Assembly (NCBI GenBank): GCA_024220505.1 | Contig: JAKZZE010000002.1 | Coordinates: forward strand, 744,001-808,000 | DNA length: 64,000 bases | Direction: 5' to 3' | Source: Rhizopus arrhizus | Lineage: Eukaryota; Mucoromycota; Mucoromycetes; Mucorales; Rhizopodaceae | Shown here: positions 1-64,000 of the stretch, piece by piece | How the letters are laid out: each line of letters starts with the position of its first letter | How positions within the stretch are numbered: the stretch's first letter is position 1 | Position numbers and translations under genes: made by a program | Notes under the pieces: model-generated | The model's input: the letters and a program-made list of their open reading frames with translations, nothing else | The model's database searches: none | Told to the model about the DNA's origin: nothing

Positions 1-755
1 TGTTTCTTTATTTTTGTTTCCACCTTTTATCTTATTATTTTAACCATTATACAACACGTTATATCAAAAGATTCAGGGATAAAGATATTTTGATTTATTG
101 GATAAAATATATTGTTAAAAAAAAGGCAAGTTGAGGTAAGTAAAAGTCAAGAAAAAAGTAAGTCAAGATAAGTAAAGAGAAATCAAAAGAATAAAAGCTA
201 GGCTTTTTATAGCAAAAATATGAAGTTCAATTTTTACAAAATGTAAAAATATCAAAAGTGTCATGTTTTGACGTGTCAATAAGATACAGTCTTATCATTC
301 TGGACTAAATCTTTACAAATGAGTTTGAATAAGAATAGAACCTGATAATTATCACTGCCCTAAACAGCCAAGTTTCACTTTCATCTCAACAGTTGATTAT
401 TAACATCAGTCTATAAAATTTTTCTTATACATGTCAAATCATATCGGTCGTAACTATTTTTGTCATCTAATCTCAGGTCTTGCTCAACTAATATAAATAG
501 CCTTGAAATCTTTCTTTAATAAAAGTATTCGACTTTAGAACTATTGTTCGGTCTCGTTAATTGTTCTTTGTCCTATTTTTTATACTTAAAACACCAAAAA
601 GGTTAAAAAAATATCAAAAGGTTAAAAAAATATCAAAAAGTAAAAAATATATCAAATGGTTAAAAATTTGTCAAATAGGAAAAATAATGACAATTTGTAA
701 AGTGATTTACAAAACGTCAAAAATTAAAGCTTGAAAGAAGTTTCGGAGTTCATGT
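1..755. other. AT-rich stretch without a recognisable gene
   Basis: No coding region is seen on either strand. The segment is AT-rich and full of short direct repeats. Around 497-535 there is a TATAAATAG box followed by an AATAAA-like sequence. The same arrangement occurs in the LTR at 63463-63878, so part of this segment may be a decayed LTR promoter; that is only a guess. A short tandem repeat is listed separately. Confidence 0.5.
601..689. repeat. Degenerate tandem repeat, period about 19-20 bp
   Basis: About four to five imperfect copies of a unit like GGTTAAAAAAATATCAAAA. A similar A/T-rich register in the opposite orientation occurs at 24600-24710. It looks like a minisatellite linked to the local LTR repeats. 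No function is evident. Confidence 0.6.
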
Positions 756-1080
756 TGTTATTTTATTATTGGTTGGCTTGTAGGTTTGTGTTTTAATAGA
801 GTAAAGTTTGCTTGTAAAGCTTGATTGTAAGGTTAAGATTGCCTTGTAAGTTGTTGTTTAATATAGAATTTAAGCGGATGCTTGTTAAGTAGTGACCACC
901 AGATCTTATATGTAAGATCAATACGATGTCTCTTGATAAAATAATATAAAAAGTAAAATAAAATAAGAGATCAGGAACTTTTATGAGTAAGTTAGCCTGC
1001 TTTATTGAGTTAAGTATATATAAAAATATAAAAGAACTTGACTAATTTTTCTTTCTTGACTGAATGGTTGGGGATATATA

Positions 1081-2710
1081 CAGTAGCGGACAAAACTGGT
1101 GCACAAAAATTAAAATCAACATTGTATCTCCGCCATATGTCTGCGACTTTTGTGGCATATACCATCTGAAAGACAGTCCAAAATATACATTATGTTATGT
1201 AAACCGGAACTGTGCCGGACATCCCCCAGGCATAAGGTCATTTTTAGTGATTTTTTGCATATTTCAATTTTCGCCAAAAATGTAGTGCTTGTCTAGCCTT
1301 CTTTCAATTTTCCCCATATCTCTCCCGTTTGCTTTCAGATTTCACAGCATATTAGTAAATTTTAGTAGCTCTTAAAAAATATATAAAACTGTACTTATTT
1401 TGTATTTCCCATTGAGTCCCCCCTTTTGTTTTTACCCTATTCACTATAACAAAGTACTAGCCTTATATGTTTAAGAAAATAAGCAACTGTAAAAACGAAA
1501 CTCTGAGATCTCGAACACGCCTAGTTCGTACGACAGCAGATATTTCTAGAGTAACAAGGATCTCTAAATGGACAATCAACAGGAGAAAGAGGGAAGAAAG
1601 AAACTTAATGTCTTGTGATCATGAAGGTCTCCCGCTTTTAGTCTGAAAAGTTACTAGCTCAATCACCAACCTAAAGCTTGGACAAGGTCCGTTACACACA
1701 GTTTCTGATGCTCAGCACATTTCGAGGACCTTAAGATACAGTATTAGCAGACTGTTAGTCTGAAGGCACTGTAGGAAGCTAGATTTTGAGTCCGGAAGTA
1801 AGGAATCGAAGAATTTCATCAGCTGTATAAGTCGGAAAAAGCGATGAATGTGGTATCACAACAAGCCATTGTATACTATAGAGGGCTGGAAGTCTGCTAT
1901 CTTTAGCAATGAAACAAATATGAACATTATGGATGCAGACAGTATACACTAATATTGAAAGCAAGTCGAGCAACCTTAGCGATTTTTTCACGGTGATCAA
2001 ACAATGAAGCATGCTGGCTGCTCTGTTATGTTTTAAGGCTGGATTAGATATTGAGGACCAGAATATGTGTGTCAGGTATACGATGGTATAATGAACTCAT
2101 AAATATACACATATATTTCGCTTACTTCATACCACAAAAGCCTAGCGTATAGTGGTCTAAAACGTCGTAATCTCTCGTTTCAGCATGACAATGACACAAG
2201 GCACAAGTCAACGCATACCACAAACTCAATATTTGATAACAGCGCTTCTGTGCTACAAGTTTAGCCGCCACTAATCCCGGCCTAAGTCCGCTTAAGCATG
2301 CCAGGTGGCAATTGATGGCAAAGGTATGATGATACGACACTAGATCAAAAAGGGTCGATGATCTTTGGAAAAGAATAGTTAAAGAGCCGGGTTCTTTTAC
2401 TGAAAATGATATACACGCATATTATTAGCATATGCAAAGAAGAATATCCGATAATATCAAGAGATGAGATGATTATATAAAGTCTAAGATTTTAGCCACT
2501 TTTGCGGTTTTTAGAAAATATAAGATTTTATAAATTCAAAGCACGCTTATCGCTCAGTTTTAACAATGTCATGCTTAGAACATACATAGATTACAATGAC
2601 TAGTATATCCTCCTTCTAGTACAGTTTCATGACTATTGCAATTACCATGAGCAGGTAATGGTAGTTAAAAGCTGAAAAAAAGTTTTGTGCACCAGTTTTG
2701 TCCGCTACTG
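1081..2710 (+). mobile_element. Tc1/mariner-like transposon, decayed copy 1
   Basis: The element is flanked by TA (1079-1080 and 2711-2712). Its ends are inverted repeats beginning CAGTAGCGGACAAAACTGG, matched in reverse at the right end. Inside, plus-strand fragments between about 2000 and 2340 read like a Tc1 transposase: a KHAGCSVMF-like stretch, then QVYDG, then FQHDND, which contains the second catalytic Asp position. Several stops and shifts break the frame. The length, about 1.63 kb, is normal for Tc1. The copy is dead, but its boundaries are clear. Confidence 0.85.
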
Positions 2711-2739
2711 TATATAATAATAATAATTTTTTTTTTTTT

Positions 2740-2845
2740 TGACTTTTTCCATTTTTTTGACCTTTTTCACTTTTTGACCTTTTTCACTTTTTGACTTTTT
2801 TCACTTTTTGATTTTTTTCACTTTTCGACTTCTTTCACTTTTGCT
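2740..2845. repeat. Tandem GACTTTTTTCACTTTT array
   Basis: About six imperfect 15-17 bp units of GACTTTTTTCACTTTT-like sequence inside LTR-like copy A. The same array recurs in copy B (about 23157-23208, continued at 23625-23662) and copy D (about 24457-24540), so it belongs to the repeat family. Unit number and poly-T length differ between copies. Confidence 0.75.
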
Positions 2846-2851
2846 TCGTGT

Positions 2852-3428
2852 TGTGAGATTGGAGTTTGTAAGGTTTTTATAGTGTTAAATAGGTTTGATT
2901 TAAGAGAGTCTTGATATAAGATCAAAGGTTTAGGTAGGATTTGATTCCAAAAAGAGTAATAATTTGAATATAAGTTCGCTTGTAATAAGTGACCACCAGA
3001 TCTTGTTAAGTAGATCAAACTGTTGTGAATAAAATAAAGTAAAAAGATAAAAAAAGGGATTACAATGAAGTGTATTTGCTTCAAGGGACTTCTTGTTCTT
3101 GATATTAGATAAAATAAAAGGAAAACAAAAGAGATTTACTTTGTATGATATTTATTAAAATAATCAAAAAGTAAATAAGTGAAGTAAAACAAAAGTTAAA
3201 AGTGAAGTAAGTAAGTCAAGAGTAAGTATAAGAAATATTGAAGTTATTTATATGTTTTTGGCTTTTCTGATTATATACTGTTTTTGATGATTTTGTGGAT
3301 ATTCTGTATTTTTTTGTATTTTTCTGGATTTATCTGTATTCATACGTATTTGTTTGTATTTTCCTGGATTTGAATTAGTTGGAGAGAGAAAAGTCAAATG
3401 CTGCAAAAGTTTGCTGCATTGTGTTACA
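2852..3428 (-). repeat. Ty3-1 3' LTR
   Basis: 577 bp, starting TGTGAG and ending GTTACA on the plus strand. The other LTR, after removal of its insertions (12052-12273, 21968-22298, 23734-23757), is also exactly 577 bp. Differences are concentrated in the first 120 bp or so; the rest is nearly identical. No clear purine-rich tract adjoins its inner edge. Confidence 0.9.
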
Positions 3429-4250
3429 GATGCCTGGGGTGGACAAAAGTTCGTCCTCGAACGTTCCATGGCGTGGGACATGTAAGTGGGCCCAAGAGTC
3501 TTCTTGTTTTATTACTTTCTTTAGGATGGGATCGATTCGTCCCTCTATGAGTATATCTTTCAATTGGTGATGCTTGGCGTTGAGATATCTGTTGACACTA
3601 GCTTGAGTGGCATTAGGGCGTTGGAACACGAAGTGACTCCATCGATTGACTTGTGTCGCTAATTCTTCAATAGCTTTTTGTTTCTTCTTATGGGCACGTT
3701 TGAGATCTTGTTGTGCTTTCTTATATTCTGAATATGCTTCCAGGATGTATTCTTTGGTGATATTTGCGGCTTCCATATTACCTTTTTGCCAGTCTTCTAG
3801 CAATAAATCATTCCATTCTTTGATACTTTGGTCGGAACAAGGATAATAAGGCAGTAGGTTATGTAAGGTGTTGATATGAGCAATGGTAGGTTGCAGAATT
3901 TCTTCAAAAGAGGTTGGAGTTGGCCAATCCATGATTTGTGCTTGCTCCTTTACTCTTTCTTGGATTACCTTTGCAAAATGTATGGCACTGTTATGTGTTG
4001 TGGGTTCCATCCCTTCATCAACTTCAAGAACTAGACAATCAAATTCTTTGAAATCATCTTGACAACATTGTAGCCATTGTTCAAGAGCAATAACCAAATC
4101 TTCGTATCCTTCTTGCTGATAAAAGGTATGAAAGTAATCCTGCAGCATGTTCTTGTAATATTCATCAGGATCAGCAAAATCTTCTTTCTTGGGTGCATAG
4201 GGTCTCCACCAGGATCCCTTGTTATTTTCAGTGTACAGGTTTGTATTCAT
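3375..4250 (-). CDS. Unrecognised 291-residue protein encoded after integrase in Ty3-1
   Basis: An intact ORF downstream of integrase that runs about 54 nt into the 3' LTR. I do not recognise the family. It has no zinc knuckle, no signal peptide, no membrane segment and no DDE or RT motif, so it does not look like an envelope or a displaced pol domain. It begins MNTNLYTENNKGSWWRPYAP, has acidic, Trp/Tyr-rich helical stretches, and holds a Lys/Glu/Gln-rich likely coiled coil around residues 180-215 (AHKKKQKAIEELATQ). An A-rich spacer of about 118 nt separates it from integrase. It could be an accessory protein such as a capsid or targeting factor, or a captured host fragment. The open frame in an otherwise damaged element is notable. 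Confidence 0.7.
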   Translation of the reverse strand: MNTNLYTENNKGSWWRPYAPKKEDFADPDEYYKNMLQDYFHTFYQQEGYEDLVIALEQWLQCCQDDFKEFDCLVLEVDEGMEPTTHNSAIHFAKVIQERVKEQAQIMDWPTPTSFEEILQPTIAHINTLHNLLPYYPCSDQSIKEWNDLLLEDWQKGNMEAANITKEYILEAYSEYKKAQQDLKRAHKKKQKAIEELATQVNRWSHFVFQRPNATQASVNRYLNAKHHQLKDILIEGRIDPILKKVIKQEDSWAHLHVPRHGTFEDELLSTPGICNTMQQTFAAFDFSLSN

Positions 4251-4368
4251 TTTCCTTTTCTTGAGTTTGTCTTCTTGGATAGATAGATGATTATATATTT
4301 TTTTGTAGTATTTATATTATTTCTATATTTTTGTGTTTGTGAATTTTTTTTTTTTTTATAACAAAGTT

Positions 4369-5715
4369 TTAGTCAAAGAGTTCCTTTGTTTCATCATCTA
4401 AGACACTTGAAACAATCCGCTGATGTTCTGTTCTCCATTGGGTATTTGGTATCGAATAAGGTTTTAACCTATTCCCATGTACTCTTTTAATTCTTGTGTC
4501 TTGTACTTCGGTATTTTTAATATGATAAGTTCCTTTGCCTAAAGCTTGGTGTATGATGTATGGTCCTTCCCATTTGTCTTGAAGTTTTCCAGACCATGAA
4601 GTTGATAAGTAATCCTTATATAACAGCACGACATCACCTAATTTGAATGGTGGTTTTAATTCTTTTCTTTGATCGAGGATCTTATTTTCTATCGCCTTTT
4701 TCTGTGCATTCTGTGTGGTCTTTATTGCTTTGGCTGCTTGTTCCCTTATACGATTGAGACTATGCAACTGATGAGCGGTGCGATGGAATAAGATAGCTTC
4801 AAACTTTGGTGAGTTTCTCTCATGGATCAAGTGATTCATGTCAAATGGTGTTTTAGGTTCATATCCGTATGTCAGATAGAATGGACTTTGCTTTGTAGTA
4901 GCTTGTTTCATTGATCTGTAAGCGAATAAGGTAGCGGGTAAATATTGGTCCCAGTCTTTCTTTTCTTCATCTGAACGTCGTTGCAATATTTGTCCAAGAG
5001 TTTTATTGAAACGTTCTATGAGTCCATTACTCTGTGGATTGTATGGTGTGGTTGTTTTGTGTATAATTGAGTAATTTCGGCAGACTTGTCGAATTAGATC
5101 GCTAACAAAAGGCTTTCCATTATCAGAGACGATAATAGTTGGGCAGCCATGTCTACAAATAATTTCTTCGTATAGGAACAACGCTATTTCCGATGCAGTT
5201 TGAAATCTCATTGGCCTGGCCTCTACATATTTTGTAAGGTAGTCAATTCCAGCAATTATATAACGATAGCCTGTTCTTGATGCTTGTACGTGCTTAACAT
5301 CTAGTGCTATACGATCAAAGGGTTTCGTCGATACTGGTACTGGATATAATTCTTCATTAAGACTTTTACTTCCATATACTTGGCATCGAGGGCATTTTTT
5401 GACGTATTCTTGGATATCTTGTGACATTTTTTCCCAGTAGTATCTTGTTGCAATTTTGTGTAGCGTATTATTATAGGCAAGATGCCCTCCTAAAGGATGT
5501 TGATGGTAGGTATGAATAATGTTTTCAGCCTCCTCCTTATTTAAAACTTTGCGAATGATCCCATTGGATGTGTTGTAGCGATACAAAGTATCTTTATATA
5601 TTGTATAATTGATTGATTCTCTTTCAAGATATTTTATCATTTTTGTTGATATGTTATCAGGTATTTTTAGTGTGAGTAAATATTGTTTCATCTTTTTCAT
5701 TTTTTCTTCTTCCAT
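4369..5715 (-). CDS. Ty3-1 integrase
   Basis: 448 residues, a complete Ty3-class integrase in its own ORF with its own ATG. The zinc-binding HHCC domain lies around residues 65-115, ending KKCPRCQ. The catalytic core has the first Asp in IALDVKH, the second in IVSDNGKPF and the Glu in NGLIERFNKTL. A GPY/F-type module, WEGPYIIHQALGKGTYHI, lies near residue 385, and there is no chromodomain after it. It joins cDNA to the chromosome. Unusually, it is separated from the RNase H ORF by about 180 nt of A-rich sequence with stops. It may be a separately translated cistron or the result of decay. Confidence 0.9.
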   Translation of the reverse strand: MEEEKMKKMKQYLLTLKIPDNISTKMIKYLERESINYTIYKDTLYRYNTSNGIIRKVLNKEEAENIIHTYHQHPLGGHLAYNNTLHKIATRYYWEKMSQDIQEYVKKCPRCQVYGSKSLNEELYPVPVSTKPFDRIALDVKHVQASRTGYRYIIAGIDYLTKYVEARPMRFQTASEIALFLYEEIICRHGCPTIIVSDNGKPFVSDLIRQVCRNYSIIHKTTTPYNPQSNGLIERFNKTLGQILQRRSDEEKKDWDQYLPATLFAYRSMKQATTKQSPFYLTYGYEPKTPFDMNHLIHERNSPKFEAILFHRTAHQLHSLNRIREQAAKAIKTTQNAQKKAIENKILDQRKELKPPFKLGDVVLLYKDYLSTSWSGKLQDKWEGPYIIHQALGKGTYHIKNTEVQDTRIKRVHGNRLKPYSIPNTQWRTEHQRIVSSVLDDETKELFD

Positions 5716-5895
5716 TGTGTGTAACTTTGTTATTGTGCTTTTAAGGTGGTACTATTTCTGTAATTTTCTGTATTAAGGTTTTGTCTGTTTGTGTGTGTAT
5801 AAATTATTATTTTTTTTTTGATTTTGTTTGTTTCAACTACCCTCCCAGCCTCCTTGTAGTTTTTTTTTTTTTTTTATAGGATGTTTTTTTGTTCT

Positions 5896-6393
5896 TTAGT
5901 AGCCTAATCTTGACAAGAAGTCGGCACTTTCATTAACTCGACCTGGCCGATACTTGATTTCGTACTCATATTCTGCTAATATGGTAATCCATCTTGCAAT
6001 GATACCAGTAGGATTTGTTGTATTAAGTAAGCCTTTTAGTGCTGAATGATCTGTAATGATGGTGAATTTTCGTCCAAGAAGATAAGGTCTAAATTGTTTG
6101 ATAGCCCAAATTAAGGCTAAGCATTCTAACTTTGATACTCCATAATTGGTTTCACTTGACTTTAAGCTTCTGCTTGCGTATATTATAGGGTGCTCGTGAC
6201 CATTGTCGTCTAACTGAGTTAAGATGCAGCCAAGACCTAGTCTAGAAGCGTCTGTTACAAGTATAAAATCCTTGTCGAAATCTGGCCTTGCTAAAACTGG
6301 TGCCTGAGTTAATAATTTTTTCAAGGATTCAAATGATTCAGTTGTTTTGCTAGTCCAAGGTATTCTTTTTGTCGTCTTGGTTTGGTCATGCAA
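5896..6393 (-). pseudogene. Ty3-1 RNase H segment of pol
   Basis: 165 residues of the Ty3-type RNase H-like domain. The first catalytic Asp is in VTDASRLGLG. Later motifs are YGVSKLECLALIWAIKQFRPYL (a conserved Glu) and ITDHSALK, and the domain ends at SADFLSRLGY before a TAA. The reading frame is offset from the reverse transcriptase ORF by a single missing base in an A run near 6413-6420. The domain itself is complete. RNase H degrades the RNA of the RNA/DNA hybrid during reverse transcription. Confidence 0.85.
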
Positions 6394-6401
6394 TGGACGT
6401 G

Positions 6402-7190
6402 CTATTGCAGCAAAGTTTTTATAAATCTACGGTAATATGAGGCTAAACCTAGGAATCCTCTAATTTGTGTGAGCGTTTTGGGAACGGGATAATTTTTTAT
6501 CTTTTCTATTTTGCTTGGGTCGGTCTGAATTCCTTCTTTAGTAACGATGTAACCAAGAAACTTGAGATGATCCTTGAAAAAGAAGCATTTTTCTGGATTG
6601 AGCTTTAGATTTCCCATTCTAATACAATTAAAAACTTGTTCTAAGTGAATTAAGTGTTCTTGACGGTTATTTGAATAGACATTTAGATCATCGATATATG
6701 CTACCAAACATTTGTTGATTAATGGTCTGAAGCAGAGATCAATGAGACGTTGGAACGTTGCGGGTGAATTTACTAATCCCATAGGCAATGTGTTGTAATG
6801 ATATACTCCGTATTTTGTGGTGAAAGCTGTTAATTCCTTGCTACTCTCTTCCAAGGGTACTTGATGAAAACCAGCTCTCATGTCAAGAGCGGAAAATACT
6901 TTAGCTTTTCCCAAAGTGTCTAATAAATCGTCGATTCTTGGCAAAGGGTATGAATCTTTCTTTGTTACAGCGTTTAACTTGCGATAATCAATTACCATAC
7001 GGTATTCACCGTTTTTCTTTTTAACAAGTATTACCGGAGCAGCCCAAGGACTGTTTGATGGTGCAATTACACCTAACTTGCAGTATTTATCCAATTCCTT
7101 TTGTAAATAGTCAGATTCTATAGGACTAAGTCGATAGGGTCTATGACTAATAGGCTGAGTATTCTCTTCTATGATAATTTTGTGCTTCAA
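6402..7190 (-). pseudogene. Ty3-1 reverse transcriptase segment of pol
   Basis: 262 residues with the Ty3 reverse transcriptase motifs in order: SPWAAPVILVKKKNGEYRM, RIDDLLDTL, ALDMRAGFHQVP (first catalytic Asp), LPMGLVNSPATFQRL, YIDDLNVYS (catalytic DD) and LKFLGYIV. It is fused upstream to the protease region only through a one-base shift near 7200-7215, where one T appears to be missing. It is joined to RNase H through another shift. The polymerase fold is intact but the polyprotein is not. Confidence 0.9.
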
Positions 7191-8397
7191 AATTGATGTG
7201 TAGCCAATGGTATTATTATCCCAATCAATATTTCCTTGAATCTATATAATAATTTTCGTAGTTTCTGATTCATTTCTTTTGATATATCTCCAACTTCCAC
7301 TTTTGCATATGAATCTTTGTCTATCATTTCTTCTTTATCACTTTCGGTTTCTGAGTTCTGATTATACTCCATAGTATATAAATCTGCTTCTTTGTTAAGT
7401 TGATACGCTTGTATGACTTCTTCATCTTGTAGATCAATTTTTTCAAGCTTTCCTATCTTTTCAAACGACTTTAGGTGGATGTTTTTCTTTGATCGGTTGT
7501 ATAGATGTATTTCGATGCTCTTGTTGTTTAATACTATAGTGGCATTTAAGTCGAAATATCCCATTGCTTGAATAATGTCAGGGTTGGTTAGTTCAAAACT
7601 ATAAGTGACTGACTTTGACTGTCCAGGTGGTTTTTTAAGCTGAAATGTGTTTGACGTATAGGCTTTTAAGATCATCCCTTCTTTTGGAGCACGAATGATT
7701 TGATCATTGTTATTTGTTATTATCTCAATCTCTTGGTCAGATTCTTTTTCCAATACTAATAATGATTGATCATTGCCTTCTTCTTGATGCTCTTTGTCAG
7801 ATAGTTCATCTTCAGCACTGTAAATATCTTCATCATTATGTTCTATTGATTCATCCTCTGTACTGTATTCATCTTCAGTGCTTTCATCGGTTTCTTCTTC
7901 AAAATGGACATGTTTTGAATTTGAATTAGTTTGACTGACTGGATTTTTATATGTTTGCGTATAAGTCGTGATTTTTGGTATTTTTTCTTGCTTGCGTAAG
8001 AAGGTAATAGGCAATTCGGCTTTTTGGTTCTTGTATGATACTTTTAAGGATTCGCTGTTAAAATCAATCTTCGCTTTGGCTCTAATTAACCAATTGTTTC
8101 CAAGGATGAAGTGAGTGGGACATGAAGGTAATACTTCTACTGTACAAGGTATAATCATATTTTCTTTTACTTCTACTGGTACATCATAGATAACTCCTAA
8201 TCCTGCTTGCTTTGTTCCATTTCCCATAGTAAATATAGTTTCGGAGGCAGCGTCTATAGAGAGTCCTAATTTATCAGCTAAAGCTTTCGACATACAAGTC
8301 TTTGCTGCTCCACAGTCGATTAACGTTCTAATCCTATGGTCTCCAATGGTAGTTTTTGAATATACAGCGGTGGTATTAAATTCATCGTCTTCAATTA
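7187..8397 (-). pseudogene. Ty3-1 protease and linker region of pol
   Basis: A retropepsin-like aspartic protease at the start of this segment. The active-site triad reads LIDCGAAKTCMS (codons near 8312-8320), so the usual DSG or DTG is DCG here. The flap/core continues through PTHFILGNNWLIRAKAKIDF, where ILGNNWL matches the conserved ILG motif. A long acidic, low-complexity linker (residues about 130-200, EDEYSTEDESIEHNDED-like) leads toward reverse transcriptase. The frame differs from the preceding gag-pol linker by one base near 8400. Confidence 0.8.
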
Positions 8398-10606
8398 TTG
8401 CAACCGTTTGTTGAGAATCTTGATTTTAGTAGCAGTTCTTCTAGTTCTACAAACACCAGCTAATTGTCTACGGTATTTAGGGACATCATTGATTAGGTCT
8501 CTAAATGTTGCGTTGGTAGGTCGGTCTAATATATCCGTAGCGATATTGTAGGATGGAATTGGTTGTGTTCTTTTAGGCTGTTTCTTTTTGATAGGTTCAA
8601 TAGGTAAATCAGTTTCCATTTCTACAGTAGGTGAAAAAATACGAGCAACCTCTGTTCGATTTGTCTTCATATCTTTTTATTTTCGTGTGTACATTCGCCA
8701 GAGCTTTGTTATCACATACGCTAACTAAGAAAGCAAAAGTGCATATAATACACTAAAGAGATTGACTGTACTTGAAGTACAAGCTTTTTAAAAAGGGAAA
8801 GACAGTCATAAAAAAGCCAATGATGATTTTTCAAAATTCGCTATGTTTATTTAATATTTTCTATATCTTCCCTTTGCTTTAAATAGTGCTTCTACTTTGG
8901 CTGGCATACTATTGATGTGCCCCTTGCAAGCATTTGCATTGAGTTTATTTCGCTCTACATCCACAAATGGCTAAAGCTTTCTGACACCTCTTTCTCCGAC
9001 TTCATGTGGTGTCAGATTAAGTTTGAGCTGATGCCAAACATGCTTTATATGATTTAAATCCAGACTTTGAGCATACCAATAATTTATATACCTTACACTG
9101 ATACCGCGTACCTATGGAGTTATGAATTTTAATTTATACTTTACGCCGCTATCACTCTGAAGGTATACATCGGACGTCTTCAAATAATAGTACTCTAACG
9201 TATACATGTAAATAATGCTAAGTATATGCAGACAAGCCGTTGAGTTTATGTTACCACCATAAAGCTGACATGTCTAAGCTGGTCCCGGAGTAGTTATGTG
9301 ACCGCATATGTTGGTCCTACGGCTGCTGTGCTTTACTGTAATGTCGATGTCATGAGGGAGCAAAATGTCATTTTATACTTCCCTATAGTACTTTACTCCA
9401 TCCGATCATTAGATGCTAATCTTTGCTTCAGCTGAGGACGCCACTCGTCGTCACTATTGACTTGACCGGTTGCGATGCCTTTTTGCTCAGGCCATCTGCT
9501 TTTTTCAATGATCCTTTTTTAAAAATGCCTTCTGTTTTTTAGCCCTCGGTGGCGCTTTATGGATCTCAGCGCATTTACTCCTGAATGGTACATGAACAAG
9601 TAACCAAACTTACCTAACTCCCTGAATAGCTCTTTCGCTACTGTTCGATGACCAGTAATAATACACAGCTTGATATAGTGCTTCATGGCATAAGAGACAA
9701 TAGTATGTCTTCCAGCCGACAGGTGTGAATTTCATGGAAAAAGCTTCCTAGTATACCTTTTAACTGTGCGAGAATAAACGTAATATTTATCTGCGCTATC
9801 CTCTAGCTTCATACTATTTAGTGATATATCTTTTATTTCTGGATTGCTTTTCCATTGGTATAGATTTAGGCATGATGATGAGAAGTAGTGAGAGAAGTTG
9901 AGTAAAAAAAAAGAAACCAAGGGCTCTTGAAGCCGCACTTGCTTTTATATGAATACAATAAGGAACACTCACAGTTCCATACAAGTACGCTATATAGTCT
10001 TCTGATATGTTCTTTGTTGACTTAAATGTAAACGTATGATTACCGTACATAATTTAAGCTGGTCGGAAGTCAAATTTTTAAATTCGGATTCTCATTCCTC
10101 TCTCAATTTCCAGTATTGCTACATGAGACCTTTACTGTTTCAAGACACATGACCCCGAAAATATACCATAGGAGTCTCAAGCCGGTAGTTGGCATGCTCC
10201 TTTTGATATAGCGAAAAAAGTCGATTTTGCCAAAAGGTTGCTCGTATTTTTTCACCTACTGTATATCTTGACTTGTACGTGTTTGGTTGTTATTTGAAGG
10301 TTTGATTTCTTCTAAATGACTTCTAGTAGTAACGCGTTTGGTAATAACTGTTGGTTTGGCTGTTTTCTTTTGAGCTGTGGTACGTGTTTTAGTATAAGGA
10401 ACAGCTCTGGTAACTTCGGGTGGTTTATCAGGTCTGATGGCAGTGTACAATTCTTTCTCGTTTCTATTTTCATTTTCTGTTAGGATGGCATTTAAATGTT
10501 GTGTTTGTTTTTGTGATGGTTGTTTGGTTTCGTTAATGGATTTTGTTTGATTTTGGGTATTCGATTGACCATTGCTTTCGTTATTAAAAACAATCGACCC
10601 ATCTAG
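8398..10606 (-). pseudogene. Ty3-1 gag-pol linker, split by Tc1 copy 2
   Basis: Downstream of the gag stop, the -1 frame stays open from 10606 to 10262. After removal of the Tc1 element (8625-10261 plus one TA) it continues in frame to a stop at 8395-8397. The product is a basic, Gln/Asn/Lys-rich linker with no recognised domain, leading to the protease. That the frame is restored by removing the transposon shows this was one reading frame when the transposon arrived. Confidence 0.75.
8625..10261 (-). mobile_element. Tc1/mariner-like transposon, decayed copy 2
   Basis: Bounded by TA (8623-8624 and 10262-10263), with inverted ends beginning CAGTAGGTGAAAAAATACGA. A minus-strand transposase relic is readable around 9010-9085 as SLDLNHIKHVWHQLKLNL, which aligns with the usual SPDLNPIEHVW motif. 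The catalytic Glu has become Lys, so the copy is dead even apart from its stops. It landed in the gag-pol linker of Ty3-1. Confidence 0.88.
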
Positions 10607-11877
10607 TTTTTTGAAGGCTGATTTTGTGCAGATGGTTGCAAAGGAAGTTCATCATTTTGATTACTGTTGGGTTGATTACGATATCGGCTGTTGTAATTAG
10701 ATCTTTCATATCCATTATTATAGTTATTTCTGAATCTATTATTGTGTCCATTATAGTTGTTATTTCCGTTGTAGTCGATGTTTCGATTATTGTTATAACC
10801 ATTATTGCTATAATAGTTAGGGTTACTATTATTATTGTTGTTACATCTTTGATAATTGTCTTTAACGTTGGGATTGTAATTGTTGAAATTGTTATAGTTG
10901 TTGCGAGCATTGCGATTGTAAGGTCGGTTATGTTGATCATGTATATTAAATTCGTTGCGGATAGCTTGTTGAATCATATTAAGAATCTCTTGTTGATTAT
11001 TGAGATGATTATGACCGTGATGATACCTAGTTGAATGATTCACATGATATTGGGTGTCATTAGGATAACCTACTACTTCCATTGTTGACAACCGATTAAC
11101 TCCTGTTGTAACATTGGTATTGGTAGCTAGATTTCCTGATGATTTACCAAATATTTGAACATCACTGACTGGTAAAATCTGTGCAGGTCTTTCATCAATA
11201 TCTACAAGTTCAACATTATGATTATTTATGTTGTATCGACCAGTATGTGTGTTATCGTTGTGATATATCAAGGCATTGTTAATGTTTCGAGGTATGAAGG
11301 GGTTGTCGACCATGGCACTCTTACGAGGTCTATTTGCGTTCCACCATCCTTCAGAATGTGTGAGCCAGTCTTTAAAGTTCTTGGAACTGCTTTGTATACA
11401 GAAATTTTTTATTTCGTTTAGTAATCCAGCACGGAATCTGCTTTCTATCAATGCTTCATTATCAATATTGGCCAAATCGGCTGCTTCTCTTAATCTTGCA
11501 AGAAATATTTGTGGATGCTCTTGTTCTCCTTGGAACATATCATTAAATTCCATTTCATAGCTTTGTATTAGTTCCGGGGTGATATAATGATTCTTGAGTG
11601 CCTCTATTGCTTGGTCATACTTGATCTCTGGCTGTTCTTTTAAAATAACACGTTCAAAGTAGACTTTGGCAGCACGTCTTAGTTGTGATTTGAGAATGGC
11701 TATTTTTCTTGATTCTCCCTGCGTATTATTAACTGCAAGGTAGGAGTCTAGGATTTCTTGAAAATGACGGAAATCTTCTCCTTCATATCCGTAAAATTCG
11801 ATGAGTCTTGGTCTATAACCTTGTATTACGCTTTGGTTGCTGACTGAAGCCAACACGTTAGGTCCTGTAGTTGTCAT
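10603..11877 (-). CDS. Ty3-1 Gag with Asn-rich tail
   Basis: 424 residues. Residues about 20-185 look like a Ty3/retrotransposon Gag capsid domain: EFYGYEGEDFRHFQEILDSY, then FQGEQEHPQIFLARLREAA, then SRFRAGLLNEIKNF. There is no Cys-rich zinc knuckle. The C-terminal third, from about residue 290, is very Asn/Tyr/Arg-rich (NNYNNFNNYNPN, NGYNNNRN), a prion-like low-complexity tail that may replace the zinc knuckle in RNA packaging. The ORF ends at TAG directly after a frameshift heptamer. Gag forms the particle that encloses element RNA in the cytoplasm. Confidence 0.88.
   Translation of the reverse strand: MTTTGPNVLASVSNQSVIQGYRPRLIEFYGYEGEDFRHFQEILDSYLAVNNTQGESRKIAILKSQLRRAAKVYFERVILKEQPEIKYDQAIEALKNHYITPELIQSYEMEFNDMFQGEQEHPQIFLARLREAADLANIDNEALIESRFRAGLLNEIKNFCIQSSSKNFKDWLTHSEGWWNANRPRKSAMVDNPFIPRNINNALIYHNDNTHTGRYNINNHNVELVDIDERPAQILPVSDVQIFGKSSGNLATNTNVTTGVNRLSTMEVVGYPNDTQYHVNHSTRYHHGHNHLNNQQEILNMIQQAIRNEFNIHDQHNRPYNRNARNNYNNFNNYNPNVKDNYQRCNNNNNSNPNYYSNNGYNNNRNIDYNGNNNYNGHNNRFRNNYNNGYERSNYNSRYRNQPNSNQNDELPLQPSAQNQPSKN
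10606..10612 (-). promoter_or_regulatory. Putative -1 ribosomal frameshift heptamer (A AAA AAC)
   Basis: The last sense codons of gag read TCA AAA AAC and are followed at once by TAG. A AAA AAC, in the gag frame, is a canonical -1 slippery heptamer. After slippage the next codon is CTA, and the -1 frame is the one that continues into the pol linker. The position, immediately before the gag stop, is as expected for Gag-Pol production. No downstream structure was tested. Confidence 0.75.
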
Positions 11878-12032
11878 TGCTGCTAATAAGTGTTTTGAGA
11901 TTGTTGGTTCGATTTTGAGTAAATTTTTTTTGAATAAGTCTGTTGATTTCTTGATAGATTTTAAGTAGTTTTCAATTTTGATCCCTCGTAGTAATTTCTT
12001 GATTTGATTTCTTGATTTGATGTTTTATTTCG

Positions 12033-12049
12033 CCTCGTAGTGACCACCA
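12033..12049 (-). promoter_or_regulatory. Ty3-1 primer binding site for tRNA-Ile(AAU)
   Basis: Two bases inside the 5' LTR, the minus strand reads TGGTGGTCACTACGAGG. That is the exact complement of the last 17 nt of mature tRNA-Ile(AAU) with its CCA end. The matching tRNA gene is in this window at 24885-24958. This fixes both the LTR edge and the priming tRNA. Confidence 0.92.
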
Positions 12050-12051
12050 AA

Positions 12052-12273
12052 TGTGAGATTGGAGTTTATAGGGTTTATATAGTATAAAATAGGTTTGTTT
12101 TATAAGATTCTTGATGTGAGACCAAAGTTTCGTATAGAGTTTGGTTCCAAAAGTAGTAATAATTTGAATATAAGTTCGCTTGTAATAAGTGACCACCAGA
12201 TCTTGTTAAGTAGATCAAACTGTTGTGAATAAAATAAAGTAAAAAGATAAAAAAAGGGATTACAATGAAGTGT
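12052..12273 (-). repeat. Ty3-1 5' LTR, first piece
   Basis: First 222 bp of the 5' LTR (plus-strand left end, TGTGAG), up to the TGT duplicated by CACTA-1. About 20 of the first 120 bp differ from the 3' LTR, but the rest matches almost perfectly. Confidence 0.9.
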
Positions 12274-14074
12274 CACTACGGCGCAAAAAATCTCCGCATA
12301 ACACTCATTGCAGGCGCGGATTAATAAAATAAAGATGCTAAAAATGTCGAATTTAGCATAATTTGGAATAACATTGGAATAACATTGGAGTAAAACATGA
12401 TGCTACATGAACTCTCATACGCTTTCACATAACAATTTAATTGGATGAGGCAAAATTGGAGTAAAATGGAGTAAAATTGGTCTAAAGTATAACAATTTAA
12501 TTGGATGAGGCAGACATTAGCTGTTCTGTATATAAGCAGAGTATGGCTATGTTTAATCAATTATGTCCAGTAAAATGGGTAGGTTTATTATTGTATAGGG
12601 CAGTATAAATGGACAAATTTAAATGATTTAATAATACGATGCTTTATTTATTTTATTATATTATTCATTTAATATACATTTGAATAAAAAAAAAAGTAAT
12701 AACAAAAAAAAAAAAATAATAACAAATGAAAAGGAATAATAAAAGAAAAGGAATAATAAAAAAAAAAAAGGAATGCAGAATGAACAGATCCAATATAATC
12801 GTACGTCATTACTTACCTGTCCTCGACAATATTCAATGCAACCCATTTAGCAGATTTAATTACTTTCAACAATCTACATTGCAATCTATATTCAACAGAA
12901 TAATTAATATTTAAACATATGCAATTTTATTTCTATTTACCAAAATTGTTTTCCTTTTTTTTATCACATGATAGATAATTGTCTTATACAACCATTGTTA
13001 CTTTTCCTCAAGTCCGTGCGCCTATGCTTTATTGGGTTTAATAATACTCTATCATCATTGCTGTTATCGTTAATATCATCACAGTTGCTTCATACAAAAT
13101 CCACATTGCAAAATAAAACAAAGTATTAAAATCTAATAAAAAACATCAGTTAAGAAAAAAGTAACAAGCAAACAAATTATACCTTTTGTCTTGTTCAAAC
13201 ATACTATCTATACAATATGTTGTTGGTTAAGGTTCAATCTATCTGAAGCAGCATAGAGTATAATTTTACCTAATATCAACAGCATACGCAATATGAAACA
13301 ACACACCAAGCACAGTATACAAAAGCAGAGGATGAATGGTTGCGACAAACTGGTCTACAGCATGATAGAGTATTGATTATACAGCTAGGTTGCACACTAC
13401 AGATAGAGTCAGTAAGGTGTCAAGGTAAGTAGCGGAAAGGAATACAAATAATGATATAAAGAAGAGCAAGGGTTGTTGCAAGTTGTAATGTAGCCATAAC
13501 TAAGTTTTCTTTTCATTAGTGAACCATTCGTTAAAAACATCTTGTTTGACTAAAGCTCTCGCAATATTTGAAGTAAAAGAATACTAGAGCTTACTATAAG
13601 CAAAGATAAAAAGAAATGGTTAAAAGGAATACAACATCCAACAACTTCATACCCATGCAACATAATAATTGTTTTTTTTTTTTTTTTCATTTGTAATGCG
13701 TTGACTGTTTGAGCTGATTTAGTTTTAGCTATTTTGTTTTCAAAACATGGTGCATATCAGCAATAACTAAAAGGATCAAAAACTGTTAACAAAGTAGAGT
13801 AATAATGAATATACGAAAAAAAAAAAAAAAAAAGAAAAGAGCCATAAAAAAATAAAAAAATAAAATAATGCTTTAAAATCCATGCAAGTTTATTTCATAT
13901 AATTAACGTCATAGGACCAATGGCATTGAAGAATAATAACTAAGCTATATAAAAAAGTACCAACATTACCATCATGGAGATCTAGTCATGACAAGACAAT
14001 TCTAAACGACATTTAACAAACAATAGTAGAATTTATTTAACAAAAGATAAAACAATAAAAAGAAAAAGAAACAA
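12274..14074. other. Left subterminal region of CACTA-1
   Basis: No gene seen. AACAATTTAATTGGATGAGG occurs twice (12431-12450 and 12491-12510), with intervening GGAGTAAAA-type repeats, and GGAATAACATT is doubled near 12365-12385. Subterminal direct repeats are the usual transposase-binding sites of CACTA elements; here that role is inferred. The rest (12700-14070) is AT-rich with long A or T runs. Confidence 0.6.
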
Positions 14075-15199
14075 TTATATTCTTCTCTTTTTATTTTGAC
14101 GAGGAGAAGTAGGACGAGTGCCAGAACGGGTACGACCAGAAGGAGAAGGAGGGAGAGGAGAAACAGCAGAGGACGTGAAGGTAGTTGCGGAAGTTGTACT
14201 AAATTTAATAAAATTAATCGTTACAATGATAGAGTATATTTGTTTTTAAAATTAAACATACATGCTAACTTCATTGCTATTTCCTTGTTCTAATTCGCTG
14301 GAGGCATCAAGATCAGGAAGTAATTCAAGATCAAAATTTTCCTCAGGATGTATATCATCCATTTGCTCTGTTATCAAGGTGTTTGGCTCTACTACGTTAT
14401 TTGCAGCGTCTGGTTGTCGATTTTTTAACTAATATAAACATAATGATTAATTAAATGAACGGTTTTGTATAAAAAGAATACCTTTTTGTTGTAATAATTA
14501 TTGTATGACTTTCCTAACAAAATTCGAGCTCCCCAGCTGTTATTGCATCTATTTAAAGGAATATTTGCTCGTAAAGCAAGTTCTTCAAGCTCTGTGTATG
14601 CTGCATTTTTATAAACAGCAGGAATATCCTTCCATGATAGCTTGTTTTTATCGATATGAGCATCGGCAAGAAGCTTATTGCTTAAGCTCGTACAAACAAC
14701 TTGTGTGAACCTATTTAGTTGAGAGTGGTATCTTTTGGTTAATAGTGCTTTCTGATCCAATGCTTCATCAGAATCCTCTGGTTTATCTACAAGGTCCAGT
14801 GTTTCTCTTAAGAACGCGTCTATGCAGGCTGCGTTACCATGTCGCCCATCACCCAAGCTTGTTGGAAACCTTGGAACATCTCTACGAACGATGTCAAAAG
14901 CTAGTTGATTAAATTGAGGAGGTGCTGGTTGGTAAATAGCTGCTGTAATGTATTTTAAGTAAAAAACATCCCAATTAACCCACTTCCTTTTTTTTTTTTT
15001 TTTCTTTTTTTTTCTTACCTTGTAAAGCAGGATAGCTTGTAGGAGCATTTCGCTCTATCATCAGCTTCAACTCGGCCATTTGTTGTTGAACCTCATCTTT
15101 CCAGGCTTGAAATTCGCTTCTGATTTCGCTTCTGAAAGCGTCGACTGTTCTTCGATAATTTCGGATTTCGTAAACAATTTGATCAACGTTGTAAGGCAT
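14075..15199 (-). CDS. Second gene of CACTA-1: coiled-coil/NLS protein, four exons
   Basis: Proposed exons 15199-15019, 14942-14482, 14428-14262 and 14198-14075 join in frame with GT...AG introns and give 310 residues. The start is ATG at 15199. Residues 1-60 look like a coiled coil (RSEFQAWKDEVQQQMAELKL). The middle has RHGNAACIDAFLRETLDLV and LSWKDIPAVYKNAAYTELEE. An acidic segment follows, and the C-terminus is Ser/Pro/Arg-rich, ending SPRQNKKRRI, a likely nuclear localisation signal. I do not recognise the family. By position it may be the counterpart of TNPA-like accessory proteins of plant CACTA elements. Exon joins are predictions. Confidence 0.65.
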
Positions 15200-16745
15200 A
15201 GCAAAAAGATGTAAAGTTTAAAAAGTATTAGTTTGATAGAATCAAAATAAACAATGATTATATAACTGCCTAGACTTTATATACTTTTCATTGTCTATGC
15301 ATTAACGAATGTACCACGGAATTCCGACTAAATGTTACGCGGTATTTTGTTCTTGCCCTTTAATCATTTGTTCAACTAGCCAAGTGGTATCCACATCTCT
15401 ACTAATAAAATTGTTTAATGTAAACAATGTGTTTAGTTACTCTTTGATTACATTTGCAGTACGACACAGGGTAAGAAGGAGAAATATGCTACTGCTATAC
15501 TTCAAAAATAAAAGATGTAGACTGATATTAACAAAAACAGAAAAAATATGCTTTAATAATTAGCGAGCTTGTTTTATCTATATTACTTCTATAAACCCTA
15601 TTATTAATTGAAGAAAAGTATATCCTGTAAATATAATCAATTACTGTATTAAGGAGAAGTTACTTTTTTAGTTTGTAGTATGCTTGATAAAAAATATCAC
15701 CATTCCGTGTAAGATATTCATAAGAAATATCGCTTACAGATATTTTATACTATAATAGAAATTTGAAAAGAAAATTCAAAAACCATTTACATGATAATTT
15801 TAAAAGAAACATAATAATATGACATGTTCTTCTTAAAGTTGTAATCATTACATTGTGCATAAGCGGTCAATAGTCAAAGAGAAGTTTTGAGCAGCCCGTG
15901 GGAAAAGTGAAGAAACTACAGTGTGTAATTTTCTCAAAAGATAAGATTTAATGTTCTAAACTCATTTGTTTTATTGTTTTTATACCGACTTTAAACGACA
16001 TACTATAAACAACTCCAATCATTTCTAAGCTACAAGATGTCTAGGCCAACTTTGTTATTAATCTTAGATCATAATGTTCATTTACATTGTAATATTTATT
16101 ATCGGTACTCATGTTAAGAATTTAAGGAGTTGATATTTGTATATATTACTACATCAGACTATACACAGCAGTTTTAGGTGACAAATACTAACAGATTTAT
16201 TATTGTTTTTTATTTTTTTTTTAAAAAAATATAGCGAAATAAAAGAAAAATGAGCTTTTTACTTAACTCTAGCCTAGATAGCAATTGTCTCTGATACCAG
16301 CAATTCTATATTAACCTCTGCTTTTTCTATAAGTACTTGTATTTTAGTATTATATTTTCTATACTAAAGGCTATCTGCTATTTACATTTGTAAATTGTAA
16401 GATATTAACCAACGTTTGTTTACGCCCTATATTAATTTCCACGTTTTGTTTTTATTGTTTTTTTTTCTTTGGTTTTTACCTACTATGTTCCAAAAATGGC
16501 AATGCACATGTATTAGATATACGGATCATCTCTAATAATCAGCAATACCCTATACAGAACCATTGACTAATTAGGTAGATTTAGTCAACTAAAGCCAGAT
16601 AGGCATCCTCAGGAACCATAATCTTCATCTGATTTCTACAATAAATACTTCGTACTCTTATTAATTTCGATTTAAACAATAGTACACTGAGAAGTATAGA
16701 TACCTTCAATTATTATTATCTGCTCTTCATCTCTCTCTTTTTCTC

Positions 16746-16807
<62 letters not shown>

Positions 16808-16833
16808 ACCTTTGTCAAAAAATTTACTTTCCA
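15200..16833. other. AT-rich spacer between the divergent genes of CACTA-1
   Basis: No gene recognised. It is very AT-rich. A pyrimidine-only run of about 60 bp (16740-16807) lies just before the transposase ATG. As the two genes diverge from this spacer, it probably holds both promoters; no specific element was identified. Confidence 0.55.
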
Positions 16834-19800
16834 ATGTCTCAAACTACTTTTTATCCTTGTAATCTCTGCAAACGCTTTGTTGGTGCTACCTTTGCTACAT
16901 TGCAGTTGCATCAGATACGTGGTGGATGTATGTTGCAATTTATTCAAGAACATGGAGCTGGTGAACTATCACTGCAAAATTCTACTATAGAAATTACTTC
17001 ATATGATGATGAAGTTAACGATGCTGATATAAATATTGATGTAGAAGTTGGCATGGAAAGCATGTCTAATGTTAGCGTTGGATCTGTTGCTTCATCACTT
17101 GATGGTAATCAAAAATTTAGGAATTAGTGATTGTTTATCATTATTGCGTTTTGTTAACATATCACACTTTCATTGTTCTAGATAGTGCAGTGGTTTATGA
17201 GTACATTGGATCCAGCTTGCAACTCTCAGCGGTTGAAAAGGCTGCTGTTGAGCTTACTCGATTGGCTGATCAACACGGTGTTAATCGTCAGTTCAAGAGA
17301 GATATGATAAACACTATAAACAAAACGCTATTAAGCAAGATTAATGAAGATGCTCTCAATGGTAAATTAATAAACAATATAAAATTCCCCATTACCTCAA
17401 ACATAAATCCAATAGAGATTGGTGGTATGATGCCTAGTCCCGACACAGTTTCAAGATGGATATGCAGTAGTCATGATGGTTTCCAAGTTGTTTCTCATTT
17501 TGATGTTTGTCCTAATGGCTGCTTCTTATATCCAAAGGATGATGCAAATATCTTGTTCTGTACTTATGAAAGTTGTCAGCTTCCAAGATATAGAAAGCAT
17601 GATCAAGCTCTTGCCCTTCGACAAGCTGGTGTCGATTTGAATGATGATTCCTTCCCTTCTTTTGTAGCTGAACAGCAAATGGCTGTTGTGTCTGTGGGTG
17701 CTGCATTAGCACAAATGATGCTTGATGAAGACAAGAGAGAATTGTTTAAATACCGTGCCGAACAGGATTGTACACATGAAGATGGAGTGTATAGGGACAT
17801 CTTTGACGGTAAAATATATCAAGACTTTCTCTCCAATCAGCAGCAACTTTTTCAGGATGATAGTGACATTGGGATCGTCTTGTTTGTTGATGGATTTCAG
17901 CCAAAGATTCAAACGGGAAGCACATTAACAATCATCCATTGCTTGGTGATGAATTTAAGTCCTTCATACAGGTAAGTCTATTGTTATTCAGCCTAATTCT
18001 TAGATGTTAACCATTATTCTATAGGCATACTCGCCATCACATGATTACTCTGGCCATCATACCTGGTCCCTCTAAACCTGATAATATCATGTCTTTCCTA
18101 CGACCAATTGTTGACGAAATCAGAAGTCTTGGAAACAATGGTTTTCAAGTAGTAAAAGACAGCAGTCTAATATACAAAGGCAAGGTTCACTTGATGGGCC
18201 TTATGGGTGACATTCCTGGCGTTGCAGACTTAATGAATCATGCCGGCCATATGGCATACCATGGTTGTCGTATTTGTGATGTTCGGGGTGTATCAGATGG
18301 TGCAAGATACTTTCTACATAGCGGCAACATTCGATCAAAAGAAAGCCTAGTACATGGTGATCCTGTAAGTCTTTTTTTTAAAAAAAAAGTTATGGTTGCT
18401 TACAATACATCACAGAGCCATCAAATGGGGCAAGTACCAGAGCTACTCACTTCTCTTCCGACTTTCTGTGGTGTAGAATTTTTTGGACTTGATGAGATGC
18501 ATTTAATTGGCAGAGGAATTGGGCATCTTATTTTTAATATTCTTAATACCAGTTGCAATGGATCGTACATGATTGACTCAGGTTCAAGTTACAGCTTCAG
18601 ATTAAAGGATCCACTTCGAAGAGTTAATGGTATGAGTATAGTGCAGCGTCAGATGGAAGTATGTGCCTCCAAAGTTCCCCCAATATTTGAAGGTTCCTTC
18701 CATGCTTCGTTTGGTCGTTACAGAGCTGTAGATTGGCAAAATTTTCTTTGTGTGATTGTACCAAACATCGCCTTGCCATATCTAGTTGAATATGAAGCAA
18801 AGAAAGCGTTGATGCGCCTAGTGAATGGTTGTAATCTGGCACTCCGTCGAACGTTGAAGGAAGAGGATGTAAGAAGAATGGAAAGGTGAATACAAAGTAG
18901 CAGCGGTTCGTTATTATACTTTACTTACTAACAGTATTTTATCATTCAACATAGTGACGTAGAAGCATGGCACAAATATATACGTGACGAGATCAATGTC
19001 GGTAACTTATCAGTCAAAGTTTTCACAGTCAACAACCATTATTTGGGTCATCTTGGCCACATGACTAGACAGCTTGGACCCCTAAAACATTATAGCTGTA
19101 GATCAACGGAAAGGACTATAAAAGAGTTTACCAACAAAATTAAGTCCACAACAAAGCCTGGAGTTAACAGCTCCAACGTTTTGTTGAATACCATCAATCT
19201 ACAACAGTATGGTATTACTACATCTTTAACCAACAACGATCGAATGAATTTAGATCAAGGTTCTCCTGCATCGTTCATCTCCCATCCTTCAGGCAATGAT
19301 CAGTATCCACAGCTATGGGATCCTGCTGATCAAGTATATTTGTTATCAAACGGATTGATCACCCCTGACATGCGAAATCAAGATCTTGTTGTTGCGCTTC
19401 GTTCCTATTACAGGCGACTTTATGGAGATCAAAGCATCATCGATATTGAAGCTAACCCTGTTTTGTTTGCTGAACGGCTTTGGACCGACTCTATGGTCAT
19501 TTCTTCCTTGCTATATCGCAGAAAAAAAAGATTGACCACAGCAGCCGATAATTTCGTCTTATTTGAAGCTGGTCGATATCGAAGGTAAATAAGTTTATAT
19601 AAACACTAAATATAAAATTAACTAACCTTTTCCCTTTAAGCTTGAGAAAGTGCTGGTTTGTTGGAGAAGTCTACGCGTACTTTGAACATACGTATGAGAA
19701 TGAAACACGCTTTCTTGCAGTTGTAAATGTGATGAAAAATCACAAGCTCGATGAATTTAATATACCGATGGTTGAAAAGGATACAGAGCGCAAGCATTTT

Positions 19801-19947
19801 GCTGTATTGGATGTAGCAGACATCTTGGAATGCGTTGGGTTACTACAGTATTCTACAACAAAAAACAAATTCAAAATCATATGGCCGTATATGCGTTATG
19901 ATGACAAAGTTGGTGGTAGACACAATGGTATGCTTTCCGATCTTTAA
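16834..19947 (+). CDS. CACTA-1 transposase, tnp2-type, five exons
   Basis: Exons 16834-17104, 17182-17971, 18025-18885, 18955-19584 and 19641-19947 join in frame through introns of 53-77 nt with GT...AG ends, giving 952 residues. The N-terminus has a zinc-finger-like CNLCKRF...HQIRGGC. The central region has VVLFVDGFQPKIQTG-like and ITLAIIPGPSKPDNI motifs, MGDIPGVADLMNHAGHMAYH and a paired-Cys GCRICDVRG. Next are EFFGLDEMHLIGRGIGH and, further on, HYLGHLGHMTRQLGPLKHY. This order is that of tnp2/Plavaka-like transposases of fungal CACTA elements. It should cut and paste the element. No internal stop was found. Confidence 0.85.
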
Positions 19948-21964
19948 TGCCTTTTTCTTCATTTCATTTATGTAACTTTCTTTTTTTTATTTTTTTATGC
20001 TTTTATGCCTATGTCTATGATTTAATAACTTCTTTTTCCACGTTTCTTTTTTTTTTTTAATTACCATCAAAACTCCATCCAAAATATATATCTAATCTTC
20101 TCTTATGTATTGCTGTATTCACGTAAATCACTCTTCGACTATAATCCAAATAAATTCTATGCATATGTTTCTATGCTTAAAACCTTTTACAAGAAACTAC
20201 TTTTATACGTTTTGTAGCTGTAATAAAAAAAATCGTTTTAAGAGTTTTTAAACAAAGCTTCAGGTTTTGTATCTGTTAACAAGTTGCACTGCAAAATGAT
20301 ATGTTATTTGACACCTTCCATTATCTCTACAGTGTTACGTTGTTGTTAAAGGGATTTATAGCCTTATATCCAATATGCTAATCAAAATAAGATTTTTTTC
20401 ATTATGAGTACTGAACTTGTATGTTTTTTTTTTTTTTTTTTTTTCCTACCAAATAAAGACTTTTTTTTTACTAAATATTTCATAAAGCATAGGACTAAAC
20501 GGAATGTAGCTCATATTCTATAAACATACATTAGATGCAATGTATATCAACAAACGATCACTATTTACCTTAAAAAAAAGCTAATTCTTGTTAAATAATT
20601 GTAAAAACTAGATTAAGGTACAAGATAAATAATAACAGTTTAATTGTTAGCAAGTGTTTAGAATAGTAAAAATAATTACGAGCCGTAAGAATTTCGTAGC
20701 AGGATTACATGAAGAAAGAAAAGAAGTACAATCGGAAGTTTCTTGTACTTTTTGAAACGCTTGTAAGTTCTAACAACGTCATCCCAGAGCATTTGCAAAC
20801 TCGTTTTTTTTTTTTTTTTTTCTTTTATTATTATTATTTTTGAAATTCAGTTTATTTAATTCATGATTACAACAATTGTTAGTAGTCAAACAGATTGAAT
20901 TCCTTTGGCTTCAATTAAACTGACTATAACAGAGAAAAAGTATAATAACAAAGGTCAACCTACTCAAATCAATATTTTTACCCAATGAAGAAGTAATTTA
21001 TAAACAAATTACTTTATTGTATATGGTCTGAATTTGATAATAGTTTATACAACTCTTTTTTATATCTATTACGCATTTATATTCTTCAGTTTATTCCTCC
21101 ATATTTAATACAAAAAAATAAAGATTCACAACTATGACAAATTACTCTCAGTTCAATTAACATAAAAAGTTTGTAATGTAACTCGACTAGTAAAAGTATA
21201 ATGAAGCAGTACTACAATTGGATACAAAGAAAAGTTACAGCAATTAAAGCATATCTTGTTTAAATTTGCTAAAATAAATAGAACTAACGGTACAGGCGCA
21301 TTACTGACTTTTTGCCATAATGTTTACATGTCTTCTTTTTTACATTTTAAGTTTTCATTAAAAACATATCAGCTAGAGCACAAGATGTGGAAGTGGTTTA
21401 AGATACGACAATTGACAGAGGCATAAAAAAACGTAAGCTTTGTTCTTTTTTTTTATATTTTTGGCAGTAATGGAGTTATAAGTTATCTCTTTCTTTGTTG
21501 TTGCAAATTATCTATTTTAAAAACAACCACAAAATATAGTTCAAGAAAGAAACAAAAAAGAGAGTCGCAGAACATTTTTTTTTTTAAAAAAATAAAAAAT
21601 TGTACACAATCTACTTTCTTTGTAATTGCTTAAAAAACTAATGAAAAGGAATCTTTTTTTACGACCATTACAATCATAATGCAGAAAAATGCAAGTTGTG
21701 TAATATCGGTTCGTTACGTCTTTTAACAGCAAAACTCAGGTTTTATATAGTTTAAAAAGTGATTTTGCCAAGTAGATCCAGCCCATTTCAATATTTACCT
21801 GCAAAAAAAAAAAAAAAAAGTGGAGCAATAAAAATGAATGGAGCATTTAAAAAAAAATGCGGAGAACAACCAAAAAATAAACTCAAAAATACACCAGAAG
21901 CGCTGTAAAAAAATGCTGCAACGAGTATTCGTATCCTTCAAGCAGGATTCTTTGCGCCGTAGTG
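19948..21964. other. Right non-coding part of CACTA-1
   Basis: AT-rich, with several poly-T and poly-A runs of 12-19 nt. No reading frame resembles a protein. The right terminal repeat lies at its end. Short subterminal repeats are less obvious than on the left. Confidence 0.55.
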
Positions 21965-21967
21965 TGT

Positions 21968-22298
21968 ATTTGCTTCAAGGGACTTCTTGTTCTTGATATT
22001 AGATAAAATAAAAGGAAAACAAAAGAGATTTACTTTGTATGATATTTATTAAAATAATCAAAACTAAAGTAAGTAAAGTAAAACAAAAGTTAAAAGTGAA
22101 GTAAGTAAGTCAAGAGTAAGTATAAGAAATATTGAAGTTATTTATATGTTTTTGGCTTTTCTGATTATATACTGTTTTTGATGATTTTGTGGATATTCTG
22201 TATTTTTTTGTATTTTTCTGGATTTATCTGTATTCATACGTATTTGTTTGTATTTTCCTGGATTTGAATTAGTTGGAGAGAGAAAAGTCAAATGCTGC
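21968..22298 (-). repeat. Ty3-1 5' LTR, second piece (third piece 23734-23757)
   Basis: Continues the 5' LTR after CACTA-1. It stops at CTGC (22295-22298) where an LTR cluster is inserted, and CTGC recurs at 23730-23733. The last 24 bp of the LTR, ending TGTTACA, are at 23734-23757. The three pieces sum to 577 bp, equal to the other LTR. Confidence 0.88.
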
Positions 22299-22801
22299 TG
22301 TAACACAAGAACCAACTTTTTGAACGAACAAAAGGAACGATCTTTTGGTACGATCTTTTCAAACGATCCAAAAGTTAATATTGCCAATCAAATCTGACCA
22401 AACAATAACTCACCAAACAGTATAAATACTGAGGATTTATTCCTCAGGATATAAAAACTTCACTTCGATCTTTGCACTTTAAAACTTTTACTTACAAAAT
22501 CTACAACTTTATTTACTTTGTTTTTCTTTGAATAAATTTATCAATTATCCTTTTAAAAAGCTCTTTTGATATTCTATTATAATTACAAAGTCAAGTCCCT
22601 TGAAGCTAACTATCTTCATTGTATCCCTTTTTATTTTATTTTTACTTTAAACAAACCTTTTTACGAATCAAAACAAGATTGATCTACTTTACAAGATCTG
22701 GTGGTCACTATATCAAGCGAATCAAGCCAAATCCAATTCACAAAAAGTCAACTCTTATATCAATTATAACTCAAATCTCTGCTTATTTAAACCTTAACCC
22801 T
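22299..22801 (+). repeat. Plus-oriented LTR-like sequence
   Basis: Starts TGTAACACAAG and has a TATAAATACTGAGG promoter-like box near 22419. A middle part (22595-22710) is the reverse complement of the Ty3-1 LTR region, including TGGTGGTCACTA at 22699-22710. It abuts the minus-oriented copy B directly. Its right edge at about 22801 is approximate. Confidence 0.6.
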
Positions 22802-23729
22802 GTTATTTTATATGGTTGGCTTGTTGTAAGTGAGTTAATTTGAGTAAAGTTTGCTTGTAAAGCTTGATTGTAAGGTTAAGATTGCCTTGTAAGTTGTTGT
22901 TTTATATAGAATTTAAGCGGATGCTTGTTAAGTAGTGACCACCAGATCTTATATGTAAGATCAATACGATGTTTCTTGATAAAATAATATAAAAAGTAAA
23001 GTAAAATAAGAGATCAGGAACTTTTATGAGTAAGTTAGCCTGCTTTATTGAGTTAAGTATATATAAAAATATAAAAGAACTTGACTAATTTTTTCTTCCT
23101 TGACTGAATGGTTGGGGATATATATATATAATAATAATATTTTTTTTTTTTTTTTTTTTGACTTTTTTCATTTTCTTGACCTTTTTCACTTTTTGACTTT
23201 TTTCACTTTGATTTATCCAAGAATAGAAAGGAACAAGAGAGGACGAGACTCGATAAAGAGATTACTTTATTTAATAAGAAAATGATACTCTATTTATACT
23301 TTTCATACACGGATAATATTTCATGTCATGGATTAATAATTAATGAGTATGATATAACTGATGACAAATAGATAATGGTTACGTGTTCCTCCATTGTTAT
23401 CTTTGTCATCATAAGCATTTATCCATAGAATACTCGTATATGATTGACTGCGATTGACTGTGATTTAGTTCCTGAATTTAATATAATTTAACCGTGCAAT
23501 TACGCAGCATCTTATTCTTAATGAAGATTTATCCGAATTAACCTGTAGCCTATCTATTGGATATATTTTACATGTAGCTTATTAATACTGTTTTCATATC
23601 GAGTTATGAATGATGGATACATCACACTTTTTGACTTTTTTTCACTTTTCGACTTCTTTCACTTTTGCTTCGTGTAACCTCTTTACTGCCTACTTTGCTC
23701 ACAACCCAATAAACCCAAACAAAATTACA
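22802..23729 (-). repeat. LTR-like repeat, copy B (with nested solo LTR)
   Basis: Begins TGTTATTTTATATGG and ends AAAATTACA next to CTGC. Without the nested solo LTR (23209-23624 plus its 5-bp duplication) it is about 507 bp. It contains GTAGTGACCACCA at 22932-22944 and the GACTTTTTTCAC tandem array, as copies A and D do. Confidence 0.6.
23209..23624 (-). repeat. Solo LTR of a chromovirus, 416 bp
   Basis: Ends TGATTTATCC...GATACATCA on the plus strand, flanked by CACTT (23204-23208 and 23625-23629), a 5-bp duplication. It is the reverse-oriented match of the LTR at 63463-63878, also 416 bp, which follows a chromovirus pol end. It arose by LTR-LTR recombination that removed the internal region. 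Confidence 0.92.
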
Positions 23730-23779
23730 CTGCAAAAGTTTGCTGCATTGTGTTACAGTGTAACCTCTTTACTGCCTAC

Positions 23780-24090
23780 TGTTATTTTATATAGATTGGC
23801 TTGTTGTAAGTGAGTTAATTTGAGTTAAGTTTGCTTGTGAAGCTTGATTGTAAGGTTAAGATAGCCTTGTAAGTTGTTGTTTTATATAGAATTTAAGCAG
23901 ATGCTTGTTAAGTAGTGACCACCAGATCTTATTTGTAAGATCAATACGATGTTTCTTGACAAAATTAAAATAGAGTAAAAAGTTTAAGTGAACAGGGACT
24001 TTCTTGTTAAAGTTTGTTAATTATTGAGTAAAAATATATGATTTATTTAAACTGACTGACAATTTCTTCACAAAAAGATGGTATATATAT
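23780..24090 (-). repeat. LTR-like repeat, copy C (3' part differs)
   Basis: Begins TGTTATTTTATATAGATTGG, has GTAGTGACCACCA at 23912-23924, then diverges from the family after about 23960 and lacks the GACTTTTTTCAC array. It lies directly between the end of copy A and the start of copy D. Confidence 0.55.
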
Positions 24091-24418
24091 TGTTATTTTA
24101 AAGGTTGGCTTGTTGTAAGTGAGTTAATTTGAGTAAAGTTTGCTTGTAAAGCTTGATTGTAAGGTTAAGATTGCCTTGTAAGTTGTTGTTTTATATAGAA
24201 TTTTAGCGAATGCTTGTTAAGTAGTGACCACCAGATCTTATATGTAAGATCAATACGATGTTTCTTGATAAAATAATATAAAAAGTAAAGTAAAATAAGA
24301 GATCAGGAACTTTTATGAGTAAGTTAGCCTGCTTTATTGAGTTAAGTATATAAAAATATAAAAGAACTTGACTAATTTTTTTCCTTGACTGAATGGTTGG
24401 GGATATATATATAATAAT

Positions 24419-24458
<40 letters not shown>

Positions 24459-24576
24459 ACTTTTTTCATTTTTTGACTTTTTTCACTTTTCGACTTTTTT
24501 CACTTTTCGACTTTTTTCACTTTTTGACTTCTTTCACATTTGCTTCGTGTAACCTCTTTACTGGCTACTATGGTCA
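24091..24576 (-). repeat. LTR-like repeat, copy D
   Basis: Begins TGTTATTTTAAAGG, has GTAGTGACCACCA at 24221-24233, a T run of over 30 bases at 24421-24457, and the GACTTTTTTCACTTTT array. It ends near CTACTATGGTCACA. It is nearly identical to copies A and B through the first 300 bp. Confidence 0.6.
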
Positions 24577-24884
24577 CAATATATATGAATAATATTTTTT
24601 TGTTTTCTTTTTAGCTTTTCTTATTTTTTTGACTTTTTTTATATTTTCAACTTTTTTTATCTTTTTAACATTTTTTATATTTTTAATTTTTTTTATCTTT
24701 CTGACTTGACTCGGCTAATCTCTGTGTATCCTTATTACCATTTTCGTTACACTACTTTGGTCACAATGTCTTCATAATCATAGCTACACTACACTGGAAA
24801 ATTATTTATCCATAGCAAAAAAGGAAAAGAAAGGATGTCTTCCCGACCAATTGCCGAGTACTCATCCACAGTGAGGAAGGTTCA
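24577..24884. other. Non-coding stretch between LTR repeats and tRNA-Ile
   Basis: AT-rich with a degenerate repeat of TTTTTGACTTTTTTTATAT-like units (24600-24710). The last 100 bp are of mixed composition and lie 3' of the tRNA gene. On the tRNA strand the first run of four Ts is about 55 nt after the tRNA and a run of six lies a little further on, so the Pol III stop is not immediate. Confidence 0.5.
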
Positions 24885-24958
24885 TGGTCACTACGAGGGT
24901 CGAACTCGCGACCTTGGCGTTATTAGCACCACGCTCTAACCAACTGAGCTAAGCGACC
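24885..24958 (-). tRNA. tRNA-Ile(AAU)
   Basis: A 74-nt cloverleaf without intron. The acceptor GGTCGCT pairs with AGTGACC (one G.U) and the discriminator is A. The D arm is GCTC/GAGC, the anticodon stem TGGTG/CGCCA with loop CTAATAA (anticodon AAU), and the T arm GCGAG/CTCGT with loop TTCGACC. All stems close, so the gene looks functional. Its 5' end is directly joined to LINE1: the first 15 nt in reverse complement are the repeated junction sequence of the LINE/SINE array. The 3' end matches the primer site of Ty3-1. Confidence 0.96.
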
Positions 24959-25156
24959 ACCTTTCTTTCGCTCTTCCGACCGTTACACAAGGTAGACGAC
25001 GCGTAATCAACTTTGAACTCGATTATCTCACCCAATACTATACATCCATCAACCGTTTTACTATCAAAAAATTCGCCTAATTTTTCTCTACAAGATATAT
25101 TTTTTTCAAGTTCATAACTCCTTTTCTTGCAATTTTCGACATCTTCGACATTACCC

Positions 25157-26143
25157 ATGTCAACTAATCCCGGTCTTAACATTTCACCCATCTCAACAGA
25201 TGGCGTTGCAAATGTCGACATTTCCAATATTCCAAATATTCAAGAAACTTTACACTATTTGTTAAACACCGTTACTGCACTACAACAAGAAGTTTCGACA
25301 CATGCTAGTGTCATTGCTGAACTTTCTGCTCTGCGCACTGAAAATGCGTCTTTAAAATCCAAAATTGCGACTTTAGAAGCGCAATTGGCTTCATCTTCTT
25401 CTCCTTCTGTCGCTTCTGCTGCTTCTGTCTCTGTTCCTGCTGCTAAACCAACTTCTTTGGCTGCACAAAATGTTTCGCCTGCTGTCCAAGCTACATACTC
25501 TGCTGTTGCTGCTCGTCCTGCTGTTCGTTCTCCATCTAAAAAGCGCAAATTGGCTGCTAGTCGCGCTTTCCAACCCATTGATCCCGATGCCCCACGCGGT
25601 TTTAAATACTTGTATCTCAATCGCAATCGTAAGTTAACTCGCTCTGAGATTCGAAGAAATCTTCGCTTGCTTGGTCTGGACTTGTCTCGTGTCCTCGATG
25701 TCTGTTTCCCTGGCCCCAAGGCTATTGGTCTTTTGGTCCATGTTCAGTATGTGCCAGAGGTGATCTCTCTGCTCGCTACTGCAAAGGTTCCGTTGGTTGA
25801 CGGTTTTGATCCCCTGGATCCCGTCAACTTGGCTGATCCTGAGCTTCAGCACCTCTCCCTATCTGCAAAGGCGGATAAGTGTGCTGAACTTCACTACTCC
25901 CGCTGTTGTCGTGCTCTTTCTCGTCTTGGTGCTGGTCGTCCCCATTTGGTCGCCCCAGTAGGTAAGTATTTCTCTTCCCATGGCTGGATCGATGACGACT
26001 CCTTGAGTCAGATTCTTTCTGAGCTTCCCCCTTCCTCTTTTGCTTCTCGTGGTAGAGATCCAGGCGCTGCTTTCCGTGGTGACACGGTCATGTCAGATGC
26101 TTTGGCCTCTGATTCCGCTAGTGCTGGATCACACTCATTATGA
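25157..26143 (+). CDS. LINE1 ORF1, nucleic-acid-binding-type protein
   Basis: 328 residues from the ATG at 25157. Residues about 35-90 form a predicted coiled coil (TVTALQQEVSTHASVIAEL, then RTENASLKSKIATLEAQL), as in trimer-forming L1 ORF1 proteins. A basic patch SPSKKRKLAASR near residue 135 may be a nuclear signal. The region after it (FKYLYLNRNRKLTRSEIRRN through IGLLVHVQYVPEVISLL) could be an RRM-like fold; that is inference. No zinc knuckle. The stop TGA overlaps the ORF2 ATG. Confidence 0.82.
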   Translation: MSTNPGLNISPISTDGVANVDISNIPNIQETLHYLLNTVTALQQEVSTHASVIAELSALRTENASLKSKIATLEAQLASSSSPSVASAASVSVPAAKPTSLAAQNVSPAVQATYSAVAARPAVRSPSKKRKLAASRAFQPIDPDAPRGFKYLYLNRNRKLTRSEIRRNLRLLGLDLSRVLDVCFPGPKAIGLLVHVQYVPEVISLLATAKVPLVDGFDPLDPVNLADPELQHLSLSAKADKCAELHYSRCCRALSRLGAGRPHLVAPVGKYFSSHGWIDDDSLSQILSELPPSSFASRGRDPGAAFRGDTVMSDALASDSASAGSHSL

Positions 26144-29100
26144 GTGAGGTCCAACACCTTTGTATAAGCCTTTGGAACGCGAATGGTCTTCGGACCACGA
26201 CCGTTCATGAAGTCCTGTCTCATTGCTTATCCTCCACACTCCTTTTTATTACCGAGACTTGGCTTCTTTCCCCTTCTCTCCTTCCCACTGACTGGATGCA
26301 GTATCATGTGTATGGTGTTCCTGTACCTTCGGCCAACCGTGGTTCGATGGGTGTTACTGCTCTGGTCTCTCCTTCTTGTCCCTTTCCTGTCTTTCAACTT
26401 CCTTCACCGAATCGGTATACCCTTTCGTTGAAGGTCGGACCCTTTCGCATTCATTGTTTGTATGTTCCTCCTCCTCTTTCCAACTCTGAATTTGTAAATG
26501 TACTTTCCTCCATCCCCTCCTTACCCAATACTTTTATTTGTGGCGACTTTAATGCTCGTCTTGGTGACCTCACTGGTGATGCATTGGTCTCTCCTCGTGG
26601 TGCTGCTATGGCTCGCTGGCTTGCTGATCGCTCCTTGACCGTTCTGAACGGCCCACTGGCTCATGGTATTCCTACCTGGGTCGGGTTTCGTGATGATCGA
26701 GAGATGAGTAGCATCATTGACATGTTTTTAACAAACGCGTCATTGATGTCTCCTCGCCTTGACATCGCGTCTGACTTGTCTCTTGGTTCTGATCATCGTC
26801 TACTCACGCTGTCTTTTTCATTTACTCAGTCAAGTGCCTCTGAGTCATTGTCTGATATACCTGATACCACTCTACATCCTCGTCGATTATGGAACTTGTC
26901 TCGCCTTGGTGAACCTGATCCATGTCAGCTGTATCAAGATACATTTCGTACGTCCTCTGCTCCTTTGCTTTCTCAACTGAAAAGGTTGGTTCAACACCCT
27001 CCTTCTTCACGTCCACCTATTGACGACCTCAACGCGTCGCTCAACAACATAATCTATCGTTCTCTTGACTCTTCTGTCGGTGATCGTCCTCCTCGTCCAT
27101 CCCATTGGAAAAAGTACTGGACACAACAATTACAAGATGCTGCTGACTTCCGCAACAGGTGCTACCGTAGATGGCGTCGTGCCTTTGGCATCGACAAAGT
27201 CTATTGGTGGCATCAACATCAACACGCAAATGTTTCTTTCCGTCAAGCTGTGGCCAATGCCAAGCGTCTGTCCTGGCAAGCATTTTGCAAGTCTCTCGAA
27301 TCTGACTTCACTAAAGCCGTTTCCAAAGTCAAGCAACTCAATCGACGACATCAGTCATCATCGTCGTTTTCCCATCCTGATGGTCCATCTAAGGCAGTGG
27401 AGGTAATGGCTAGTCACTTGGCTTCGGTCTTTGATGGCAGTCTTCTACCTTCCACTCGCCCACCACCTCCGTCATCTCCATCCTCTCTTGGTTTGCCTCT
27501 TGGTCTCCATGGTTCGTCTCCCTCTGGTTCGTTTCCCTCTGGTTCCGCTGGTTCTCCTGGTCCTTCAAATTCTCTCTTCGCTCCTTTAACTATTCACATG
27601 TACATCGGTCAGCTCCCTACTCGTAAAGCTCCTGGTGCTGATCACATCAAGGCCGAGATGCTCAAGCCGATCAGTACTGACCTGTCATTCATTCTTTCCT
27701 GGTTCTTTACTCTATGCTATCAATGGTCCTATGTTCCTTCTCTGTGGCGACATGCTCAAGTTTATCCCATTTTCAAGAAAGGTGATTCATCACTTCCCTC
27801 AAACTACCGTCCAATCTCACTCACATCTGTATTCCGCAAGCTACTTGAGCTGTCGCTGTCTCCATGGTTGTCCTCTGCATCTCCTCCTCTTGACCTTGCT
27901 CAAGGTGGTTTCCGTCCTCGTCGATCTGCCCTGGATCAGGCTCTGTGTCTACATGAACTGATACAATCATATTACCGTCGTTCTCATCGGTTTCCTGTGG
28001 TGGCATTCCTGGATATCAAGTCGGCCTACGATACCGTCGACCGGCGTGTTATCTGGGATGCTCTCTCTCGTTCTGGTGCTGGTTCATCTCCTTGTCTGCC
28101 TCTCTTGGTCCATCTTTTTGATGATGTCTCGGTGTCTGTCCTGGTGTCAAACCATTCTTCTGCTGCTTTCTCTCCTGTCACCGGTGTCTTGCAAGGTTCT
28201 GTTCTCAGTCCTCACTTGTACTCGGTGTACATCAACACATTACCTGCTCTCCTCCGTCAAGTCGCTGCTCCTGCTACCCATTTGGTTCCCTCCTCTGGTT
28301 CTGCTGATGCTGGTATGGTCCCAGTGAACTCTCTCCTCTTTGCTGACGATGTCGCAGTCATTGGCTCGGCAAAGTCAGTCAAAGAGATGCTCAAGCTTTG
28401 CGAACAACATTCACTGTCTCTGGGTTATCGATGGAACCCAACAAAATGTGCGGTGCTCAACCATCCACCATTGTCATCTTCTTCGTCTTCCTCTGATCGC
28501 CTCCAGTTGTACGGTACTCCTCTGCCTTTGGTGGATGAGTTCGTATACCTTGGAGTGCCCTTCGTCAAGTCTGGTCTCTCTGCTCCTTCCTTGGTTTCTC
28601 TTCGGTCTCCTGGTGTACTCAAGGTTATGGCTATTTTAAACAAGATTGGTGTCAACCGTCAAGGTTTCTCTCTTCTGCTCTGCTCACGCATCTATGCTAC
28701 CTTTGTTCGCCCGAAGTTTGAGTATGGCCTAGCCATATCTCGGCTGACGGCAACCGACCTCAAATCTATAGAAAATCTGCAAGATCGCTGTCTTCGTCTC
28801 TTGGTTGGTGGTCATCGTACCTCTTCTACAACAATCATCAAGCATATTACCACGCTGCCATCTATGCGTCATCGTGTAGATGTGCTTACAACTCGCTACT
28901 GTCTTCGTGCTCGCTCTCTCCCTGCTTCTTGCTTGCTGTCTCTGCTGTCAACAACGCTACCTGTCTCTCGTATCAAGGTTCATCTTGAAAAGAATCCGCT
29001 CTTCTTGGCTCTGCCTTCTCCTCCTCCGTCCTCCGATGCTCGGCTCAAGACCTTCTTTCGCCAGTATCGTGAGCGTCAAGTCACGTCTATTGTCACCTCC

Positions 29101-29523
29101 ACTACCCAGGTTCTCCTACGCGCATGTCGCCCTGCTCTGGTGGTTGATCCCGTTCTTTACGTTCCTGCAACCCGTGCAGAACGCTCTCTCTTGGTTCGTT
29201 GGCGTCTTGGCTGGCTGCCAGGTAAGCCTGAAGACTGTCCTTGTGGCCGTGATCGTCGTTCCCGTCGCCACTTTCTTGAGTGCGATTTGATCCCGTCTTT
29301 CCTTTGGTCTGACCTTCCTCGCTGTCCTCCTGGGTCTTATCCCATTGACTTTGCTCTTTCCTCGTTGCCTCTTGGTCGCTCAGCTCGCTGTCCTCCTTGG
29401 TGGTCTTCTCTTCTGTTAATGCTCTGGCACATCCAACGCCTCTGCCGTCCTGATAGCTTCTATGCTATTGACTCTTCTCCTGGTGCCTTATGGTATTCTA
29501 GCTCTTCTCGTAACTCTGACTGA
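26140..29523 (+). CDS. LINE1 ORF2, endonuclease and reverse transcriptase
   Basis: 1127 residues. Residues 1-225 are an APE-type endonuclease: SLWNANGL, FITETW, ICGDFNARLGD (about 134) and LGSDHRLLTLSF (about 216). The reverse transcriptase spans about 490-780: RKAPGADHIKAEML, YPIFKKGDSSLPSNYRPISL, AFLDIKSAYDTVDR, GVLQGSVLSPHLYS, LLFADDVAVIG (catalytic DD near 735) and GYRWNPTKCAVL. A C-terminal Cys-His motif, CPCGRDRRSRRHFLEC, lies near 1032. No RNase H is seen. The frame starts inside the ORF1 stop codon (ATGA). It should nick the target and prime cDNA synthesis there. Confidence 0.93.
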   Translation: MSEVQHLCISLWNANGLRTTTVHEVLSHCLSSTLLFITETWLLSPSLLPTDWMQYHVYGVPVPSANRGSMGVTALVSPSCPFPVFQLPSPNRYTLSLKVGPFRIHCLYVPPPLSNSEFVNVLSSIPSLPNTFICGDFNARLGDLTGDALVSPRGAAMARWLADRSLTVLNGPLAHGIPTWVGFRDDREMSSIIDMFLTNASLMSPRLDIASDLSLGSDHRLLTLSFSFTQSSASESLSDIPDTTLHPRRLWNLSRLGEPDPCQLYQDTFRTSSAPLLSQLKRLVQHPPSSRPPIDDLNASLNNIIYRSLDSSVGDRPPRPSHWKKYWTQQLQDAADFRNRCYRRWRRAFGIDKVYWWHQHQHANVSFRQAVANAKRLSWQAFCKSLESDFTKAVSKVKQLNRRHQSSSSFSHPDGPSKAVEVMASHLASVFDGSLLPSTRPPPPSSPSSLGLPLGLHGSSPSGSFPSGSAGSPGPSNSLFAPLTIHMYIGQLPTRKAPGADHIKAEMLKPISTDLSFILSWFFTLCYQWSYVPSLWRHAQVYPIFKKGDSSLPSNYRPISLTSVFRKLLELSLSPWLSSASPPLDLAQGGFRPRRSALDQALCLHELIQSYYRRSHRFPVVAFLDIKSAYDTVDRRVIWDALSRSGAGSSPCLPLLVHLFDDVSVSVLVSNHSSAAFSPVTGVLQGSVLSPHLYSVYINTLPALLRQVAAPATHLVPSSGSADAGMVPVNSLLFADDVAVIGSAKSVKEMLKLCEQHSLSLGYRWNPTKCAVLNHPPLSSSSSSSDRLQLYGTPLPLVDEFVYLGVPFVKSGLSAPSLVSLRSPGVLKVMAILNKIGVNRQGFSLLLCSRIYATFVRPKFEYGLAISRLTATDLKSIENLQDRCLRLLVGGHRTSSTTIIKHITTLPSMRHRVDVLTTRYCLRARSLPASCLLSLLSTTLPVSRIKVHLEKNPLFLALPSPPPSSDARLKTFFRQYRERQVTSIVTSTTQVLLRACRPALVVDPVLYVPATRAERSLLVRWRLGWLPGKPEDCPCGRDRRSRRHFLECDLIPSFLWSDLPRCPPGSYPIDFALSSLPLGRSARCPPWWSSLLLMLWHIQRLCRPDSFYAIDSSPGALWYSSSSRNSD

Positions 29524-29804
29524 AACCCTTCTTTGTCTGTCTCCTGCTGATCCCCCACGGAAGTAAAGCCATCAAAGTTCCTTACCGTTGGGCTGTGACA
29601 GTAGGTCAGCTAAGTTGTGGAAGTAGGCAGTCAATCTGATCTTTTGCTTTATCATTTTTTTGGAGTTTTTCTGTTTCTCAGGCTCCTTTTTTTGTACCTT
29701 ATTCTTTTTTCATTGTACTTGAAGATGCAATAATGACTTTTTAGTCGCCTGCAAATATCTTCCTATTAAATAAAAACAAAATCTTTAACCTGAGCTAAGC
29801 GACC

Positions 29805-30331
29805 GGGGATGTGGATGTAGCTCAGTCGGTAGAGCGTCTGACTATTATTGGTGTGGTCGCAAGTTCGACCCCTGATAGGATCTTCGGATCTATCCTTTCC
29901 CTGCCCCTCTACATGTTCTGTTTGCCGAGTGCATCAAGCACTTTTGTTTCTCCGCCTGTGTGTTGCGTTGCGTAGCAGCTGAGCATCTGTCTACTTTCCT
30001 TCCCTTTCGGGGGACTTTGGTGTGCGCTCTTGATGATAATACTGGTTTTAACGCCACTGCTGTTCTGGTCGGTTGGTCTGCGTTGGTTGTTTGTCGAGCG
30101 TTGTTGGTCCGCGGTGCCGGGATGCCCAGCCCGGGCTTAATGAAGCGCGTTCTGTTCTGCCTCAAGTCTTCGTCTCTGGTTCCAGCTCCCCCCAATATTA
30201 ATTCGTTCCTTCTTTCTTCCTTTCCCTCCTCCCCCATAATAGTTTGTATGCTTTCCAGTTTATCACTGTGGATAGCAATAATGACATATTTGTCGCCTGC
30301 ATATTATCCAATAAAATATAAAATCTTTAAC
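29805..30331 (+). mobile_element. SINE copy 1 (tRNA-headed, LINE-tailed)
   Basis: 527 bp between two 15-mers (29790-29804 and 30332-30346). The head is tRNA-like with a perfect Pol III A box, TAGCTCAGTCGG (29818-29829), and B box, GTTCGACCC (29863-29871). The body is unique. The last 60 bp or so resemble the LINE 3' tail: GCAATAATGACATATTTGTC, then CGCCTGCA, AATAAAATA and ATCTTTAAC. That architecture is the definition of a SINE depending on a partner LINE. Confidence 0.92.
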
Positions 30332-30346
30332 CTGAGCTAAGCGACC

Positions 30347-30853
30347 AAGGTATGTGGAGATAGTGCAAATGGTTAGAGCGTCTGCCTATCATTCGGGAGG
30401 TTGCAAGTTCAACCCCTCGTATCCGCATATCTACCCTTTCCGCACTCTAACTGCATGTTCTCTTTCTGCGGTGCTTTAAGCACTGAATGATTTTGTCTTG
30501 TGTGTCGCGTTGAGCGACAGCTTTGTATCTGTTCGCCTTCCTTCCCTCCATTGTTGTTTGGTGTTGTGCCGCTTGATAACACCTGGTTTTAATGCCACAA
30601 GTTGCTTCGGTGGTATGAGGTGTTTGTTGATCGTTGTCTGTGCGTTGCCTGGATTCCCAGCCCCGGGATTAAAGAAGCACCGTTCTGTCTCTGCCTCAAG
30701 TCTTCGTCTATGGTTTCTGCTTCAAGATTGTAATTCGCTCCTTCCCCCATTCCCCCCTAATAACTTGTATGCTTTCCAGGATGTTCCTGTGGATTGCAAT
30801 AATGATTTGTTAATCGCCTGCATATAATCCAATAAAATATAAAAATCTTTAAC
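30347..30853 (+). mobile_element. SINE copy 2, a different subfamily
   Basis: 507 bp between 15-mers. The head is another tRNA-like sequence: TATGTGGA near the start pairs with TCCGCATA after the T arm. It has a weak A-box-like TAGTGCAAATGG (30361-30372) and a good B box, GTTCAACCC (30407-30415). The body is alignable with SINE1 but strongly diverged. The tail keeps the LINE-like end with a changed but still complementary hairpin. Confidence 0.88.
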
Positions 30854-31058
30854 CTGAGCTAAGCGACCGACCTTTCGTTCGCTCTTCCGACCGTTACACA
30901 AGGTATAGTACGCGTAATCAACTTTGAACTCAAATATCTCTGCGAATACGATACATCCATCCACCGTTTTAACACCAAAATAATCGTCGTATTTTTCTCT
31001 ACAAACTATATTTTTTTCAACTCGATTGCTGTATTTTTCACCATTTTCGACATTTCCC

Positions 31059-32063
31059 ATGTCTCAACAATCTGGCTCCCCCATTTCGCTCATCTCGCAA
31101 GATGGAGTGGCAAATGTCAACATTCCAAACCCTTCTGACATGCAACAAGCTTTGCAATATTTATTGCACAACTTCCAAACCCTCCAGCAACGTGTTTCAA
31201 CACACGATGACTTGTTTGCTGAACTGACTGCTTTACGCAGTGAAAATGCTACTTTGAAGGCGAAAATCGCCTCGCTTGAAGCTCAAATCTCCGCTGGCGC
31301 TGACGTCAACAGTTCTTCCGCTTTTTCCTCTTTGGCTTCCGACCCGGCATCCATACGTGCGCCCCAAAATGCACCCCAAATGAACAATGCAACCTATAGT
31401 TCTATTGCTGCCAAGGCTGCTGCTACTACTGCTACTACTACCCGTCGCCCAACTAGCAAGAAGCGAAAGCTTGCTGCTAGTCGTCCCTTCCAACCAGTTG
31501 ACCCTTCTGCTCCTCGTGGTTTTGAATACCTGTACTTGCACCGTAACCGTAAGCTCACCCGTGCTGAAGTTAGACGCAACTTGCGTCTACTTGGTCTTGA
31601 CCTCTCTCGTCTGCTTGATATCTGCTTCCCTGGACCCAAGGTCATTGGTCTATTGGTCCATGTTCTCTACAAAGAAGAGGTGATCTCTCTTTTATCCACA
31701 GCCAAGGTTCCGTTGGTTGACGGTTTTGATCCTCTGGATCCTGGCAACTTGGCGGATCCTGAGCTCCAGCATCTTTCATCGGCTGACAAAGCTAACGAAT
31801 GTGCTGAGCTCCAGTTCACTCGCTGCTCCCGTGCTCTCTCTCGTCTTGGTGCTGGCCGTGCTCACCTGGTGGGTCTCATAGGTAAGTACTTTTCTTCCAA
31901 GGGATGGATCGATGAGGACTCTTTGAGTCAGATTCTGTCTTCCCTCCCCTCTCCTCTTTCTGCTTCTCGTGGTCGTGACCCAGGCGCTGCTTTCCGTGGT
32001 GACACGGTCATGTCAGATGCTTTGGTCTCTGATTCCGCTAGTGCTGGATCACACTCATTATGA
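31059..32063 (+). CDS. LINE2 ORF1
   Basis: 334 residues from the ATG at 31059 (MSQQSGSPISL). Coiled coil about residues 35-90 (DMQQALQYLLHNFQTLQQRV, ENATLKAKIASLEAQI), an Ala/Thr-rich linker, basic TSKKRKLAASR, then the conserved C-terminal half. Compared with LINE1 ORF1 it is longer in the linker, and its N-terminal third differs more than the rest. Confidence 0.82.
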   Translation: MSQQSGSPISLISQDGVANVNIPNPSDMQQALQYLLHNFQTLQQRVSTHDDLFAELTALRSENATLKAKIASLEAQISAGADVNSSSAFSSLASDPASIRAPQNAPQMNNATYSSIAAKAAATTATTTRRPTSKKRKLAASRPFQPVDPSAPRGFEYLYLHRNRKLTRAEVRRNLRLLGLDLSRLLDICFPGPKVIGLLVHVLYKEEVISLLSTAKVPLVDGFDPLDPGNLADPELQHLSSADKANECAELQFTRCSRALSRLGAGRAHLVGLIGKYFSSKGWIDEDSLSQILSSLPSPLSASRGRDPGAAFRGDTVMSDALVSDSASAGSHSL

Positions 32064-35000
32064 GTGAGGTCCATCACCTTTCTATAAGCCTTTGGAACGC
32101 GAATGGTCTTCGGACCACGACCGTTCATGAAGTCTTGTCTCATTGTCTCTCCTCTACTCTCCTTTTCATCACCGAGACTTGGCTTCTTTCCCCTTCTCTT
32201 CTTCCTACTGACTGGATGCAGTATCATGTGTATGGTGTTCCTGTACCTTCGGCCAACCGTGGTTCGATGGGTGTTACTGCTCTGGTCTCTCCTTCTTGTC
32301 CCTTTCCTGTCTCTCAACTTCCTTCACCGAATCGGTATACCCTTTCGTTGAAGGTCGGACCCTTTCGCCTTCATTGTTTGTATGTACCTCCTCCTCTTTC
32401 CAACTCTGAATTTGTAAATGTACTTTCCTCCATCCCCTCCTTACCCAATACTTTTATTTGTGGCGACTTCAATGCTCGTCTTGGTGACCTCACTGGTGAT
32501 GCATTGGTCTCTCCTCGTGGTGCTGCTATGGCTCGCTGGCTTGCTGATCGCTCCTTGACCGTTCTGAACGGCCCACTGGCTCATGGTATTCCTACCTGGG
32601 TCGGGTTTCGTGATGATCGAGAGATGAGTAGCATCATTGACATGTTTTTAACAAACGCGTCATTGATGTCTCCTCGCCTTGACATCGCGTCTGACTTGTC
32701 TCTTGGTTCTGATCATCGTCTACTAACGCTGTCATTTTCTTTTGCTCAGTCAAGTGCCTCTGAGTCTATGTCTGATACCAATGATACCACACTACATCCT
32801 CGTCGACTATGGAACTTGTCTCGCCTTGGTGAACCTGATCCATGTCAGCTGTATCAAGATACTTTTCGTTCGTCCTCTGCTCCTTTGCTTTCTCAACTGA
32901 AAAGGTTGGTTCAACACCCTCCTTCTTCACGTCCGCCTATTGACGACCTCAACGCGTCGCTCAACTCAATCATCTACCGCTCTCTTGACTCTTCTGTCGG
33001 TGATCGTCCACCTCGTCCATCCCATTGGAAAAAGTACTGGACACAACAACTTCAAGATGCTGCTGACTTCCGCAACAGGTGCTACCGTAGATGGCGTCGT
33101 GCCTTTGGCATTGACAAAGTCTATTGGTGGCATCAACACCAACAAGCAAATGTTTCCTTTCGTCAAGCTGTGGCCAATGCCAAACGTCTGTCCTGGCAAG
33201 CATTCTGCAAGTCCCTTGAGTCTGACTTTACTAAAGCCATCTCAAAAGTAAAGCAACTCAAACGTCGTCACCTCACTTCATCCTCATTCACTCATCCTGA
33301 TGGTCCGGCTACGGCAGTGGAAGTAATGGCTCGTCACTTGGCTTCTGTCTATGATGGTCACTTGCTTCCATCTGTCCGCCCGCCTTCTCCTCCTGATCCG
33401 TCTTCTCTTGGTTTGCCCTTTGGTCCTCCTGGTTCGTCTCCTTTGGTTGTCTCTTCTGGTGCTGCTGCTCAAATTCTTACATCTACTGCTCATTCCGCTC
33501 ATTTCAACACTTCAATATTCTCGCCTGCAACATTGGCTTCACTTATCGGTCAACTGCCTACGCGCAAAGCTCCTGGTGCTGATCACATCAAGGCCGAGAT
33601 GCTCAAGCCGATCAGTACTGACCTGTCATTCATTCTTTCCTGGTTCTTCACTCTATGCTATCAATGGTCCTATGTTCCTTCTCTGTGGCGACATGCTCAA
33701 GTTTATCCCATTTTCAAGAAAGGTGATTCATCACTTCCCTCAAACTACCGTCCAATCTCACTCACATCTGTATTCCGCAAGCTACTTGAGCTGTCGCTGT
33801 CTCCATGGTTGTCCTCTGTCTCTCCTCCTCTTGACCTTGCTCAAGGTGGTTTCCGTCCTCGTCGGTCTGCTCTGGATCAGGCTCTATGCCTACATGAACT
33901 GATACAATCGTACTACCGTCGCTCCCATCGGTTTCCTGTGGTGGCATTCCTGGATATCAAGTCGGCCTACGATACCGTCGATCGGCGTGTTATCTGGGAT
34001 GCTCTCTCTCGCTCTGGTGCGTCAAGTCCGTTCCTGTCTCTCTTGGTCCATCTGTTTGATGATGTCTCGGTGTCTGTCTTGGTGTCCAATCACTCGTCCG
34101 CTCCTTTCTCTCCTGTCACCGGTGTCTTGCAAGGTTCTGTTCTCAGTCCTCACTTGTACTCGGTGTACATCAACACTCTACCCTCCTTACTTCGTCAAGT
34201 CGCTGCTCCTGCCACCCATTTGGTTCCCTCCTCTGGTCGCTCCGATGCTGGTATGGTCCCAGTGAACTCTCTCCTCTTTGCTGACGATGTCGCAGTCATT
34301 GGCTCGGCAAAGTCAGTCAAAGAGATGCTCAAGCTATGTGAACAACATTCGCTGTCTCTGGGTTATCGATGGAACCCTACAAAATGTGCGGTGCTCAACC
34401 ACCCACCATCATCTTCTTCCTCGTCCGATCGCCTCCAGTTATATGATACTCCTCTGCCTTTGGTGGATGACTTCGTATATCTTGGAGTGCCCTTCGTCAA
34501 GTCTGGTTTCTCTGCTCCTTCTTTGGTTTCTCTCCGGTCTCCTGGTGTCATCAAGGTTATGGCTATCCTGAACAAGATTGGTGTCAATCGTCAAGGTTTC
34601 TCTCTTTTGCTCTGCTCACGCATCTATGCCACCTTTGTTCGCCCGAAGTTTGAGTATGGCCTAGCCATATCTCGGCTGACGGCAACTGACCTCAAGTCTA
34701 TTGAAAGCTTACAAGATCGCTGTCTCCGTCTCTTGGTTGGTGGTCATCGTACCTCGTCTACTATTATTATCAAGCATATTACAACACTGCCATCCATGCG
34801 CCATCGCATAGATGTGCTTGTCACTCGTTACTGTCTTCGTGCCCGCTCTCTTCCTAGATCTTGCCTGCTGTCTCTCTTGTCATCAACACTGCCTGTCTCT
34901 CGAATCAAGATCCATCTTGAAAAGAATCCGCTTTTCTTGGCTTTGCCTTCTCCTCCTCCGTCCTCCGATGCTCGGCTCAAGACCTTCTTTCGCCAGTATC

Positions 35001-35455
35001 GTGAGCGTCAAGTCATCTCTATCGTCACCTCCACTACCCAGGTTCTCTTACGCGCATGTCGCCCTGCTCTGGTGGTTGATCCCATTCTCTACGTTCCTGC
35101 AACCCGTGCAGAACGCTCTCTCTTGGTACGTTGGCGTCTTGGCTGGCTGCCAGGTAAGCCTGAAGACTGTCCTTGTGGCCGTGATCGTCGTTCCCGTCGC
35201 CACTTTCTTGAGTGCGATTTGATACCGTCTTTCCTCTGGTCTGATCTGCCTCGCTGTCCTCCTGGGTCCTACCCTATAGACTTTGCTCTTTCCTCGTTGC
35301 CTCTTGGTCGCTCAGCTCGCTGTCCTCCTTGGTGGTCATCACTCCTATTGATGCTTTCGCATATCCAACGTCTCTGTCGTCCTGATAGGAATCTTCCTAT
35401 TGACTCTTCTCCTGGTGCCTTATGGTATTCAAGTTCTTCTCGTCACCCTGACTGA
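32060..35455 (+). CDS. LINE2 ORF2, endonuclease and reverse transcriptase
   Basis: 1131 residues, open throughout, with all motifs described for LINE1 ORF2 (GDFNARLGD, SDHRLL, AFLDIKSAYDTVD, FADDVAVIG, CPCGRDRRSRRHFLEC). The linker between endonuclease and reverse transcriptase (HLLPSVRPPSPPDPSSLGL, then HFNTSIFSPATLASL) belongs to the type shared with LINE3, not the type in LINE1 and LINE4. The C-terminal part is nearest to LINE1. Confidence 0.93.
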   Translation: MSEVHHLSISLWNANGLRTTTVHEVLSHCLSSTLLFITETWLLSPSLLPTDWMQYHVYGVPVPSANRGSMGVTALVSPSCPFPVSQLPSPNRYTLSLKVGPFRLHCLYVPPPLSNSEFVNVLSSIPSLPNTFICGDFNARLGDLTGDALVSPRGAAMARWLADRSLTVLNGPLAHGIPTWVGFRDDREMSSIIDMFLTNASLMSPRLDIASDLSLGSDHRLLTLSFSFAQSSASESMSDTNDTTLHPRRLWNLSRLGEPDPCQLYQDTFRSSSAPLLSQLKRLVQHPPSSRPPIDDLNASLNSIIYRSLDSSVGDRPPRPSHWKKYWTQQLQDAADFRNRCYRRWRRAFGIDKVYWWHQHQQANVSFRQAVANAKRLSWQAFCKSLESDFTKAISKVKQLKRRHLTSSSFTHPDGPATAVEVMARHLASVYDGHLLPSVRPPSPPDPSSLGLPFGPPGSSPLVVSSGAAAQILTSTAHSAHFNTSIFSPATLASLIGQLPTRKAPGADHIKAEMLKPISTDLSFILSWFFTLCYQWSYVPSLWRHAQVYPIFKKGDSSLPSNYRPISLTSVFRKLLELSLSPWLSSVSPPLDLAQGGFRPRRSALDQALCLHELIQSYYRRSHRFPVVAFLDIKSAYDTVDRRVIWDALSRSGASSPFLSLLVHLFDDVSVSVLVSNHSSAPFSPVTGVLQGSVLSPHLYSVYINTLPSLLRQVAAPATHLVPSSGRSDAGMVPVNSLLFADDVAVIGSAKSVKEMLKLCEQHSLSLGYRWNPTKCAVLNHPPSSSSSSDRLQLYDTPLPLVDDFVYLGVPFVKSGFSAPSLVSLRSPGVIKVMAILNKIGVNRQGFSLLLCSRIYATFVRPKFEYGLAISRLTATDLKSIESLQDRCLRLLVGGHRTSSTIIIKHITTLPSMRHRIDVLVTRYCLRARSLPRSCLLSLLSSTLPVSRIKIHLEKNPLFLALPSPPPSSDARLKTFFRQYRERQVISIVTSTTQVLLRACRPALVVDPILYVPATRAERSLLVRWRLGWLPGKPEDCPCGRDRRSRRHFLECDLIPSFLWSDLPRCPPGSYPIDFALSSLPLGRSARCPPWWSSLLLMLSHIQRLCRPDRNLPIDSSPGALWYSSSSRHPD

Positions 35456-35737
35456 AACCCTTCTTTGTCTGTCTCCTGCTGATCCCCCACGGAAGTAAAG
35501 CCATCAAAGTTCCTAACGTTGGGTTGTGACAGTAGGTCAGTTAAGTTGTGGAAGTAGGCAGTCAATCTGATCTTTTGCTTTGTCTTTTTTTTGGAGTTTT
35601 TCTGTTTCTCAGGCTCCTTTTTTTGTACCTTATTCTTTTTTCATTGTACTTGAAGATGCAACAATGACTTTTTAGTCGCCTGCAATATATCTTCGTTATT
35701 TAATAAAAACAAAATCTTTAACCTGAGCTAAGCGACC

Positions 35738-36264
35738 GGGGATGTGGATGTAGCTCAGTCGGTAGAGCGTCTGACTATTATTGGTGTGGTCGCAAGTTCG
35801 ACCCCTGATAGGATCTTCGGATCTATCCCTTCCCTGCCCCTCTACATGTTCTGTTTGCCGAGTGCATCAAGCACTTTTGTTTCTCCGCCTGTGTGTTGCG
35901 TTGCGTAGCAGCTGAGTATCTGCCTACTTTCCTTCCCTTTCGGGGGACTTCGGTGTGCGCTCTTGACGATATTACTGGTTTTAACGCCACTGCTGTTCTG
36001 GTCGGTTGGTCTGCGTTGTTTGTTTGTCGAGCGTTGTTGGTCCGCGGTGCCGGGATGCCCAGCCCGGGCTTAATGAAGCGCGTTCTGTTCTGCCTCAAGT
36101 CTTCGTCTCTGGTTCCAGCTCCCCCCAATATTAATTCGTTCCTTCTTTCTCCCTTTCCCTCCTCCCCCATAATCGTTTGTATGCTTTCCAGTTTATCACT
36201 GTGGATAGCAATAATGACATATTTGTCGCCTGCAATTATCCAATAAAAATATAAAATCTTTAAC
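35738..36264 (+). mobile_element. SINE copy 3
   Basis: 527 bp, nearly identical to SINE1, between 15-mers 35723-35737 and 36265-36279. A box TAGCTCAGTCGG at 35751-35762 and B box GTTCGACCC at 35796-35804. The tail hairpin GACATATTTGTC is at 36216-36227. Confidence 0.92.
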
Positions 36265-36465
36265 CTGAGCTAAGCGACCTTTCTTTCGCTCTTCCGACCG
36301 TTACACAAGGTATAGTACGCGTAATCAACTTTGAACTCGAATATCTCTGCGAATACGATACATCCATCTACCGTTTTAACACCAAAATAATCGTCGTATT
36401 TTTCTCTACAAACTATATTTTTTTCAACTCGATTGCTGTATTTTTCACCATTTTCGACATTTCCC

Positions 36466-37470
36466 ATGTCTCAACAATCTGGTTCCCCCATTTCGCTCAT
36501 CTCGCAAGATGGAGTGGCAAATGTCAACATTACAAACCCTTCTGACATGCAACAAGCTTTGCAATATTTATTGCACAACTTCCAAACCCTCCAGCAACGT
36601 GTTTCAACACACGATGACTTATTTGCTGAACTGACTGCTTTACGCAGTGAAAATGCTACTTTGAAGGCGAAAATCGCCTCACTCGAATCTCAACTTTCCG
36701 CTGGCGCTGACGTCAACAGTTCTTCCGCTTTCTCCTCTTTGGCTTCCGACCCGGCTACCATACGTGCGCCCCAAGATGCACCACAAACGAACAATGCAAC
36801 CTATAGTGCTATTGCTGCCAAGGCTGCTGCTACTACTGCTACTACTACCCGTCGCCCAACTAGCAAGAAGCGAAAGCTTGCTGCTAGTCGCCCATTCCAA
36901 CCAGTTGACCCTTCTGCTCCTCGTGGTTTTGAATACCTGTACCTGCATAGAAACCGCAAGCTGTCCCGTGCTGAAATTAGACGCAACCTGCGTTTACTTG
37001 GTCTTGATCTGTCCCGTGTCCTCGACATTTGCTTCCCTGGCCCAAAGGCTATTGGTCTCCTGATTCATGTCCAGTACAAAGAAGAGGTGATCTCTCTTCT
37101 ATCTGCTGCCAAGGTTCCGTTGGTTGACGGTTTTGATCCTCTGGATCCTATCAACTTGGCGGATCCTGAGCTCCAGCATCTTTCATCGGCTGACAAGGCT
37201 AATGAATGTGCTGAGCTTCAGTTCACTCGCTGCTCCCGTGCTCTCTCTCGTCTTGGTGCTGGCCGTGCTCACCTGGTGGGTCCCATCGGTAAGTACTTTT
37301 GTTCTAAGGGATGGATCGATGAGGACTCTTTGAGTCAGATTCTGTCTTCCCTCCCCTCTCCTCTTTCTGCTTCTCGTGGTCGTGACCCAGGCGCTGCTTT
37401 CCGTGGTGACACGGTCATGTCAGATGCTTTGGTCTCTGATTCCGCTAGTGCTGGATCACACTCATTATGA
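36466..37470 (+). CDS. LINE3 ORF1
   Basis: 334 residues, intact and close to LINE2 ORF1. Coiled coil, TSKKRKLAASR basic patch and the conserved C-terminal half are present. The stop overlaps the ORF2 start (ATGA at 37467-37470). Confidence 0.82.
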   Translation: MSQQSGSPISLISQDGVANVNITNPSDMQQALQYLLHNFQTLQQRVSTHDDLFAELTALRSENATLKAKIASLESQLSAGADVNSSSAFSSLASDPATIRAPQDAPQTNNATYSAIAAKAAATTATTTRRPTSKKRKLAASRPFQPVDPSAPRGFEYLYLHRNRKLSRAEIRRNLRLLGLDLSRVLDICFPGPKAIGLLIHVQYKEEVISLLSAAKVPLVDGFDPLDPINLADPELQHLSSADKANECAELQFTRCSRALSRLGAGRAHLVGPIGKYFCSKGWIDEDSLSQILSSLPSPLSASRGRDPGAAFRGDTVMSDALVSDSASAGSHSL

Positions 37471-38145
37471 GTGAGGTCCATCACCTTTCTATAAGCCTTT
37501 GGAACGCGAATGGTCTTCGGACCACGACCGTTCATGAAGTCTTGTCTCATTGTCTCTCCTCTACTCTCCTTTTTATCACCGAGACTTGGCTTCTTTCCCC
37601 TTCTCTTCTTCCTACTGACTGGATGCAGTATCATGTGTATGGTGTTCCTGTACCTTCGGCCAACCGTGGTTCGATGGGTGTTACTGCTCTGGTCTCTCCT
37701 TCTTGTCCCTTTCCTGTCTCTCAACTTCCTTCGCCGAATCGGTATACCCTTTCGTTGAAGGTCGGACCCTTTCGCCTTCATTGTTTGTATGTTCCTCCTC
37801 CTCTTTCCAACTCTGAATTTGTAAATGTACTCTCTTCCATTCCTTCCCTTCCCAATACTTTTATTTGCGGCGACTTTAATGCTCGTCTTGGTGACCTCAC
37901 TGGTGATGCATTGGTCTCTCCTCGTGGTGCTGCTATGGCTCGCTGGCTTGCTGATCGCTCTTTGACCGTTCTGAACGGCCCACTGGCTCATGGTATTCCT
38001 ACCTGGGTCGGGTTTCGTGATGATCGAGAGATGAGTAGCATCATTGACATGTTTTTAACCAACACGTCATTGATGTCTCCTCGCCTTGACATCGCGTCTG
38101 ACTTGTCTCTTGGTTCTGATCATCGTCTACTTACGCTGTCATTTA

Positions 38146-39781
38146 CAGTGGGTCAAAAAACTGCACCAACCTAACCTAATTTTTCGGAAATAAGAGCACA
38201 GGTCTGTCAGTTTTACAGCAAACATTCTGAAACTTGAACCAAACAAAGTTAATACTATTATGATTTATTGACAAAAATTTCAAAGGCAGACGCTGAGTAT
38301 ACACTTAAAGCGCGTCCAGAAAAAAGCGGAGGTCGGTTGGTGCAGTTTTTTGACTTTTAAAATAAAAGTGGGTTTGATATGATATGCCCGGACTGAGGCC
38401 TTTCCGGGAGATTTAAATTAGTCTGTGGAGTATCTAGTCACACTGAGGACTTTCAAATAAGCTTTTTTACAATTATTTCCCTTTTTTTTTCTTTCCTACT
38501 TTACCCAAACGCATCATACATCGCCAGTGTCCATCCATCATTAGAAATGCCCAAAACGCTTCCATCCGATGTTCAAAACAGTATCAAAGCACTATTAGAA
38601 GGTAACGTTGACCCTACAGTCATTGGGAAACGAGTTGGAGTGCATAGAAATACCGTTAATAGGTATGCAAATAAGTGGATGCATAATAGAATACGTAAAA
38701 GTGGAGGTAGACCGAGCATTGTGACAGAATCAACGCGTCGATACATCAAGAGACAAGTACTCACGGGTTATTTGAAGACTGCCAAGGATGTGCAAATGAA
38801 GTTGGAGGAGCTTGGACACCCTATGTCGTATCAATCGGCCATCAATGTTTTACATTCAGTTGAAATTTATGCTGAGATCAAAAAGAAGAAGCCATTATTG
38901 ACTGAAAAGCACAAAAAGGCTCGATTGGCATGGGCCAAAAAGCATCAATATTGGACAGTACATGATTGGCGACGTGTGATCTTTTCTGATGAGACCAAAA
39001 TTAACATTTGGGGCTCTGATGGTTGCAAATATTATTGGAAAAAAAATGCGATCGTTTACAGCCCCATCATATCGACGTTACTGTGAAGCATGGAGGCGGT
39101 GGTCTCATGTTATGGGGTTGTATAACCAGCGCAGGGCCTGGATACGCATGTCAGGTCTATGATGGTACCATGAATTCAGAGCTATACCAAGAAATTCTTG
39201 CTACAAGTCTGAAGGACACCATGGAGTACTATGGTCTGAATTGGAAAACATCGGTATTTCAGCACGACAATGATCCTAAACATCGATCAAAGTCCACAAC
39301 GCAATGGATGAAAGATAGTGGCATGGTTTACATTGACGATTGGCCATCACAAAGTCCAGATCTTAATCCTATTGAACATGTATGGCATCATTTGAAGTTA
39401 AAGCTGAGAATGTATGATAATAGGGTGACCAGCATCCATGAGCTGTGGGAAAGAGTCGAAAATGAATGGAATTCGTTTACTAAGAAACAATGCATCAAAT
39501 ATATAGACAGTATGCCGGACAGAATACAAGCAGTATTAGCAGAAAAGGGTGGTTCCACTCGATTTTAAGAAAGTCAAAAAACTGCACCAACCGACCTCCG
39601 CTTTTTTCTGGACGCGCTTTAAGTGTATACTCAGCGTCTGCCTTTGAAATTTTTGTCAATAAATCATAATAGTATTAACTTTGTTTGGTTCAAGTTTCAG
39701 AATGTTTGCTGTAAAACTGACAGACCTGTGCTCTTATTTCCGAAAAATTAGGTTAGGTTGGTGCAGTTTTTTGACCCACTG
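38146..39781 (+). mobile_element. Tc1/mariner-like transposon with 212-bp inverted repeats
   Basis: 1636 bp between TA duplications (38144-38145 and 39782-39783). The inverted repeats are 38146-38357 and 39570-39781, 212 bp each and near-perfect by eye, starting CAGTGGGTCAAAAAACTGCA. Such long repeats are unlike the 20-30 bp of classical mariners. The two outer and two inner ends of each arm share GTCAAAAAACTGCACCAAC, so each arm itself has inverted ends. The near-identity of the arms suggests a recent insertion. Confidence 0.95.
38547..39568 (+). pseudogene. Tc1-like transposase with one frameshift
   Basis: Two overlapping frames, 38547-39086 and 39023-39568. The N-terminal part has helix-turn-helix regions (NSIKALLEGN...VIGKRVGVHRNTVNRYA, a second near KTAKDVQMKLEELG). 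The first catalytic Asp is in VIFSDETK, the second in FQHDNDPKH and the Glu in SPDLNPIEHVW. By my count 35 residues separate the second Asp and Glu, one more than in Tc1. The frame shifts in or near an A run around 39038-39048, so a single-base change separates it from an open frame of about 340 residues. Confidence 0.9.
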
Positions 39782-42700
39782 TACTTTTGCTCAGTCAAGT
39801 GCCTCTGAGTCTATGTCTGAAACATCTGATACCACACTTCATCCTCGTCGACTATGGAACTTGTCTCGCCTTGGTGAACCTGATCTATGTCAGCTGTATC
39901 AAGATACCTTTCGCTCGTCATCTGCTCCATTGCTTTCTCAACTGAAGAGGTTGGTTCAACACCCTCCTTCTTCACGTCCGCCAATTGACGACCTCAACAC
40001 GTCGCTCAACAACATAATCTACCGTTCTCTTGACTCTTCTGTCGGTGATCGTCCTCCTCGTCCATCGCATTGGAAAAAGTACTGGACACAACAACTACAA
40101 GATGCTGCTGATTTCCGCAACAGATGTTACCGTAGATGGCGTCGTGCCTTTGGTATTGACAAGGTCTATTGGTGGCATCAACATCAACAAGCAAATGTCT
40201 CCTTTCGTCAAGCTGTGGCCAATGCCAAACGTCTATCCTGGCACGCATTCTGCAAGTCTTTAGAAACTGACTTTACCAAAGCTATAGCCAAAGTCAAGCA
40301 ACTCAAACGTCGCCATCTCACATCATCCTCGTTCAGTCATCCTAATGGTCCCGCTACGGCAGTGGAAGTAATGGCTCGTCACTTGGCTTCTGTCTATGAT
40401 GGTCACTTGCTTCCATCTGTCCGTCCGCCTGCTCCTCTTGATCCGTCTTCTCTTGGTTTGCCCTTTGGTCCTCCTGGTTCGTCTCCTTTGGTTGTCTCCC
40501 CTGGTGCTGCTGCTCATACTCTTCCATCGACTACTCATTACACTCATTTCAACACTTCGATATTCTCGCCTGCAACATTGGCATTACTTATCGGTCAACT
40601 GCCTACGCGCAAAGCTCCTGGTGCTGATCACATCAAGGCCGAGATGCTCAAGCCGATCAGTACTGACCTGTCGTTCATTCTTTCCTGGTTCTTCACTCTA
40701 TGCTGGCAATGGTCCTATGTTCCTTCTCTCTGGCGACATGCTCAAGTCTATCCTATCTTCAAGAAAGGTGATTCATCACTTCCCTCAAACTACCGTCCAA
40801 TATCACTTACATCTATATTCCGCAAGCTACTTGAGCTGTCGCTCTCTCCATGGTTGTCCTCTGTCTCTCCTCCTCTTGACCTTGCTCAAGGTGGTTTCCG
40901 TCCTCGTCGGTCTGCTCTGGATCAGGCTCTGTGTCTACATGAGCTAATACAATCATATTACCGTCGTTCTCATCGTTTTCCTGTGGTGGCATTCCTGGAT
41001 ATCAAGTCGGCCTACGATACCGTCGACCGGCGTGTTATCTGGGATGCTCTCTCTCGCTCTGGTGCTGGTTCCTCTCCTTGTCTGCCTCTCTTGGTTCATC
41101 TTTTCGATGATGTCTCGGTGTCTGTCTTGGTGTCTAATCACTCGTCCGCTCCTTTCTCTCCTGTCACCGGTGTCTTGCAAGGTTCTGTTCTCAGTCCTCA
41201 CTTGTACTCGGTGTACATCAATACATTACCTGCTCTCCTCCGTCAAGTCGCTGCTCCTGCCACCCATTTGGTTCCCTCCTCTGGTTCTCCTGATGCTGGT
41301 ATGGTCCCAGTTAACTCTCTCCTCTTTGCTGACGATGTCGCAGTCATTGGCTCGGCAAAGTCAGTCAAAGAGATGCTTCAGCTCTGTGACGAACACTCAC
41401 TGTCTCTTGGTTATCGATGGAATCCTCTAAAGTGTGCGGTGCTCAACCACCCCACTTCCTCTTCATCGTCATCTGGTTCAACCCAACTAAAACTCTATGG
41501 TACTCCGCTTCCTTTGGTCGACAAGTTCGTATACCTTGGTATGCCTTTCGTCAAGACTGGTCTCTCTGCTGCTTCGGTGCTTCCTCTTCGTTCTCCTGGT
41601 GTCCTTCAACTGATGGGTATTCTCAACAAGATTGGTGTAAACCGTCAAGGCTTTTCTCTTCTCTTGTGTGCTCGGATCTATGCTACTTTTGTCCGTCCAA
41701 AATTCGAATATGGTCTCGCCATTTCCAAGTTTTCTGCTGCTCAAGTTAAAGAAATTGACCGCTTACAAGACCGATGCCTTCGTATGATGGTAGGTGGTCA
41801 TGCCACCTCCTCTACGTTGGTCATCAAACACATGACAACATTGCCATCTATGCACCACCGCATAGATGTGCTTACAACTCGTTTCTGCCTTCGTGCCCGC
41901 TCTCTTCCTGGTTCTTGCCTGCTGTCTCTCCTGTCGTCAACGCTGCCTGTCTCTCGAATCAAGATCCATCTTGACAAGAATCCGCTCTTCTTGGCTCTGC
42001 CTTCTCCTCCTCCGTCCTCCGATGCTCGGCTCAAGACCTTCTTTCGCCAGTATCGTGAGCGTCAAGTCACATCTATTGTCACCTCCACTACCCAGGTTCT
42101 CTTACGCGCATGTCGCCCTGCTCTGGTGGTTGATCCCATTCTCTACGTTCCTGCTACTCGTGCAGAACGCTCTCTCTTGGTTCGTTGGCGTCTTGGTTGG
42201 CTGCCAGGTAAGCCTGAAGACTGTCCTTGTGGCCGTGATCGTCGCTCTCGTCGTCACTTCCTCGAGTGCGATTTGATACCGTCTTTCCTCTGGTCTGATC
42301 TGCCTCGCTGTCCTCCTGGGTCCTACCCTATAGACTTTGCTCTTTCCTCGTTGCCTCTTGGTCGCTCAGCTCGCTGTCCTCCTTGGTGGTCTTCTCTTCT
42401 CTTAATGCTCTGGCATATCCAACGTCTGTGTCGTCCTGATGGCTTCTATGCTATTGACTCTTCTCCTGGTGCCTCTTGGTATTCAAGTTCTTCTCGTCAC
42501 CCTGACTGAAACCCTTCTTTGTCTGTCTCCTGCTGATCCCCCACGGAAGTAAAGCCATCAAAGTTCCTTGCCGTTGGGTTGTGACAGTAGGTCAGCTAAG
42601 TTGTGGAAGTAGGCAGTCCATCTCATCTTTTCACTTTATCTTTTTTTTGGAGTTTTTCTGTTTCTCAGGCTCCTTTTTTTGTATCTTATTCTCTTTTTTT

Positions 42701-42847
42701 GTACTTGAAGATGCAATAATGACTTTTTAGTCGCCTGCAAATATCTTCCTATTAAATAAAACAAAATCTTTAACCTGAGCTAAGCGACCGGGGATGTGGA
42801 TGTAGCTCAGTCGGTAGAGCGTCTGACTATTATTGGTGTGGTCGCAA

Positions 42848-44187
42848 CACTGCAAATAATTGGTGATTTTCAGCGTTATCAGTCATTTGCAGTCATTTCT
42901 AACATCAAAATTTCAACGATTTGAACAACATTGAATAAACGAAAAAAATTTAAATGCTCTGTATTGCACCTTTTTGAATTTTGAAAAAAGATTTAGGTGC
43001 GAAAAAAATAAAGAAATTTAATAATTTTATTATTTTTTTTGTGGTGTAAGTATTCATAGAGTTATTCATGTTTTAAAAAAGTGTCTTTTTTTTTTCAAAT
43101 AGTCTCTTTTTGGAAAGCCTGTTCTCCTCTATCGTTGAAAGACCGATATTTTCTTTTTTTTTATTTTTGAGGGCAAAATGCGGAAAACAAAAACACATTG
43201 TGATTATTTTGATCAAAAGAATACATATTAGGAAGGCAGTCTATGATCTTTAGCTTAGTTCATTTGAAGCGTGTAACAGAACTTAACAAAATAGTTGCGT
43301 TTGGGAAAAAAAAGAAGCTGGAAAATTAAAATTAAAAAAAAAAAGACAAAGTTAAAAAAAAAGACCTAGTAAAAAAAAAAAAAAAAAAAAAAGAGCATAG
43401 CAATAAAAGGTTCCTTATTCAAATGAAAACAATAACCTAACAGTAAACATGTTTTATAAAAATACAAATGCTTTTACGTTATAACAAAAAAATACGTGTA
43501 TATTCTAAAAAGAATAAAAAAAAAAAAGAAGCTTTGTTAACATCTTGTTACAAGGCAATTATAATTAATAGATACATGAACAGTTTTTTTGTTTTTCAAG
43601 TAAATAGATTGCTTTATTATTTTTCATGACATACAATAAAAAGATTATATGTTTTTAAGCTTATACTAGTTCATTACTTACTTTATGTTTGCACATGGGT
43701 GTAATTTGCCATTAGCCATTAGCCATTAGAGATGTTAACATTGCCAACTTCCTTTATCAAAAAAAACTTTTTAACAACAAGCAACAATATAAGTTTGATA
43801 TTCTTATAGTTTTATCGTGTTGGAAAGAACAACTTTGCTCATGAGGTTCATGTTCGTCATCCGAATGTGACCCATTAGGAATTCCTAATGTAAAAAAAAA
43901 AAAAAAAAAGAAACCGACATTAGACTTGGTTGTTATTTTTGTTGTTACAAACTTACATTTTAACCATTGTTGAGTTTTCTTTTATATCTTTTGTATCCCC
44001 AATGTTAAATATGTTCTCTGAAACAAAACAAGGGAAAAAAAAAAAAACATTTCTTTAGTACATGTAAAACTGTTACTGTTTAGGAACCGACATCCAAATT
44101 TAGTATATTTGCTTTAGTTTTTTTTTATCACGCATTTTTTTCTATCTTATTCCTCTACTAAATCCTGAATATTTTTTTTTTTTTGAA
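42848..44187. other. Left subterminal region of CACTA-2
   Basis: No gene seen. Near the end TCATTTGCAGTCATTT repeats the terminal TTGCAGTG-like motif, a possible transposase-binding repeat. The rest is AT-rich with many A runs (for example 43371-43392). A triple GCCATTA direct repeat is at about 43713-43729. Confidence 0.55.
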
Positions 44188-47010
44188 ATGAACGCCACTA
44201 ACAACAAAGTTAAATGCCAATGCACCAAATGCAGCAAATGTCCTGAAGGATTCAAAATGATTGCCAAGAAAACCGCTAATACTCATAAGCGTATTGACAA
44301 AGTTGGAGAAGGTACTTTTTTTTAAAGAAATGCAGAAAGACTAAAGTGCAATTAAAATAGTTTTGAGACAAAGAAGATTAGAAAATATCTTCGAGCAACC
44401 CACCAGTTCTACCGAAAGAAGCACGTTTGAAGGTATATTTATAAACACACCCTTTTTTTTATTAAACAAATTTAGAATTCGACCTTGATGCTGACATGGA
44501 TATCGACATGGAAGAAGAAATGACCAACGACCAACAACTGGAGTATCTCCTGGTCCTTTACCTTGTGCTTTTTCAAGCAAAGCACCTTTCTGTTGAAGCC
44601 GGTGAAGAACTGTTGGCCTTTCTTTCTTTCTTTGTTCGTGCCCTTGGCCATGGCATGGAGATTCCTACAAAGATCTCCACTGCTCGTGCCATGGTCAATT
44701 ATTCCTCTGCCAGTAGTGGTGTCTCCCGTTTCCTTGTCTGTTCTCTTTGTAGAAGTGTTTATGACACGGGAAGTTTGCATACCCGACTATGCCCTTTTGT
44801 CAGGTTTGCAAACAACCCCCACAGACAAGAGCGCCCATGTGGTAATTCACTTTTTGTTGGCAGCAGCCTGAAGCCCGTCCTTGAGTTCCCGTACAACTCA
44901 ATTGTCGAAACGTTGAAGAAGTTCTTTGTCCGTCCGAACTTTGAAACAGAAATTGAACAGTGGAGAGGTCGATATGTGGAGGAAGGTGTGTTGTATGACA
45001 TTTATGATGGTAGAGTCTGAAATGAGATGGTCGACTCAGCTGGGGAGCCATTTGTGAATAAAAGACGATCATTAATGGTGTCATTGAACGTTGATTGGTT
45101 TCAACCTAGTGATGGTATGCATTACTCTTGCGGTGGTGTATATCTCACTATCAACAACCTTCCAAGGGGTTCCAGGATGAAGGTTTCCAACATCATCCTG
45201 GTTGGTATGATTCCTGGGCCTGGCGAGCCCACGGATGACCAGCTCCAAAATTTCTTGCGACCAATGATTGCAGAGCTGAATACCTTGTACGAAGGTATGA
45301 TGATGCCAACGTACCAGAACAGAAACGGTGAGATGGTACGTGTTGCTTTGATGTCCGTTAACTGTGATATACCAGCAGCTCGTAAGGTAGCTGGATTCAT
45401 GGGTCAATCCGCGCACAAAGCCTGCAACAAGTGTTCCACTGTGTTTTCGCGAATCAGTACTGGTGCAAATTCAACGAAGCCAGATTTTTCAGACTTTGAC
45501 GATGAGCATTGGATTCTGCGAAACAATACCCAGCAGCGCCAAGAAGCATATGCTTGGCTGAATGCCACTCACATTACACAACAAAGAACCCTGCAGACGG
45601 ACACAGGAAGTAAATGGAGTGAACTTCACCGACTAGAATATTTTGATGTTGTAAGATTAACAACAGTTGATCCTATGCACAATTTATTTCTAGGTACGCC
45701 AAAACGAATGGTTGAAGTTTGGGTAGATCACGGGCTTCTTTCTACGGCTGATTTCAAAGCCATGGCTGATGAATCAGCTTCAATTGCTATTCCATCACAG
45801 TACTGCAGAATCTCCAAAGGTATGCAACAAATATAAAAGAATTAATTATGTGATAATTCTGAACACTAATTTTTTGTATAAAAAAAAAACAAAAAAAAAA
45901 GGCAAGATTGAAAGTACTTTTAGCAATATGAAATCCGATGAATGGAGAACGTGGTGTGTTGTGCTTTCGCCTTTTCTGTTAAAACAAAGACTAATCGGTG
46001 AACATTTCATCAATTGGATGCGATATGTAGAAGCAGTAAGATTGGTGACTGGTCCTTTGATCACAATTGAAGAAATACACACAGCACATTCATTATTTAA
46101 GACCTTTGGCAAGACTTGTGCTCAACTTTATGGAAAAACAAGTATAACACCAAATATGCATATGCACATGCATTTGAAAGAATGCTTTTTGGACTTTGGT
46201 CCCTCTTATGCCTTTTGGCTCTATGGTTTTGAACGCTTGAATGGTGATGTCAAAAAGATAAATATCAATTACAAGACAGGCTTCGAAACTACTTATGTCA
46301 CTATGCTTACACAAACAATACATACACAAGATCTTATACATTCATTATCAACACTTATTAATACCAACAACGAAGACATGCTCCTACTACTCAACTTTAT
46401 AAGGGAAATAGGCGAAGTTACGAATGACGAGAGTGGTCTAACGCCATTTGATTACGCTCAGTTCATAGACGGACCAAGTCTATTTAACCTGACAATTACT
46501 GGTAGTGAGCCTCTGCCACCAAAATCCCTTCCTTCAAAAACCAACAACAAACAACAAATCTTATGCCCTGAGCACTATGAAGTCTTACAAAATTATTATA
46601 TGGATACCTATGAAACACCTATTATGAATACAATTAGTACAATGATACAATCATTTAAGAAAATTAACTTGCTTGGACAACGTTACCAACAATCAGACAG
46701 TCATTCATCATCATCATACATTCAAGCCGTTGTAAATAACCAACTACGAATTGGTCAAATATTATATTTTTTTTCACATTCCTTCAACAATACCACTCAT
46801 TATTTTGCATTCGTCAATTGGTACAGCCATGCGACCCAACATTTTCCCACCTTTGATGGTACTGGCATCCAAGTGTGGAAGAATCAATTTGATCCAGTTA
46901 CAAGCAGCAATATACTTCCAATTTACAGGATTTTCAACCCTGTTGCTATATGTCCATATGTTGATAACCACCTTCTTACTCTCGCTCTGCCAAGAAGAAT
47001 TTATATGTAA
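44188..47010 (+). pseudogene. CACTA-2 transposase, tnp2-type, with one in-frame UGA
   Basis: Proposed exons 44188-44311, 44361-44432, 44476-45819 and 45902-47010 join in frame (883 codons). The N-terminus has a Cys cluster, CQCTKCSKCPEGFK. Later come LVGMIPGPGEPTDDQL, VNCDIPAARKVAGF, a paired Cys AHKACNKCS, TTVDPMHNLFLGTPKRMVEV and GKIESTFSNMKSDEWRTW, all typical of fungal tnp2-type CACTA transposases. At 45018-45020 the codon between YDGRV and NEM is TGA, where related proteins usually have Trp, so one point change separates this gene from an open frame. The second half is open. Confidence 0.85.
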
Positions 47011-47632
47011 CAACTATGCTAAATTATTCAAACATTCTTTTATTATTATTATTGTTGTATCCACACAACTAGTAAAGTGAACATTCATGGATAAACGAGA
47101 GATCTCCGCAATAGCCAACTCTGCCCTGTTGTCCCTATCGGCGTTCCCACGACTATATCGGAACCTGATTATAACAACGGCAGTTCAATCCAACCTTATT
47201 CGATAATTATCGTTAGATCAATAATTTATCTACTTCATTGTCCCTTGATTCGTCAAGAAGACAGCGGCTATTGATTATCTACTATCTTTCCTTTATCTTC
47301 CCATCCTTCCCACATTATTCTTTTAACCGATCAATTGAAATGGCGGTAAAGATCCAGACATCCAAAAAGTATAAATAGCCTCAAATGTTTTTATTAATAA
47401 AGCAACATATAATCTTTAGTTTCACAACTATTGTCTTTTTTAGTTTTTGTCTCTTATTTGAATACTTGGCAAAACAATTATTATTATTTATTTTACTAAA
47501 GAATCATTCAATAGACTATTATTGTTATTTTTTTTTTGAAATTTTTATTCAATTTGCAGAGACAACAAAAGAGGCAGCAAAAAAAAAAAAAAAAAAAAAA
47601 GGAGGGGGAAAGAGAAAAGAGAAAGTAAACGC
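47011..47632. other. Spacer between the convergent CACTA-2 genes
   Basis: No gene is recognised. Near 47369-47400 there is AGTATAAATAGCC followed by AATAAAGCAA, which resembles LTR promoter/polyadenylation signals elsewhere in the window, so an old LTR remnant is possible. No end repeats were found to prove it. Confidence 0.4.
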
Positions 47633-48882
47633 TTACTGCATAGGATTAGCAGCAGCAGAAGAGGAAAAGCCAAGGCCAGGAGAAGAAAAGGCCCAAGAGG
47701 GATAATCCTCATGGTCAAGGTTTGTGGGAAACTCCTTGTCGAAGTAGTCCACCACCCTTCTTGTTCTATTGATGGTGCCTTTTTTCGACAAGGAATCTCT
47801 CCATGCTTTTTGAAGAGAAGCATGGAATTCGTCCACCTGTAGATTAATTAAAGGTATATTAGAAAATAAATACTATAACAAAAATACTACTTACTGCTTT
47901 ACTTCGAAAGAGTGGTCTTTTTACCACAAACACAGGACCATGTTCATCCTCAGGGCCATCTTCTTCCTCTGAGGTCCAATCGGCTATCAGAAGCTTTTTT
48001 CCAAAAGGAAAACGAGCTTCAAATTCCTCTGGGGCTGCATTGTAAGCATTTCGCCTCATGGCGAGCTTCTAATGTAAAGAAGTAATGTAAGTACTTGAAA
48101 CACTATATATTTCAATTTTTCAATATTAATTACTTACTGCATGCACACGACTACGACGCGTTGATTCTTCTGACGTAGCCGTCAGCCCTTACTTTCTCTC
48201 ACCATGTAGTTGAATTTGTTTCTGACCATGCTGCGCATGTCAGAAACAGTAATGCCAGCAGAAAATGGCTCCTTCTTGGCAGCTGCTACAAGCAAATCTC
48301 TGACCTTTGCGTTTTGCTTGTAGCGCAAGACCTCCTTCAGGTCAAAGGTGATACCCCGAGGGACCAGATGCTCTCTGTAGTACTTCAATATGAAAGCCTA
48401 TATTTCAAAAAGGGTAAAACAAAAATTTAGTTATTATTTTGCACATGCTAATTTAGCTTTTAAATTCAAATTACACTGGTCAAGGCCCTATTCTCTTTGA
48501 CCTCAGAAGGTTGCTGCTGTGGAGGCTGCTGTGGAGGCTGCTGCTGCTGCTGTTGCTGCCCTTGTTGTTGTTGTTGCAGCAATTGAGTTAGCTGCTCAAT
48601 CTTCAGCTCCTGCCGACGTTGATTCTCCTCCTGTCGGCGTTGAATCTGCTCCTGCTGCTGCATCTGAGCAAAGATGGCCTCAAGGGTTGGTCCATTTGCA
48701 GAAGAGCCAACTGGGCCTTGAAGGCGAGAAGGCTCAAAGCTGTCAAAAGACGCAACAGCAGTGGGGGCAGGAGAAGAGGACGGGAGAACGGTGGATGATG
48801 ATCCAGTAATGCTTGAAGATATTCTTGCCCTTTTAGGGGCATTACTGGGAACATTGATTGGGGTAGCGAGACGACGAGACAT
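47633..48882 (-). pseudogene. Second gene of CACTA-2, Gln-rich coiled-coil protein
   Basis: Start ATG at 48882 (MSRRLATPINV). Proposed exons are 48882-48475, 48397 to about 48154, 48068-47895 and 47836-47633. The first encodes a basic KRARISSS patch, then a Gln-rich coiled coil (QMQQQEQIQRRQEENQRRQE). The second has YYREHLVPRG and SAGITVSDMRSMVRNKFNYM. The third has MRRNAYNAAPEEFEARFPFG. The fourth has TRRVVDYFDKEFP. Exon 2 seems to lack one base near 48185, as TGA follows ESKG while the next frame continues. I do not recognise the family. By position and layout it parallels the second gene of CACTA-1, but clear sequence similarity is not visible. Confidence 0.55.
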
Positions 48883-49377
48883 TTTTTCAAGATAAATTAT
48901 ATAAAAAGGAAGAAAAAAAAAAACAAGAGTACAAAATAAACTAAAGATGAACACAAAACAACCTGATACTTTTGTTTGTTCTACAAAAAAAGCGAAGAAA
49001 AAAAAGCCTTTGGAGTTAAAGATATTACATTTAAATAAAAAAAAAAGAAGAAGAAGAGAAAGTTTAAACTGTTTATGAATAGCCTCTCTGAATGTTTCAA
49101 TAGTTAAACAGTATTAAAGAAGACTTATTTTTAATCGATAGTGGGTAACTGTAACACTGGTAAAATGAGGCTATAAAAAAAGTACTTTTTTTTTTTTCCT
49201 TTTTTTTTTCTTTTTTTTTAAACAAAACATTCTTTCTAAAAGGTAAGTTCTTAATATTATATGTACTCTATTATTGTTCTGATGGTACTTGAACTTTAGT
49301 AAAATCGTATTAGTTGCTTTCTTGATGTTTCAAATGGTCTTTATAAAGTCTTTTTCCCAGGATTATAGTTGCTTCTT
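48883..49377. other. AT-rich stretch in CACTA-2
   Basis: No coding region. Long T runs at about 49186-49220. Probably the promoter side of the minus-strand gene at 48882. Nothing more can be supported. Confidence 0.5.
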
Positions 49378-49750
49378 TTACTTGTTAGTATAAGCTTGGC
49401 TGCTGTCTTTTTTTCTTTTTCTTTTTTTTTCTCATGGTCCACCTAAAGCAAGGTGCTATTACTTTTACTATATACTTGATAACTAATAATTATTATAGAG
49501 GAGTACTGCTTCCTTTTTTTTTTTTTTTTTTTTTTTTACTTGTTGGTAAAGCTTAGCAAGGTTTTTCTCTTAGCCCATCTAAAGAAAGGTACTATCACTT
49601 TTATTATATATACTCAATAGCTAATAATTATTATAGATGTCTGCTGCTTTTTTTACTTGTGAGTATACGCTTAGCTAGTTTTCTTCCCATGGTCTATCTA
49701 AAGAAAGGTACTATTACTTTTACTACATATACACGATAGCTAATAATTGT
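49378..49750 (+). repeat. Tandem repeat in CACTA-2, unit about 115 bp, three copies
   Basis: Units start near 49378, 49538 and 49655, each with ACTTGT-AGTATA-GCTTAGC, then CATGGTC-ATCTAAAGAAAGGTACTATTACTTTTACTA, then GATAGCTAATAATTATTATAGA. Poly-T tracts of different length separate them. Ty3-2 inserted in the third unit, and the remainder (TTATAGATGAATGCTGCTCT) continues at 55814. Confidence 0.8.
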
Positions 49751-50210
49751 TGTTTTAATCGCAAGATTAAATAAAAAATTAAACAAAAAAACAATAGCAG
49801 CAATATAAAATTAAAATCCTTCTTTATTGCAGATTTCTTTATATTGCGAAAAGGCCTCGCTTTATGGATAAAAAGTTGGCATCTATTTATATTCTTTGTG
49901 AGCGTAGATATAAAAGATATAGACTCGGTCACGATGTCGTGCTGAAGAACCAATGATTAAGCTAAAGCTTGTCGATGTTCTAATATATGCATCTGAAGTT
50001 GAACAATAGAAATAATAACCAGTCAATTAACTTTGATCTAATTACTTTTGGGGTTGACAATTGATTAGACTCTCTAGGATGACAGATATTGATCTTATTG
50101 TTCTAAATTTGGAAAAGTGTGGAATTGTTCAATCATAGTTTAATCTTTTGTGTATCGTTATTTATTTTAATACAACTGATATCATATAGAAAATAACTAT
50201 GTTTACAACA
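49751..50210 (-). repeat. Ty3-2 3' LTR
   Basis: 460 bp, TGTTTTAATC...TTTACAACA on the plus strand. Identical by eye to the copy at 55351-55810, the sign of a very recent insertion. Confidence 0.95.
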
Positions 50211-50369
50211 TTATCCTCCCCCAGACTTGACAATAGTCAGGTCGGCATTCATGCAGATACTAAATGTTATTTTCTTATTGGTTAATTTATGTATCTTGAT
50301 GCTCAGCAAGTTTATGAAGTCAGCGGCCGCTCTGCTACATGAACTTTTTTTTTTTTTTTTTTTTTTTTT

Positions 50370-53300
50370 TTAGTTTCTATTGTTTCTTATTCTTTTACTT
50401 TTTCTAAGGACTGTGCTATCTTGTACCATGTCCTTTCTTTTATAATTCTTGTTTTCTTCAGTCACATTAGGTCTAGCAGAAGTCTTTTTAGTGTAGTCTA
50501 TTTCGTTAGCTATCATCTTTTGCTTTCTTGCTTGCTCTAATTCCTTCAACTTTTTTCTCTTAAGCCAATATTTATCAATGGGTACTGTGCTGGAGAAGGA
50601 TGATGCTTTTTCCCACGTATTCTCTCTTTCACCATAACCAGCCCATTTTACAAGGTACTCTCTTTGTCCTGGACCGCCTCTGTGATCTCTAATATCCTCA
50701 ACTTCATAGTATTCATCTTCTATAGCTGTTTCGTCATTAGAGACTATCTTAAGTTCTGATGGGACATATTCACGATGTAACAGTTCATTTTGCTCATCTT
50801 TTAAGACATAGGAACCACCTTGAGTTTTTCGAACGACAATGTAAGGCCCTTCATAAAGAGGTGACAACTTACTAGTCCGTCCTGGTAATCTAACCATAAC
50901 TGCAGTATCCTTCGGAAGATCTATGATCATATTTCTGTCATTGAACCTCTTGTTTGCTTCCTCTATGATCTTCTGTGTTCTTTCACGAATGGCAGGAAAC
51001 ACTATCTGGTACATGCGATCAGTTCTCTCAATCAGCTCTTGTTCTGTAACAGGTCTATTAGGAATCTTATCAGCTATACTCTGATCACTGTAATCCTCAA
51101 AGCTATTAAGTCTTCGAGCAAACATCAAGGAAAATGGAGCACTCTTTGAACGGTGTCTTATTTTATAATTCGACGCTAGTTGGACAATTGGCAATACATC
51201 GTCCCAATCATTGCTGTTAGAATTAACCATTTTTCTTATAGTGTTTAATGTCGTCTTTACAGCGCTCTCGCTCACGCCATTACCTCGACTGTGAAAGGCT
51301 GTACTGTATCTGCGATCTATTCCTAGGTGCTTGGATAATGAGTGCATGAGGCTAATTTTAAACTCTCTGCCGTTATCACTTTGAATAATTTTAGGTATGC
51401 CATAGTCACCAAAGATTTTTATTAATTCTTTTGCTACAGTGTCACTTTGTTTATTTTTTAATGGACGCAGTATGATGTACCTGGTACATACATCTATCAT
51501 CACAAGGACATAGACATTTTCATTTGCCGTGACAGGTAAAGGTCCTAAAAGATCAATTCCAATATGGTCAAATGGTAGATATGCAAGAATGTTTTTTAAA
51601 GGATGATAACCTTTCTTGCTTACATTGTGTCTCTGGCATTCAATACATGATTTGATTGTCTCAGTAGCATCTTTATAAATATTATTCCAATGAAGTCCTT
51701 GGGAATGTAACTGCTCCACAATACTCGTACTACCGAAGTGTCCGAAGGTATGAGCATCTTCAAGTAGACGTGCTCTCTTCTCAGGTGGAGGAGTCATATA
51801 GTCAGTTGTGGGATTATTAGCAAACTTTTTATTTTTTATTTTCACAGCTAGCACATTTAGTTTCTTGTCCTGACTATAGATCAAGTTGTGTCTCTTTGCT
51901 GTAGAGTTTGTCTGTCTTTTAACTTTTATTTTATTTTTATTTTTACTTTTATTTTCCTTTTTTTCTTTTTTATTTTCTTTTTGCGCAGCATCACCCCCAC
52001 CCAGCATGAACTCATTATTCAAGCAAGGTTCATAAAGTCTAGAAAGTAAATCTGGTAATTGATTGAGAATTCCTTGTATGTGAATCACATCAAAGTTGAA
52101 ATCTAATAAAGTTTCTAACCAGCCTATCATCATAGGGTTTGCTTGTTCTTGGGTATGTAAATACATTAAAGCCTTATGGTCAGTACGTAATTCAAATTTA
52201 TTTCCCCATAAAAACTCACGATATTTTTCTAGTGCAAACACTACCGCGTACAGTTCACGTTTAGTTGTATTCCACTTACGTTGAGAGGGTGACAAAAATT
52301 TAGATGCAAATGCAATATGTAAAGTTCTATTCAGCTCATCTCTTTGGGTCAATACTGCACCAACACCATATTGTGAGGCATCAGTAGCCACATAGAATTT
52401 TTTGGATAAGTCTGGAGTGTGCAACAGTGTCTTTGATTTTAGAATCTCTTTCAAAGCAATGAATGCATCAGTATGCTCTTGTGTCCAGTTGTTCTCTACA
52501 TCAGGATCATTACGAAGTCTGTCGATAGGTGCAGCTACACGAGAGATTAAAGGTATAAAGTCTCTCATATATGATACAATGCCCATTAATCGCATTACTT
52601 CTTTTTATTGCGTGGTATAGGCCAACTATCGATGTTTGTTAAGCGGCGTGGATCTACTTTGATGATACCACCACTTTCAACTACAAATCCTAAAAGATAG
52701 ATTGATCGTTGATACCAACTGCATTTCTTTACATTGATTTTTAGGTTGACGGAAGTTAATCGTTCAATCACTTTTTTTACATTTGAAGCATGGTTTTCAG
52801 CTGTTCCTTTAATTACACAGTCATCAACATAGGTCTCGATGAAATCCATATCCGCAAAGAGTATTTTCATCACTTTACAGAATATTGCAGTAACTGTTTT
52901 TAGACCGAAACAACATCCTTGGAAGGTATATGTTCGATTCTTAAATTGGAAGGAGAGTTTGTGTTGATCTTTAGGGGCTACAAGGAAACTATTGTATGCA
53001 TTCTTCAAGTCAATCTTAGTGAATACTTCACCACCAGCTAAGTTGTCAAATATGCTTCTTATTTTTGGAACAGGATATACGACATCAGGGATTAGTTTGT
53101 TGATACCACGAACATCTAAACATACTCTGTGGCTCGTTATCTCATTGTTCTCATCTTTCTTTGGTACCATTAATAAAGGACTATTAAATGATGTGTTAGC
53201 GCGGTTCTCTTTGATGATACCTGCTTCTAACCATTCATTTATTTGCTCTTCTAATTCAGGCATTTGTCGGTGAGCAATTGGGTATTGTCTCTTATAGGAC

Positions 53301-53920
53301 TTTGCTCCCTTTTCCATTGGTAACTCTACTACAGATTCTGGTACTGTGCAGAAAGATCCAGCAGGAATATTTTGGTTGTCATCAATTGCACTCTGGATAT
53401 AAGCCATGAATTGCTTTTGTTGATCTTCGGTACCATAGGGTGAGTTGTTAGGTTCAATCTCATTATTAGCGTCAAAATTCATATTAAGGAATTGTGCGTC
53501 TTCTTTTAATCTATTTGAATAATCATCTTCATTACCTGGGTACTTGTATGCTACCCCAGTGAGACCGATATTCATTTTTCCAAGAACATCAGTTCCAAGC
53601 AAGACATCAAATTCTTGTTTCATTGTCTCATTAAAATTTACAACTTCAAAAGAATGTTTAAAAGAGATGTTATTCATATATGTTAAAGTGAGAGGATCAG
53701 TTTGTCCAATTCGTTTACAATTATTATCTGAAGACAAAAAATTTAAAGAACCATTTACAGAATTCACTTTGTCAATATTCAATTTATTATTCAAACAAAT
53801 TTTTGATATACAAGTGATATCACTGCCAGTGTCAATCTTTCCAATTAATTTCTTGCCCTCTATTAATATAGGAGTCAAAAGTTTAAATGGATTAGTATCT
53901 TCATCTTCAGTTTTTTTATT
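50370..53920 (-). pseudogene. Ty3-2 Pol: protease, RT, RNase H, integrase, chromodomain (one frameshift)
   Basis: The 5' part (53878-52595) has a retropepsin IDTGSDITC, then the reverse transcriptase with FNSPLLMVPKKDENNEI, KIDLKNAYNSFL and YVDDCVIKG. The 3' part (52595-50370) has RNase H (ATDASQYGVGAVLTQ, RTDHKALMYL) and an integrase zinc domain (HTFGHFGST...SCIECQRH). The catalytic core follows, with Asp in IGIDLLGPL, Asp in QSDNGREF and Glu in GVSESAVKT. A C-terminal chromodomain (VKWAGYGERENTWEKASSF) ends the protein. The two parts differ by one base at an A5 run near 52600, where A6 would keep the frame. The chromodomain suggests targeting to marked chromatin. Confidence 0.93.
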
Positions 53921-55303
53921 TCATAATGCCTTACAGTCATATGAGTGATTTTCAGCTTCTGTCATATCATGATCATGATCATTTTCTTCATTTGCAGTAC
54001 GAACAATGGCATAAATTGACTTGTCCGAATCTCTTGGATTTTTTGGATCGACATGAAGTTTTCTTTTATAGTCTGCATATTCTTGACAATGATGGCCATG
54101 AGACCAACTTCTACCGCAATAGCGACAGGGTTTACTTGTGCTTGCCTTATGAGGAAAATTTTTATTGCCATAATATTTGTTGTTTATGGTCGACGCAGCA
54201 TCATTTTTCTTTTTTGTTTTACTATAGCAATCATCTTCATTGTGATTTGCAGCTGTACCACCATGTCTTGAACAAAAGAAAGCACCAGACGAACCATGAC
54301 CTTTGTTTCTTTTTTGAACACTGAAAGGACCAGCATTTGTGTGGATTCTTTTACTACCACTGGCGACATTGGCATAGGATGCTCCTGAATATGTTCTCGG
54401 GTCATCTCCTAGCAAATTTCTTGCTATTTCAGCAGCTCTCTCTACAGTCCATGGTATGTTCTTATTTTCTTTTAAAACAAAAGCTGTCTTACACTTCTCA
54501 AGAACAGGTTCAGAGAATGATGCTTTAAATCTAGCAGCCACCATTGGATCATTTTTATTTGCCCCAGCCTCAATACAAGTGCTTAAAAATCGGGTCATAT
54601 ACGAAGAGACAGATTCATTTTTATTCATTGTCATAGTGAATAGACGATGCATAGCATCTGTTCTAGCATTATCAGTCAGGAATTTGTTCGTAAAGACAAT
54701 TCTAGCTGTGTTCCATGTATCACATCTTTTGAGCTCTTTTTCGATCCAATCATCATGGTCGAAGGCCAAAGAAACAGGGAGATACCGGCGCCAAACCTCT
54801 TGAATGTCCAAGGCAGCAGAATAGATTACCTTTTCAAAGGACCGCAAAAAGTGTTCGACAGATTCGTAACATTTCTCACCAGGAAATGGGATATCAGGCC
54901 AAGAAGAGAGTTGAAACTTGGGTATGTCATTTTGGGTCAAACGCAAACCAATTTCCTTCTTGACAGGAGTGATTACAGGAGAAACAAATTTACCAGAGAG
55001 AGCAAGCAACTGTGCACCATATTTTCTCATTTTCTTAAACGCCAAGTCTGCTTGTTCTTCTTCACCAGCCATTATATGTTTTTGATATAACCGAGCAGAT
55101 TCTTCCTTTTTATACCTTATGAGTTTTGAAACTTCAGCATCAATGTCATCATGATCAGAGGTAATTTCATGCGCATTGGCATTTATTTTTGGGGTTACTT
55201 CAGAGCCATCTTCAGTAAGAGAGGGGTCTTGACTTGCTTGTTCGATCTCCATATCGGATGGATCATGCTCCATGGGTCGATCTTCTTGTTTAGGGCTTTC
55301 CAT
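53921..55303 (-). CDS. Ty3-2 Gag
   Basis: 460 residues, intact. The acidic N-terminus is followed by a capsid-type domain (residues about 125-300: FPGEKCYESVEHFLRSFEKV, RFLSTCIEAG, FKASFSEPVLEKCKTAFVL). Near residue 400 is a single zinc knuckle of the Ty3 variant, CRYCGRSWSHGHHC (CX2CX7HXC). The frame ends at TGA (53921-53923), and the same frame continues open into protease, so Gag-Pol could be made by stop readthrough. It assembles the particle and packages RNA. Confidence 0.9.
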   Translation of the reverse strand: MESPKQEDRPMEHDPSDMEIEQASQDPSLTEDGSEVTPKINANAHEITSDHDDIDAEVSKLIRYKKEESARLYQKHIMAGEEEQADLAFKKMRKYGAQLLALSGKFVSPVITPVKKEIGLRLTQNDIPKFQLSSWPDIPFPGEKCYESVEHFLRSFEKVIYSAALDIQEVWRRYLPVSLAFDHDDWIEKELKRCDTWNTARIVFTNKFLTDNARTDAMHRLFTMTMNKNESVSSYMTRFLSTCIEAGANKNDPMVAARFKASFSEPVLEKCKTAFVLKENKNIPWTVERAAEIARNLLGDDPRTYSGASYANVASGSKRIHTNAGPFSVQKRNKGHGSSGAFFCSRHGGTAANHNEDDCYSKTKKKNDAASTINNKYYGNKNFPHKASTSKPCRYCGRSWSHGHHCQEYADYKRKLHVDPKNPRDSDKSIYAIVRTANEENDHDHDMTEAENHSYDCKAL

Positions 55304-55350
55304 AGCAGTTTACCAGGGTAGGAACCAGAAGGATGATTAATTTTAAAAAA

Positions 55351-55810
55351 TGTTTTAATCGCAAGATTAAATAAAAAATTAAACAAAAAAACAATAGCAG
55401 CAATATAAAATTAAAATCCTTCTTTATTGCAGATTTCTTTATATTGCGAAAAGGCCTCGCTTTATGGATAAAAAGTTGGCATCTATTTATATTCTTTGTG
55501 AGCGTAGATATAAAAGATATAGACTCGGTCACGATGTCGTGCTGAAGAACCAATGATTAAGCTAAAGCTTGTCGATGTTCTAATATATGCATCTGAAGTT
55601 GAACAATAGAAATAATAACCAGTCAATTAACTTTGATCTAATTACTTTTGGGGTTGACAATTGATTAGACTCTCTAGGATGACAGATATTGATCTTATTG
55701 TTCTAAATTTGGAAAAGTGTGGAATTGTTCAATCATAGTTTAATCTTTTGTGTATCGTTATTTATTTTAATACAACTGATATCATATAGAAAATAACTAT
55801 GTTTACAACA
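55351..55810 (-). repeat. Ty3-2 5' LTR
   Basis: 460 bp, the upstream LTR in the element's direction. Followed by ATTGT, matching the sequence before the 3' LTR. Confidence 0.95.
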
Positions 55811-55815
55811 ATTGT

Positions 55816-56665
55816 TATAGATGAATGCTGCTCTGCTTTGGCCTCTTTCTGTTTCTTTCCTAATTTTCGCTTTGGTTCTTAAGTACTGATGTCTTTTCTT
55901 TTGCTTTGAGTGCCCAAGTCCTTGAATCCTTGAATCCTTGAATCCTTGTGTCTCTGAATCCTTGAGCTTGGCTTTTTTTTTTTTTTTTCTTTTTTTCTTT
56001 TGAGAACTTTTTGAGTTCCACGAGACTAGTTGATGTATTTTTAGATTAGATGCTGCTATTCTGGTGACATTAGGTAAGTCAAGTACACTTTTAAAACGCT
56101 ACAAGCAAAGAAATATCATATTTTGTTATTATTATTTTATTCAAATAAAAAAAAAGCTATTTTTTATAAACAAAATCCCTATTTTTTTGTATATATAAAG
56201 CAATATTTATTGCAATATGAATGGTCAATAAAGAAGTATATAAGCTATATAAGTGGTCAATAAAGAAGTATATAAAGCAATATGAGTGGTTCATAAAGAA
56301 ATATATAAGGCAATATGGGTGGTCAATAAAGAAGTATATAAGGCAATATGAGTGTTCGATGAAGAAGTATATAAGGCAATATGAGCGGTCGATAAAAGAA
56401 CAAAAAGACATATAAAGTAATGTTTTAAAACGTATCATTCGTTGCTCAAACGTTGACTAGTATTAATTGAAACGTAAAAAATGCTTTGGTAAAAGAACAC
56501 TAAACGACCTCCTCTTGCTTGCGTAAAAGTTATTTAACGATTACTGCTCTGCCTCGAAAATCGTTTAAAAGAGCAATAAAATTCCGTGGAGTTGCGTTAA
56601 ACTTCGCGTTGTTGCGCTCATTTATGCTAAAAAACTACGTTTAATATCTCCAATTATTTGCAGTG
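55816..56665. other. Right end of CACTA-2
   Basis: No gene. Contains CCTTGAAT repeated about four times (55919-55950), T runs near 55973-56000, the 33-bp tandem array listed next, and the right inverted end. Confidence 0.6.
56218..56400. repeat. 33-bp tandem array, about 5-6 units
   Basis: Units like GTGGTCAATAAAGAAGTATA followed by TAAGGCAATATGA. Because 33 is a multiple of three, frames stay open through it on both strands, but the products are merely repeats and not credible genes. It lies 260-450 bp from the CACTA-2 end and might act as a transposase-binding array; that is inference. Confidence 0.8.
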
Positions 56666-57342
56666 CAAGTTCGACCCCTGATAGGATCTTCGGATCTATC
56701 CCTTCCCTGCCCCTCTACATGTTCTGTTTGCCGAGTGCATCAAGCACTTTTGTTTCTCCGCCTGTGTGTTGCGTTGCGTAGCAGCTGAGCATCTGTCTAC
56801 TTTCCTTCCCTTTCGGGGGACTTTGGTGTGCGCTCTTGACGATAATACTGGTTTTAACGCCACTGCTGTTCTGGTCGGTTGGTCTGCGTTGGTTGTTTGT
56901 CGAGCGTTGTTGGTCCGCGGTGCCGGGATGCCCAGCCCGGGCTTAATGAAGCGCGTTCTGTTCCTGCCTCAAGTCTTCGTCTCTGGTTCCAGCTCCCCCC
57001 AATAATAATCCGTTCCTTCTTTCTTCCTTTCCCTCCTCCCCCATAATAGTTTGTATGCTTTCCAGTTTATCACTGTGGATAGCAATAATGACATATTTGT
57101 CGCCTGCAATTATCCAATAAAATATAAAATCTTTAACCTGAGCTAAGCGACCCACCTTTCTTTCGCTCTTCCGACCGTTACACAAGGTATAGTACGCGTA
57201 ATCAACTTTGAACTCAAATATCTCTGCGAATACGATACATCCATCCACCGTTTTAACACCAAAATAATCGTCGTATTTTTCTCTACAAGTTATATTTTTT
57301 TCAACTCGATTGCTGTATTTTTCACCATTTTCGACATTTCCC

Positions 57343-58347
57343 ATGTCTCAACAATCTGGCACTCCCATTTCGCTCATCTCGCAAGATGGAGTTGCAAATG
57401 TCAACATTACAAACCCTTCTGACATGCAACAAGCTCTGCAATATTTATTGCACAACTTTCAAACCCTCCAGCAATGTGTTTCAACCCACGATGACTTGTT
57501 TGCTGAACTGACTGCTTTACGCAGTGAAAATGCTACTTTGAAGGCGAAAATCGCCTCACTTGAATCCCAACTCTCCGCTGGCGCTGACGTCAACAATTCT
57601 TCCGCTTTCTCTTCTTTGACTTCCGATCCGGCATCCATACGTGCACCCCAAGATGCACCTCAAAAGAACAATGCAACCTATAGTGCTATTGCTGCCAAGG
57701 CTGCTGCTACTACTGCTACTACTACCCGTCGCCCACCTAGCAAGAAGCGAAAGCTTGCTGCTAGTCGCCCATTCCAACCAGTTGACCCTTCTGCTCCTCG
57801 TGGTTTCGAATACCTGTACTTGCATAGAAACCGCAAGCTGTCCCGTGCTGAAATTAGACGCAACCTGCGTTTACTTGGTCTTGATCTTTCCCGTGTCTTG
57901 GACATCTGCTTCCCTGGCCCAAAGGCCATTGGTCTCCTGATCCATGTTCTTTACAAAGAAGAGGTGATCTCTCTTCTTTCTGCTGCCAAGGTTCCGTTGG
58001 TTGACGGTTTTGATCCTTTGGATCCTGTCCACTTGGCGGATCCTGAGCTCCAGCATCTTTCATCGGCTGACAAGGCTAATGAATGTGCTGAGCTTCAGTT
58101 CACTCGCTGCTCCCGTGCTCTCTCTCGTCTTGGTGCTGGCCGTGCTCATCTGGTGGGTCCCGTAGGTAAGTACTTTTCTTCCAAGGGTTGGATCGATGAG
58201 GACTCTTTGAGTCAGATTCTATCCTCCCTCCCTTCTCCCCTTTCTGCTTCTCGTGGTCGTGACCCAGGCGCTGCTTTCCGTGGTGACACGGTCATGTCAG
58301 ATGCTTTGGTCTCTGATTCCGCTAGTGCTGGATCACACTCATTATGA
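57343..58347 (+). CDS. LINE4 ORF1
   Basis: 334 residues, intact and closest to LINE3 ORF1. Coiled coil, basic SKKRKLAASR patch and conserved C-terminal half. The stop overlaps the ORF2 start (ATGA at 58344-58347). Confidence 0.82.
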   Translation: MSQQSGTPISLISQDGVANVNITNPSDMQQALQYLLHNFQTLQQCVSTHDDLFAELTALRSENATLKAKIASLESQLSAGADVNNSSAFSSLTSDPASIRAPQDAPQKNNATYSAIAAKAAATTATTTRRPPSKKRKLAASRPFQPVDPSAPRGFEYLYLHRNRKLSRAEIRRNLRLLGLDLSRVLDICFPGPKAIGLLIHVLYKEEVISLLSAAKVPLVDGFDPLDPVHLADPELQHLSSADKANECAELQFTRCSRALSRLGAGRAHLVGPVGKYFSSKGWIDEDSLSQILSSLPSPLSASRGRDPGAAFRGDTVMSDALVSDSASAGSHSL

Positions 58348-60820
58348 GTGAGGTCCATCACCTTTCTATAAGCCTTTGGAACGCGAATGGTCTTCGGACC
58401 ACGACCGTTCATGAAGTCTTGTCTCATTGTCTCTCCTCTACTCTCCTTTTCATCACCGAGACTTGGCTTCTTTCCCCTTCTCTTCTTCCTACTGACTGGA
58501 TGCAGTATCATGTGTATGGTGTTCCTGTACCTTCGGCCAACCGTGGTTCGATGGGTGTTACTGCTCTGGTCTCTCCTTCTTGTCCCTTTCCTGTCTCTCA
58601 ACTTCCTTCACCGAATCGGTATACCCTTTCGTTGAAGGTCGGACCCTTTCGCCTTCATTGTTTGTATGTACCTCCTCCTCTTTCTAACTCTGAATTTATT
58701 AATGTACTTTCCTCCATCCCCTCCTTACCCAATACTTTTATTTGTGGCGACTTTAATGCTCGTCTTGGTGACCTCACTGGTGATGCATTGGTCTCTCCTC
58801 GTGGTGCTGCTATGGCTCGCTGGCTTGCTGATCGCTCCTTGACCGTTCTGAACGGCCCACTGGCTCATGGTATTCCTACCTGGGTCGGGTTTCGTGATGA
58901 TCGAGAGATGAGTAGCATCATTGACATGTTTTTAACAAACGCGTCATTGATGTCTCCTCGCCTTGACATCGCGTCTGACTTGTCTCTTGGTTCTGATCAT
59001 CGTCTACTCACGCTGTCATTTACTTTTGCTCAGTCAAGTGCCTCTGAGTCTATGTCTGAAACATCTGATACCACAATACATCCTCGTCGACTATGGAACT
59101 TGTCTCGCCTTTGTGAACCTGATCCATGTCAGCTGTATCAAGATACATTTCGCTCGTCTTCTGCTCCTTTGCTTTCTCAACTGAAAAGGTTGGTTCAACA
59201 CCCTCCTTCTTCACGTCCGCCTATTGACGACCTCAACGCGTCGCTCAACTCAATCATCTACCGCTCTCTTGACTCTTCTGTCGGTGATCGTCCACCTCGT
59301 CCATCCCATTGGAAAAAGTACTGGACACAACAACTGCAAGATGCTGCTGACTTCCGTAATAGATGTTACCGTAGATGGCGTCGTGCCTTTGGTATTGACA
59401 AAGTCTATTGGTGGCATCAACATCAACAAGCGAATGTCTCCTTTCGCCAAGCTGTGGCCAATGCCAAACGTCTGTCCTGGCAAGCATTTTGCAAGTCTCT
59501 CGAATCTGACTTCACTAAAGCCGTTTCCAAAGTCAAGCAACTCAAACGACGACATCAGTCATCTTCATCATTCTCTCATCCTGATGGTCCGTCTAAGGCA
59601 GTGGAGGTAATGGCTAGTCACTTGGCTTCGGTCTTTGATGGCAGTCTTCTACCTTCCACTCGCCCATCACCACCTCCATCTCCATCCTCTCTTGGTTTGC
59701 CTCTTGGTCTCCATGGTTCATCTCCTTCTGGTACGTCTCCCTCTGGTTCATCTGGTCCTCCTGGTTCATCAAACACACTATTCGCTCCTTTAACAATACA
59801 TATGTACATCGGTCAGCTCCCTACTCGTAAAGCTCCTGGTGCTGATCACATCAAGGCCGAGATGCTCAAGCCGATCAGTACTGACCTCTCCCACTTGCTG
59901 TCTTGGTTCTTTTCCCTATGCTGTCAATGGTCCTACGTTCCTTCTCTCTGGCGGCATGCTCAAGTCTATCCGATCTTCAAGAAAGGTGATCCTTCGCTGC
60001 CGTCCAACTATCGACCCATCTCACTGACCTCGGTGTTTAGAAAGCTCCTTGAGCTTAGTCTTGCTCCATGGCTCGCCTCGGTGTCGCCTCGACTTGATCT
60101 GGCTCAAGGTGGCTTTCGTCCTCGTCGCTCAGCTCTTGACCAAGCCCTATGTCTTCATGAGCTGATGCAGTCCTACTATCGTCGATCTCATCGTTTTCCT
60201 GTGGTGGCATTCCTAGATATCAAGTCGGCCTACGATACCGTCGACCGACGTGTTATCTGGGATGCTCTCTCTCGTTCTGGTGCTGGTTCGTCTCCTTGTC
60301 TGCCTCTCTTGGTTCATCTTTTTGATGATGTCTCGGTGTCTGTCTTGGTGTCCAATCAATCGTCCGCTCCTTTTTCTCCTGTCACCGGTGTCTTGCAAGG
60401 TTCTGTTCTCAGTCCTCACTTGTACTCGGTGTACATCAATACATTACCTGCTCTTCTTCGTCAAGTCGCTGCTCCTGCCACCCATTTGGTTCCCTCCTCT
60501 GGTTCTGCTGATGCTGGTATGGTCCCAGTGAACTCTCTCCTCTTTGCTGATGATGTCGCAGTCATTGGCTCGGCAAAGTCAGTCAAAGAGATGCTCAAGC
60601 TCTGTGAGGATCACTCGTTGTCTCTTGGCTATCGCTGGAATCCTCTGAAGTGCGCGGTGCTCAACCACCCCACTTCCTCTTCATCATCATCTGGTTCAAC
60701 CCAATTAAGCCTCTATGGTATTTCTCTCCCCTTGGTCGACAAGTTCGTATACCTTGGTATGCCTTTCGTCAAGACTGGTCTCTCTGCTGCTTCGGTGCTT
60801 CCTCTTCGTTCTCCTGGTGT
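58344..60820 (+). pseudogene. LINE4 ORF2, truncated
   Basis: About 826 LINE residues: the complete endonuclease, linker and reverse transcriptase through PLVDKFVYLGMPFVKTG, then cut at Merlin. The linker (LLPSTRPSPPPSPSSLG, LFAPLTIHMYIGQL) is of the LINE1 type, while the stretch after FADD is of the LINE3 type. The C-terminal Cys-His region is missing. Confidence 0.9.
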
Positions 60821-63066
60821 GGCAAGGGCAAAAGATAGGTCCCGGAGATCGCTGGCCTCAATTAAGCTCCGATCTGCATGAAACTCCGAATATGCATTCT
60901 TGTACCTTGTATCATCTTTGATGCCAAATTTGGTAAGATTTCAATCAGCGCATCTGGTTCTATTGGCCATTGAATTTGCCTAGTCTACCGCTTAGTAAAA
61001 TGAAATTGGGTGACCAAGATTTCAGAATTGGTCCAGCAGTTGCGGATGAGAAATTTATAGGAGTAGATATAATAAGCTTTATTAAAGTCTGTAACCGTAA
61101 TTAAACTTTATTAAATGAATAAAACTGCACTGGCTATGCACGATGAACTCTACGAGACCTTCTGTGTTGTCTAGTAGTAGGTGTTTCCAGACTAGAGCGA
61201 CCAGCTAAATCAGTCATTGCATCCATTATTGGAGCTGTGGGATCAATCATTCCAGGAGTTACTGCTGTAGAGCGAGTAGGGGGCATCCAGTCCTCGTCAT
61301 CTGTACTATCCTCGCTTGAAGAAGCATCAGAATGATAGTCGTGCTCGAACTGGAATGGCTCATGCCGGTCTTCTTGACTATCATCGATCTCAGCACCAAC
61401 GTTTCCATCTGCAGCACGAGTAATCCATTCATATGAGTCAATATTATCTTCTGTTACCCCTTCACTAACTGTTCGCTGAAATGATACCTCTTGCAAGCAT
61501 CGTTCCATCCCGCGGATAAGTCCATTGTCCCGATTTTCATACCTCCATAAGTACTCTAATAAACGTGCTGGGCAATGCTTTGCGGTGCGATAACGAGGGT
61601 GAACCAAAGATTTGACATCTCGCCATAGACCTTCTATAGTGTTTGTATTTATCATGCCCTCTGTATGGTTACCCTCTACATTATCCCGAGTAGCAAATCC
61701 ATGGGAATGGTTAACAACCTCATGCCGACGGAAAAAAAAACTCACTAGAGCTATAGTTTGCTGGAGCGAATATATGATTCTGCAATCTTACATCATCAGG
61801 ATGAAGTGAGGAATAGGCCCTCCATCCATCGCTACGGATGACTGCTCCTTCCTTGCAAAACTGGTAAAGGATAGGCAACAATGTAGCAGCAGTCCTATTC
61901 GGAACGGTACAGAGCATACGGCGTCCAGCAGAGAACTTCTGTCTCGTCTCTTGAACACCAGTTGTACGATCGGTATAGCTGTACGTAATACCAGTACGAA
62001 GGGCTTCTACCATTCCAAAAACCCAAACTCCATCTCTGCGTGATCCACGATTGTATTTACGCTTGCCAAATTTGGACTCGTCAATTTGAATATGATCGCA
62101 GAGTTCGTTGTCACCGAGCTTGTAGTCACCAAAATACCTGATAAAATCGTTGTGCATAAGCATCTGACAATCAACAGCAAGCTGACTAACAGTAGGACCA
62201 CTAATGCGAACCGTTCTGATGATAATAGCAATTGATGCCTTACGAAAATACTCCGAAAGTACTATGTACACCTTGTTGATGTCCGACTTCTTATTAAAAA
62301 ATACAGATCCCTTCGTAATGGATTCTTGTCGATCATTATGAATCCTAATTGATGAAGGAGTGCGACAACGATAGTAGAACTGAGATTTGCTACGTCTGTA
62401 CCTAAGGACCATCTCATTCGTGCATCCATTGAAGTTGCAAATGCGGTTTTCCCTGTAGAACGCACCAATAGATTCCCTCAGGTGACTGTAATTCCATCAG
62501 TAAACATGCCCTACTTTCCTTTTATATCACTTACGTCCATGTAGTTTCTTCTGACACAATGATTCTTGCTTCGCTCACTCTGTCACCATCCGAAGGAGTA
62601 CGAAACCCATAAGGAGCAGACAATTGGCCAGAAGTACGGCCACCACGACGTGATAAGGATACAACAGAGCTTGAGACGGACATAGACGAAAATTAGTAAA
62701 ATACAGAGAAAATACAAAAATGCAAAGGGGTATTTATATTCTTCCTACAAAAAATGACGCAACATAAGTATCCAATCATATTGGTGATTATCTATCCCGA
62801 GTCAGAGTCCAGGGTCAACAAAAAAAGCGCAAAATACCACAAAAGGAAAGAAAAAAAAATTATTCTAAAAAGTCCACTGACGCTGACTTATCTAAGCGGT
62901 AGACTAGGCAAATTCAATGGCCAATAGAACCAGATGCGCTGATTGAAATCTTACCAAATTTGGCATCAAAGATGATACGAGGTACAAAAATGCATATTCG
63001 GAGTTTCATGCAGATCGGAGCTTAATTGAGGCCAGCGATCTCCGGGACCTATCTTTTGCTTTAGCC
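60821..63066 (-). mobile_element. Merlin (IS1595-like) DNA transposon
   Basis: 2246 bp with long inverted ends. Left GGCAAGGGCAAAAGATAGG and right its mirror from GGCTAAAGCAAAAGATAGG share over 150 bp of nearly matching inverted repeat (about 60821-61000 and 62890-63066). It contains one transposase gene. The left flank is LINE4 and the right flank a chromovirus pol gene, and no 8-9 bp duplication is visible, so the two ends probably come from different insertion events. Confidence 0.85.
61134..62684 (-). pseudogene. Merlin transposase (DDE, IS1595/ISXO2-like), one frameshift
   Basis: Start ATG at 62684 (MSVSSSVVSLSRRGGR). The first exon ends near 62532 at a GTAAGT, and the second begins after TTACAG near 62485. 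It has a Cys-containing segment (ICNFNGC...YYRCRTP) and then the catalytic domain: Asp in IQIDESKFGKRKYNRG, Asp in VIRSDGWRAYSSL and Glu in NTNTIEGLWRDVK, preceded by VVNHSHGF. The frame shifts in a T9 run at about 61732-61740 between the second Asp and the Glu. An acidic tail (about residues 430-500) ends in basic RQHRRSRRVHRA. Merlin proteins cut and paste DNA with 8-9 bp duplications. Confidence 0.88.
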
Positions 63067-63067
63067 A

Positions 63068-63256
63068 AGATGGAAAGGTTATCCTCCAGAATATGATACC
63101 TGGGAACCTGCCTCAAGTTTTGATGACATGAGTATGATAGAACAGTACTGGGCAAGACGTAACGTCAATAATAACATTGGCAAACGTAAACGCTCATCTC
63201 ATACGAATGTTCCAACAAAGACTAATAATTTTAACAAACGAAACAAGACAAAGTAA
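63068..63256 (+). pseudogene. Chromovirus Pol C-terminus (chromodomain fragment)
   Basis: 62 codons beginning RWKGYPPEYDTWEPASSF, the second half of a chromodomain. Then come DMSMIEQYWARR, a basic tail with GKRKRSSHT, and TAA. Everything upstream is replaced by Merlin. It is followed after about 200 bp by the element's 3' LTR. Compared with Ty3-2 the chromodomain is of the same sort but clearly another family. Confidence 0.88.
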
Positions 63257-63462
63257 CGAGCTGAATATGATCTTTTCCCATTACTTTTTTCCTCAACAGG
63301 TTTTTTGGGTTTTTATCGATTATATACCAGAAGAGCATACTATCTCTTTCCTCTACACTTACGTCTTTAATATAAACAGCCTGCGCAATCATGTTGGATA
63401 TGATCCATGTACTCTTCGTTATTCATGATGCTCATCGGTTGTTCCAACCTGGAAGGGGGCAA
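63257..63462 (+). other. 3' non-coding region of the chromovirus with polypurine tract
   Basis: Non-coding sequence between Pol and the LTR. GGAAGGGGGC (63451-63460), just before the LTR start TGATGTATCC, is the polypurine tract for plus-strand priming. Confidence 0.8.
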
Positions 63463-63878
63463 TGATGTATCCATCATTCATAACTCGATATGAAAACAGT
63501 ATTAATAAGCTACATGTAAAATATATCCAATAGATAGGCTACAGGTTAATTCGGATAAATCTTCATTAAGAATAAGATGCTGCGTAATTGCACGGTTAAA
63601 TTATATTAAATCCAGGAACTAAATCACAGTCAATCGCAGTCAATCATATACGAGTATTCTATGGATAAATGCTTATGATGACAAAGATAACAATGGAAGA
63701 ACACGTAACCATTATCTATTTGTCATCAGTTATATCATACTCGTTAATTATTAATCCATGACATGAAATATTATCCGTGTATGAAAAGTATAAATAGAGT
63801 ATCATTTTCTTATTAAATAAAGCAATCTCTTTATCGAGTCTCGTCCTCTCTTGTTCCTTTCTATTCTTGGATAAATCA
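63463..63878 (+). repeat. Chromovirus 3' LTR, 416 bp
   Basis: TGATGTATCC...GGATAAATCA, with a TATAAATAG box near 63790 and AATAAAGCAA just after. It matches the solo LTR at 23209-23624 in reverse orientation and equals it in length. The 5' LTR is not in the window. Confidence 0.92.
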
Positions 63879-64000
63879 ATCAGATTATGTTCATATCCTG
63901 TCGACCACGCTGATGGACAGCCTGAACTACTATGGCTACAAGTAGGAGGCTATCTATTTTCAGCAAGATAACAATCCTAAGGACACATCAAAGCTTGCTC
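63879..64000 (+). pseudogene. Tc1-like transposase fragment at the window edge
   Basis: Reads LMDSLNYYGYK, a stop, then YFQQDNNPKDTSKLA, which matches the region around the second catalytic Asp of Tc1 transposases. It continues beyond the window. The chromovirus LTR lies directly against it, so the retroelement had inserted in this relic. Confidence 0.75.

Follow-up and report, generated by a model that had tools for sequence, protein, structure and literature searches.

Head-to-tail LINE and SINE arrays at a fixed position of tRNA genes in Rhizopus arrhizus

Two described groups of LINEs are among the closest to the system examined here. The ancestral-type R1 LINEs of the Drosophila 28S rDNA form arrays that grow by insertion into their own 14-bp duplication (PMC2718515, in part). 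In Dictyostelium, TRE5 inserts about 40–54 bp upstream and TRE3 40–150 bp downstream of tRNA genes, while the dictyostelid NLTR-A inserts 2–6 bp upstream of them (PMC5911963 and PMC5006619, both in part). The terms tandem, array and target site duplication are absent from PMC5006619.

Here, we analyzed a 64,000-nucleotide stretch of a Rhizopus arrhizus contig, called the window below, together with the whole genome. The original prediction took a mixed array in it for the work of a site-specific LINE whose duplication of tRNA bases remakes its target. This is supported as the best reading, although the target turns out broader and the duplication shorter than predicted.

The array in the window

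The array starts from an intact tRNA-Ile(AAT) gene on the minus strand (24885..24958; ARAGORN span 24884–24959), one of nine loci with a 74/74 match. Eight LINE and SINE units follow in a single orientation, and BLAST of the units gave the order and direction claimed. The exact 15-mer occurs at all eight predicted positions, with no extra match at two or fewer mismatches in the window, where the shuffle mean is 0.04. The bases repeated at every junction are nt 1–14 of the anchor gene (24945..24958, minus strand), the duplicated target with the half A box T8-R9-G10-Y11-N-N-A14.

LINE1 (24959..29790, plus strand, as are all units and junctions) is a full-length family A element with two open ORFs. 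ORF1 (25157..26143 as scanned; start 25127 in the mechanical ORF list) gave sub-threshold matches only, chiefly to coiled-coil families. ORF2 (26140..29523) encodes an APE endonuclease (about residues 5–229) and a reverse transcriptase (RT; 546–807). The 3′ tail (29721..29790) contains a nested hairpin common to the SINEs and ends in TCTTTAAC plus one C, which is best read as element-coded. This C and the 14-bp duplication make up the junction to SINE1 (29790..29804).

SINE1 is of type 1 with a tRNA-like head (29805..30331) and is separated by a 15-mer (30332..30346) from the type-2 SINE2 (30347..30853). After another 15-mer (30854..30868) comes LINE2, full-length, of family B and 87.4% identical to LINE1 (30869..35722). 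The next 15-mer (35723..35737), the type-1 SINE3 (35738..36264) and a further 15-mer (36265..36279) lead to LINE3 of family B (36280..42774). It is split by a Tc1/mariner element with TA flanks, HTH_Tnp_Tc3_2 and DDE_3 (38146..39781, plus strand).

Beyond the following 15-mer (42775..42789), the type-1 SINE4 (42790..57137) is broken after its first 58 bp by a 13.8-kb CACTA/EnSpm-like element (42848..56665). The latter has the TIR CACTGCAAATAATTGG, a 3-bp TSD CAA and Transposase_21, and hosts a nested Ty3-type element (ORFs 50370–55303). Past the last 15-mer (57138..57152), LINE4 (57153..60820) ends without its 3′ part or a terminal 15-mer, so the outer end of the window array is unseen. The near-constant unit length claimed for the array holds for the five uninterrupted units (LINEs of 4831 and 4854 bp; SINEs of 527, 507 and 527 bp) but not for the interrupted LINE3 and SINE4 or the incomplete LINE4.

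The LINEs belong to the APE type by the endonuclease and RT in ORF2 and by 5′ truncation with an intact 3′ end and target duplication. A PDB sequence search with the LINE RT returned L1 and R2 RTs only. Among the best 120 of 407 matches (7984 candidates scored), relatives are found, as proteins alone, in Mucor, Phycomyces, Umbelopsis and Cokeromyces.

The SINEs are tRNA-derived with a LINE-borrowed tail. Neither the type-2 unit nor either of the two uninterrupted type-1 units contains an ORF of at least 150 aa, the head is tRNA-like by inspection, and the 3′ end is common to the partner LINE by tail similarity and folds. All eight 3′ tails fold into the nested form, with z above −1.2 in three of the eight folds. 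The inner stem of the shared tail covaries at 0.554 against 0.173 shuffled (0/500), as computed from eight rows of which one, misaligned there, opens three of the four pairs; by two of the five shuffle measures, the stem did not stand out.

Target site and duplication across the genome

The Ile 15-mer is present in 95 exact copies in the 50.26-Mb genome versus 0.03 expected from base composition, and nine of the copies lie inside tRNA-Ile genes. As predicted, most 5′ ends of the LINE family (64 of 77) are directly behind the exact 15-mer; another ten are at tRNA sequence that is damaged or different, and three are unexplained. Four LINE 3′ ends (C4, C28, C39 and C41) lie outside recognizable tRNA sequence, so the specificity is not absolute. 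Insertions recur at eight of the ten tRNA-Ile loci and the neighboring LINEs differ where arrays were read, which makes an assembly artefact unlikely. The tRNA-Ala genes are clearly occupied in nine of 11 cases, and the remaining two have a short leader only.

The tRNA bases are duplicated as proposed, but over 14 bp (nt 1–14) instead of 15. At 25/25 informative junctions (20 Ala, two Phe, two Gly and one off-target site), the base preceding the duplication is not that of the target. These junctions are not all independent: the base is passed on when an element inserts into a junction already present, and the C was a required part of the Ala junction pattern used in the search.

The tRNA-Ile gene is indeed used, but as one example among many tRNA genes that are all targeted at one fixed step. 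For LINEs and SINEs alike, the insertion point follows A14, an invariant A-box base, and the targets are Ile, Ala, Phe, Pro, Gly, Asp, Lys and another seven 14-mers. No tRNA gene was called for three of these seven (GGGGAAATGGTGTA, GCCCGTTTAGCACA and TCCTCAATGGTCCA); putative Thr, His, Cys and Val targets are named by our reading, ARAGORN having called no tRNA there. The tRNA genes stay intact and every junction holds a new half A box. T8, G10 and A14 are found in any tRNA gene set, so their conservation is no proof that the enzyme reads them.

Family D is a second family at the same kind of site and probably a LINE, known from its LINE-like 5′ ends and about 5.02-kb spacing. Among its 78 5′ ends, 26 are at the Pro 14-mer and three at tRNAs, and 28/28 of those read among the other 49 behave alike. 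Altogether, all 57 examined among the 78 behave like the first family.

Some tRNA flanks (TGACGAAGTCGG and others) were considered as unknown elements but are better read as putative LTR starts. These probable LTR starts follow LINE/SINE-like leaders and sit at a distance of 8–12 bp from the tRNA.

Array growth and target recognition

Very probably, a guild of tRNA-gene specialists builds the array, namely the APE-type LINEs and the SINEs that borrow their machinery. The endonuclease would nick the tRNA-sense strand after A14, within the A box, and the free 3′ end (tRNA nt 1–14) would prime reverse transcription of a LINE or SINE RNA recognized via the common 3′ nested hairpin. The second strand would be cut 14 bp off, at the tRNA 5′ end, and repair would put nt 1–14 on both sides. 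The tRNA gene would retain its bases and internal promoter, and the extra copy of nt 1–14 behind the element would be a new target. Later insertions at the tRNA or an array junction would lengthen the array.

The sequences support a fixed insertion site, a duplication of 14 bp, tRNAs left intact, a tail common to LINEs and SINEs, and array growth by retrotransposition. We infer the strand order, the TPRT, the hairpin recognition, the use of inner junctions and the Pol III tethering.

That the 15-mer is the element's own 3′ end, carried along with no target duplication, is hardly credible. The same 15-mer does appear at junctions throughout the tRNA-Ile arrays and its base outside the 14-mer is element-coded, but the bases after an identical TCTTTAAC end switch to Ala, Pro, Gly-GCC and, by reading, Thr. 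Other 3′ ends carry Phe, Asp, Gly-TCC and, by reading, Cys and His. These locus-specific junctions exclude the element-borne origin of the 14 bases and leave it only for the 15th. It is also highly improbable that a single tRNA insertion was followed by unequal crossing-over or replication slippage multiplying the unit and 15-mer. Such duplication does act in arrays C3 and C14, which share a duplicated left flank and the first five units, and C41 switches from Ala to Ile junctions within the single array. However, neighboring LINEs in the arrays read are about 6–14% different (86–94% identity), whereas family A copies across four arrays are 99.5–99.9% identical. LINEs and SINE types alternate irregularly, and truncated units have complete junctions, the 5′-truncated ones joining cleanly to the 15-mer or tRNA. 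On the neighbor divergence, tandem duplication was rejected as the main route.

Near-identical copies amid diverged neighbors argue for growth by retrotransposition, and a single array can hold as many as 16 junction copies. The original outer flank was recovered for no array, the C9 outer end being interrupted. Compared with the C9 array, the empty C25 locus partly matches in the left flank (best pieces 82–94%), and its right flank did not turn up in the 30 kb compared. Hence, these loci give no clean empty/filled comparison of both flanks.

As to recognition, the endonuclease might read the half A box (T8-R9-G10-Y11-A14) as DNA sequence alone with no Pol III tether, which we consider rather unlikely. 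The cut at one base agrees with it, as do the apparent use of 14-mer junctions without a B box (C3 unit 6) and an off-target site that retains TGAG and the 14-bp duplication. Yet the genome should contain T8-R9-G10-A14 about 0.9 million times, a number that Y11 would about halve, and nearly all examined insertions are at tRNA sequence. Since hundreds of thousands of sites would carry the half A box by itself, a tether provided by the Pol III apparatus would be needed.

We moderately favor the view that this Mucorales LINE/SINE guild evolved to target the universal A14 step so that any tRNA gene serves, through the Pol III complex and a local nick. The duplicated half A box would then be a portable landing site, and for several isoacceptors most tRNA genes would come to bear long arrays that seed themselves.

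This LINE system combines single-base precision inside tRNA genes of many isoacceptors with genes kept intact. Whether A-box sequence or Pol III tethering decides the target thereby becomes a testable question. The system is a natural model for how LINE machinery achieves safe-site insertion, and it comes with matched SINE partners and a defined 3′ hairpin. Moreover, the LINE/SINE arrays account for large genomic repeat arrays, some near contig ends.

Comparison with known systems

No LINE at a fixed base of fungal tRNA genes was found in the open-licence papers searched. Against these papers, both the tRNA target and its breadth appear new, as do the fungal host and the mixing of LINEs and SINEs in arrays. 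The novelty claimed for a self-extending array is narrowed, since growth into an element's own duplication is known from R1 (PMC2718515, in part), but a mixed LINE/SINE array in a fungus was not found in the papers searched.

The Ty3 elements of Rhizopus oryzae also co-localize with tRNA genes but are of LTR type, and the available part of the source states no LINE/tRNA link (PMC2699053). The Dada DNA transposons similarly target the interior of tRNA genes, using the A-box sequence TAGCTC in Perkinsus, but with a 6–7 bp duplication and each family kept to its own tRNA (PMC3706591, in part). The Dewa LINE is likewise target-specific and tRNA-linked, while it uses the zebrafish tRNA-Leu spacer and not the gene start (PMC3706591, in part).

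The original prediction likened the array to TRE, and this is apt for tRNA-associated LINEs but not for the mode, as TRE5 inserts 40–54 bp away (PMC5911963, in part). TRE5, TRE3 and NLTR-A are non-LTR elements with tRNA genes as their insertion sites, but they land in a range of positions outside the gene instead of at one base inside it (PMC5911963 and PMC5006619, both in part). Here, the element abuts the tRNA 5′ end, and nt 1–14 are duplicated.

By the duplication and array features, the LINEs compare with the R1 clade. They share the 14-bp target duplication and the tandem arrays of the ancestral R1 type, and differ from R1 itself in inserting into tRNA genes, not 28S rDNA. R1-clade members with other targets exist.

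Like the ancestral R1, this is an APE-type LINE with a 14-bp target duplication and tandem arrays in which the 14-bp target stands between units (PMC2718515, in part). Unlike R1 in the 28S rDNA of an animal host, it uses many tRNA genes (PMC2718515, in part). In the highest cases, an inserted unit carries two to three R1 elements on average (PMC2718515, in part), against the up to 16 junction copies per array here. SINE partners are not mentioned in the available part of that source, whereas SINEs are members of the Rhizopus arrays.

The Ile junction in the window and across the genome

The 15-mer CTGAGCTAAGCGACC stands at all eight window positions predicted for it, and a search of the window at up to two mismatches added no match. 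The array starts at a tRNA-Ile(AAT) on the minus strand, and a BLAST search of the window with the units returned their order and single direction, both as predicted. Five units are uninterrupted. LINE3 is interrupted by a Tc1/mariner element, SINE4 is split in its B-box-like region by a 13.8-kb CACTA-like element (window 42848-56665) with a Ty3-type element nested inside it, and LINE4 ends, cut off, at 60820.

Of 20 array junctions read, 11 have CACTGC-ended, CACTA-like termini at most about 110 bp away, often in SINE heads (pieces L041, L043-L045, L047-L049, L051, L053, L054 and L056). Separately, one tandem-repeat pattern occurs both at window 3291-3371 and, 18.9 kb further along, at 22185-22265, around Ty3-type and Transposase_21 ORFs.

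The searched assembly comprises 50.26 Mb in 41 contigs (here C plus a number), with the window on C12. It holds 95 exact 15-mers against 0.03 expected, nine of them in tRNA-Ile genes. The intervals from one 15-mer to the next, in ten groups, comprise 41 of LINE size, 16 of SINE size, 2 of 176-177 bp and 23 of other lengths. The genome has ten tRNA-Ile loci, the eleventh row of the same search being a tRNA-Val. Nine copies match all 74 bases and the C18 copy only nt 8-74.

At eight of the ten loci, element sequence is inserted at the 5′ end of the tRNA. The insertion is a LINE at the gene in five, a SINE of about 161 bp and then a LINE in two (C3 and C14, a duplicated region), and a short SINE2-like leader, other sequence and then a LINE array in one. 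The two empty loci are both on C25 and have identical flanks. A SINE-like unit of about 161 bp, distinct from the window's SINEs in its 3′ end (TTTTCGA or TTTCGA), uses this Ile junction at C3:1635638, C14:1062455 and C12:1-89.

As to confinement of the copies, 64 of the 77 LINE 5′ ends from the families present in the window directly follow the exact Ile 15-mer. Of the other 13, ten lie where there is damaged Ile, Ala or Phe sequence. Three are without explanation (C24:268869, C41:1968700 and C37:1346635), the former two each about 380 bp behind another LINE 5′ end. Among the matches listed, ORF2 shares 85% identity with a Rhizopus stolonifer protein along the ORF2 length, 83-96% with shorter pieces from R. 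arrhizus and 90% with one R. delemar piece, so the host has the look of a Rhizopus. On five contigs (C3, C12, C13, C14 and C18) the distance from an array unit or an element 3′ end to the contig end is no more than a few kb, so arrays may break the assembly.

Length of the duplication and range of targets

The duplication is 14 bp, tRNA nt 1-14, rather than the 15 bp of the original prediction. Before TGAGCTACATCCCC (element strand), the tRNA-Ala gene has T and all 20 exact Ala junctions read have C. The Ala search pattern demanded this C, whereas a separate 3′-end search left the base free. That search found 102 ends and listed 100, and not one of the listed ends that were read has T before the Ala 14-mer. 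In two tRNA-Phe junctions A stands in place of the gene's C, and in two tRNA-Gly junctions C stands in place of the gene's T. The off-target copy at C41:892168 has TGAGTGGATTCTTC on both flanks, preceded by T on one and C on the other. These mismatches therefore set the duplication at 14 bp. The base before it differs from the target, and is element-coded, in 25/25 informative junctions, which are partly interdependent because an element that inserts into an existing junction takes over the base already there.

The LINE does target a tRNA, and its predicted restriction to tRNA-Ile falls, as the same element 3′ ends precede the first bases of other tRNAs elsewhere. A clear LINE or SINE lies directly at nine of 11 tRNA-Ala(AGC) genes, the other two (C29 and C34) having only a leader, a short LINE- or SINE-like piece at the gene. 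Of six genes scoring the same as one called tRNA-Phe (C16), a LINE or LINE-like 5′ end was seen at three, and short leaders or sequence common to other tRNA flanks at the remaining three.

Further tRNA loci were surveyed with 63 tRNAs scored of 2878 candidates and 20 loci fetched (2 Arg, 6 Lys-TTT, 4 Trp, 4 Gly-TCC and 4 Lys-CTT). LINE-like sequence is shared over at least 50 bp directly at the gene in four, a short leader precedes sequence common to another tRNA flank in six, three are ambiguous, and nothing LINE/SINE-like was seen at the gene in seven. Three sequences beginning with TG each turn up beside different tRNA genes, 8-12 bp away and separated from the gene by a short LINE- or SINE-like leader (L012, L125, L127 and L138; L122, L135 and L137; L092 and L132). 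These sequences are probably the LTRs of Ty3 elements that landed in the leader.

A second element family, D, is probably a LINE, judging from its 5′ end and a unit spacing near 5.02 kb. Its 78 5′ ends include 26 at the tRNA-Pro 14-mer, which has 50 copies, and three at genes of the scored tRNA set. Among the remaining 49, all 28 sites read are at a tRNA gene or a tRNA-like 14-mer junction. The 14-mer is changed or shortened at two (L165 and L163), only the first bases of the tRNA gene were seen for four (L150, L151, L156 and L162), and no tRNA gene with a matching 14-mer was seen for three (L141, L158 and L167).

Fifteen distinct target 14-mers were tabulated. Eight have an ARAGORN-called tRNA gene (Ile, Ala, Phe, Pro, Asp, Gly-TCC, Gly-GCC and Lys-TTT), four were assigned by reading (Thr, His, Cys and Val) and three more have no called gene; the table leaves out mutated copies (L057, L059, L163 and L165), junction L050, leader-only tRNAs and the off-target site. 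T8, G10 and A14, a purine at 9 and a pyrimidine at 11 occur in all 15. T8, R9, G10, Y11 and A14 are thus what the targets have in common, and not proof of what is read, because any tRNA genes would show them. By itself, T8-R9-G10-A14 would be expected to occur about 0.9 million times in this genome. Therefore a further cue is needed, which we infer to be the Pol III complex.

Growth of the arrays

Fifteen full LINEs were compared for identity. The family-A LINEs, the group of LINE1, in the window and at C12:9747, C3:1652593 and C9:1171486 share 99.5-99.9% identity and have long open ORFs, and neighbouring LINEs within arrays differ by about 6-14%. The 5′-truncated units end cleanly at 15-mers or tRNAs. 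The C3 and C14 arrays have their first five units in common, and the sixth is a young family-A LINE in C3 and another LINE in C14. This sequence difference points to insertion at an inner junction, while loss from C14 could also have produced it.

At some 5′ junctions extra bases match the end of another tRNA's 14-mer. They are CGACC (Ile) at tRNA-Ala, AAGCC (Pro), after two more bases, at tRNA-Gly, and GAAGCC (Pro) at other junctions. Our reading is that they are source-locus traces; the element RNA would start just upstream of the element and carry along bases of the source-locus 14-mer. An array on tRNA-Ala (C41:1957083-1968306) switches internally from Ala to Ile junction sequence, either by recombination between arrays or from a template with Ile sequence.

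Comparison with known systems

LINEs make up 3.78% of the R. oryzae assembly, where Ty3 elements co-localise with tRNA genes (PMC2699053). The regions targeted by TRE5, TRE3, NLTR-A and NLTR-B lie near tRNA genes (PMC5911963, PMC5006619). For Dada DNA transposons the targets are tRNA genes, and for Dewa the tRNA-Leu spacer (PMC3706591). No description of a system like the present one was found in the excerpts of these papers and PMC2718515. The last of them describes tandem R1 arrays in Drosophila with a 14-bp duplication between units and the same growth model (PMC2718515). By this analogy the Rhizopus arrays appear to work like R1, a likeness in mode of action and not necessarily in R1-clade membership.
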